33,504 bases of DNA, from IMG/VR virus record IMGVR_UViG_3300009285_007468, positions 1-33,504 of that record, one strand, 5' to 3'. The position numbers and the translations under genes were made by a program. Under the pieces are notes generated by a model. The model was not told the origin of the DNA. It saw only the letters and a program-made list of their open reading frames with translations, and did no database searches. Shown here piece after piece: positions 1 through 33,504 of this stretch. This DNA is from a virus. Numbering within the stretch: the stretch's first letter is position 1; the number at the start of each line of letters is the position of its first letter.

Positions 1-2
1 TT

Positions 3-53
3 CTTGAAAAAGGTGTAAAAATAGGCATCTTGAGTCCAGAAAATAAAAATTAA
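3..53 (+). CDS. C-terminal end of an upstream gene (partial)
   Basis: An open frame enters from the window edge and reads LEKGVKIGILSPENKN before a TAA at 51-53. It stops 12 bases before a promoter-like motif, as expected for the end of a gene. In HK97-type phages the gene before the prohead protease is usually the portal, so a portal C-terminus is possible, but 16 residues cannot show it. The frame could also be fortuitous. Confidence 0.4.
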   Translation, partial: LEKGVKIGILSPENKN

Positions 54-64
54 CATAAAATATT

Positions 65-92
65 TTTTAAGAAAGTGTTTTCTAATTTATAT
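65..92 (+). promoter_or_regulatory. Promoter-like motif, copy 1 (TTTTAAGA-N13-TTTATAT)
   Basis: TTTTAAGA at 65-72 and TTTATAT at 86-92 are separated by exactly 13 bases. The same pair with the same spacing recurs at 4585, 20996 and 26593, each just upstream of an accessory or lysis ORF. Read as a bacterial promoter, TATATT at 88-93 would be the -10 element with TTTTAA 17 bases upstream. This copy starts 12 bases after a stop codon and ends 5 bases before the ATG of the YezD-like gene, so its transcript would have almost no leader. The factor that reads it is unknown. Confidence 0.5.
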
Positions 93-97
93 TATAT

Positions 98-232
98 ATG
101 GAAGCACTATTCAAATTTCTCAAGAAACTAATTGATAACAAATTTTACGGAAGCATAGAAATAAAATTCGAGGCCGGTAAGGTCTCGATTATCAGAAAGG
201 TAGAAAGCATAAAGATTCAGGAAGTGCCTTGA
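98..232 (+). CDS. YezD-like (DUF2292) small protein, possible moron
   Basis: This encodes 44 residues. The core FYGSIEIKFEAGKVSIIRK matches the pattern I know for the YezD/DUF2292 family, in which a YGS(V/I)-I motif is followed by a -GK(V)--I- hairpin. The biochemical role of that family is not established, though members are frequent in phages and bacteria. Length is slightly below the usual 50-60 residues because the N-terminus is short. No Shine-Dalgarno is visible before the ATG, which lies 5 bases after a promoter-like motif, so translation may be leaderless. A terminator follows at 271-311. Promoter, ORF and terminator form a self-contained unit next to the prohead protease, the layout expected of a moron. 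Identification is from the motif only. Confidence 0.6.
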   Translation: MEALFKFLKKLIDNKFYGSIEIKFEAGKVSIIRKVESIKIQEVP

Positions 233-270
233 GTGATTAAGATTTAAACATATAGGCTATTGGGAAAACC

Positions 271-311
271 AAGGCGAATATGGTCAGGGGACTGATTACA
301 TTCGCCTTTTT
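271..311 (+). terminator. Rho-independent terminator after the YezD-like gene
   Basis: AAGGCGAAT at 271-279 pairs with ATTCGCCTT at 300-308. An inner TCAG/CTGA helix closes a short GGGA loop, and a T run follows to 311. It lies between the YezD-like gene and the protease gene, whose transcription must therefore read through or restart downstream. Confidence 0.8.
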
Positions 312-363
312 GTTGCTTAGAGAGGCAGAGATATTCAAAGAGATATTAGCATAGGGGTAGAGA

Positions 364-2898
364 ATGGATAAAGAATTTATTAAGGCAGAAAAGAAAGAAA
401 TTAACGAAGAAGAAGGAACTCTTGTTGGTATAGCATCTAAAGCAATTATCGATAGAGATAATGAGCTTATTCTCAATGATGCTTGGAAACTGGATAATTT
501 CAGAAAAAATCCTGTTTTGATGTTGGCACATCAGTATAATGAATTACCGGTTGGCAAGTGTTTGTGGATTAAAAGTTCTCAGGATGGTCTTCGTTTTAAG
601 GCAAAATTCGCAAATACGGCTCGCGGGAAAGAAGTTTATGAATTGTATAAAAGCGGAATCATGAACTGTTTCTCGGTTGGTTTCAAGGCTAATCCAGGAG
701 GCTTTGTAGATAACCCAACCGATGTGAGATACAAAGGAGTAAAGAGACTTTATAAGGATGTCGAACTTCTTGAGATATCTTGTGTTCCTATTCCCGCAAA
801 CAATCAATCACTCTGTGAGTATGTAAAATCTGGTAAGATCCAGACTAAAGCCCTAAGAGATGAGCTCATCGAGATCCTTGACATTAAAGACATAGGAGAA
901 GAAATCATAGAGATCAAGGATGGTATCAGCTCAGACAATTGGATCGAGGTTCCTATAGAGGAAGCATCATCCCATAAAGCATGCAAGAAAAAGAGTATTG
1001 TTATTTCGAAGAAAGAGGGCATTGAAGGTCTTTTTTGTGATGACGATCAGAAGATAGTTTCTTATATGTTTGATCCAGAGAAATGGGATGAAACAAAAGC
1101 GAAGAAATACATTGAAGATAATCATGGCAAATCATTTTCCATCATGGAAGGAAAACTTATCGATATAGAGAGCAAGTCTCACTTTGATGACAGTGGAGAT
1201 CTTGTGGTGGTAAAGATTGAGAAGACAGAGAATTATATTCATGTTCCAGTTTCCGATGAAGAAGGGATGCATAAGGAGCATAAAATTCGGACCATTGAGA
1301 TCTCAAAGGATGAGGGTATCCAAGGGAAGTATTGTGTGGATGACAAGAAGATGGTTTCTTTTATGTTCAATTTGGAAAAGAAGTACGCATGGGACGAGGA
1401 TAAGGCAAAGAAGTGGGTGAAGGATTATTCTGAGAAGAAGTCATTGGAGATAGTTGTCGAAGGTGATGAGATCACTGTAAAGATGATTGAAGATATTGAA
1501 GTTAAGGCCATAGTTCCAAAGGAGGATGAGTCTGAAGAAGTCTTCATGACCCGTTGTATGAAGGAGATGGGTCAGGACATGAATGAGGAAATGAGAGAAA
1601 ATTCATGCAAACTCATCTGGAGCAAGAAGTCTGTTGATGAGAGTAGAGTCGAAACAAAAACAATATTTCCAGAAAGTGAAAATCAGCCATCTTCTCAGAT
1701 GATTGCGGCATCCATCGAGAAAGAAACAAACAAGGGCAATAATGGGGATATGACGGAAACAGTGCCTGGACAGATGTGGTGGGTATCTGTTCTTTATCCA
1801 GTTGATTATCCAGATGGTTATGCAATTCTTTCTCGTTATATTGGTAGTAACTATACATATGAGAAAGTTAATTATTCTTTTGATGTCAAGACGAATATTG
1901 TAACAGTCATAAATCGGGTCCCTGTCGAGCAGGCGTGGCAATCACCCGATGAAGCAAAAGCAGTTAGGTTCGAGATGCCGGAATACTTGAAGAATATCAG
2001 CGCCAAGGCAGAGGATGTCAAGATTCCGAGTGAAGATTTGAACGAGATCATTAAGTCATTTCAGAGTCAGATCATGGAGTTGAAGTGCCAGATGGAGGGG
2101 ATGAAGGTACCGGTTGCTGAAGTAACAGCAGCAATAGAAGTCAAGGCTGCAGATCAGGAAGGGAATCCATCTCTCTATGACATCACCTGCGCGATCAATA
2201 TGGCCTTGAATGATCCCAGGAACATGATGATGATGAATCCGGAGATGGAGTATGGAGGTTATTTCTCTGTCATTGATATCTATGCCACAGAGTTTCCCGG
2301 AGGCCACGTCGTTTATTCTGAGATGTGCAAAGGGGGATGCAAGTATTACCAGATAGATTATGCATATGACATGGTAGACCGAAAGGTGTCGTTTGTAGGA
2401 GAACCAAAATCAGTCCTTCAGAGCTGGGTCGAGGACAGATATGGCGAGCAAGAAGAGATCCAGAAGAATGTGGAAGATGTCATAGTAAAGGAAGGTAGGG
2501 TGCTTTCCAATCAGAATCGACAGATGCTTATGGATTGCATATCACAGATGCAGGAAGCTATAGATGCTATGCAGGGGCTCATGGATGCCACTGAAAAGAA
2601 AGAAGAACCAAAGCGTGTCATGACTGTCGCAGACTTGTTCAAGGAAGACGAGCCTGCGGTCATAAAGAATGCAGAAGTTGATACGATAGATCTTGAAGAT
2701 GAAGAGATTAAGACAAAAGGTGAAGATGAGATCGAAATAAAGGAACCTGATAGTATAAAGATCGACGATAATGTTGAGTTGGATGAAGAGATCGTTCATG
2801 CTGCCGTGGAAGGAGCAATGAAGAAAAGTTTCAAGATTGATATCGGAGATGTAGTAAAAGAGACGATTGCCAAGAGACTTGGAAGAGTTATACTATAA
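364..2898 (+). CDS. HK97-family prohead protease fused to a long scaffold-like region
   Basis: This encodes 844 residues, whereas ordinary U35-type prohead proteases have about 200. The protease matures the capsid by cutting scaffold and capsid N-termini. Residues 1-155 are the protease: His56 in LMLAHQY, Ser104 in NCFSVGF and the LLEISCVPIPANNQSL stretch (Glu137) fit the catalytic pattern. The rest is acidic and Lys/Glu-rich, as expected of a scaffold. It contains two internal duplications: residues 191-261 resemble 289-361, and 468-530 resemble 627-692. Between them, 388-420 carry a Cys-x14-Cys-x3-Trp element (RCMKEM...NSCKLIW) that I associate with phage protease/scaffold proteins. Residues about 696-745 look coiled-coil, and the end is basic-amphipathic. 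The start follows an AGGGGTAG ribosome site. The major capsid gene lies 350 bases downstream. The protease call is firm; the scaffold role is inferred. Confidence 0.88.
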   Translation: MDKEFIKAEKKEINEEEGTLVGIASKAIIDRDNELILNDAWKLDNFRKNPVLMLAHQYNELPVGKCLWIKSSQDGLRFKAKFANTARGKEVYELYKSGIMNCFSVGFKANPGGFVDNPTDVRYKGVKRLYKDVELLEISCVPIPANNQSLCEYVKSGKIQTKALRDELIEILDIKDIGEEIIEIKDGISSDNWIEVPIEEASSHKACKKKSIVISKKEGIEGLFCDDDQKIVSYMFDPEKWDETKAKKYIEDNHGKSFSIMEGKLIDIESKSHFDDSGDLVVVKIEKTENYIHVPVSDEEGMHKEHKIRTIEISKDEGIQGKYCVDDKKMVSFMFNLEKKYAWDEDKAKKWVKDYSEKKSLEIVVEGDEITVKMIEDIEVKAIVPKEDESEEVFMTRCMKEMGQDMNEEMRENSCKLIWSKKSVDESRVETKTIFPESENQPSSQMIAASIEKETNKGNNGDMTETVPGQMWWVSVLYPVDYPDGYAILSRYIGSNYTYEKVNYSFDVKTNIVTVINRVPVEQAWQSPDEAKAVRFEMPEYLKNISAKAEDVKIPSEDLNEIIKSFQSQIMELKCQMEGMKVPVAEVTAAIEVKAADQEGNPSLYDITCAINMALNDPRNMMMMNPEMEYGGYFSVIDIYATEFPGGHVVYSEMCKGGCKYYQIDYAYDMVDRKVSFVGEPKSVLQSWVEDRYGEQEEIQKNVEDVIVKEGRVLSNQNRQMLMDCISQMQEAIDAMQGLMDATEKKEEPKRVMTVADLFKEDEPAVIKNAEVDTIDLEDEEIKTKGEDEIEIKEPDSIKIDDNVELDEEIVHAAVEGAMKKSFKIDIGDVVKETIAKRLGRVIL

Positions 2899-3152
2899 TG
2901 ATTGAAGATCGATCAATTGGTTATACATTCTCGAGAAGCAAAGCAGTAAAGTCAGACTACATCATCACTCTTGAAGTAACAAGTCAGTTTAAGGAAGAAT
3001 GCCTTGAGATGCTTGAGTATATAAAAAAAGTCGCCGGACGGGGACACAGTTTTTTAGTTGTAATAGATCCAGGAAGTGAAGAAAAGGAGTTTTATGTTGA
3101 TGGAGATGGATCATCTCATATCAACGAGATAGGAGTAGAAAGGGTAAATTAA
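2898..3152 (+). CDS. Small protein of unknown function between protease and capsid
   Basis: This encodes 84 residues. Its ATG overlaps the protease stop (TAATG), so the two are probably translationally coupled. The sequence reads as a small mixed alpha/beta protein with no membrane segment, Cys pair or recognised catalytic motif. The stretch EEKEFYVDGDGSSHINEIGV resembles a beta hairpin. Position between protease and major capsid suggests a role in head assembly, but this is context only and I do not recognise the family. Confidence 0.6.
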   Translation: MIEDRSIGYTFSRSKAVKSDYIITLEVTSQFKEECLEMLEYIKKVAGRGHSFLVVIDPGSEEKEFYVDGDGSSHINEIGVERVN

Positions 3153-3184
3153 CGAGTAAACGCCGCAGAGAGTATCAGATCCTG

Positions 3185-3240
3185 CATTGGATTGGCGATA
3201 TCTAAGACGGAAACAATATAACAATTAATCCAATGGAGGA
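3185..3240 (+). promoter_or_regulatory. Hairpin abutting the capsid gene ribosome binding site
   Basis: CATTGGATT at 3185-3193 is a perfect 9-base complement of AATCCAATG at 3227-3235. The right arm runs directly into the GGAGGA Shine-Dalgarno at 3235-3240 of the major capsid gene. The 33-base loop is A-rich. Folding could limit or protect the ribosome site, or protect the mRNA 5' side. There is no evidence beyond pairing, and a chance 9-bp pair is possible. Confidence 0.35.
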
Positions 3241-3249
3241 ATAAAGAAA

Positions 3250-4509
3250 ATGGCTACAATGACGAAAGAACAGCTTGAGGGTCTTATCACTACTCAGGTT
3301 GAAGCACAGGTACAAAAGATGGGAACGGATATTACCGCTTCTATAAAAGAACAGATTGGCGATACGGTAAAGTCAATTCTGAATGATAAGACCGATATCC
3401 GTAAGTATCTGGTGGGCGATGAGGATTCACTTTATCCTACTGAAGACCCAAGGGCTGGATTCAAGAGCTTTAGTGAGTTTGCGATGACGGTAAAGACAGC
3501 GGAAACAACTCATGGACGGGTAGTTGATAAGAGATTGGCAGATCTACACACCAAGGCCGCTTCTGCTACTTCTGTCCAGGAGAGTGATAGTGAGTATGGT
3601 GGATACCTGATCCCTGAGGAGTTCAGGAATCAGTTACTCGAGATCGCTGTGAAGAAAAGTAATATCCTCAACATGGCGATGACCATTCCCATGGCCACCA
3701 ATGCCTTGAACATCCCTTATGTTGCAGGTACTGACCGTTCCAGTGGGGCTCTTCATGGTGGGATCCAGTTCTACTGGCTTGATGAGGAAGCAACCAAGAC
3801 TGAGACTCGTCCTAAGTTCGGTAAGATTCAGCTTCGCTTGAAGAAGGTTGCTGGTCTTGTCTATGCTTCAGATGAGATCCTTGAGGATTCACCGATCTCT
3901 ATGGAGCCTCTGTTGACCCGGTTGTTCAGTGACGCGCTTGCTTGGCAGCTTGATAATGTGTTTATCAATGGTTCCGGCGCAGGGAAGCCTCTTGGGGTCT
4001 TGAATGCCCCTTGCTTGATTTCGGTTGCTAAGGAAACTGGTCAGGCTGCAGCGACGATTCTCTTTGAGAATGTCATTAAGGCTTATGCCCGGATGTATGA
4101 TAAGAGCAATGCTGTTTGGATGGCTAATGATGACACCTTCCAGCAGCTCGCTTCTATGAGTCTGGCTGTTGGTACCGGTGGGGCACCTGTTTGGTTGCCT
4201 GCGGGTGGGGTTAGTGGCAAACCCTATGATACATTGATGGGCAAGCCTTTGATCTTTACTGAACATTGTCAGACTCTGGGAACCGTTGGCGATCTTCTTT
4301 TTGCTGATTGGACTCAGTATCTTGTTGGGCAGAAAAGTGGTGCCGGGGTGAAATTTGCCAGTTCTGTGCATTTGAAGTTTGACGCTGATCAGACGGCGTT
4401 CCGATTTGTAATGCGTATAGATGGCCAACCTTGGTGGCCATCAAGTTTGACAGGTCGCTACAGCAGTGTTACCTTGAGTCCCTTCGTAACCATAGCTACA
4501 AGGGCTTAG
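3250..4509 (+). CDS. Major capsid protein, HK97 fold
   Basis: This encodes 419 residues, typical for the family. Residues 1-102 are a charged, helical N-terminal segment like the HK97 delta domain, normally removed by the prohead protease. The mature core begins around ASATSVQESDSEYGGYLIP (104-122), the classic start of phage capsid proteins, followed by EEFRNQLLEIAVKKSNILNM. Late motifs such as VFINGSGAGKPLGVL and the closing MRIDGQPWWPSSLTGRYSS region fit the same family. Codon choice is notably regular, with strong GGAGGA at 3235-3240, consistent with high expression. A terminator lies 32 bases after the stop. Confidence 0.95.
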   Translation: MATMTKEQLEGLITTQVEAQVQKMGTDITASIKEQIGDTVKSILNDKTDIRKYLVGDEDSLYPTEDPRAGFKSFSEFAMTVKTAETTHGRVVDKRLADLHTKAASATSVQESDSEYGGYLIPEEFRNQLLEIAVKKSNILNMAMTIPMATNALNIPYVAGTDRSSGALHGGIQFYWLDEEATKTETRPKFGKIQLRLKKVAGLVYASDEILEDSPISMEPLLTRLFSDALAWQLDNVFINGSGAGKPLGVLNAPCLISVAKETGQAAATILFENVIKAYARMYDKSNAVWMANDDTFQQLASMSLAVGTGGAPVWLPAGGVSGKPYDTLMGKPLIFTEHCQTLGTVGDLLFADWTQYLVGQKSGAGVKFASSVHLKFDADQTAFRFVMRIDGQPWWPSSLTGRYSSVTLSPFVTIATRA

Positions 4510-4541
4510 GCAATAAACCTAAGGCGATCCTTTAACCAATG

Positions 4542-4589
4542 ATAATGAGCATCCTGAAATATGGATGCTCATTATTTTCAAATTTTTTA
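4542..4589 (+). terminator. Strong terminator after the major capsid gene
   Basis: ATAATGAGCATCC at 4542-4554 pairs perfectly over 13 bases with 4563-4575, leaving an 8-base loop. TTTTC and a TTTTTT run follow. The T run is shared with the first element of the promoter-like motif at 4585, so the terminator and the next promoter touch. This probably isolates the capsid message from the inserted unit downstream. Confidence 0.85.
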
Positions 4590-4612
4590 AGACAGTTAAA
4601 TCCCCTTTATAT
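4585..4612 (+). promoter_or_regulatory. Promoter-like motif, copy 2 (TTTTAAGA-N13-TTTATAT)
   Basis: TTTTAAGA at 4585-4592 and TTTATAT at 4606-4612 are 13 bases apart, as in the other three copies. It sits directly behind the capsid terminator. Downstream come an AAAAGGAGA ribosome site at 4631-4639 and the ATG at 4648 of a zinc-module ORF, so the order terminator, promoter, ribosome site, gene is complete. Direct experimental support is lacking, but the constant spacing between copies is the main argument. Confidence 0.6.
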
Positions 4613-4647
4613 AGATAGGACAAGAGTTATAAAAGGAGATGAAGCAA

Positions 4648-4904
4648 ATGGAAAAGAACTTTTGCAATTGTGGGACCGAGATCAAACTGGGTAATACGTG
4701 GGACATCAGTTCAAGGGAGTCTTACCGCATAACAAAGGTAAAGGCAAGCAGATAGAATTTCGCCCATGTGCTTGTGGATGCGGAGAACTTGTGGTTAGGA
4801 TATTTAAGCATGGTCATTGTTCGAGAGTCATCCACTGGTCAAAAGGGCCAAAGGCAGAACAGATAAGGCAAGAAGGTTATCAGGAACTACAGGCAGCGGC
4901 ATAA
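4648..4904 (+). pseudogene. Zinc-module ORF of the homing-endonuclease type, frameshifted
   Basis: The ATG at 4648, behind AAAAGGAGA, gives MEKNFCNCGTEIKLGNT, then loses homology and stops at 4755. The frame continuing the homology resumes near 4695 as YVGHQFKGVLPHNKGKGK and goes on to FRPCACGCGELVVRIFKHGH, ending at TAA 4902-4904. Joined, the two halves match the repeated Cys-x-Cys-Gly-Cys ... GHN-KG module at the N-terminus of the homing endonuclease gene at 11958. One missing base near 4695-4698 explains the break. The TAA at 4692-4694 in the downstream frame fixes the junction closely. No nuclease domain follows, so this is either a remnant or a short zinc protein. A sequencing error cannot be excluded. 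Confidence 0.6.
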
Positions 4905-4907
4905 TGG

Positions 4908-5336
4908 ATGCAGAACTTACAGCAGGAAGTCAGACCGGACAACATAATTTCACCGATTACAGTCACTCCAGCGGCAACTACAGTGACCAATGCAGGTATG
5001 TACCGGAGCATGGCAAAATACCACCGAGGGTTGATGATCATAACGGCCCAGTTGACATCTACAAAGACAGCCATAGCCCAGTTGATTTGTTCCTCGGACA
5101 GCTCAGGCACGGGCAAGGCAGATGTGACGGGGAAGACGGTTACCCTTATGGGAACGACTTCGATTCCAAACCAAGTAGGTTCCATAGAGTTTGATTGTTC
5201 AGACTTAACAGCAATCGACCAGGATAAGTACTGGGTAGGATGCGATATAACAACGAATCAAGACGGAGACAGTATTCAGGCAACACTTATCCGTTCGGCA
5301 GCAAGGTATTATGAAGGTCCTAACATGCCTTCATAA
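4908..5336 (+). CDS. Probable capsid decoration or head-surface protein
   Basis: This encodes 142 residues. Beta-rich, Thr/Ala-rich sequence with no catalytic motif or membrane segment. It reads like the next gene in texture: an N-terminal arm, then repeated strands including MIITAQLTSTKTAIAQLICS and IEFDCSDLTAIDQDKYWVGC. It sits directly downstream of the capsid gene and the frameshifted zinc ORF, a usual place for cement or decoration proteins. Of two ATGs at 4904 and 4908, only 4908 gives a protein-like composition, since the other frame is Gln/His/Ser-rich and is a shadow. The ribosome site is weak, so translation may be coupled to the upstream stop at 4904. The function is inferred from position and style. 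Confidence 0.65.
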   Translation: MQNLQQEVRPDNIISPITVTPAATTVTNAGMYRSMAKYHRGLMIITAQLTSTKTAIAQLICSSDSSGTGKADVTGKTVTLMGTTSIPNQVGSIEFDCSDLTAIDQDKYWVGCDITTNQDGDSIQATLIRSAARYYEGPNMPS

Positions 5337-5417
5337 AAGATTAACAAAGATGCCCTCCGATTGCAATACGAAGAGTCGACCGCATCGTAAGATAAGAAAA
5401 TTTAGGAGGATTTTAAA

Positions 5418-5882
5418 ATGAGATTTCCAGGAAAGTATAAGGTAGTACCGATTATCAACACAGCTGATTATAATGCAGGTTTAGATGGTGATTCCATTAA
5501 TATGGGTAAGGGGCATCGTTGCACCTTTCTCTTGATGTTTGGGGCTATTACTGGCGATGCCGTTCTGAAGGTCTGGAGCGGAGCTACAGATGGAACCAAG
5601 TCAAGCGCCCTGACATTTACTTACGCGGTAGGGGGTGCGGCTGTAGGATCTGCTTCATCAGATGTTCTCGCTGCTGATGCGACTTCGGCTGCCTTGACTC
5701 TGACTGCCGCGACTTATCAGAATAAGTTATTGGTGGTAGAGATTGACGGTTCTGAGTTTGATACCGCCAACAATGAAGAATGGCTTACAGTTGAGATAGG
5801 TGCAGAAGCTGATGCAGGTATTTTGCATGTAGTTGCGATTGTCGAGCCTCGCTACAGTGATGGCACGACTGTTTTAGCATAG
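5418..5882 (+). CDS. Virion structural protein, probable decoration protein
   Basis: This encodes 154 residues behind a strong TAGGAGGA ribosome site. The sequence is Ala/Thr/Gly-rich and beta-rich. The stretch DGDSINMGKGHRCTFLLMFG followed by GDAVLKVWSGATDGTKSSAL is one I know from many uncharacterised phage head-region proteins. The C-terminal part alternates strands and turns and ends in a short tail. There is no signal peptide. Codon usage is regular like that of the capsid gene, consistent with an abundant virion protein. The exact role is not shown by sequence. Confidence 0.7.
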   Translation: MRFPGKYKVVPIINTADYNAGLDGDSINMGKGHRCTFLLMFGAITGDAVLKVWSGATDGTKSSALTFTYAVGGAAVGSASSDVLAADATSAALTLTAATYQNKLLVVEIDGSEFDTANNEEWLTVEIGAEADAGILHVVAIVEPRYSDGTTVLA

Positions 5883-5963
5883 TTCTAACACCAGTTTGCC
5901 TGTTCTGGTTTAAATTAAAGACAGGTAATTTATCATCCCTTTGTAGGTGTATTTTACATTGGA

Positions 5964-5985
5964 CCTTCAACCCTGTGGGAGAAGG
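5964..5985 (+). other. Short hairpin in the leader of the next gene
   Basis: CCTTC at 5964-5968 pairs with GAAGG at 5981-5985, with an inner CCC/GGG helix around a TGT loop, followed by ATTATTTTAATC. It could be a weak terminator or attenuator between the decoration gene and the gene at 6011. The T-rich stretch is imperfect. The 128-base gap around it shows no gene. Confidence 0.3.
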
Positions 5986-6010
5986 ATTATTTTAATCAAG
6001 AGAGGAAAAT

Positions 6011-6313
6011 ATGTATAAGAGACCAACTCTGGTTGACATAAAATTGACTGATGAATGGTTAGGCCATCCTAAAGGGTCAAAGTTGCAGCTTGAGGAAAAC
6101 CAAGCCAAGACAATGATTGAGAGAGGGGTTGCGAAGATCGACCAACATTGGCAGCCATCCGCTAAGGCGATCGAGGAAGAGAAGGACCGCCAGGCATTGA
6201 AAATTGCCAAAGAGAATCATGAGTCATTAATGGAAGAACAAAAAGCTGAAGTCACGTCGAAGATGCAAAGACGTGATAAAGATAAGATGATAAGGAATTC
6301 AGAGAACAAATAG
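6011..6313 (+). CDS. Small phage head-region protein of unknown function
   Basis: This encodes 100 residues. The N-terminal half, ending in KLQLEENQAKTMIERGVAKI, follows a layout common in small phage head-region proteins, in which a short beta element is followed by an (A)--(I)--G-A helix-turn. The second half is highly charged and probably a long helix or coiled coil (about residues 52-100). It follows an AGAGAGG ribosome site. Its position among capsid and decoration genes implies a virion or assembly role, but I cannot assign one. Confidence 0.55.
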   Translation: MYKRPTLVDIKLTDEWLGHPKGSKLQLEENQAKTMIERGVAKIDQHWQPSAKAIEEEKDRQALKIAKENHESLMEEQKAEVTSKMQRRDKDKMIRNSENK

Positions 6314-6409
6314 GGCATTCTGCCTTACGCAGAAACACTTAAAATTTGTGACATGTATTTAAGCAAAGTCATTGATAAAATAAAAGGCTGCATCATAGCG
6401 CAGAATGCC
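6314..6409 (+). other. Intergenic RNA with two mutually exclusive stems
   Basis: The 161-base gap between 6313 and 6475 has no gene. GGCATTCTGC at 6314-6323 is a perfect complement of GCAGAATGCC at 6400-6409 across a 76-base loop. The same left arm can instead form TTCTGC (6318-6323) with GCAGAA (6329-6334) around a 5-base loop. The two folds compete. A small CCC-GAAA-GGG hairpin follows at 6450-6459, just before the AAGGAGG site of the next gene. This could be a structured leader, an mRNA-processing element or a small RNA. The call rests on pairing alone. Confidence 0.4.
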
Positions 6410-6474
6410 TATTTAAAATATCCAAACCGAATTGGATTAATTTAATCTGCCCGAAAGGGTAAGGAGGTAGTAAA

Positions 6475-7206
6475 ATGGGACGAGTAAAATCAAAGTATAA
6501 TTGGCATGATAGTGGGAGATTGGTGTTTTATGATGATATATCATTCGAGACACTATGGACAACTTATCCGGTTCAGTTCGTCGAAGACTTTCTTGGGACG
6601 GCCATTCTTAGTGATGGTACAACCATCTGGAATAAGGTAGATGTTGGGGCTGCTACAGAGGCGATAGTCACAGATTCATCAAATGGTCAGTTTCTATTGC
6701 ATTTGGCGGCTAATGATGAAGCTGAAGATGCGGTTCTTTATCACGGTGACAATAAGACATTTGATGTTGGAAATGGCCTGATATTCGAGGCGAGGGTGAA
6801 TATGGCTGTCTCCCCTGGGACAGGGGTTTGTGCTGTGGTTGGGATGTGCGGAGATCATAATCTTGATAAAGATACCGTGACGGAAGCTGCATGGTTTCGT
6901 TTTGATGCGAGTTTAGTTGCTAAAGTTGAGACAGACGACACTACGAATAACAATGATGACATTGATGCAAGTCATACGGCAGTTGCAGGGACATATGATA
7001 TCTATCGGATTGATTTCACGACCATTACTGATGTTAAGTTCTTCATCAATGGAACTCGGGTCGCAACGGGAACTACGTTTGACATGAGTAACCTCTCTGC
7101 CTCTGAGCAGCAGATGCAGCCTTATTTTTCTCTGGATAAGGCTTCTGGCACCGGTCTTGGCGATATCAATATCGACTATGTCAAGATCTTTAGCAACCGT
7201 GCGTAG
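6475..7206 (+). CDS. Virion protein with concanavalin/LamG-like beta-sandwich
   Basis: This encodes 243 residues behind AAGGAGG. After about 35 N-terminal residues, the region 36-243 reads as a jelly-roll lectin-like domain: FVEDFLGTAI, a FLLHLA strand, GLIFEARVNM, WFRFDASLVAKVET, YDIYRIDFTTITDVKFFING and a final DINIDYVKIFSNRA strand. This order is typical of the carbohydrate-binding LamG/concanavalin-like domains found on phage capsid or fibre proteins. There is no signal peptide. It may be a head decoration protein that binds surface glycans. The fold is inferred from strand pattern, not from a search. Confidence 0.6.
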   Translation: MGRVKSKYNWHDSGRLVFYDDISFETLWTTYPVQFVEDFLGTAILSDGTTIWNKVDVGAATEAIVTDSSNGQFLLHLAANDEAEDAVLYHGDNKTFDVGNGLIFEARVNMAVSPGTGVCAVVGMCGDHNLDKDTVTEAAWFRFDASLVAKVETDDTTNNNDDIDASHTAVAGTYDIYRIDFTTITDVKFFINGTRVATGTTFDMSNLSASEQQMQPYFSLDKASGTGLGDINIDYVKIFSNRA

Positions 7207-7216
7207 ATAACTTAAG

Positions 7217-7245
7217 AGGAGAGTGAAAATACCTCTCCTTTTTTT
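7217..7245 (+). terminator. Rho-independent terminator
   Basis: AGGAGAG at 7217-7223 pairs with CTCTCCT at 7233-7239 around a 9-base loop, followed by a T run to 7245. It closes the lectin-like virion gene. The next ATG at 7258 is close behind, and no obvious Shine-Dalgarno lies between. Confidence 0.75.
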
Positions 7246-7257
7246 CTTTTTGGGATT

Positions 7258-7587
7258 ATGATTGAATATATTCAAAGATGTTGGAAGGGAATTCTTACAT
7301 TTGTAGGTGTTTTGGCGGTTATTACTGCCTTGACAACGTTTTATTCTACACTGGCAACATCCGCAGACATTATCAAGATTAGGGAAGAGACCAATTCTGC
7401 GATTGGTCAGCTTAAGAAGAGCATGGAACTTGATCGTGATATCAATCGTCTGAATCAGGTGAATGATTCTTTGATGAAGGCCAAGATACTGCAAAAGACT
7501 TATCCGAATGACAGGGAACTGAAGGAAGACATCGAGGTACTCAAGAAGGACAAGACGAAGCTCCAGCAGAGGATCGAGGAGAGATGA
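7258..7587 (+). CDS. Small membrane-anchored coiled-coil protein
   Basis: This encodes 109 residues. Residues about 10-34 form one hydrophobic segment (ILTFVGVLAVITALTTFYST). The rest, from about residue 38, is a charged helix with heptad-like spacing and is predicted coiled coil. There are no catalytic motifs. The topology (N-terminal anchor, C-terminal coil) also fits inner spanins, but the lysis cassette is 14 kb away, so a spanin role is less likely. The ribosome site is poor because the gene begins just behind a terminator. Function unknown. Confidence 0.55.
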   Translation: MIEYIQRCWKGILTFVGVLAVITALTTFYSTLATSADIIKIREETNSAIGQLKKSMELDRDINRLNQVNDSLMKAKILQKTYPNDRELKEDIEVLKKDKTKLQQRIEER

Positions 7588-7755
7588 ATGGTAATGCAGA
7601 GAATTCATAGCACGGAAGAATTTATTGGCACGAGTCTTGACGATAAACCATCATCTGCAATGGTTGGATCGACTTTCTATGAATATGATACTTCACGGAT
7701 GTACATTGTGGCAAGCAAGACAAATGGAATTGCCAATTGGGTTTTGAGAAGATAA
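7588..7755 (+). CDS. Small virion-type protein with a fibre-tip-like motif
   Basis: This encodes 55 residues starting directly after the previous stop. The stretch AMVGSTFYEYDTSRMYIVA followed by NWVLRR belongs to a pattern widely seen in phage structural proteins, in which a (P)xGS-FYEYDT hairpin precedes a Trp-containing strand. The N-terminus of the protein at 8286 carries the same pattern (VPVGSRAWTYDTKLSYIC ... NWSLY), so the two share a module. It was found by reading the gap between larger genes. Its role is probably structural. Confidence 0.6.
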   Translation: MVMQRIHSTEEFIGTSLDDKPSSAMVGSTFYEYDTSRMYIVASKTNGIANWVLRR

Positions 7756-7756
7756 A

Positions 7757-8236
7757 ATGATAGAACAAAAGACAATATCAATAGGTTACCAATTTTCTAT
7801 TGAACAGAAACATCTTGCTGGCCAGCATGATCAATCCTCTCATGGTGGAAGAGGTGGAAGGAGGATTAAACCCAGTAATGAAGATAGGTCAGCAGCATTG
7901 ATAACATCACATAAGACTGCTGATTTAAAGAAATTACAAACTTTGAAAACTATGGATCAAATTCCATCGAAGATTAGAGAACCTTTTCGAGCCAGACAAG
8001 GGCATGGAAGTTATAATTTTTTAGATACTATGTCAACAGGAGTCTTTATTGAGTTGAATCCAAAGCAAAGGAATAATGAAGATATAGATAGATATGTTTC
8101 CGTTAAAAGTGGGAAATCGATGTTTATGGCAAGGGAAAGGCTTCTTACTACACAGAATCTTCAGGATAATCTACATATTAGAGTGTTTGGTCAATTGAAA
8201 GAATGGGATGCTAAATTGGTTTCATCTAAAATTTAA
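7757..8236 (+). CDS. Phage protein with an HLAGQHDQSSHG motif
   Basis: This encodes 159 residues. Near the N-terminus (about residues 19-31) lies HLAGQHDQSSHGGRGG, a short His/Gln/Gly motif that I recognise from several otherwise unrelated phage head-region proteins (maturation proteases and minor head proteins), where its role is unclear. The rest (about 45-159) is a mixed alpha/beta sequence ending in IRVFGQLKEWDAKLVSS, with no catalytic residues that I can assign. The start follows the previous TAA by one base. It may be a minor capsid or toxin-like cargo protein. I do not recognise the main domain. Confidence 0.5.
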   Translation: MIEQKTISIGYQFSIEQKHLAGQHDQSSHGGRGGRRIKPSNEDRSAALITSHKTADLKKLQTLKTMDQIPSKIREPFRARQGHGSYNFLDTMSTGVFIELNPKQRNNEDIDRYVSVKSGKSMFMARERLLTTQNLQDNLHIRVFGQLKEWDAKLVSSKI

Positions 8237-8285
8237 AAAGAAAGTGGTTACCACGTAAGGGCATGATGCCGAGGAGTAGATAAGA

Positions 8286-10013
8286 ATGACCGTAAAAAGA
8301 GAAACTTCGATCCAGAGATTTATTTTGCTGTCCACTGACACATTTCCTACGGGGGTGCCTGTCGGTTCAAGAGCGTGGACTTATGACACGAAACTGTCCT
8401 ACATTTGTTATGATGGGACAAACTGGTCTCTCTATGATGCCGATTCTGGATCTGGCACCGGCTTCATTTTCTATGGTCAGTGCTCATCGACTATGTCAGA
8501 TAGCACCACTACGATAGTCATTCCTGGTCTTGCCGGTTATGGCAATGACTATTTCAACAACAAGTATTATATGCAGATGATCTTGAACGCTAGTGTTCAT
8601 GGAAATATTCCTGAGCGACAGGTCAGGAAGATCACGGATTATGTCTCTACTACAGGAACGTTTACTACAGAGGCATTTAGCGGCAATGTGTCAGCCAGTG
8701 ATGACATGGCTGTTCTTCATGAATCAATCGCCCAACTTGCAGGACCTACATCTGCCATCAATAAATCGGTTGGCATTCTACAGATCGCGACTGCAACGGA
8801 AGATCTAAATCAGCTTCCTGGAGTAAAAGGTTTATTCATTGGGACCACCCAGGCAGTTGTTCTGGAGAAGCTTATTCTTAAGATGCCTACCGGGGCCGCT
8901 GCCGGCGCTATTACAAGTGTTTCTGTTGAAAACGACGATGTTACTCCAACTACATATATTACATCTGTTCAGGGAGACGTAGCTAATCTTACTTCTGAGG
9001 CAGAGATATCATGGACTGGTTATTCTCTCATAAATGTAGGAACGAAGATTAACTTAACATTGAATGGTGGCCCTCACGGCTCTGCTTATGTTGCGACAGC
9101 TATTGCTCAATGTAGGGCTGTGGTTGGTGGAGGATATCTCGCGGAGTCAAGTGCTTCTTCTGAGTCTCCGTCAATGTCTCCTTCTGCTTCGCCTTCGTTA
9201 AGTCCGTCGGCCAGTCCATCGACATCACCAAGTTTGAGCCCATCGGCAAGTCCAAGCTTGAGCCCATCTGAATCGCCGTCGGCATCTCCTTCGGCAAGTC
9301 CAAGCCTGAGTCCATCTGCTTCTGCTTCGCCTTCTGAGAGCCCATCGGCTTCTCTATCTGAGAGTCCATCAGTAAGCCCAAGCTTGAGTCCATCGGCATC
9401 CATGTCACCTTCAGCAAGTCCAAGCTTGAGCCCGTCAGCTTCACCATCAGCAAGTCCAAGTTTGAGCCCAAGTCAGAGCCCAAGCTTGAGTCCATCTGCT
9501 TCGGCTTCACCTTCTGAATCACCTTCAGCAAGTCCAAGCTTGAGCCCGTCAGCTTCACCATCAGCAAGTCCAAGTTTGAGCCCTTCTGAATCACCTTCAT
9601 TAAGCCCATCGATGTCGCCATCGCTGAGTCCGTCGGCTTCTGGGTCACCGTCGGTATCGCCTTCTGAATCTCCGTCGGTATCTCCATCAGCAAGTCCAAG
9701 CTTGAGCCCGTCAGCTTCACCATCAGCAAGTCCGTCAGTAAGTCTTTCGGCTTCACCTTCTGAATCTCCGTCGGCATCTCCATCTGCGAGTCCAAGCTTG
9801 AGCCCGTCTGCTTCTGCTTCACCTTCAGCTTCACCTTCTGAGTCACCGTCGGTATCGCCTTCTGAATCGCCTTCTGAATCGCCGTCGGCATCTCCTTCGG
9901 CAAGTCCAAGCCTGAGTCCATCTGCTTCTGCTTCGCCTTCAGCTTCACCTTCTGAGTCACCGTCGGTATCGCCTTCTGAATCACCTTCTGAGTCCCCAAG
10001 CGAGAATCCATAA
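8286..10013 (+). CDS. Large virion protein with Ser-Pro repeat tail
   Basis: This encodes 575 residues behind a GAGGAG site. Residues 1-60 hold a fibre-tip-like module shared with the 55-residue protein at 7588. Residues about 60-285 form a beta-rich domain with no recognised enzyme motif. From about residue 288 to the end the protein consists almost entirely of Ser-Pro-Ser-X units (X is Ala, Leu, Glu, Val, Met, Thr or Gln), ending ESPSENP. Such a region would be extended, disordered, protease-exposed and rich in hydroxyls for glycosylation. Position in the head module and the fibre-tip-like start suggest a capsid fibre or surface decoration. A second Ser-Pro array sits on the tail terminator protein at 25890. 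The function of the array is inferred. Confidence 0.75.
   Translation: MTVKRETSIQRFILLSTDTFPTGVPVGSRAWTYDTKLSYICYDGTNWSLYDADSGSGTGFIFYGQCSSTMSDSTTTIVIPGLAGYGNDYFNNKYYMQMILNASVHGNIPERQVRKITDYVSTTGTFTTEAFSGNVSASDDMAVLHESIAQLAGPTSAINKSVGILQIATATEDLNQLPGVKGLFIGTTQAVVLEKLILKMPTGAAAGAITSVSVENDDVTPTTYITSVQGDVANLTSEAEISWTGYSLINVGTKINLTLNGGPHGSAYVATAIAQCRAVVGGGYLAESSASSESPSMSPSASPSLSPSASPSTSPSLSPSASPSLSPSESPSASPSASPSLSPSASASPSESPSASLSESPSVSPSLSPSASMSPSASPSLSPSASPSASPSLSPSQSPSLSPSASASPSESPSASPSLSPSASPSASPSLSPSESPSLSPSMSPSLSPSASGSPSVSPSESPSVSPSASPSLSPSASPSASPSVSLSASPSESPSASPSASPSLSPSASASPSASPSESPSVSPSESPSESPSASPSASPSLSPSASASPSASPSESPSVSPSESPSESPSENP
9149..10010 (+). repeat. Degenerate Ser-Pro-Ser-X coding repeat array
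   Basis: About 860 bases encode an uninterrupted Ser-Pro array. Synonymous codons vary (tct, tca, tcg, agt, agc; cct, cca, ccg), so it is not a simple microsatellite. Exact longer copies also exist: the 68 bases at 9267-9334 recur identically at 9873-9940, and a segment around 9841 recurs with a 114-base (38-codon) shift near 9955. These point to recent in-frame recombination within an old, selected repeat. The reading frame is kept throughout. Confidence 0.9.
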
Positions 10014-10018
10014 TTAAG

Positions 10019-10375
10019 ATGAATTATCCACATTTATTTTTTTATACAGATAATTTGCCAAATAATTTTCATGCTTGTACTAATGGTTTCATTATCAGGA
10101 TGAGACCAGAGCATAAAAATGACGAAGGATTGTTAAAACATGAACTCATTCATGTAAAGCAATTCTGGTTGAATGGATTGTTAATTCATGCTATTGGGTA
10201 TAGATTCTCCAAGTCTTATAGATTGAAGTGTGAAGTAGAAGCATATCGAGAACAATTGAAATATCTACCTGCAACCATAGACTTAGGATATTATAAATGG
10301 ATTTATGCCGGGTTCATGGCAGAAAAATATGGATTAGGTATAACCAAAGAAAAAGCATTAAGGTCACTTATTTAA
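10019..10375 (+). CDS. Small zincin-like protein with HExxH motif
   Basis: This encodes 118 residues. HELIHVKQFW (residues 41-50) is a zinc-binding HExxH helix, and the following LKCEVEAYREQL supplies a Glu that could be the third ligand, an arrangement seen in many small metallopeptidase-like domains. The protein is soluble, with no signal peptide, so any activity would be cytoplasmic. It lies between the Ser-Pro virion protein and the glycosyltransferase block. The Shine-Dalgarno is weak. It could process a virion protein, but no substrate is shown. The zincin assignment is from the motif. Confidence 0.6.
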   Translation: MNYPHLFFYTDNLPNNFHACTNGFIIRMRPEHKNDEGLLKHELIHVKQFWLNGLLIHAIGYRFSKSYRLKCEVEAYREQLKYLPATIDLGYYKWIYAGFMAEKYGLGITKEKALRSLI

Positions 10376-10403
10376 CATCTTGCAGGATCTTAGAGAGGAG
10401 AAA

Positions 10404-11354
10404 ATGCAAACGCCAGATTTATCAATTATCATCCCGTCACGAGATTGTGAGTTCGCTTCAAAGACTGTAGATGACATCTTCGCGAAGGCAAAGGGGACCA
10501 TAGAAGTTGTCATCATGCTCGATGGTTATTGGCCAGACCCTCCTCTAAAAGATTACCCAAATTTGACAATAGTACACAAAGGAACCGCTCTCGGTATGCG
10601 TGACAGCATCAATCATGGAGTTGCCCTTTCTAAGGGAAAGTATATTCTTAAGTGTGATGACCACACGTCCTTTGCCGAAGGCTTCGACGAAATACTTAAG
10701 AAAGATTGTGAAGAAAACTGGATTTCCATTCCAAGCAGATATTCTCTTGATCCGATAAAATGGGAGAGAACAAGAGGTCCAATCCAATATATGTACCTTA
10801 CCTTTCCTTATGATCATCATGAGTTGTTTGGCACCGGATTTCATGGTGCCAAGTGGCATGGCCCAAAGGGACTGGAAGGCAGCTATTGGTATCTTGAGAA
10901 TGAACGTAAGAGAGGACCAAAGATCGATGACCTGATGATATTTCAGGGATCATGTTACTTCATGCATCGAAAGCATTGGGACTTTATTGAGGGTCTCGAC
11001 GAGGAAAATCACTATATCATGTATGACGAGGCCATTGAGCTGGATTTCAAGACATGGCTCTCAGGTGGAAGGGTTATCATCAATAAGAACACCTGGTATG
11101 CCCATCTTCATAAGGGAGTGACATACAAAAGAGATTTCCATTTATCAAAAAGACATAAGATAATGTCTGAGGTTTATAATACGGATTACTGGATGAACAA
11201 TAGATGGCCGAAGCAGACGAGACCGTTGAGGTGGTTGATAGAACACTTCTCTCCTCTGGATGGATGGCCAGAGGACTGGGATAACGTAGATAAGTATTTC
11301 GAGACGTGGAAGCACAAGGATTTATACAATCAGTTGTGGGGAAAGGAGAAATAA
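10404..11354 (+). CDS. Family 2 glycosyltransferase (GT-A fold)
   Basis: This encodes 316 residues, using the ATG behind GAGAGGAG. Family 2 enzymes move a sugar from a nucleotide-sugar donor. LSIIIPSRDCEFASKTVDDI opens the Rossmann-like half, VVIMLDGYWPDP follows, and KYILKCDDHTSFAEGFDE holds the acidic Asp-Asp donor/metal site near residues 85-95. LIFQGSCYF-type and GGRVIINKNTWYAHL strands form the acceptor side. There are no membrane segments, so it should act in the cytoplasm. It is a clear paralog of the N-terminal half of the protein at 18100, sharing the LDGYWPDP and FAEGFDE motifs. It overlaps the next gene by one base. Donor and acceptor are unknown. Confidence 0.85.
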   Translation: MQTPDLSIIIPSRDCEFASKTVDDIFAKAKGTIEVVIMLDGYWPDPPLKDYPNLTIVHKGTALGMRDSINHGVALSKGKYILKCDDHTSFAEGFDEILKKDCEENWISIPSRYSLDPIKWERTRGPIQYMYLTFPYDHHELFGTGFHGAKWHGPKGLEGSYWYLENERKRGPKIDDLMIFQGSCYFMHRKHWDFIEGLDEENHYIMYDEAIELDFKTWLSGGRVIINKNTWYAHLHKGVTYKRDFHLSKRHKIMSEVYNTDYWMNNRWPKQTRPLRWLIEHFSPLDGWPEDWDNVDKYFETWKHKDLYNQLWGKEK

Positions 11355-11953
11355 TGGGGGATCCGGTAAGGGCAACTACAAGGGCAATATTCAAGAAGTT
11401 TCACGTTCATCACGGGGACAATTTGCCTTTTGAAGGCTGGTGGCCAAGCACTCGCGAAACGCTTTTCGAGCTCTGGGGAGAGCTTGGTTATAAGGTAGGG
11501 GCAGAGATAGGGGTAAGGATGGGAACCAACTCTGCCGCCATACTGGCGAGAGTTCCTGGCGTGAAACTATACTGTATAGATCCCTGGAACGCCTACCTGC
11601 GAGTCACTGATAGTGTCCAGGACAGGTATTATGAGCGATGCGTGAGGAAGCTGGCTGGCAAGAACGTAGAGCTGATTAAAAAGACATCAATGGATGCTGT
11701 CGGAGACTTCGAGGATGGGAGTTTGGACTTTGTTTACATAGACGGACGCCATAATTTTTCCAATGTGCTTGAAGACATAATTTGTTATTATCCCAAGTTA
11801 AAACGGGGTTCGATCTGTTCTGGGCATGATTTTTATTCGTTTTTCGATTCTGGCGTCATAAATGCAGTCGATGCTTACTGTATGGGAAATAACATCAGCA
11901 AATTTTACGTGACACGTGAGAAAGCTCCAAGCTGGTTCTTCGTTAGAGAATAA
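11354..11953 (+). CDS. SAM-dependent methyltransferase, class I (Methyltransf_24-like)
   Basis: This encodes 199 residues, with ATG overlapping the previous stop (TAATG) and preceded by AAAGGAG. GYKVGAEIGVRMGTNSAAIL is a class I SAM-binding first loop, KLYCIDPW carries the acidic residue after strand 2, and SLDFVYIDGRHNFSNVLEDI is the family's later motif. The protein is a paralog of the one at 13418; the final GVINAVDAYCMGNNISKFYV parallels that protein's GVVRAVDAYTYSHNIRNWYI. The likely role is methylation of a sugar within this cluster, as other members modify glycans, but the substrate is inferred. Confidence 0.75.
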   Translation: MGDPVRATTRAIFKKFHVHHGDNLPFEGWWPSTRETLFELWGELGYKVGAEIGVRMGTNSAAILARVPGVKLYCIDPWNAYLRVTDSVQDRYYERCVRKLAGKNVELIKKTSMDAVGDFEDGSLDFVYIDGRHNFSNVLEDIICYYPKLKRGSICSGHDFYSFFDSGVINAVDAYCMGNNISKFYVTREKAPSWFFVRE

Positions 11954-11957
11954 GATC

Positions 11958-12938
11958 ATGATTAGACTGAATAGAAGAAAGAAATATTGTGCTTGTGGAT
12001 GTGGTGAAGAAGTTAAATTAAAACAGAAATATATTCGGGGTCATAATCGTCGTGGCAAATCTTCTTGGAATGCAGGTAAATCTTCTTGGAATGCTGGTAT
12101 ACATAAAGAAAAGCCAGTTTGGTTATGCGCTTGTAATTGTGGAGAATATGGCAAACCAGGCCGGAAGTTTATCAATGGGTATAATAGGAAAGGCATAAAT
12201 TTTGTTATGGCTGAGGAGCAGAAACAAAAGTTAAGAGTCCCTAAATCTAAATTGGCGAAACAAAATATGAAGGAAGCACAAAATCGACCTGAAGTAAAAG
12301 CAAAACGTAATATTACTTTCAATTCTATTTTAACAAAAAATAAAATGTCAAATTCTGCATTGATAGCCGGAGCCAGACCAGAAACAAAAGAAAAAAGATC
12401 TGTTGCTGCAAAAGAAATTGGGAGTAGACATGAAACAAAAGAAAAAAGATCTTCATATGGTAAAATTCCATGGGAAGATAGGGAAAATATGATTGCATTG
12501 CTTACCGCTGCAAGAAACCGACTAGAAGTAAAAGAAAGAAATTCAAAGAGGATGAAAAAGAAATGGAAGGAAGATATATTTGTCTCCAAACAAATGAAAG
12601 CCCGCCACGTCAAACAAAATAAACTCGAAAAGAAAGGTGAGGATTTATTTCATAAGTTATGTCCAAGTGAATATAAATTTACGGGTGATGGAGATGTCGT
12701 CATAGCAGGCAAGTGCCCAGACTTTATCAATATCAACGGTCAAAAGAAGATCATAGAGATCTATGGAGACTACTGGCACAGGGATGATAATGAGCAAGAT
12801 AGAATTGATACCTTTGCTAAATATGGTTACGATACTTTGATAATCTGGGAGCGCGAGTTCAAAGATATAGAGACACTGACAAAGAAGATAACGGATTTCC
12901 ACACTCGTGAAAATCCATATTCAATACACAAGGAATAA
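11958..12938 (+). CDS. Homing endonuclease with zinc modules and Vsr-like nuclease domain
   Basis: This encodes 326 residues. The N-terminus carries two Cys-x-Cys-x-Cys-Gly ... G(H/Y)N-(R/K)G zinc modules (YCACGCGEEVKLKQKYIRGH and WLCACNCGEYGKPGRKFING), separated by a short tandem GKSSWNA duplication. The middle is basic, with repeated (N)RPEVK-KR units likely to contact DNA. The C-terminus (about 240-326) holds KCPDFININGQKKIIEIYGD followed by YWH and an IIWEREF strand, a PD-(D/E)xK-type arrangement like very-short-patch-repair-type homing nucleases. It sits between two paralogous methyltransferase genes and breaks the operon. The ribosome site is weak. Two broken relatives lie at 4648 and 26641. 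Cleavage specificity is unknown. Confidence 0.75.
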   Translation: MIRLNRRKKYCACGCGEEVKLKQKYIRGHNRRGKSSWNAGKSSWNAGIHKEKPVWLCACNCGEYGKPGRKFINGYNRKGINFVMAEEQKQKLRVPKSKLAKQNMKEAQNRPEVKAKRNITFNSILTKNKMSNSALIAGARPETKEKRSVAAKEIGSRHETKEKRSSYGKIPWEDRENMIALLTAARNRLEVKERNSKRMKKKWKEDIFVSKQMKARHVKQNKLEKKGEDLFHKLCPSEYKFTGDGDVVIAGKCPDFININGQKKIIEIYGDYWHRDDNEQDRIDTFAKYGYDTLIIWEREFKDIETLTKKITDFHTRENPYSIHKE

Positions 12939-12939
12939 T

Positions 12940-13431
12940 ATGCATCCCGAGTCATATAAGATAGTCGAAGATTTTGCCGCTGAGTTCATCAAGGGAGAAA
13001 ATCTGAGGATCTGTGACGTTGGGAGTCTTGACATCAACGGGACGTATAGACCTATCTTCAGGGATCGTCACCATTATATGGGGATAGACATTCGTCCTGG
13101 ACCAAATGTCGATATTACTGTTCAGCCCTACGCGTATCCATTTGACGATAGTTATTTTGATGTGATAGTGTCTGGACAGACAATGGAACACATAGAGGAC
13201 ATATATGCGTGGATGGACGAAGTGGCGAGGGTGGCTAAGAACCTTGTTTGCATCATCGTTCCATGGCAATGGGGGCCACACAGGGAGCCAGTTGATTGCT
13301 GGAGGATATTGCCGGATGGAATGCGGTTTCTTTTTGATAGATCTGGATTGGAAGTTATAAAGATTTGGACTGATCAGTCATCTTGTATTGGAATTGCGAG
13401 AAAGAAAGGAGGAAAGAGTGGATCCAAATGA
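12940..13431 (+). CDS. SAM-dependent methyltransferase (Methyltransf_11-like)
   Basis: This encodes 163 residues, starting at ATG behind AAGGA. RICDVGSLDINGTYRPIF is a variant SAM-binding loop, YMGIDIRPGPNVDITV carries the acidic residue after strand 2, and FDVIVSGQTMEHIEDIYAWM is a typical motif post-I region. The loop lacks the usual GxGxG, so it may bind SAM weakly or differently. Length is near the lower limit of the family. It sits two bases after the endonuclease gene and overlaps the next methyltransferase by 14 bases. The probable substrate is a glycan or nucleotide-sugar. Confidence 0.7.
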   Translation: MHPESYKIVEDFAAEFIKGENLRICDVGSLDINGTYRPIFRDRHHYMGIDIRPGPNVDITVQPYAYPFDDSYFDVIVSGQTMEHIEDIYAWMDEVARVAKNLVCIIVPWQWGPHREPVDCWRILPDGMRFLFDRSGLEVIKIWTDQSSCIGIARKKGGKSGSK

Positions 13432-14032
13432 AATCATTAGGAAAAAACTTGATATAAGGAAAATCTCAAGTCCTCCAATTCTTGCATGGATCGGAACAGG
13501 CAGACATAAGTTACATGATGAGAGCATAGGGAGAAACCTCCTTGCGGAATTGTTTAAGGAACTTGGATATAAGAATGGAGTAGAAATAGGAGTCGACAGA
13601 GGATATTACTCAGACGTTCTCCTCTCAAAGAATCCAGACTTGCATCTGACAGGGGTCGATTCTTGGGTTGGCGATAAGGCAGAAACTCATTTTCGAGATG
13701 CTAAACAGAGACTTTCCAAACATGGTGATCGAATCGAATTGATGAAGATGAGAAGTCTTGATGCGGTGAAGGTATTTCCTTGGAATTCTCTCGACTTTGT
13801 TTATCTGGATTCTAATCGTTCATTCAATGATATTAGTCTTGATCTTATTAATTGGGGCAGACGAGTGAGGCAGGGAGGAATGATCGCTGGCAGAGGGTAC
13901 TGCCACCTGTTCGAGACAGGAGTTGTTCGGGCTGTAGACGCCTATACGTACTCACATAACATTAGGAACTGGTACATAACGCGGGATATAGAACCCAACT
14001 ACTTATGGATCAAACACTGGGAGAGCAAGTAA
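13418..14032 (+). CDS. SAM-dependent methyltransferase, paralog of the 11354 gene
   Basis: This encodes 204 residues from a GTG start behind a perfect AGGAGG five bases upstream. KNGVEIGVDRGYYSDVLL is the SAM loop, HLTGVDSW the strand 2 region, and SLDFVYLDSNRSFNDISLDL the later motif. The match with the gene at 11354 extends along the whole chain, so the pair arose by duplication and then diverged, with the homing endonuclease and a third methyltransferase now between them. It overlaps the next gene by one base (TAATG). Different methylation positions on one glycan would explain keeping both. Confidence 0.72.
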   Translation: MDPNEIIRKKLDIRKISSPPILAWIGTGRHKLHDESIGRNLLAELFKELGYKNGVEIGVDRGYYSDVLLSKNPDLHLTGVDSWVGDKAETHFRDAKQRLSKHGDRIELMKMRSLDAVKVFPWNSLDFVYLDSNRSFNDISLDLINWGRRVRQGGMIAGRGYCHLFETGVVRAVDAYTYSHNIRNWYITRDIEPNYLWIKHWESK

Positions 14033-14670
14033 TGCCAAGATACATGGAAGATAACCTCAACATGCATTTGCATAGTGTGTTGAGGATGATGCAAAGCCGT
14101 ATTGTCAATAAGACTTCATACATGGGTATTCATACCACGAAGAACCCTCTTGATATGTGGGTCTATCAGGAGATCATCTATGAGACGAAGCCAGATGTCA
14201 TAATCGAGATTGGTTGTGGCAGGGGAGGTTCAAGTTTATGCCTGGCAAATTTGTGTAATAATATCAATCATGGTCGTGTCCTTGGGATAGATGTGGATCT
14301 ATGGAAGCATCCAAGGGTGATTGATCATCCAAGAATAAAATTACTTGAAGGAGATGCTAACCAATTAATTGACAAGGTTAAGGAACTTACATTCAACTGT
14401 AAGGACATTATGGTAATAGAAGATAGTTCACATACTTATGACAACACACTCGACTTATTGAGGTTCTATTCACCATTTGTAAGGGAAGACAATTACTTCA
14501 TAGTCGAGGATAGCAATTGTTATCATGGAATCAATCGAGGTCCTTATCCTGGACCTTATGAAGCAATTGAGACATTCTTGCAAGAGAATCCAGATTTTGA
14601 AAGCGACAGGGAAAAAGAATCTTTCTTCATTACATGGAACCCAAAAGGTTACCTGAGGCGAAGAAAATAA
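14032..14670 (+). CDS. CmcI/cephalosporin-hydroxylase-like methyltransferase
   Basis: This encodes 212 residues, with ATG overlapping the previous stop. KNPLDMWVYQEIIYETKPDV, then IIEIGCGRGGSSLCLA and VIEDSSHTYDNTLDLLRFYS are strongly reminiscent of the CmcI family, whose members include sugar O-methyltransferases such as rhamnosyl O-methyltransferase. The SAM loop GCGRGGS is complete, and the HTYDNT motif is typical. No membrane segment is present. With its neighbours it forms a chain of overlapping genes, suggesting a shared substrate. A sugar O-methyltransferase is the best reading, but the name cephalosporin hydroxylase is only a family label. Confidence 0.75.
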   Translation: MPRYMEDNLNMHLHSVLRMMQSRIVNKTSYMGIHTTKNPLDMWVYQEIIYETKPDVIIEIGCGRGGSSLCLANLCNNINHGRVLGIDVDLWKHPRVIDHPRIKLLEGDANQLIDKVKELTFNCKDIMVIEDSSHTYDNTLDLLRFYSPFVREDNYFIVEDSNCYHGINRGPYPGPYEAIETFLQENPDFESDREKESFFITWNPKGYLRRRK

Positions 14671-15473
14671 TGAGAGATATTTCTTTTTTCTTTAATCCCT
14701 ATGGGGCAGGAGAAATAGATGGAAGGCAAATTGGGGAGTTTCTTCAAGCGAAACTCAATCCTACAGCTGGATATCAAGATGATATTTGCATTTACGTCAA
14801 ATGCCAGCCTCCAGAATGTTTGCCTGAACATTCTTATGTCAACATAGTTGATGGCGTCGGGCTGATTGGATGGTTGTTGAGGCATCCAAGAGTTGGGGTA
14901 ATTGCCACATCAAAGACTGCGCAGGAATATTTGATTGAAGTCCTTGATAGAGATGTTCAATTTATCCCGGAACATCATTGTAATTGTGAGAGAGATAAAA
15001 GAACCAGAGAAGAGATAACTACGGTTGGGATGATAGGAAACATTAAAGGATTTGATTGCGACCTTGAATATGCTAAGAAGCGTTTCAATGATATTGGAAT
15101 GAAGTTCATTTGGAAGTCAAATTATAGCAATAGATTTGACGTGATAAACTTTTATAAGAAGATAGATATCCAGATTAACTGGAGGCCACACGTCAGTGGT
15201 GTCCATGCCAAGTTGCATAATCCCCTGAAGCTTGCGAATGCAGCTTCATTCGGTATCCCCACGGTATCGTATCCAGAAGAAAACTACGTAAAAGAATTTA
15301 GCGGATACTTTCTGGCTCCAGACAAGATAGAAGACTTATTTGATGAGGTGACGATACTCAAGAACCGGCCAGAGTATCACCAGGCTTACTCAGAACTGCT
15401 CTTAAAGAAGGCCGAACAATATCATATAGAGAATGTTACAAAACTGTACAGGCAGCTTCAGGAGGATTTATGA
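14670..15473 (+). CDS. Glycosyltransferase, GT-B-like
   Basis: This encodes 267 residues, overlapping the previous stop (TAATG). The N-terminal half is short for the fold. The C-terminal half reads like GT-B acceptor/donor regions: TTVGMIGNIKGFDCDLEYAK, YKKIDIQINWRPH, and PLKLANAASFGIPTVSYPEE, where the K-A-A-G-P stretch resembles the donor-binding loop of family 4-like enzymes. The EE pair normally follows this loop. No transmembrane segment is seen. It probably adds one sugar in the cluster's pathway. The family is not certain. Confidence 0.6.
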   Translation: MRDISFFFNPYGAGEIDGRQIGEFLQAKLNPTAGYQDDICIYVKCQPPECLPEHSYVNIVDGVGLIGWLLRHPRVGVIATSKTAQEYLIEVLDRDVQFIPEHHCNCERDKRTREEITTVGMIGNIKGFDCDLEYAKKRFNDIGMKFIWKSNYSNRFDVINFYKKIDIQINWRPHVSGVHAKLHNPLKLANAASFGIPTVSYPEENYVKEFSGYFLAPDKIEDLFDEVTILKNRPEYHQAYSELLLKKAEQYHIENVTKLYRQLQEDL

Positions 15474-15565
15474 GAATAGGCAAGGTAAGAATATCAATAC
15501 AGTTTATTTCAACAGCATTAAAATTCCCATTATTATCCATACTGAGCAATTTAGATACGAGGTGA
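15470..15565 (+). CDS. 31-residue ORF with a strong ribosome site
   Basis: The ATG overlaps the previous stop (ATGA) and has AGGAGG four bases upstream, a better signal than most neighbours have. The product is a short, hydrophobic-basic peptide (MRIGKVRISIQFISTALKFP and so on). It could be a real small peptide, a remnant of a longer gene, or a coupling ORF that carries ribosomes to the GTG of the aminotransferase at 15576, whose own ribosome site is poorly placed. I recognise no family. Confidence 0.35.
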   Translation: MRIGKVRISIQFISTALKFPLLSILSNLDTR

Positions 15566-15575
15566 AAGAATTAAA

Positions 15576-16694
15576 GTGATCCCTTTATTCAAGGTGTTCA
15601 TGGCAGACAATGTTGCTGATTTTGTTCTTCCTGTTCTGAGGTCAGGATATATAGGAGAGGGAGAACAATGCAAAGAATTCGAGAAGAAGTTTGGAGAATA
15701 TATCCAGAATGGGAATGTTGTACTGGTGAACTCGGGAACGTCAGCTTTAATCATGGCATTGAAACTTGCTGAAATAGGTTATGGGGACATGGTTGTTTCT
15801 ACCCCTATGACATGCTTAGCCACGAATATGGCTATTCTTTCTGTCGGAGCGGACATCATCTGGGCAGATATTCTTCCAGATGGGACAATCAATCCAAAAG
15901 ATGTTGAGGAGAAGTTAAAAGATTTTCATTGGAAGGCAATTTATCATGGTATAAATAAACTTATGCCAAAGGCTATTATGTGCATGGATTGGGGAGGGAT
16001 GCCTTGTAAGTTGAATGAGTTGAGGGATATAGGAGACATATTCGATATTCCGGTTATAGAAGATGCCTGCCAGGCATTAGGATCGCAATATGAAAGAGAA
16101 CTAATAGGGAATTGTGCAGATTTCGTTGCATTTTCGTTCCAGTCGATAAAACAACTTACATCCATAGATGGAGGAATGTTGGCTATCAATGATCCAAACC
16201 TTGTTGAAAAGGCGAAGATGATGAGGTGGTTTGGCCTCGACAGGAACAGCGGAGCAGATATGCGTTGTAATCAAGATCCTCCAGTCGCAGGCTACAAGTG
16301 GCAGATGAATGACGTGCTGGCATCTGTCGGATTGGCGAATATTAGACATCTTTCTGACATAATTGAAAAGACAAAAAAGCATGCACAGTATTACAATGAT
16401 AGATTTGGGATTGAAACAGATTCAGAAAGAGAATCTGGATATTGGTTATATACGATTTTTGTTAATAATGTCGATTATTTTATTCAATACATGAAGGGTA
16501 ATAATATCGAATGCTCAAAAGTCCATGACAGGAATGACACCAAGACTATCTTCAAGAAGTCGAGGACGTATTTACCAGGGGTTGATCATTTTGATAAGCA
16601 TCATGTCTGCGTGCCCGTTGGGTGGTGGCTTACAGACAAAGATGTAGAGGGGATAGCGTCATTGGTATTGGGTTATAGGAGAAAGTATGAGTAA
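15576..16694 (+). CDS. DegT/DnrJ/EryC1/StrS sugar aminotransferase
   Basis: This encodes 372 residues from a GTG start, the usual family length. These PLP enzymes convert keto-sugar nucleotides to amino-sugar nucleotides. VLVNSGTSALIMALKLAEIG is the cofactor phosphate region, PVIEDACQALGS holds Asp163 that contacts the pyridine nitrogen, and FSFQSIKQLTSIDGGM holds the probable Schiff-base Lys192. RWFGLDRN and KWQMNDVLASVGLANI are further family signatures. It acts in the cytoplasm. Together with the epimerase at 20162 it implies that a dedicated nucleotide-sugar, probably aminated, is made for the cluster's transferases. The exact sugar is unknown. Confidence 0.88.
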   Translation: MIPLFKVFMADNVADFVLPVLRSGYIGEGEQCKEFEKKFGEYIQNGNVVLVNSGTSALIMALKLAEIGYGDMVVSTPMTCLATNMAILSVGADIIWADILPDGTINPKDVEEKLKDFHWKAIYHGINKLMPKAIMCMDWGGMPCKLNELRDIGDIFDIPVIEDACQALGSQYERELIGNCADFVAFSFQSIKQLTSIDGGMLAINDPNLVEKAKMMRWFGLDRNSGADMRCNQDPPVAGYKWQMNDVLASVGLANIRHLSDIIEKTKKHAQYYNDRFGIETDSERESGYWLYTIFVNNVDYFIQYMKGNNIECSKVHDRNDTKTIFKKSRTYLPGVDHFDKHHVCVPVGWWLTDKDVEGIASLVLGYRRKYE

Positions 16695-16884
16695 AGAGGT
16701 CTGGGAAAAATTTACCGAACTATATAACACGGATGTTATCATCAAGAGGATGCCGATGGATGAGATACTTGAGGCGTTCTGGTGTTTTGCCAGTGGGTCT
16801 ACCTCTGTAAATAGGAAAGACAGGTTAAAAGAGATATTTGATAAACATGGGATAGAGATGAGACATGAATTGGGACACTTTTAA
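16687..16884 (+). CDS. Small protein of unknown function
   Basis: This encodes 65 residues and overlaps the aminotransferase end by 8 bases. It looks all-helical and charged, with two Trp (FWCFASG) and a final HELGHF. That ending resembles HExxH-like spacing, but with only five following residues no metallopeptidase can be claimed. It overlaps the next small ORF by 20 bases. No family recognised. Confidence 0.5.
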   Translation: MSKEVWEKFTELYNTDVIIKRMPMDEILEAFWCFASGSTSVNRKDRLKEIFDKHGIEMRHELGHF

Positions 16885-17029
16885 GAATCTGGTAGAAAAA
16901 GAGATTGAAAGAAATGGGATAGGGAGTCCAGAAATAGATTACATTTATATTTCTACTGCTGGCATTCGTAATAATGAAATTAATATAGAAGTGATTGATA
17001 ATGAACTTCGTATCTCGGCTGCAGAATAG
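16865..17029 (+). CDS. Small 54-residue ORF
   Basis: The ORF begins inside the end of the previous gene and ends two bases before the ATG of the next glycosyltransferase, filling the only gap in this stretch. The product starts MNWDTFKNLVEKEIERNGIG and continues as alternating strands and turns. The ribosome site is weak. Tight fit between neighbours supports it as a real gene, but it may be only coupling sequence. No family recognised. Confidence 0.4.
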   Translation: MNWDTFKNLVEKEIERNGIGSPEIDYIYISTAGIRNNEINIEVIDNELRISAAE

Positions 17030-17030
17030 A

Positions 17031-17756
17031 ATGAAGCTGTCTGTCGTTATCCCCATACTGAATTCCCATAAGGCGGTGTCAAGGCAGATCAAGCATTTCA
17101 ATATGATGAAGTTGCCTGACGACATAGAGTTTGTTTTCGTTGATGACGGAAGTAATCCTCCCTTGGATGCGAAAGATTATCAGCTGAAGAACCTCAGGAT
17201 CATGATGACGAATGACAAGAGGAACTGGACGCAGGGATTAGCAAGGAATCTTGGAGCGAGAGAGGCGATAGGAGAATATCTATTCATGACGGACATAGAT
17301 CATATTCTTTCCAAGGAAGCCTTGCTTGCAGCGCATGATTTCATTGGGGACAAGATGGTGTTTCCACGATACATAGCAGTTTTGACGATTGGTGGAAGGA
17401 TACGCCAAGATTCAGCAATTCTCCAGGCATATGGGTTTGACATGAACCGTTATCAGAGGGGAAGGAAAAGGCTCTATGCGAGTTTTCATGGAAACACCTT
17501 CGTAATGAAGAAAGAAACATTCTGGAAGCTTGGAGGATATAAGTCAAAACATTGCTTATATGGGTATCACGCCCCTGTGAAGAAGGGCGAAGACTGTTAT
17601 TTCAACACACAGTGGAAGCATTATGCAGCAGAACAAGGACTTAAGATCGAGATTGGGCCAAAAATATTTTTGTTTCCGGTTGGAAGATTCAATAAAGCAG
17701 GAGATAACAATCCCAGAGGTCTTTTTCATGGATTGAGTTATGAACCAAATAGGTAA
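17031..17756 (+). CDS. Family 2 glycosyltransferase
   Basis: This encodes 241 residues. MKLSVVIPILNSHKAVSRQI is a textbook GT2 start, IEFVFVDDGSNPP holds the first acidic pair, and EYLFMTDIDHILSKEAL contains the DxD donor/metal motif near residue 88. FHGNTFVMKKETFWKLGGY is the typical later acceptor region. There are no membrane segments. It is compact compared with processive synthases, so it probably transfers one sugar. Earlier in-frame ATGs exist, but 17031 gives the standard GT2 N-terminus. Confidence 0.85.
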   Translation: MKLSVVIPILNSHKAVSRQIKHFNMMKLPDDIEFVFVDDGSNPPLDAKDYQLKNLRIMMTNDKRNWTQGLARNLGAREAIGEYLFMTDIDHILSKEALLAAHDFIGDKMVFPRYIAVLTIGGRIRQDSAILQAYGFDMNRYQRGRKRLYASFHGNTFVMKKETFWKLGGYKSKHCLYGYHAPVKKGEDCYFNTQWKHYAAEQGLKIEIGPKIFLFPVGRFNKAGDNNPRGLFHGLSYEPNR

Positions 17757-17768
17757 AGGAGAGGAATT

Positions 17769-18095
17769 ATGGCGATATCGAGTCAGAATATTGGTAAGGA
17801 AATAGCAGATATCTTCGGGTTGAAGAATGTTGTATCTATGGATTTTTATTTTGCAGTCAATAATATTGTATCTGTTGATGTCAGGTTTTATCCAGAAGAA
17901 GATGAGATTAGAAAACTCATGTCAATTTGGAAAAGATATAGACTGGAAAAAACTGGAAAAGATCCATATGAAGGGTTGATCCCTCTTTTACAGAAGTTTA
18001 ATTTCGTGGAAAAAGATACATCCAAGGAATATAATATCGATGAGTCATCTTGTGAACAAAATAACCTTTCAAAGATAATCTTGGCAAAGAGATAA
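17769..18095 (+). CDS. Small protein of unknown function
   Basis: This encodes 108 residues behind AAAGGAGAGG. A short helix (about residues 5-15) is followed by a hairpin (VVSMDFYFAVNNIVSVDVRF) and a basic helix. The second half is polar. There is no catalytic motif, Cys pair or signal peptide. The N-terminal two-strand element is reminiscent of small phage regulatory or assembly proteins, but I cannot place it. It sits between two glycosyltransferase genes on the same strand. Confidence 0.5.
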   Translation: MAISSQNIGKEIADIFGLKNVVSMDFYFAVNNIVSVDVRFYPEEDEIRKLMSIWKRYRLEKTGKDPYEGLIPLLQKFNFVEKDTSKEYNIDESSCEQNNLSKIILAKR

Positions 18096-18099
18096 AATT

Positions 18100-19773
18100 A
18101 TGCCATATGATTTATCAATCGTTATCCCCGCTCGGAACGAAATTTTCTTGTCGAGGACAATCGAGGACATTCTTAAGAATATTAAAGGGAATACTGAAAT
18201 TATTGCTGTTCTTGATGGGTATTGGCCAGATCCTTCAATAGAAGATGATCATAGAGTTACATTGGTTCATCATACTGAATCTATAGGACAAAGGTCCGCT
18301 TGCAATGAGGCTGTTAGATTATCTAAGGCAAAGTACATCCTTAAATGTGACGCTCATTGCTCATTTGCAGAAGGTTTTGACGAAGTTCTCATGAAAGATA
18401 TGAAAGATGATTGGACTGTTGTTCCAGCTATGAGAAACCTTCATGTTTTTGACTGGGTATGTAAGAAATGTGGGACAAGAAGTTATCAGGGAATTACACC
18501 TGTAAGTTGTCTTAAATGTGATAATACAGAACATTTTGAGAAAGATATTGTCTGGATAGGGAAATCAAATCCCATAAGTACATCTTATTGTTTTGATCCA
18601 CAACCGCATTTCCAATACTTCAAGGAGTTTAAGCATAGGCCAGAAGGCAAGGGAGATCTTACAGAAACAATGTCTCTTCAAGGGTCTTGTTTCATGCTCA
18701 CGAGGGAGAAATATTGGGAGTTGGATGTCTGTGAGGAAAAGTTCGGAAGCTGGGGTTCACAAGGAATTGAGGTGTCCTGTAAGACTTGGTTGTCGGGAGG
18801 AAGGGTAATCGTCAATCAGAAGACATGGTATGCCCATATGTTTCGCACGAAGGGAGGAGATTTTGGGTTTCCATATCCGATCAGTGGCAGGCAGATCCAG
18901 TCTGCAAAAAGTTATGCGAGGGATTTGTTTTTCAACAACAAATGGCCGAAACAGAAATATCCTATCTCTTGGCTGGTAGAGAAATTCTGGCCAGTTCCGG
19001 GATGGTCTCAGGAGCAACTTGATGAATTAAAGAAAGGAGAAAAGATAGAAATCTCGGAACCAGATGTCACTCCTGTTCCCCACATGAGTTGCGAGAGAAA
19101 AGGCCCGACAAAGGGGATCGTCTATTACACAGACAACAGATGCGAAGATAGGATACTTCATCTGTGCCAAGATCATCTGAAGAAAGCTGTCGGAGATGCA
19201 AGGATCATCAGTGTGTCATTGAAATCAATCAAGTTTGGCGAGAATATAGTCCTTGATCTTGAGAGGGGATACCTGACAATGTTCAAACAAGTGTTGGAGG
19301 GGATTGAGAGATGTGAAACGGATGTGATCTATTTATGCGAGCATGACGTCATTTATTCTCCAGAGCACTTTGAGTTCATCCCTCCGACGAGAGACAAGTT
19401 CTACTACAATATAAGCAACTGGCAGGTGAGGGCAATGGATGGGCATGCCGTCTATTGGGACTGCAAGAAGGTCAGCCAGGTATGTGCATACAGAGATTTG
19501 ATTCTTGAACATTACAGAAAAAGAGTTAAGATGGTTGAAGAAATTGGATTTTCAAGAAGAATGGGATTTGAACCTGGAACTCATCATAGAGAAGCTCGTG
19601 TAGATGATACTACCTCTGATTTTTTTTCTACCGAGATTGCAAATCTTGATATAAGGCACTCAAAGAATCTTACTTCTTCAAGATGGAGTCCAAACGAATT
19701 TAGAAATCCATGTAAGAATTGGAGAGAATCTCATGTCAATCGACTTCTTGGGTGGGAGAATTTGAAATTATGA
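18100..19773 (+). CDS. Two-domain glycosyltransferase with inserted zinc knuckle
   Basis: This encodes 557 residues. Residues 1-320 are a family 2 transferase paralogous to the protein at 10404: LSIVIPARNEIFLSRTIEDI, VLDGYWPDP, KYILKCDAHCSFAEGFDE and GGRVIVNQKTWYAHM. An insertion at 121-140 carries Cys-x2-Cys ... Cys-x2-Cys (CKKCG and CLKC), a probable zinc knuckle absent from the paralog. Residues about 330-557 form a second GT-A-like domain beginning GIVYYTDNRCEDRIL with the acidic YLCEHDVIYSPEHF motif. Such fusions usually make two consecutive linkages. It overlaps the next gene by 4 bases (ATGA). No membrane segment. Substrates are unknown. Confidence 0.8.
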   Translation: MPYDLSIVIPARNEIFLSRTIEDILKNIKGNTEIIAVLDGYWPDPSIEDDHRVTLVHHTESIGQRSACNEAVRLSKAKYILKCDAHCSFAEGFDEVLMKDMKDDWTVVPAMRNLHVFDWVCKKCGTRSYQGITPVSCLKCDNTEHFEKDIVWIGKSNPISTSYCFDPQPHFQYFKEFKHRPEGKGDLTETMSLQGSCFMLTREKYWELDVCEEKFGSWGSQGIEVSCKTWLSGGRVIVNQKTWYAHMFRTKGGDFGFPYPISGRQIQSAKSYARDLFFNNKWPKQKYPISWLVEKFWPVPGWSQEQLDELKKGEKIEISEPDVTPVPHMSCERKGPTKGIVYYTDNRCEDRILHLCQDHLKKAVGDARIISVSLKSIKFGENIVLDLERGYLTMFKQVLEGIERCETDVIYLCEHDVIYSPEHFEFIPPTRDKFYYNISNWQVRAMDGHAVYWDCKKVSQVCAYRDLILEHYRKRVKMVEEIGFSRRMGFEPGTHHREARVDDTTSDFFSTEIANLDIRHSKNLTSSRWSPNEFRNPCKNWRESHVNRLLGWENLKL

Positions 19774-20165
19774 AAGTATTTTTGGGAGGGACTTGCAATG
19801 AATCTACATGGAGAGACACTCTAATTTCAATGTTAAAGATTGATTTTTTCAATCCGGTAGTTGACGATTGGACTTCAGACTGTATGGCTGAAGAATTATG
19901 GCAAAGAAAGATATGTGATTATTGTTTGTATGTTATAACTCCTAAGATGACAGGAGTATATTCGATTGCTGAAGTTGTTGATGACAGTAATAAAAGACCA
20001 ACAAAAACCATATTTGTATGTTTAAAGAAAGATGGCAGTTCAATATTTAACGATGGTCAATGGAAATCAATAAATGCAGTTGCTAAAATGGTTGAGCAAA
20101 ATGGAGCAATGGTGTTTTTTGAATTGGAAAAGTCTGCTTTTTATTTAAATAGAAAGGCTCCATGA
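19770..20165 (+). CDS. Nucleoside 2-deoxyribosyltransferase-like protein
   Basis: This encodes 131 residues from an ATG overlapping the previous stop. KVFLGGTCNESTWRD, then FFNPVVDDWT, CDYCLYVITPKMTGVYSIAE and VVDDSNKRPTKTIFV match the Nuc_deoxyri_tr2 pattern, a Rossmann-like fold handling nucleosides or nucleotide-sugars. True members swap bases on deoxyribose, but many genomic copies have unknown substrates. Sitting inside a nucleotide-sugar cluster it might recycle or hydrolyse a nucleotide by-product. That role is inference. Confidence 0.7.
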   Translation: MKVFLGGTCNESTWRDTLISMLKIDFFNPVVDDWTSDCMAEELWQRKICDYCLYVITPKMTGVYSIAEVVDDSNKRPTKTIFVCLKKDGSSIFNDGQWKSINAVAKMVEQNGAMVFFELEKSAFYLNRKAP

Positions 20166-21001
20166 TTATGAAAATCTTAGTTACCGGAACAAATGGCTTT
20201 ATAGGAAAAAATCTAATAGACCGTCTATTGGCAGAAAGTCATGAGGTAGTTAATTTCTATGGTGATAGACGAGAAATAGATACTGTTATTCATCTTGCTG
20301 CAATAGCCGGGATCAAACCAGAATTGCAGAAAGTAAAAGAACATTATCAAGTGAATGTTCTTCAAACAGTTGAATTACTTGAATTTTGTATTAATCATAA
20401 AATCCCCAATTTTGTATTTATTTCTTCTTCGTCGGTATATGGAAATAATGGGGGTAGGCCATCATTAGAGACAGATCCTACAGACACTCCTCTGTGTCAT
20501 TATGCTGCTACCAAAAAGGCAGGAGAACTTGCTTGTTATACTTATCATCATATGTACGGTATTAATATCACATGCTTGAGATTGTTTACAGTTTATGGTC
20601 CAGGGCAGAGGACAGAAATGGCCATTCCTTTATTTACTAGATTAATCCAACAGGGACAGGAGATAATCATGTTTGGTAATGGTTATAGAGATTATGTTTA
20701 TATAGATGATGTCGTAGATGCCATTGTTTCATCTTTACATTCTAATAAAGGATATTCTATCTATAATATTGGTAGTTCTCAAAAGACAGATCTTGTCAGG
20801 TTGATATTTAATATTGAAGATTTTATAGGTAAGAAATCCAAAATTAAATATCAACCAAATCCAATTGGTTATGCTCAATCCACATGGGCAAATATAGAAA
20901 AAGCAAGGGAAGAGCTTAGATATAATCCACAAGTGATGATTCGAGAAGGATTATATAAATATATTGATTGGTATCTAAAGAATCCAAACAATAAATTTTA
21001 A
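20162..21001 (+). CDS. NAD-dependent sugar epimerase/dehydratase (short N-terminus)
   Basis: This encodes 279 residues of the extended SDR family, which acts on nucleotide-sugars. MKILVTGTNGFIGKN gives the GxxGxxG NAD site (Gly9, Gly12, Gly15), and SSSSVYG with Tyr114-x3-Lys118 (YAATK) are the catalytic residues. RLFTVYGPGQR and YRDYVYIDDVVDAI are family motifs. Only about 25 residues separate the first strand from IDTVIHLAA, some 25-30 fewer than usual, so the adenine-side strands are missing or rebuilt. The gene ends exactly where promoter motif copy 4 begins. It probably supplies the sugar donor together with the aminotransferase at 15576. Confidence 0.85.
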   Translation: MIMKILVTGTNGFIGKNLIDRLLAESHEVVNFYGDRREIDTVIHLAAIAGIKPELQKVKEHYQVNVLQTVELLEFCINHKIPNFVFISSSSVYGNNGGRPSLETDPTDTPLCHYAATKKAGELACYTYHHMYGINITCLRLFTVYGPGQRTEMAIPLFTRLIQQGQEIIMFGNGYRDYVYIDDVVDAIVSSLHSNKGYSIYNIGSSQKTDLVRLIFNIEDFIGKKSKIKYQPNPIGYAQSTWANIEKAREELRYNPQVMIREGLYKYIDWYLKNPNNKF

Positions 21002-21023
21002 AAGTGCATTTTTTCATTTATAT
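20996..21023 (+). promoter_or_regulatory. Promoter-like motif, copy 4 (TTTTAAAA-N13-TTTATAT)
   Basis: TTTTAAAA at 20996-21003 and TTTATAT at 21017-21023 keep the 13-base spacing of the other copies, with one change in the first element. It overlaps the last codons of the epimerase gene and precedes the first gene of the lysis cassette, whose ATG at 21037 has AAGGA at 21028-21032. This copy therefore marks the border between the glycan block and the lysis block. Confidence 0.5.
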
Positions 21024-21036
21024 GAATAAGGACATC

Positions 21037-21240
21037 ATGTATAAAAAGGTTGAACCAGTTTCCGTTGCTACCATGGTGCGAACAAGATATAAGGGCCATC
21101 ACACAATTTGTGAAACCTTGCGTGAGATATACGTCTTATCTGAAAATGAAGAGATCAAGATAAAATGTAGGATCGCTGTTGCAATGGCGAAATCTATGCA
21201 CAACAAATTAAAATGGTATAAGGCAAATAGTAAGGCTTAA
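21037..21240 (+). CDS. Small basic helical protein
   Basis: This encodes 67 residues. The ATG at 21037 is preferred over an in-frame ATG at 21022 because AAGGA precedes it and the other lies inside the promoter-like motif. The product is helical and Lys-rich, ending KWYKANSKA, without membrane segments. A Thr/Val/Ala-rich start is followed by two helices (ICETLREIYVLSEN and IKCRIAVAMAKSMHNKLKW). It overlaps the next gene by one base. No family recognised, though its size and position fit small lysis-cassette leaders. Confidence 0.45.
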   Translation: MYKKVEPVSVATMVRTRYKGHHTICETLREIYVLSENEEIKIKCRIAVAMAKSMHNKLKWYKANSKA

Positions 21241-21473
21241 TGGAAAAGATCATAGATAAAATTGTCTCAACGGTCAGCGAGCCCTTTATGCTCTTGGCGT
21301 TGTTGGTCATAGTAGGCTTGTTCCATCTTTTGCTCCAAAGAGATAAGAGAGACAAGGAGTTTTCCCAGGCAATGAAAGAAATCTCATCAGCCATGGGGGA
21401 ATGTAACAATTCTATTTGTGGCATGATTCCACTTCTGGAGATCTTGGTTTATGGCAAAGGAGGAAAACCGTGA
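21240..21473 (+). CDS. Single-span membrane protein of the lysis cassette
   Basis: This encodes 77 residues from an ATG overlapping the previous stop. Residues about 16-33 (FMLLALLVIVGLFHLLL) form one membrane segment, followed by a charged helix and a short Cys-containing region (GECNNSICGM) near a Leu/Ile-rich end. One-span proteins of this size next to endolysin genes are often holins, antiholins or inner membrane lysis regulators. The Cys pair might crosslink. Function inferred from topology and neighbours. Confidence 0.5.
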   Translation: MEKIIDKIVSTVSEPFMLLALLVIVGLFHLLLQRDKRDKEFSQAMKEISSAMGECNNSICGMIPLLEILVYGKGGKP

Positions 21474-21667
21474 ACATCATCAATAAGATTAAACAATTCC
21501 TTTCCCCAGATATAGAACCAATAAAAAATATCAAGGAATTCATACAGCAACAAATGGCAACATCATGTCAAAGCAAACAAAAAATAGATGGTATGATTGC
21601 AACATTGAATGGTGAAGATAATTGGTTTTTGCGAAGAGTTAGTAAAGAGGGATGTGATGGACAATAG
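21470..21667 (+). CDS. Small polar protein, GTG start
   Basis: This encodes 65 residues. The GTG at 21470 overlaps the previous stop and has AAAGGAGG upstream, the best start in the frame. The product is soluble, beginning with a helix (VNIINKIKQFLSPDIEPIKN) followed by a Gln/Lys-rich helix and a Cys. No motif or family is recognised. It overlaps the next membrane protein gene by 11 bases. Confidence 0.5.
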   Translation: MNIINKIKQFLSPDIEPIKNIKEFIQQQMATSCQSKQKIDGMIATLNGEDNWFLRRVSKEGCDGQ

Positions 21668-22007
21668 AATTGATGCGGCAATGATACAATATATTTTTGC
21701 AATTCTGGGGAATCTATATGGTGTTATTTTATTTTCCTGGTGGTGGATAAAGAAAAAGAATGCGAGTTTTATATTTATTTGCATTACCTTTCTATTTGTC
21801 GGCAATGTAGTAGAAAAATCACTTACATTATACAGCAGAACTATGATGAATTTCTTTCAATCTCCACCACTTAGAGACACCGATCTGTGGGCATACAGAG
21901 GCACCATAGAAATGGTTTCTGTTTATTTCGTAGTGATTTATATGACTTTACGAGTCCTCGGTTATTTGCCTGCAAAGCAATATGGGAAGAGGCATGATGA
22001 TCGGTAA
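21657..22007 (+). CDS. Three-span membrane protein
   Basis: This encodes 116 residues, starting at ATG 21657 close to GAGGGATG. Three hydrophobic stretches are visible: about 10-30 (YIFAILGNLYGVILFSWWW), 36-50 (SFIFICITFLFVGNVV) and 80-100 (VSVYFVVIYMTLRVL). A basic C-terminal tail follows. The topology is like class I holins, but a dedicated holin-like gene lies downstream at 22760, so this could be a holin, antiholin or accessory membrane protein. I do not recognise the sequence family. Confidence 0.5.
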   Translation: MDNRIDAAMIQYIFAILGNLYGVILFSWWWIKKKNASFIFICITFLFVGNVVEKSLTLYSRTMMNFFQSPPLRDTDLWAYRGTIEMVSVYFVVIYMTLRVLGYLPAKQYGKRHDDR

Positions 22008-22037
22008 TAACCCATTGATAGTAATAGGTAACAAGGA

Positions 22038-22166
22038 ATGGGAATCAGGATTATTTATTGTGACTGGTGTCAAAAAGATGATATTCCCTGTAAGCATTGT
22101 GAAATAGAATGCAAATATAGGATTAAGTGGGAGAGTTTAGCAAAAGATGAAAAAAAATTTCGATAA
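22038..22166 (+). CDS. 42-residue zinc-ribbon-like protein
   Basis: This small ORF starts at ATG behind AACAAGGA and ends inside the endolysin gene. MGIRIIYCDWCQKDDIPCKH carries Cys-x2-Cys, then Cys-x2-Cys-x3-Cys (CKHCEIEC), a likely zinc-binding knuckle. Overlap of 20 bases with the endolysin and full use of the gap support it as real. It may be a tiny regulator or an RNA/DNA-binding protein. No family recognised. Confidence 0.5.
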   Translation: MGIRIIYCDWCQKDDIPCKHCEIECKYRIKWESLAKDEKKFR

Positions 22167-22776
22167 GGCACTTAGAAAAGTCTTAATTTATGAAAAAGGA
22201 TTTGTAAACCACCCATCAGACAAAGGTGGGGCTACAAATAAAGGAATAACCATAGGAACTCTCCAGAGATTTAATAAAGAATTTGATTACGGAGACTTTG
22301 ATCAGGACGGAGATGTGGATATAGACGACGTTAAGCTGCTCAATACTGCTGAAAAAGCTGCCCCGATCTACGAGAAATATTTTTGGGACATTCTTCATCT
22401 GGATAATTATCCCTCAAAGATAGATTTTTTGATGTTTGATTTTGCCGTGAACTCGGGGCCGGGGAATGCTTCCAAGATTCTCCAGAGAAGTCTCAAGGTA
22501 AAAGATGACGGGATAATTGGTTCAGTTACAATGGCTGCTTTGCAAAAAATGGATCCCTTCTTTCTCTCTGAATTGATGCTTTCAGAGAGAAAGAGGTTTT
22601 ACGACAAATTGGTTGCCCGGCATCCGGATCAGATGATTTTCTATAACGGATGGATGAATCGAATCAATAAGTTGAGAGAAGATATTAAGGAGGTTGATAA
22701 ATCTCTTGATAGAACCGAAGATATGGATTTGATAGACTTACTTATGAAGAAGGAAATGTATGAAGCTGATGTCTGA
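22147..22776 (+). CDS. Endolysin: GH108-type muramidase with an EF-hand loop
   Basis: This encodes 209 residues. YEKGFVNHPSDKGGATNKGI, with catalytic Glu16, is the signature of GH108 muramidases, which cut peptidoglycan between MurNAc and GlcNAc. FMFDFAVNSGPGNASKILQR and DGIIGSVTMAALQ continue into the family's peptidoglycan-binding part. Between the catalytic start and the YFWDILHLD helix lies a perfect 12-residue EF-hand/dockerin-type loop, D-F-D-Q-D-G-D-V-D-I-D-D (residues 50-61), implying calcium binding. There is no signal peptide, so export needs a holin. A long charged C-terminal helix (about 170-209) is extra. It overlaps the holin-like gene by 17 bases. Confidence 0.88.
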   Translation: MKKNFDKALRKVLIYEKGFVNHPSDKGGATNKGITIGTLQRFNKEFDYGDFDQDGDVDIDDVKLLNTAEKAAPIYEKYFWDILHLDNYPSKIDFLMFDFAVNSGPGNASKILQRSLKVKDDGIIGSVTMAALQKMDPFFLSELMLSERKRFYDKLVARHPDQMIFYNGWMNRINKLREDIKEVDKSLDRTEDMDLIDLLMKKEMYEADV

Positions 22777-23038
22777 AGAGGCAAAACAGTTTTTTCTCTC
22801 AATGTTAAAGGAGAGTGATGGTTGCCCTGTTTCCATGACAAGATTTCTTTCCTTGTTTACTATCGTTTTATCGAATATTGCAATGTGGGGAACATGGCTA
22901 TTGATTTGCTATTTTGAGGGACATATTGCTGATATTCCTGATGGTGTCATCTATGTGTATGTTGCAGCGAATGGGCTAACCTTGACAGGTAAGGTTGCAC
23001 AGAAATTTGTGGAGAAGAAGGGAGATGGAATTCAATAA
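22760..23038 (+). CDS. Holin-like two-span membrane protein
   Basis: This encodes 92 residues, with GAAGGA upstream and the start inside the endolysin gene. A short polar start with a Ser/Met/Arg motif (PVSMTRFLSLFT) is followed by two hydrophobic segments, about 28-50 and 60-78, and a charged end (QKFVEKKGDG). This layout is common among small phage holins and holin-like proteins beside GH108 genes. Holins form the lesions that let the endolysin reach the cell wall. Confidence 0.65.
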   Translation: MKLMSEEAKQFFLSMLKESDGCPVSMTRFLSLFTIVLSNIAMWGTWLLICYFEGHIADIPDGVIYVYVAANGLTLTGKVAQKFVEKKGDGIQ

Positions 23039-23372
23039 ATACTATATAATCGGTGGAATCATAGCGATCATTTCATTTGTAGTTATAGGTTATCTTATAG
23101 GTACCATAGAAACGTCTGAGGACATCGTAGGACAGCTCACGAATAACATACAGATACAAATAGACAACCAATACAAAGAACGTCTTGTTGTCCTTCAGAA
23201 GACGTTAGATGACAGGAATAAAGAGATAGCAGAATCTAGATTGAGGGAAAGAACCTTGCTCAGTAAGCTTGGGCAATTGAAAAAGGAAAAAGAAGATGTT
23301 AAGTTACCGACAAGTAATGAAGAGCTTGATAATCGTATCAATACTCTTGGCCTCAAGCCAACTATACGCTAA
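23025..23372 (+). CDS. Inner spanin-like protein
   Basis: This encodes 115 residues. Residues about 6-28 form an N-terminal membrane anchor (YYIIGGIIAIISFVVIGYLIG), and residues 30-100 are a periplasmic coiled-coil-like helix. The same topology defines inner spanins (Rz-type), which with an outer partner disrupt the outer membrane at the end of lysis. The next gene starts inside this one, as in lambda-type Rz/Rz1 pairs. This supports a Gram-negative host. No sequence family was confirmed. Confidence 0.6.
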   Translation: MEFNKYYIIGGIIAIISFVVIGYLIGTIETSEDIVGQLTNNIQIQIDNQYKERLVVLQKTLDDRNKEIAESRLRERTLLSKLGQLKKEKEDVKLPTSNEELDNRINTLGLKPTIR

Positions 23373-23700
23373 AGAATATTGTTTTACAGAAGAACAGACA
23401 GGCCAAATAGTAGTTGATCTCGAAAGAAGACAATATTGTGAAAAACAGATCGAGACCTATATAGAATTAGATAATGAGAAGACCGAGCAAATAGAGCTAC
23501 TTGATAAACAAGTAAGGGGCACGGAAGAAAAATTTGTCGAAGCCGAAAGGAAAAATGCAACAGATCGAAAAATTGCAGATGAAAGGGATTCGGCAAGATT
23601 AAAGGAGTTGGAGGAAGCAAGAAAACCGAGATGGAATTCTATCTTTGGGAGTTTCGGGTTCGGTGTAATTTCGGGTTTATTGTTGATACTGTTACTATGA
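23296..23700 (+). CDS. Second spanin-type or periplasmic coiled-coil protein
   Basis: This encodes 134 residues, beginning 77 bases before the end of the previous gene. ATG 23296 has AAAAGGAAA upstream; ATG 23317 would give a cleaner signal peptide (MKSLIIVSILLASSQLYAKE). A signal sequence ends at LYA-KE, then a long coiled coil (about 40-110) and a C-terminal hydrophobic segment (FGVISGLLLILLL). Unlike Rz1 it has no lipobox, so it is not a classical outer spanin lipoprotein. A two-anchor periplasmic spanin is possible. Its exact role is uncertain. Confidence 0.55.
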   Translation: MLSYRQVMKSLIIVSILLASSQLYAKEYCFTEEQTGQIVVDLERRQYCEKQIETYIELDNEKTEQIELLDKQVRGTEEKFVEAERKNATDRKIADERDSARLKELEEARKPRWNSIFGSFGFGVISGLLLILLL

Positions 23701-23915
23701 GAAAATATCTATGGTTGGTGTTGATTGCGATTTTGATAGGACTTAATAATGGGGAAGTCCTTAGTTTCCCATGTTGCAACATGATTGTTCCGGCAATAGT
23801 GAGGGATGGAAAACAAATCTTGATAGTGGTAAATAACGACGTAGAACCAGTTATGGCATTTGAAACATCGGCGGTCGCATGGATAAGATTTGTTCCTGAT
23901 AATCAAGTTTTGTAA
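23697..23915 (+). CDS. Small secreted or anchored protein
   Basis: This encodes 72 residues, its ATG overlapping the previous stop (ATGA). An N-terminal signal or anchor (MRKYLWLVLIAILIGLNNGE) is followed by a short beta-rich domain with a vicinal Cys pair (FPCCNMIVPAIV). It is the last gene of the lysis cassette, and AGGAGG of the neck gene follows. No lipobox is obvious since the first Cys lies behind the expected position. Function unknown. Confidence 0.5.
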   Translation: MRKYLWLVLIAILIGLNNGEVLSFPCCNMIVPAIVRDGKQILIVVNNDVEPVMAFETSAVAWIRFVPDNQVL

Positions 23916-23934
23916 AAGGAGGAGAATAACAACA

Positions 23935-25101
23935 ATGGCCCTTATTTCGCTACAGGAAGCACTCGATTTTCTCGAAGTCCAATACATGTCCTTTACAATA
24001 ACTTCAGCTAATGATGTTATAAGGCTTTCGTATAATGGAGGAGCAACGACAAATGTCGAAGTTGGCGATGGTACTTATTCTGGTTCTGAACTGGCAACGC
24101 AGATGCAGACGAGTATAGATGCTGCATTAAGCTGTACTTCTACAGTTTCCTGGAGCACATCAACATATAAGTTCACGATAGCAGTTTCTGCAGGAAATAC
24201 GATCGCATATACACACAGTTCATCAGATTTAGGCAGTACAATCGGTTTTGACCAGGATCATGCGGCTGCCTTATCCATAACATCAGATCAGGCGATAAGT
24301 GATCCAACGGCTATGGTATCTGTCTTAAAGGATGTGGCTGAGAAGATGATCAAGAACTATTGCGGAAGGGACCTAGAATCAACTTCGTATGAGGAGAGAT
24401 ATGATGGAGACGGATCTTCTGTCTTGGTCTTGAGACAGTATCCGGTAACCGCGATAACGAGGTTGACATTGTGGCCGATTGATGTCATAAGAGTTAAGAA
24501 TTCCAACACTTCTACGAATGCGACCGCTTCAGTCTCCTCTACAGCCTTGGTTTTGACAAAGGATGGCACATCTTCGTCTCTCGCCTTTGCCACATACACA
24601 ACGATGACGACCTTGGTCGATGCGGTGAATGCCCTTGGAAGTGGGTGGTCCGCAGAATTGCAGAGTTCAGCTTATGCAAGTTATCTTACGACTGAGCTGA
24701 TAGAAAAGATGGGGATGTATTGTCTCAACAGCAACTGGGCTTATCTCCAGATGCCTTATGACAGAGGGGAGAGTGACTTTGACATAGACAGTGCGAGCGG
24801 GATAATCTATCTGAACAGATTCACCAATCTGAGTGGAAGCTATGACTATACCGGATTTCCTACTGGGATCAGGAACATATTCGTCGATTATACGGCAGGT
24901 TATGCGACCATCCCAGACGACTTAAAGTTGGCTGTTCGGATCTTACTGAAATACCTTTACCAACGATGGCAGGAAGAAACGTTTGGATCATCTTCCTTGA
25001 GCTCAGGAGGAATCTCTACATCATTCGAGAAAGCCATCCCGTTCGAGGTGAGACTTATCCTTGACCATAAGTACAGAAGGAAGATGGTATCTGTATTATG
25101 A
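23935..25101 (+). CDS. Head-tail connector protein (gp6-like) with beta insertions
   Basis: This encodes 388 residues, about three times the usual gp6 length of around 100-150. The connector signature is split: MALISLQEALDFLEV at the start, a helix with DVAEKMIKNYCGRDLE (near 136-151), and later FVDYTAGYATIPDDLKLAVR followed by ILLKYLYQRWQEE. Two insertions of beta-rich, Ser/Thr-rich sequence lie in between, at about 18-125 and 180-275. The first contains a GDGTYSGSELATQMQTSIDA element seen in other virion beta domains. Connectors of this type form the ring joining the portal to the tail. The first insertion may be exposed. The ribosome site AGGAGGAG lies 10 bases upstream. Confidence 0.75.
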   Translation: MALISLQEALDFLEVQYMSFTITSANDVIRLSYNGGATTNVEVGDGTYSGSELATQMQTSIDAALSCTSTVSWSTSTYKFTIAVSAGNTIAYTHSSSDLGSTIGFDQDHAAALSITSDQAISDPTAMVSVLKDVAEKMIKNYCGRDLESTSYEERYDGDGSSVLVLRQYPVTAITRLTLWPIDVIRVKNSNTSTNATASVSSTALVLTKDGTSSSLAFATYTTMTTLVDAVNALGSGWSAELQSSAYASYLTTELIEKMGMYCLNSNWAYLQMPYDRGESDFDIDSASGIIYLNRFTNLSGSYDYTGFPTGIRNIFVDYTAGYATIPDDLKLAVRILLKYLYQRWQEETFGSSSLSSGGISTSFEKAIPFEVRLILDHKYRRKMVSVL

Positions 25102-25421
25102 GAGGACCAAAAACCACGATTTTTCTTTCCAGACTCACGCAAACAGCAGACGGATTGGGAACATTTACTACGACCTGGAGTGACATCCGTCAGATAAAGG
25201 GGGTGTTTTGGACTCTGTCTGGGAACGAGAGATTGGCATATGAAAAGTTGACAGAAGATATTTCTCATAACTTTGCATTTGACAATCTTATTGGAGAGAC
25301 AGTTACCACACAAGATAGACTTCGCCTTGCTGATGGAACGATTTATGATATAAAGTTTATTGATACTACAAAAAACAGGGGTAATTTTACTATATTGCTT
25401 CTCAGGGAGTATAAGACATAA
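25098..25421 (+). CDS. Head closure / head-tail joining protein (Phage_H_T_join-like)
   Basis: This encodes 107 residues, ATG overlapping the connector stop (ATGA). The strand order (TIFLSRLTQTADGLGTFTTT, WSDIRQIKGVFWTL, then GETVTTQDRLRLADGTIYDI and a final FTILLLREYK) is the classic small beta-barrel of SPP1 gp16/HK97 gp7-like proteins that close the connector after DNA packaging. Size and gene order between connector and gp10-like gene agree. Assignment is by pattern and position. Confidence 0.75.
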   Translation: MRGPKTTIFLSRLTQTADGLGTFTTTWSDIRQIKGVFWTLSGNERLAYEKLTEDISHNFAFDNLIGETVTTQDRLRLADGTIYDIKFIDTTKNRGNFTILLLREYKT

Positions 25422-25422
25422 A

Positions 25423-25887
25423 ATGGCACGAGTTCAATGGAATAGTGCGGCCGCAAACAAACTCCAGGTATTGGCAGAGCAGCAGTTGGTAAAGATTGGG
25501 TTCCAGATGGAGGCAGACATTAAGAGGATCTTTGGTCCAGGGACACGTAATGTTTATATGAAGGGTAAGAATAAGAATATTCCCCATACGGCTTCTGCCC
25601 CTGGGGAACCACCTGCCGTAGATACCGGTAGGTTGAGAGCGAGTATCTCGACGAACTGGTCAAGGAGCGGAATGTCAAGCAGTAAAGTTGGCGGGCAAGC
25701 AGGATCTGAAGATGGAGTGATGAATCCAGGATCTGATATTAATCAATTCAAGGTTGTAGTAGGAACGCGAGTGCAGTATGCTCCTTGGTTAGAGTTCGGC
25801 ACAAGCCGTATGGCGGCAAGGCCATTTATGCGCCCGATCGTGGAGAAGTTCAGACCGATCGTTAACAGATTGTTTGGGAGTAAATAG
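25423..25887 (+). CDS. HK97 gp10-like tail/neck protein
   Basis: This encodes 154 residues. The N-terminal helix is followed by SAPGEPPAVDTGRLRASIST and the closing YAPWLEFGTSRMAARPFMRP, the two most recognisable signatures of the gp10 family, which supports head-tail joining. The order connector, closure, gp10, terminator matches HK97-type phages. Start ATG 25423 follows the previous stop by one base. Confidence 0.85.
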   Translation: MARVQWNSAAANKLQVLAEQQLVKIGFQMEADIKRIFGPGTRNVYMKGKNKNIPHTASAPGEPPAVDTGRLRASISTNWSRSGMSSSKVGGQAGSEDGVMNPGSDINQFKVVVGTRVQYAPWLEFGTSRMAARPFMRPIVEKFRPIVNRLFGSK

Positions 25888-25889
25888 AT

Positions 25890-26588
25890 ATGCCCGCTTC
25901 CCCATCACCCTCAGAGTCTCCATCTTTAAGTCCAAGTGAGAGCCCTTCACTTTCTCCTTCGATTTCACCAAGTTTATCTCCCAGTGCATCGGAATCACCA
26001 TCTGCTTCTCCTTCATTGAGCCAATCAGCTTCTGAGTCTCCGTCGGCCAGTCCATCGGTTTCTCCAAGTTCTTCTCCATCTGTCAGTCCTTCATTAAGTC
26101 CTTCGGCATCGCCTTCTGCATCTCCAAGTGTTTCTCCATCTGAGTCACCAAGCCCTTCGCCAAGTGCAGGAGTATTTGGTCTTGAAGAAGCAATAATGAC
26201 AAAATTCAATGCATTGAGAAATGACGGAAGTAACAATGATTTTTATACAAGCATCGGAGGCCGACTATATAATACTCAGGCTCCTCAGAATGCCATATTC
26301 CCTTTTACAGTGTTTACAGAAATCTCTGATGTAAATGAATATACTTTTACGACAAATTTTGAGAACGTTTTGATCCAGTTCTCTTTGTTCAGCACGGAAG
26401 AGGCTGTTTCAGAGATAAGGGACATGTTCACATATTGCAAGAGCTTATTTGACTGGTGTTCCCTTTCGATTTCTGGATATGCATTTCTATATATGAGAAG
26501 AGAGAATTCTTATCTGACAAAAGACGATAGACCGGCATGGCAAAGGATTGTTGAATATCGGGTGCAGTTTGAGTATGGAGATTACTAA
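25890..26588 (+). CDS. Tail terminator-like protein with N-terminal Ser-Pro repeat
   Basis: This encodes 232 residues. Residues 2-93 are a Ser-Pro-Ser-X array like the one on the protein at 8286. The domain proper, about 95-232, starts GLEEAIMTKFNALRNDG and includes LYNTQAPQNAIFPFTVFTEI, a central FTTNFENVLIQFSLFST strand and IVEYRVQFEYGDY, the pattern of the DUF3168/gp11-like tail completion proteins. Such proteins cap the tail tube. The array would project from the neck or tail end. ATG 25890 is preceded by GGGAG. Attachment of a low-complexity array to a completion protein is unusual. Confidence 0.75.
   Translation: MPASPSPSESPSLSPSESPSLSPSISPSLSPSASESPSASPSLSQSASESPSASPSVSPSSSPSVSPSLSPSASPSASPSVSPSESPSPSPSAGVFGLEEAIMTKFNALRNDGSNNDFYTSIGGRLYNTQAPQNAIFPFTVFTEISDVNEYTFTTNFENVLIQFSLFSTEEAVSEIRDMFTYCKSLFDWCSLSISGYAFLYMRRENSYLTKDDRPAWQRIVEYRVQFEYGDY
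25893..26168 (+). repeat. Second Ser-Pro-Ser-X coding repeat array
   Basis: About 276 bases encode residues 2-93 of the tail terminator-like protein. The unit is the same as in the array at 9149 (Ser-Pro-Ser with Ala, Leu, Glu or Val), with an occasional Gln, Ile or Ser. Codons vary, as in the first array. Its N-terminal rather than C-terminal position shows that the array was joined to the two proteins separately. Confidence 0.85.
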
Positions 26589-26592
26589 TAAA

Positions 26593-26620
26593 TTTTAAGA
26601 CATAGATTTTCTATTTATAT
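26593..26620 (+). promoter_or_regulatory. Promoter-like motif, copy 3 (TTTTAAGA-N13-TTTATAT)
   Basis: TTTTAAGA at 26593-26600 and TTTATAT at 26614-26620 keep the 13-base spacing. It begins 4 bases after the tail terminator stop and leads to an AAGAGGAA site and the TTG at 26641 of a zinc-module homing endonuclease remnant. The copy at 4585 precedes a related zinc-module ORF. Confidence 0.6.
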
Positions 26621-26640
26621 ATGAAGAAGAGGAATAAGAT

Positions 26641-27564
26641 TTGAAAGGATCTCAACTATGTGAATGTAAATGTGGTGGATATGCCAAGCCTGGAAGAAAA
26701 TTTATTCTGGGCCACAATAATAAGGGTATAAAAGGACTGGGAATTGGTCGTATTCCTTGGAATAAAGGGCTAAAAGGCTTTTCAAGTGGATGGTTAAAAG
26801 GAAAGAAACAAACCCCTGAGCATATTGCTAAACGTGTCGCAAAACAAATAGGAAGTAAACGTTCGGAAAGCACAAAAGGAAAAATGAGTGTTTCTAAAAA
26901 AGGAGAAAAGAATCCATTTTATAATAAACATCATATCCAAGAAACAAAAGAAAAAATATCGGTAAAAAACAAGGGTCGCAAACAATCAGATGAGGAAAGA
27001 AATAGAAGATCTATTTCCCAAAAAATAGTGTAAAATAAGCCAGAAATAAAAGAAAAAAGATCTAAATCGGAAAAAATTGCCCAAAATCGTCCAGAAAGAA
27101 AAGAAAAACAAATAAAATTTATGAAAGAAAAATGGGCAGACCCAGGGTGGAAAGCTAAACAATCACAGTTAATTAAGAATGTATGGGCAGATCCAGAACG
27201 AAAAGAATTTCAACTACTTGCTATTGGTAAAGGACTAAATCGGAAACCTAATAATCCTGAATCGTTTTTGCAAATTAAATTTTGGATTTGGTGTCAAACA
27301 ATAATTTATAGTGGTGATTATTCTGTCGTTATAAACGGTAAAAATCCAGATTTTATATGTCTTGAAAAGAAAAAGATTATTGAATTTAATGGTTCTTATT
27401 GGCATCGGAATGATATCCCTGGAGAACATGAAAGATTTTTTGCTGAAGTTGGATATGATACTTTGATTTTAGTGGATAAAGATCTCTTAGATATGGAAGC
27501 TTTGAGAATTAAAATAGATACTTTTATGGAAAGGCCAAATCCTTATATCACACTTATGGGATAG
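26641..27564 (+). pseudogene. Homing endonuclease with an in-frame stop
   Basis: The frame starts at a TTG (MKGSQLCECKCGGYAKPGRK once initiated). An N-terminal Cys-x-Cys-x-Cys-Gly ... GHN-KG zinc module and repeated basic units follow. At 27031-27033 a TAA interrupts it. In the same frame it continues NKPEIKEKRS and ends with INGKNPDFICLEKKKIIEFN, GSYWHRND and DTLILVDKD, the same PD-(D/E)xK-type C-terminus as in the intact gene at 11958. At the stop the intact relative reads AQNRPEVKAKR, so a CAA to TAA change (Gln to stop) is the simplest explanation. Total length would be 307 residues. Suppression or a two-subunit enzyme is possible but not shown. Confidence 0.7.
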
Positions 27565-27570
27565 GTGTAA

Positions 27571-28353
27571 ATGTCTATATCGATCATAATACCATATTGT
27601 AATGCGAATGAATTCACAGAGGAATGCCTCAGGTCGATCAAAAAGCACACAAAAGACTATGAGATAATCCTCATCGACAATGGGTCAAAAGACCTTCTCG
27701 AGTTGTCTGAGAACGAAATGTCCATATGCCTGATAAGAAATGAGGAGAACCTCGGCTTCCCGAAAGCTGTCAACCAGGGACTGGCAAGGGCGAAGGGAGA
27801 TTATCTTTGTGTTTTGAACAATGACATAATCGTTGTGCCTGGTTGGGCAGAGAGATTGATATGGCACCTTGAATGCGGGATTGATGTCATAGGGCCGAGG
27901 ACAAACTCGATATCTGGTCCTCAGGCATTGCTTGTCGACAGGTACGACAACATCGAGGAGCTGAACAGAGAATCAGAATCTCTCTACAAGAGGGAGAAAC
28001 ATAATCGTTTTCCGTTTTATCGACTTGTCGCGTTTTGTGTCGTGATGAGAAGATGGGTTTATGAGATGATCGGGGGATTTGACGAGGTGTTCTCTCCTGG
28101 GAACTATGAGGATGATTCATATTGTTTAGAAGCAATAGACAAGGGGTTCAAGCTGGCGGTCGCAAATGATGTTTTCATGCATCATTGGGGTTCTGTAACC
28201 CACAGGAATCTTGACATTGATTACGTTTCTCTGCTGAAGAGGAACCAGAAGATATTTGAGTCTAAGTGGTCGAAAGAGAAGATAAAAGAGCTTTCAGCCA
28301 AGAATATGGAGGCAGTAAATGGTGCGAAAAGAGAAGTCTTCAATTGGCATTGA
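27571..28353 (+). CDS. Family 2 glycosyltransferase
   Basis: This encodes 260 residues. ISIIIPYCNANEFTEECLRS opens the fold, ILIDNGSKDLLE follows, ENLGFPKAVNQGLARAKGDY is the classic third motif, and LCVLNNDIIVVPGW holds the Asp donor/metal site. FVVMRRWVYEMIGGFDEVFS and GNYEDDSYCLEAIDKGFKLA with MHHWGS close the acceptor half, as in rhamnosyl- or mannosyl-transferase-like GT2 enzymes. There is no membrane segment. It overlaps the methyltransferase gene by 35 bases. It opens the second glycan block, placed between the neck and tail-tube genes. Confidence 0.88.
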   Translation: MSISIIIPYCNANEFTEECLRSIKKHTKDYEIILIDNGSKDLLELSENEMSICLIRNEENLGFPKAVNQGLARAKGDYLCVLNNDIIVVPGWAERLIWHLECGIDVIGPRTNSISGPQALLVDRYDNIEELNRESESLYKREKHNRFPFYRLVAFCVVMRRWVYEMIGGFDEVFSPGNYEDDSYCLEAIDKGFKLAVANDVFMHHWGSVTHRNLDIDYVSLLKRNQKIFESKWSKEKIKELSAKNMEAVNGAKREVFNWH

Positions 28354-28843
28354 TGAAGACATGCCGATTGGAGAAATAGAAAAAGTAATAAGACTGAATC
28401 TTGGATCTGGTTTCAAGACTGAGACCGGAGAAGAATGGATAAACATAGACAAGAGAGAAATTACGAATCCTGATATGGTTCATGACATAGAGACAGGACT
28501 GCCATTCCAAGATAACTCTGTCGACATGATACGAGCTCATGATATCCTCGAACACATTCATCCTGACAAGGTCCCGTTTGTGATGTCCGAGATCCACAGG
28601 GTTCTGAAGCCCGAAGGATACCTGCACTTCTTCATCCCAAGCACAGATGGCAGAGGCTGGGCAATGGACCCGACTCACAGATCATTCTGGAACATTAACA
28701 GTTGGCTCTATTATATTGATCCTGATTGGCATGCTCTTTATCCAGAGCTTCCGATGTTTAGGGCAGAAAGGATTCAGGATGTCTGCCTGAATGAACAACT
28801 TAGGATAATCCACACAGAAGGTAAGGTTTATCCGGTGAAGTAA
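28319..28843 (+). CDS. SAM-dependent methyltransferase (Methyltransf_11-like)
   Basis: This encodes 174 residues starting inside the previous gene, with GGAGG upstream of the ATG. RLNLGSGFKTETGEEWINID forms the SAM loop, VDMIRAHDILEHIHPDKVPF is motif post-I, and EIHRVLKPEGYLHFFIPSTD is the typical motif III of this family. HRSFWNINSWLYYIDPDW continues the pattern of sugar or small-molecule methyltransferases in glycan clusters. It overlaps its downstream neighbour by one base. Its substrate is inferred to be a glycan. Confidence 0.8.
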   Translation: MVRKEKSSIGIDEDMPIGEIEKVIRLNLGSGFKTETGEEWINIDKREITNPDMVHDIETGLPFQDNSVDMIRAHDILEHIHPDKVPFVMSEIHRVLKPEGYLHFFIPSTDGRGWAMDPTHRSFWNINSWLYYIDPDWHALYPELPMFRAERIQDVCLNEQLRIIHTEGKVYPVK

Positions 28844-29511
28844 TGGAGATAAAGGTTTGCGCTCTTGTAGATAACATAGGGATATTGATTGGGAATCTCA
28901 TGACCTCCCGGATAGACGGAAACTTGGGATTTATCATGAATTCAAAAAGTGCAACAGAGGGGATGAACAAGTTGTTTGACAAGTGTTCCAAGGCAGACGT
29001 GGTCGTGATGGTTCATCAGGACGTCATCTTCCCGTTTGATTGGATAGAAAAGACAGAGCGATTATTGAATGATCTTCCTGCTGATTGGGGAATTGCTGGT
29101 ATCTGGGGTACCAAATTGGTTAACGGAAGGCAAGCTCCAGTTGGTAGGATTGCAGATACAAGGATGAGCAAATTGTCACCTGGTGGTCACTTCTGGAAGG
29201 GACAAATGCCATGCAGGATCGATTCCCTTGACGAGGTCTGCCTCATCTTCAACATGAAGACGGAATTCAGGTTTGAGGAAGAGTTCGAAGGGTTTGACCT
29301 TTACGGGACATATGCCTGTCTGAGAATGAGAGAGATGGGGTATGAGGCATACGTGATCGACAACGCGGTTATGCACAACACGTCAAGACCAATGAAGTGG
29401 ATGCCAGATGAGAAATTCCTTTCATCCTGGGGATGGTTGAAAGAGAGATTCCCTGGTCAAGGCATAGTTTCAACAGTTTATGATGAAGGTTTTAATAAGA
29501 GGAAAGATTGA
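28843..29511 (+). CDS. Glycosyltransferase-like protein (Glyco_tranf_2_5-like)
   Basis: This encodes 222 residues, ATG overlapping the previous stop. VVMVHQDVIFPFDWIEKTER is the HQDV motif of this GT-A subgroup, often next to other phage and O-antigen transferases. WGIAGIWGTKLVNG, EVCLIFNMKTEFRFEEEFEG and DLYGTYACLRMREMGYEAYV make up the following acceptor region. No first Rossmann signature is as clear as in the other GT2 proteins. Enzymatic activity is likely but the family is defined mainly by similarity. It overlaps its downstream neighbour by 4 bases. Confidence 0.7.
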   Translation: MEIKVCALVDNIGILIGNLMTSRIDGNLGFIMNSKSATEGMNKLFDKCSKADVVVMVHQDVIFPFDWIEKTERLLNDLPADWGIAGIWGTKLVNGRQAPVGRIADTRMSKLSPGGHFWKGQMPCRIDSLDEVCLIFNMKTEFRFEEEFEGFDLYGTYACLRMREMGYEAYVIDNAVMHNTSRPMKWMPDEKFLSSWGWLKERFPGQGIVSTVYDEGFNKRKD

Positions 29512-30188
29512 GTCTTACAGTAACTAACTTCAAGCTGGGAGTGGGGATTCCGTTAAGCTGGACGCATGTGCCTTCAGCATTCTTCGAGAGCTTCATACAG
29601 ATGGAGAAGCCGAATTTCACCTATCTGCCAGCACATAACGGACCGATTGATGGTCTTCGTAACTATATTATAGAACAGGCGATTGCAACTGGATGCAGCC
29701 ACTTGTTGCTGATGGATGCTGACCAGATCTATCCTGTTGACACGATAACGAGGTTGCTCTCTCATAGGCTGCCGGTCGTGCATGGGATGGTGTTTCGGAG
29801 ATATCCGAACTTCGACAACCTCCTCTTCAAGGGAGAGATAAACCATTACACGAACATGATGGAAGGGGTCGATTATACGGATGGTGATTTGGTAGAGGTT
29901 GACGCAATAGGAACCGGATGCGCCTTGTATGACGTTCGTGTGTTTCTCGACATAGAGCAGCCATGGTTTGAGTTCATCCCTAATCCTGATACCGAAAAGG
30001 GAGGGGTGGTCGGAGAGGATATCTGGTTTGCTCAGAAGCTACACAAGGCAGGATACAAGATCTATTGTGACACAGGTGTGAAGATCGGGCATCTGACGAT
30101 GTTCACAATAGACGAGAACTTCAGCAGGCTTTATCAGTCTTTGCTGAAGAGGCAAATGGAAATAAACAAGAGGAATGATTCTTCATAG
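29508..30188 (+). CDS. GT-A-fold glycosyltransferase-like protein, TTG start
   Basis: This encodes 226 residues from a TTG behind AAGAGGAAAG. CSHLLLMDADQIYPVDTITR contains the DxD motif, and VDAIGTGCALYDVRVFLDIE and GEDIWFAQKLHKAGYKIYCD are typical of a broad GT-A group seen in phages. It lacks a classical GT2 N-terminus, opening with FKLGVGIPLSWTHVPSAFFE instead. A terminator follows at 30225, closing the second glycan block. Donor and acceptor are unknown. Confidence 0.7.
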   Translation: MSLTVTNFKLGVGIPLSWTHVPSAFFESFIQMEKPNFTYLPAHNGPIDGLRNYIIEQAIATGCSHLLLMDADQIYPVDTITRLLSHRLPVVHGMVFRRYPNFDNLLFKGEINHYTNMMEGVDYTDGDLVEVDAIGTGCALYDVRVFLDIEQPWFEFIPNPDTEKGGVVGEDIWFAQKLHKAGYKIYCDTGVKIGHLTMFTIDENFSRLYQSLLKRQMEINKRNDSS

Positions 30189-30224
30189 GATCTTAAACTA
30201 AACAAAAAGTTATCAGAACAACTG

Positions 30225-30254
30225 AGGCAATCTAATTAATAGATTGCCTTTTTT
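30225..30254 (+). terminator. Rho-independent terminator before the tail-tube genes
   Basis: AGGCAATCTA at 30225-30234 pairs over 10 bases with TAGATTGCCT at 30240-30249, with a 5-base loop and a T run to 30254. It separates the second glycan block from the tail genes. No promoter-like motif of the four-copy type follows, so tail genes must be served by read-through or another promoter. Confidence 0.85.
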
Positions 30255-30275
30255 GTTTCTAAGGAGGTGATAGAA

Positions 30276-30707
30276 ATGGCTGTTTACATAGGTAAAATCG
30301 GCAAAGTTACATGTGGGACCTCTGCGGCAGGTGGAACATACACAGTCGCAGAGATGGGAACTTATACGTTATCAGGCTTTACTCGTGAGGCTCTTGAGTC
30401 AACAGCATTCGGAGATGATATCAAGGAATATACGTTCGGAGTGGGAGATGGTGGAGAAATTTCATTTTCTGGGAATTATGATCCGACTGATGCTGCTGGT
30501 CAAGAGTATCTTAATTCACATTGCAGCAACGGATCGACATTGATCTCTGGTCAAATAAGATTCTATACAGACAATACTTCATATTTTACGTTGAGTGCAG
30601 GAACTTTACTAGTAACAAAAACAAAAGCCGTGAGTTTTGACAAGGCTGGGATCGGGACTATTGAATTTTCTGGGAAGATCAGCGGTGGATTATTGGTAAG
30701 AATTTAA
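30276..30707 (+). CDS. Tail tube protein, copy 1
   Basis: This encodes 143 residues behind TAAGGAGGTGA. A beta-rich sequence (MAVYIGKIGKVTCGTSAAGG, then FSGNYDPTDAAGQEYLNSHC) with the pattern of small lambda gpV/tail-tube-like proteins, which stack as hexamers around the tape measure. A stretch of about 40 residues starting SGFTREALESTAFGDDIKEY is nearly identical to the next gene, which is a tandem paralog. Copy 1 has an extra glycine-rich insertion near its start. No sheath gene is visible in the window, in line with a non-contractile tail. Confidence 0.7.
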   Translation: MAVYIGKIGKVTCGTSAAGGTYTVAEMGTYTLSGFTREALESTAFGDDIKEYTFGVGDGGEISFSGNYDPTDAAGQEYLNSHCSNGSTLISGQIRFYTDNTSYFTLSAGTLLVTKTKAVSFDKAGIGTIEFSGKISGGLLVRI

Positions 30708-30722
30708 GGGAGGTGATAGAAA

Positions 30723-31145
30723 ATGGCTGTTTTAGTAGGAAAGATAGCGGCGGTCAAGGTTGCAGGAAATGCTGTCGCGGAAATGGGGACTTTAACTTTA
30801 TCAGGGTTTACGAGGGAAGCACTGGAATCAACGGCATTCGGAGATGATATCAAGGAATATACATTTGGAGTTGGTGATGGTGGAGAAGTGAGTTTCTCTG
30901 GGAACTACGATCCGACTGATACGAATGGGCAGAATCTCGTTGAATCTGCTTGTTTGAATGCATCATTATTTACGGGCGGAAACTTGAGATTCTATATCAA
31001 TAACACTACTTATCTGTCTGTCGATACAGGAGGGACTATCCTTATTACAAAATGCAAGGCGATAGGGTTTGACAAGTCTGGGATCGGGACGATTGAGTTT
31101 TCTGGAAAAGTGTCGGGCAAGAGCATTGCGGTCATAAATCCATAA
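30723..31145 (+). CDS. Tail tube protein, copy 2 (tandem paralog)
   Basis: This encodes 140 residues behind AGGGAGGTGA, 15 bases after copy 1. It is the same family along the whole length, with near-identical SGFTREALESTAFGDDIKEY and GVGDGGEVSFSGNYDPTD stretches, but divergent loops and C-terminus. Both copies have good ribosome sites. The tube could be mixed, or one copy could have become a neck or tip component. The paralogy is plain; the division of labour is inferred. Confidence 0.7.
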   Translation: MAVLVGKIAAVKVAGNAVAEMGTLTLSGFTREALESTAFGDDIKEYTFGVGDGGEVSFSGNYDPTDTNGQNLVESACLNASLFTGGNLRFYINNTTYLSVDTGGTILITKCKAIGFDKSGIGTIEFSGKVSGKSIAVINP

Positions 31146-31193
31146 TAGTTACCGTTAGTTAGGTATTAACATTTTAACAAAGAGAGGAAAAAG

Positions 31194-31598
31194 ATGAGTG
31201 AAGAAAAAGGTGTGATTTTTGATATCGGTGGAGAACTGAACCCTGGAGTTACATTTGACTTTGAAGGTTCAGGTAAGATGACGTTCCGCGTTTGTGCGGG
31301 AGATGACTTCAGGAACATCAGAAAGCAGACATTAAAGAAGAAAGTTGAGTATAAGAACGGTCAGAGATTTCAGATTGAGGTCATAGACGAGGATCTTGAA
31401 AATCAGTTACTCTGGGATTTCTGCATTATCGGCTGGGAGAATTTCTTTGATGCTTCCGGGAATCCGATTCCTTGCACGAAAGAAAATAAGATTCTTTTGA
31501 TGGGAAAGTCTATCAAATTCAGTCGTTTCGTTCTTGATTGTCTGAATAAAATTGCAGAGATTGAAACCGAACAATCGGAAGTAGAAAGAAAAAACTAA
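31194..31598 (+). CDS. Tail assembly chaperone, short form (gpG-like)
   Basis: This encodes 134 residues behind AGAGAGGAA. MTFRVCAGDDFRNIRKQTLK and the LENQLLWDFCIIGWENFFDA stretch fit the short tail chaperones that precede the tape measure gene in siphoviruses. Its last codons form the slippery site at 31589-31595, and a second frame without its own good start follows. In lambda-type phages the chaperone is made in two forms, G and G-T, by -1 frameshifting, and they solubilise the tape measure during assembly. Gene order (tube, chaperone, tape measure) agrees. Confidence 0.75.
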   Translation: MSEEKGVIFDIGGELNPGVTFDFEGSGKMTFRVCAGDDFRNIRKQTLKKKVEYKNGQRFQIEVIDEDLENQLLWDFCIIGWENFFDASGNPIPCTKENKILLMGKSIKFSRFVLDCLNKIAEIETEQSEVERKN

Positions 31599-31912
31599 TA
31601 AGTCACGCTCAATGGTTGCATGACAAACCCTCGTGCGTGACTTGCAAGACAATCTATGCAAAGAAAAATGAAGATCCTCCTTGCAATTCCTGTATAGAAC
31701 CATTGATGGATGAAAATGTGGATGCTGTTAAGGTTTATTTTCTTGCCCAGAATCAATTGATAGTTTCAATGGGTCAGATTATTGATCTTAATGTCAATGC
31801 AATAAAGACGATCATGGATCTATATGAGGTTAGAGATCAGAGAAGGTGTCTTGAGAAAGTGATGGAACTGTTTAATTATTTCAGAAAAGAATCTAAGGGA
31901 ATCGATAAGTGA
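31194..31912 (+). CDS. Tail assembly chaperone, long form by -1 frameshift (gpGT-like)
   Basis: Slippage at the A AAA AAC site (31589-31595) would read on in the -1 frame as CTA ATA AGT, to TGA 31910-31912, adding 105 residues for a total of 239. The extension begins LISHAQWLHDKPSCVTCKTI and holds Cys-x2-Cys pairs (CVTC and CNSC), then a helical DENVDAVKVYFLAQNQLIVS part, consistent with T domains of lambda-like chaperones. An independent start (TTG 31616) lacks a ribosome site, so fusion is preferred. The stop overlaps the tape measure GTG. Confidence 0.7.
31589..31643 (+). promoter_or_regulatory. Programmed -1 ribosomal frameshift signal
   Basis: The heptamer A AAA AAC (31589-31595) is a canonical -1 slippery sequence in the zero frame, directly before the TAA stop. 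AAGTCACGC at 31600-31608 pairs perfectly over 9 bases with GCGTGACTT at 31635-31643, around a 26-base loop. The 4-base spacer is a little shorter than usual, but terminal A-U pairs can open. The zero frame ends right there and the -1 frame stays open to the tape measure start. Confidence 0.8.
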
Positions 31913-33504
31913 ATGTAGGAACCATATTCACAGAACTTGTTCTTGATAGTTCAAAATATCAAGCCGGACTCAAGAACGTACAACAGCAGTCTGGAGTTTC
32001 TGGAAAGGCTATGGAGAATGCCCTTGGCAGAGGACCAGCGGCAGCTATGGATCTTCTCCATATGAAACTCAGAACTTTGGCTGGGATCACCGCCGCGGCA
32101 TTTTCAACCCATGCCATCTATGCCTATGCAAAAGAAGCTACCATGCTTGCTGCTCGTCTTGAGACTATGAGCGTCGTCCTTGGGATAATAGGGAAGAATG
32201 CTGGTTATTCTTCTGGGGAAATGAAAGACTATGTAGATCAAGTCAAAAAGATGGGCATCACAACTTCTGCCGCACAAGATTCAATTACTAAAATGGCACA
32301 GGCAAATCTCGATTTAAGCAAAGCATCAAAATTGGCGCGTGTCGCTCAGGATGCTGCGGTCATTGGAAATACAAATTCATCAGATGCTTTTCAAAGGATG
32401 GTTTACGGTATTAAGACTGCCCAGACAGAGATATTAAGAACGATTGGTATCAATGTCAGTTTTGAATCATCTTATGCTAAATTGGCAGCTACTCTCGGAA
32501 AATCTACCGGGACATTAACGCAAGCGGAAAAAGCACAGGCAAGACTAAATGCAGTTCTCACGGAGGGTGAAAAGATACAAGGATCTTACGAAGCTGCAAT
32601 GCAAACGACCGCAAAGCTCATCAATTCTCTGCCTCGTTATTTTGAAGAAGTAAAGGAAAAAGTTGGTGAATTATTTTCCCCTGCTCTTGGCATTGCCGTC
32701 AGATATTTGACAGAAGGATTGAAAGATCTTGGGAAAATAATGGCAGATTTAAGCCGATCTGGTGATCTTGCAATATGGGCAAACAGTATTGCATCGGCTC
32801 TAAAGATAGGAATGCATGGAGTAAAAGATTTTGGAAATGTCATTGGTACAGTTGCTAAGGAGATATGGGGCTTTAAGGAATATATCTTGATATTGGGAGC
32901 GGCATTTGCCGCTTTTAAGGTTGGAATATTAATTTCAGGCATGTTGGTTGCAGGCGGGGCAATTTCAGTTGCTATAGCTTCTGCACAATTGTTCTTTACA
33001 TTATGGAGTGCAGGATTGGTCACTGCCGGGACGATTGTAACTATTTTTGGCGAGTCTGTCAGAGCGGCTTTTATCAAGATGTCAATGGGTCATCCTATCA
33101 TATTAGCTCTCACCATTGCCATTACTGCTGGTATAATGGCATGGCAAAAGTGGGGTAATGCTGCTGAAAATTCCATCAATAAAGCAACGAGTAAATCAGA
33201 AGATGATTGGACAAGGTTTCATTCTCAGCTTTCTCAAATGAAATTTGGGGTAATCAATCCAGATGAAACTGCTGAATATGCAAGCCAATTAAAAAAGATT
33301 GAGGATGCTGGGGTTAGACTTTCCGAAAAAGAAAAACATGCATTAAAAGAGAGAATCTCTGGATATTATGAAGGATCCAAATTGGTATCTAAATTTACTG
33401 AAGAAATAAAGGCATTAGAATCTGTACCTTTTAAGAATGATGTTGAGAAAACGGCAAGAGGTATAAGAATATTTGATCTAAATCAGATGATAAAGCAAAT
33501 TGCA
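31909..33504 (+). CDS. Tape measure protein, N-terminal part (runs off the window)
   Basis: The GTG at 31909 overlaps the chaperone stop (GTGA), and the frame is open for 532 codons to the end. Tape measure proteins set siphovirus tail length. The start VNVGTIFTELVLDSSKYQAG resembles many TMPs. Residues about 45-200 hold Ala-rich helices, and the KMGITTSAAQDSITKMAQAN/SKASKLARVAQDAAV region matches tail-length TMP repeats. Hydrophobic stretches (about 324-345, 347-380 and 385-403) are typical of the membrane-active part. The terminus is outside the window. Confidence 0.85.
   Translation, partial: MNVGTIFTELVLDSSKYQAGLKNVQQQSGVSGKAMENALGRGPAAAMDLLHMKLRTLAGITAAAFSTHAIYAYAKEATMLAARLETMSVVLGIIGKNAGYSSGEMKDYVDQVKKMGITTSAAQDSITKMAQANLDLSKASKLARVAQDAAVIGNTNSSDAFQRMVYGIKTAQTEILRTIGINVSFESSYAKLAATLGKSTGTLTQAEKAQARLNAVLTEGEKIQGSYEAAMQTTAKLINSLPRYFEEVKEKVGELFSPALGIAVRYLTEGLKDLGKIMADLSRSGDLAIWANSIASALKIGMHGVKDFGNVIGTVAKEIWGFKEYILILGAAFAAFKVGILISGMLVAGGAISVAIASAQLFFTLWSAGLVTAGTIVTIFGESVRAAFIKMSMGHPIILALTIAITAGIMAWQKWGNAAENSINKATSKSEDDWTRFHSQLSQMKFGVINPDETAEYASQLKKIEDAGVRLSEKEKHALKERISGYYEGSKLVSKFTEEIKALESVPFKNDVEKTARGIRIFDLNQMIKQIA

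Follow-up and report, generated by a model that had tools for sequence, protein, structure and literature searches.

Gene content of the two glycan-synthesis blocks

The window analysed here is the stretch of viral DNA, 33,504 nucleotides long, at positions 1 to 33,504 of IMG/VR record IMGVR_UViG_3300009285_007468. Its glycosyltransferase genes sit in or near the structural module, in two blocks, and all features described below are on the + strand. Upstream of block 1 (10.4-21.2 kb) lies a structural-region ORF (8286..10013), the proposed acceptor, in which an N-terminal domain of ~290 aa is followed by a 282-aa SPSx repeat tract containing 140 Ser and 66 Pro (50% Ser). A small protein matching phrog_13761, a family of unknown function (10019..10375; E 1.8e-17), separates it from GT2a (10404..11354; PF00535, 3e-8), a ppGalNAc-T-like GT-A enzyme and the proposed priming transferase. 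MT1 (11354..11953; PF13578), a SAM methyltransferase, is a core gene of the cassette. The next ORF (11916..12938) has no library match that would make it a glycan gene, and none at all in Pfam, PHROG or PADLOC; its sequence features, including zinc-ribbon repeats, point to a probable VSR/homing-type endonuclease and likely a mobile insertion outside the glycan pathway.

Block 1 continues with a series of enzymes for which we give, where available, the identity to the counterpart in a second record, G035. These are MT2, a class I SAM methyltransferase (12907..13431; PF08241, 1e-6); MT3, a PF13578 paralogue of MT1 (13388..14032; 60%); a member of the CmcI/rhamnosyl O-methyltransferase family (14005..14670; PF04989 9e-43, CmcI chain 1.8e-8; 60%); a tentatively assigned GT-B-like glycosyltransferase (14634..15473; 57%); a DegT/DnrJ/EryC1/StrS sugar aminotransferase (15576..16694; PF01041 3.9e-67; 58%), which matched sugar-aminotransferase chains including CalS13 at E 3e-46 to 1e-54; and the glycosyltransferase GT2b (16995..17756; PF00535 2e-13; 63%). 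GT2c (18100..19773) combines an N-half paralogous to GT2a (43% identical, E 2.9e-62) with a C-terminal domain that occurs as a stand-alone protein in other cassettes. Neither this C-terminal domain nor the MT1/MT3 profile matched a solved structure. The block ends with a nucleoside 2-deoxyribosyltransferase-like protein (19719..20165; PF15891, Nuc_deoxyri_tr2-like, 4.1e-10), an SDR nucleotide-sugar epimerase (20162..21001; PF01370 2.3e-47) and a small conserved protein (21004..21240; 70%).

Block 2 comprises GT2d (27571..28353; PF00535 1.2e-24), a class I methyltransferase (28319..28843; PF08241 1.7e-10), GT2e of the PF13712 type (28843..29511; 1.7e-9) and GT2f (29508..30188), and directly precedes two major tail protein genes, GT2f adjoining one of them. 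The 6.5 kb between the blocks holds endolysin, connector and tail-terminator genes; endolysin relatives were sought as a control set and none was found. The tail terminator (25890..26588; phrog_176 1.8e-9 on residues 109-227) carries an N-terminal SPSx tract (residues ~1-95) and is the second proposed acceptor.

Every gene class named by the initial annotation is present in the window: the two paralogous GT2 genes, further GT-A-type genes (16995, 27571, 28843 and 29508), five methyltransferase-type genes (listed at 11306, 12907, 13388, 14005 and 28319) and, by Pfam match, the aminotransferase, epimerase and deoxyribosyltransferase-like genes. The GT-B-like call held in that the gene matches glycosyltransferase profiles, at weak scores (PHROG E 1.5e-4; a four-sequence profile against a GT-B C-terminal domain, E 7e-4). 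The suggestion that the genes overlap throughout did not hold, as gaps of 102 and 110 bases occur at ~15.5 and ~16.9 kb, besides the interval between the blocks. Nor are the blocks probably halves of one split system, because GT2f adjoins tail genes in capsid relatives in which block 1 is absent (a major tail protein gene in G014, the tail terminator in G020); it also adjoins a major tail protein gene in G012. Judged from these neighbourhoods, block 2 looks like a separate gene set of the phage lineage.

Relationship of GT2a to polypeptide GalNAc-transferases

The nearest solved relatives of the GT2a family are eukaryotic polypeptide GalNAc-transferases. They were the best PDB matches to the family profile (E 7e-10), mostly across the whole catalytic domain, whereas other matches covered only ~80-100 N-terminal residues. 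An AF2 model of GT2a (pLDDT 93.8) gave the same picture: the first 29 structures ranked by Z were all ppGalNAc-Ts (Z 23.2-26.2), with the next family at Z 19.1, and the top 50 Foldseek matches were likewise all ppGalNAc-T. Residues D85, H87 and H234 are invariant in 59 homologues, and the D-x-H and distal His metal ligands of GT2a align with the DxH and HVF region of ppGalNAc-T. The family has not kept the Gal/GalNAc-T motif, which reads WGGEN in ppGalNAc-Ts, and carries YDEAIE / QExxE in its place, suggesting that the donor may not be GalNAc. No ricin-type lectin domain was found, the 59 members matching only PF00535 (three with a second GT2 model), and GT2a (316 aa) has no membrane anchor (maximum hydropathy 0.95).

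Co-occurrence with SPSx repeats and spread of the cassette

We compared 69 non-redundant GT2a loci with 80 random control loci, which were matched neither in phage type nor in length. SPSx tracts were present in 51/69 GT2a loci and 5/80 random loci (p 1e-18), and in 33/38 of the GT2a loci of at least 15 kb; 13 of the 18 GT2a loci lacking a tract were shorter than 15 kb and five were not. Tracts lay on the glycosyltransferase strand in a ratio of 79:1. The converse also applied: six of eight records picked solely by long SPSx tracts carry the glycosyltransferase family (p 2e-6), the other two being 10-13 kb fragments, compared with none of 42 controls (14 records whose Ser-Pro tracts were short or of another kind, and 28 random records). 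Only one of 19 capsid relatives without GT2a has an SPSx tract. Within loci, the distance from tract to glycosyltransferase was close to random (observed median 688, permuted mean 692, not significant), so the link is one of co-occurrence and not of fine adjacency. The Ser-Pro repeat proteins beside the cassette had not been connected with it in the initial annotation.

Neighbouring SPS units agree in 54/192 codons (28%), close to the ~25% that would arise if each synonymous codon were chosen independently, showing that the repeats are maintained at the amino-acid level. Because the SPSx proteins matched no annotated virion family, the tail-terminator fusion excepted, we infer their virion location from gene position. 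A match between phrog_15511 and SPSx tracts implies that some phages in the PHROG library have similar tracts, even though tblastn with GT2a and GT2c gave no match among 50,697 catalogued phages. Searching the catalogued phages with block 1 and with the SPSx N-domain, at the nucleotide and protein levels, also returned nothing.

The remaining cassette genes vary in how widely they recur. MT1 homologues occur in 58/69 GT2a loci and 0/80 random loci, a GT2c match in 69/69 (a count that includes cross-matching to GT2a), the small cassette-end protein in 15/69 against 0/80, and the deoxyribosyltransferase-like protein in 0 of 69. Nucleotide-sugar supply genes are the variable part of the cassettes among phages. 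The proposal of an own nucleotide-sugar supply is thus only partly borne out: the aminotransferase and epimerase are present, but the window contains no 4,6-dehydratase and the epimerase is shortened, with ~30 aa of its NAD-binding Rossmann N-half absent in comparison with homologues.

Ten cassette genes recur in G035, 44-75% identical to those of the window and almost collinear with them. Apart from the cassette and a single SPSx protein, BLAST detects no similarity between G035 and the window. An SPSx protein encoded upstream of GT2a in G035 is 49% identical to the N-domain of the 8286..10013 product over residues 59-148. From these comparisons, block 1 is read as a mobile cassette. Similar sets recur in many phages, so the gene set is not a chance assembly, and the prediction of a coherent, conserved and apparently undescribed cassette with methylation and some donor-supply genes is supported. 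The outcome named in advance as refuting it, that no conserved set would exist among relatives, was not seen. Transferase relatives are encoded on at least 504 candidate stretches of IMG/VR. Bacterial homologues of the GT2a/GT2c family are almost all from CPR/Patescibacteria. GT2a is rare in the genomes sampled: it occurs in 4/287 from the phylum to which G113 belongs, two of these being seeds, and in 1/294, the seed itself, from that of G125. Capsid matches of 31-37% in 2/287 Patescibacteria genomes were no more specific than hits to catalogued phages.

Proposed function, alternatives and known systems

We consider it likely that block 1 is a mobile cassette whose enzymes O-glycosylate the phage's structural proteins in the cytoplasm, in the manner of mucins. 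GT2a, perhaps with the N-half of GT2c, would transfer the first sugar from a nucleotide donor onto Ser (or Thr) of the SPSx repeats, in the cytoplasm, on phage structural proteins during late expression. The chain would be extended by the GT2c C-terminal domain, GT2b and the GT-B-like enzyme, with donor sugars adjusted from host precursors by the DegT aminotransferase and the epimerase, and methylated by MT1, MT2, MT3 and the CmcI-type enzyme, giving a bottlebrush-like coat on head- or neck-associated proteins. Here we infer that the repeats are acceptors and are present in virions, and likewise the sugar and its linkage, the sequence of enzyme steps and the purpose, which may be shielding, adhesion or protection. 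A free oligosaccharide, as initially envisaged, is an unlikely product given that the priming enzyme resembles protein O-glycosyltransferases and that Ser-Pro repeat proteins accompany the cassette. About as likely as not is a broader reading, that the ppGalNAc-T-like priming pair and core methyltransferase constitute a new prokaryotic mucin-type system, mobile between unrelated phages and CPR chromosomes, in which each copy brings its own Ser-Pro 'viral mucin' and swappable donor and decoration genes to form a changeable virion glycan brush. The literature searched, mostly without subscription papers, contained no account of Ser-Pro repeats in phages together with ppGalNAc-T-like enzymes.

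Glycosylation could instead target capsid and tail-tube proteins, leaving the SPSx tracts as unglycosylated disordered spacers. Mycobacteriophage glycosyltransferases are said to modify the C-termini of the phages' own capsid and tail-tube proteins, as secondary accounts relate for Che8, Corndog and Myrna (Freeman et al. 2023; PMC12619734, PMC11256854, PMC12363180), and the position of block 2 before the major tail protein genes fits such a role. However, SPSx and GT2a predict each other even though GT2a phages are otherwise unlike the window, and capsid relatives without GT2a mostly lack tracts, which makes this account unlikely. We regard as still more doubtful a cassette that builds a host-surface glycan, through O-antigen conversion or a capsule change that serves superinfection exclusion, with the SPSx proteins as unrelated structural linkers. 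GT2b and GT2d do show weak PHROG matches to GtrB-like O-antigen conversion proteins, and nucleotide-sugar genes of Patescibacteriota phages have been interpreted as altering the host surface (PMC12911398). Against this, neither an initiating polyprenyl-phosphate sugar transferase (PF02397) nor a Wzx-type flippase (PF01943) was present in any of 31 records with GT2a, which reach 175 kb and many of which may be incomplete, the cassette enzymes were found to have no transmembrane-like segments, and the structural-region position and two-way co-occurrence with SPSx proteins favour a virion product. Hypermodification of phage DNA is highly improbable: some phage glycosyltransferases do act on DNA (Pyle et al. 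2024, as cited in PMC12619734) and a nucleoside deoxyribosyltransferase-like gene is present, but 30 GT2a-bearing records, which may be incomplete, held no thymidylate-synthase/hydroxymethylase gene above cut-off, and the likeness of the priming enzyme to protein O-glycosyltransferases also stands against it. One match in these records fell below the cut-off and contained stops, and the window itself does not include a replication region.

If mucin-like O-glycosylation of the repeats is correct, phages build mucin-like glycoproteins with an enzyme fold known chiefly, up to now, from animals and protists, and such cassettes are exchanged among unrelated phages and with CPR bacteria. The lack of any tblastn match to GT2a and GT2c among the catalogued phages would explain why the system went unnoticed. 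Glycoengineering would gain small, soluble transferases, the occurrence of SPSx repeat proteins in viral metagenomes would have an explanation open to testing, and there would be a clue to the way in which phages present themselves when their bacterial hosts are hard to culture.

Among known systems, Gtr O-antigen conversion and capsule loci share with the cassette their glycosyltransferases, epimerase, aminotransferase and nucleotide-sugar genes, but not the lipid-carrier transferase or flippase sought in the 31 phage records. Gram-positive Ser-rich repeat glycoproteins, with similarly long Ser-rich repeats, are primed by GtfA/GtfB (GT-B) and exported by accessory Sec; the proposed primer here is GT-A, the product is proposed for virions, and a scan of the cassette genes with general Pfam models gave no GtfA/GtfB-type match. 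Accounts of Fap1, GspB and SRRP describe intracellular glycosylation, for Fap1 through a gene cluster (PMC5207161, PMC7948813). The mycobacteriophage systems resemble our proposal in that glycosyltransferases encoded by the phage reportedly modify proteins of its own virion, but their reported targets are capsid and tail-tube proteins where we propose repeat proteins, and GT2a and GT2c are without a match among catalogued phages. Compared with eukaryotic ppGalNAc-T (GT27), GT2a is only 12-19% identical, lacks the lectin domain, TM-like segment and WGGEN, comes from phages and CPR bacteria and has a putative acceptor and donor. The two nevertheless share the catalytic-domain fold (Z 23-26) and the D-x-H and distal His, and mucin-type O-glycosylation likewise acts on Ser/Pro-rich tandem-repeat proteins, as we propose for the phage.

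Gene content of the window

Matches to PHROGs and Pfam identified the 33,504-base window, a single IMG/VR virus record, as a tailed-phage structural region encoding a prohead protease, major capsid protein, head-tail connectors, tail terminator, two major tail proteins and a tail-assembly chaperone. Gene calls and Pfam/PHROG matches also recovered every gene class named in the initial annotation. The prohead protease ORF (364-2898) encodes 844 aa, with an S78 domain spanning only about the first 160 residues and a long extension after it. A tandem pair of paralogous major tail protein genes lies at 30267-31145.

The product of 11916-12938, which had no library match, is probably, judging by its sequence, a VSR/homing-type endonuclease, correcting an earlier reading. 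Putative endonucleases of this type, with repeated zinc-ribbon-like CxCG...GHN motifs, occur at 11916-12938, 26641-27564 (broken into two frames, 26641/27121) and 4698-4904 (an orphan ribbon), and related virus records G017, G029 and G045 encode similar proteins.

A conserved cassette with variable cargo

Relatives were retrieved via the capsid protein and via the glycosyltransferase GT2c (18100-19773). In both the window and G012 (capsid 51% identical), the capsid and head-tail connector genes flank GT2a (10404-11354), the methyltransferase MT1 (11354-11953), GT2c and the small g21004 protein (21004-21240); the same interval is just 2.4-3.8 kb in capsid relatives G001 (67%), G007 (61%) and G017 (64%). 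G035, identified through a GT2a 75% identical to that of the window, has one SPSx (Ser-Pro repeat) protein as its sole match to window proteins outside the cassette. Its cassette follows the window's gene order, except that CmcI (14005-14670; 60% identity) is upstream of MT1 (72%) instead of after MT3 (13388-14032; 60%), and includes the GT-B-like transferase (57%), DegT (15576-16694; 58%), GT2b (16995-17756; 63%), GT2c (67-69%), the epimerase (20162-21001; 44%) and g21004 (70%), with a second g21004 copy (41%) after MT3. The endonuclease, MT2 (12907-13431), the NDT-like gene (19719-20165) and small genes 16687 and 17769 had no match in G035.

GT2a, MT1 and GT2c recur with different neighbours in G029, G031, G032, G033, G036-G038, G045 and G060, while supply genes vary (cytidylyltransferase-like, GHMP kinase, SIS isomerase, RmlD-like and UDP-sugar dehydrogenase in G033; SIS and GHMP in G032; sulfotransferase and radical SAM in G012), and the cassette core is therefore separable from its cargo. 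The epimerase is of uncertain, possibly impaired, activity because it lacks ~30 residues of the Rossmann N-half present in G032, G033 and G035 homologues; the gap falls between beta-2 and beta-4. The g21004 protein, with its TRYxGHHxICxTLRDIY-type motif, ends many cassettes and is sometimes doubled. The GT2c C-terminal domain (residues ~337-557), with an ExD motif, had no match in Pfam or among solved structures and also occurs as a stand-alone protein in other cassettes.

The initial annotation had treated the transferases at 27571-30188 (block 2) as half of one split glycan system, which is probably not the case. GT2f (29508-30188) is immediately upstream of the major tail protein gene in G012 and G014 and adjoins the tail terminator in G020. 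Since the GT2a family and SPSx tracts are missing from both G014 and G020, block 2 is more plausibly a gene set of this phage lineage. The GT2f-like gene beside tail genes in G014 (C1:20352-21523, L053), a capsid relative that lacks the SPSx cassette, possibly serves separate tail-protein glycosylation.

Ser-Pro tracts as proposed acceptor

ORF 8286-10013, whose product is the proposed acceptor, has a C-terminal tract of 282 residues (50% Ser, 23% Pro), chiefly of period 4. Adjacent SPS units share 28% of codons, compared with ~25% computed from codon frequencies, which argues that the amino-acid pattern is maintained while the DNA diverges. The tail terminator carries a second SPSx tract as a fusion, and a G033 ORF downstream of GT2c bears a tract as well.

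The GT2a family is encoded in at least 504 candidate IMG/VR stretches, of which the best 80 were used (69 non-redundant at 90%). Ser-Pro/Ser-rich tracts were present in 51 of these 69 loci (33/38 among those of at least 15 kb), oriented 79:1 for the GT strand. Among random loci (680 kb in total against 1.24 Mb for GT2a loci; shorter on average and unmatched for phage type), 5/80 had tracts, all short; among capsid relatives without GT2a (384 kb in total), 1/19 had one. Conversely, an SPSx DNA pattern retrieved at least 120 stretches; the GT family was encoded in six of eight records selected by eye for SPSx-type tracts 100 residues or longer, the remaining two being 10-13 kb fragments. It was absent from all 14 records whose Ser-Pro tracts were short or of another type and from all 28 random records. 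Within loci, tract-to-GT distance was not below random placement.

Glycosylation of phage DNA is disfavoured as a rival reading, since no hydroxymethylase-family gene scored above cut-off in 30 GT2a-bearing records. Synthesis of a host surface polysaccharide is similarly disfavoured by the absence of PF02397 and PF01943 from 31 such records and of transmembrane-like segments from the cassette enzymes. Record incompleteness weakens these absences, although the longest records still reach 113-175 kb. Glycosylation of SPSx proteins is the reading we favour, with both the glycan chemistry and the virion location of these proteins inferred.

Bacterial homologues and known glycosylation systems

A genome scan found the GT2a family in 38 loci, almost all in MAGs titled as CPR/Patescibacteria lineages. 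On contigs L279 and L285 the cassette lies beside ordinary chromosomal genes (e.g. FtsE/FtsX-, TsaE- and BipA-like, assigned by eye from sequence), and SPS tracts are also present in L273, L279 and L286. In a 59-sequence tree the window falls within a phage-only clade of 18 rows, and phage and bacterial rows are interleaved, with 7 changes between the two, of which supported branches force at least 6. This shows repeated exchange or mis-binning, and gives no pointer to the window's host. Three contigs from CPR MAGs of distinct lineages have the same pair of genes, for a Y1-type transposase-like protein and a ~200-aa membrane protein, near the cassette (L273:12725-14385, L279:7896-9892, L286:5215-6967).

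GT2a is the proposed priming enzyme. When a profile built from nine sequences of GT2a and its paralogue, the GT2c N-half, was searched against the PDB, polypeptide GalNAc-transferases (ppGalNAc-Ts) ranked first. An AF2 model of GT2a from 59 sequences (pLDDT 93.8) retrieved ppGalNAc-Ts as all top 50 Foldseek chains; VIA-align, re-aligning Foldseek's own candidates, placed 29 ppGalNAc-T entries at Z 23.2-26.2, against 19.1 for the family that followed. The metal-ligand residues are invariant. GT2a thus resembles GT27 ppGalNAc-Ts in fold and metal ligands, but is not assigned to GT27 because it has no WGGEN motif, lectin domain or membrane anchor.

Neither GT2a nor GT2c had a tblastn match among 50,697 phage records, and the literature searched contained no account of a ppGalNAc-T-like enzyme paired with SPSx proteins. 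Virion glycosylation is already known in mycobacteriophages, according to the secondary accounts in PMC12619734, PMC11256854 and PMC12363180.
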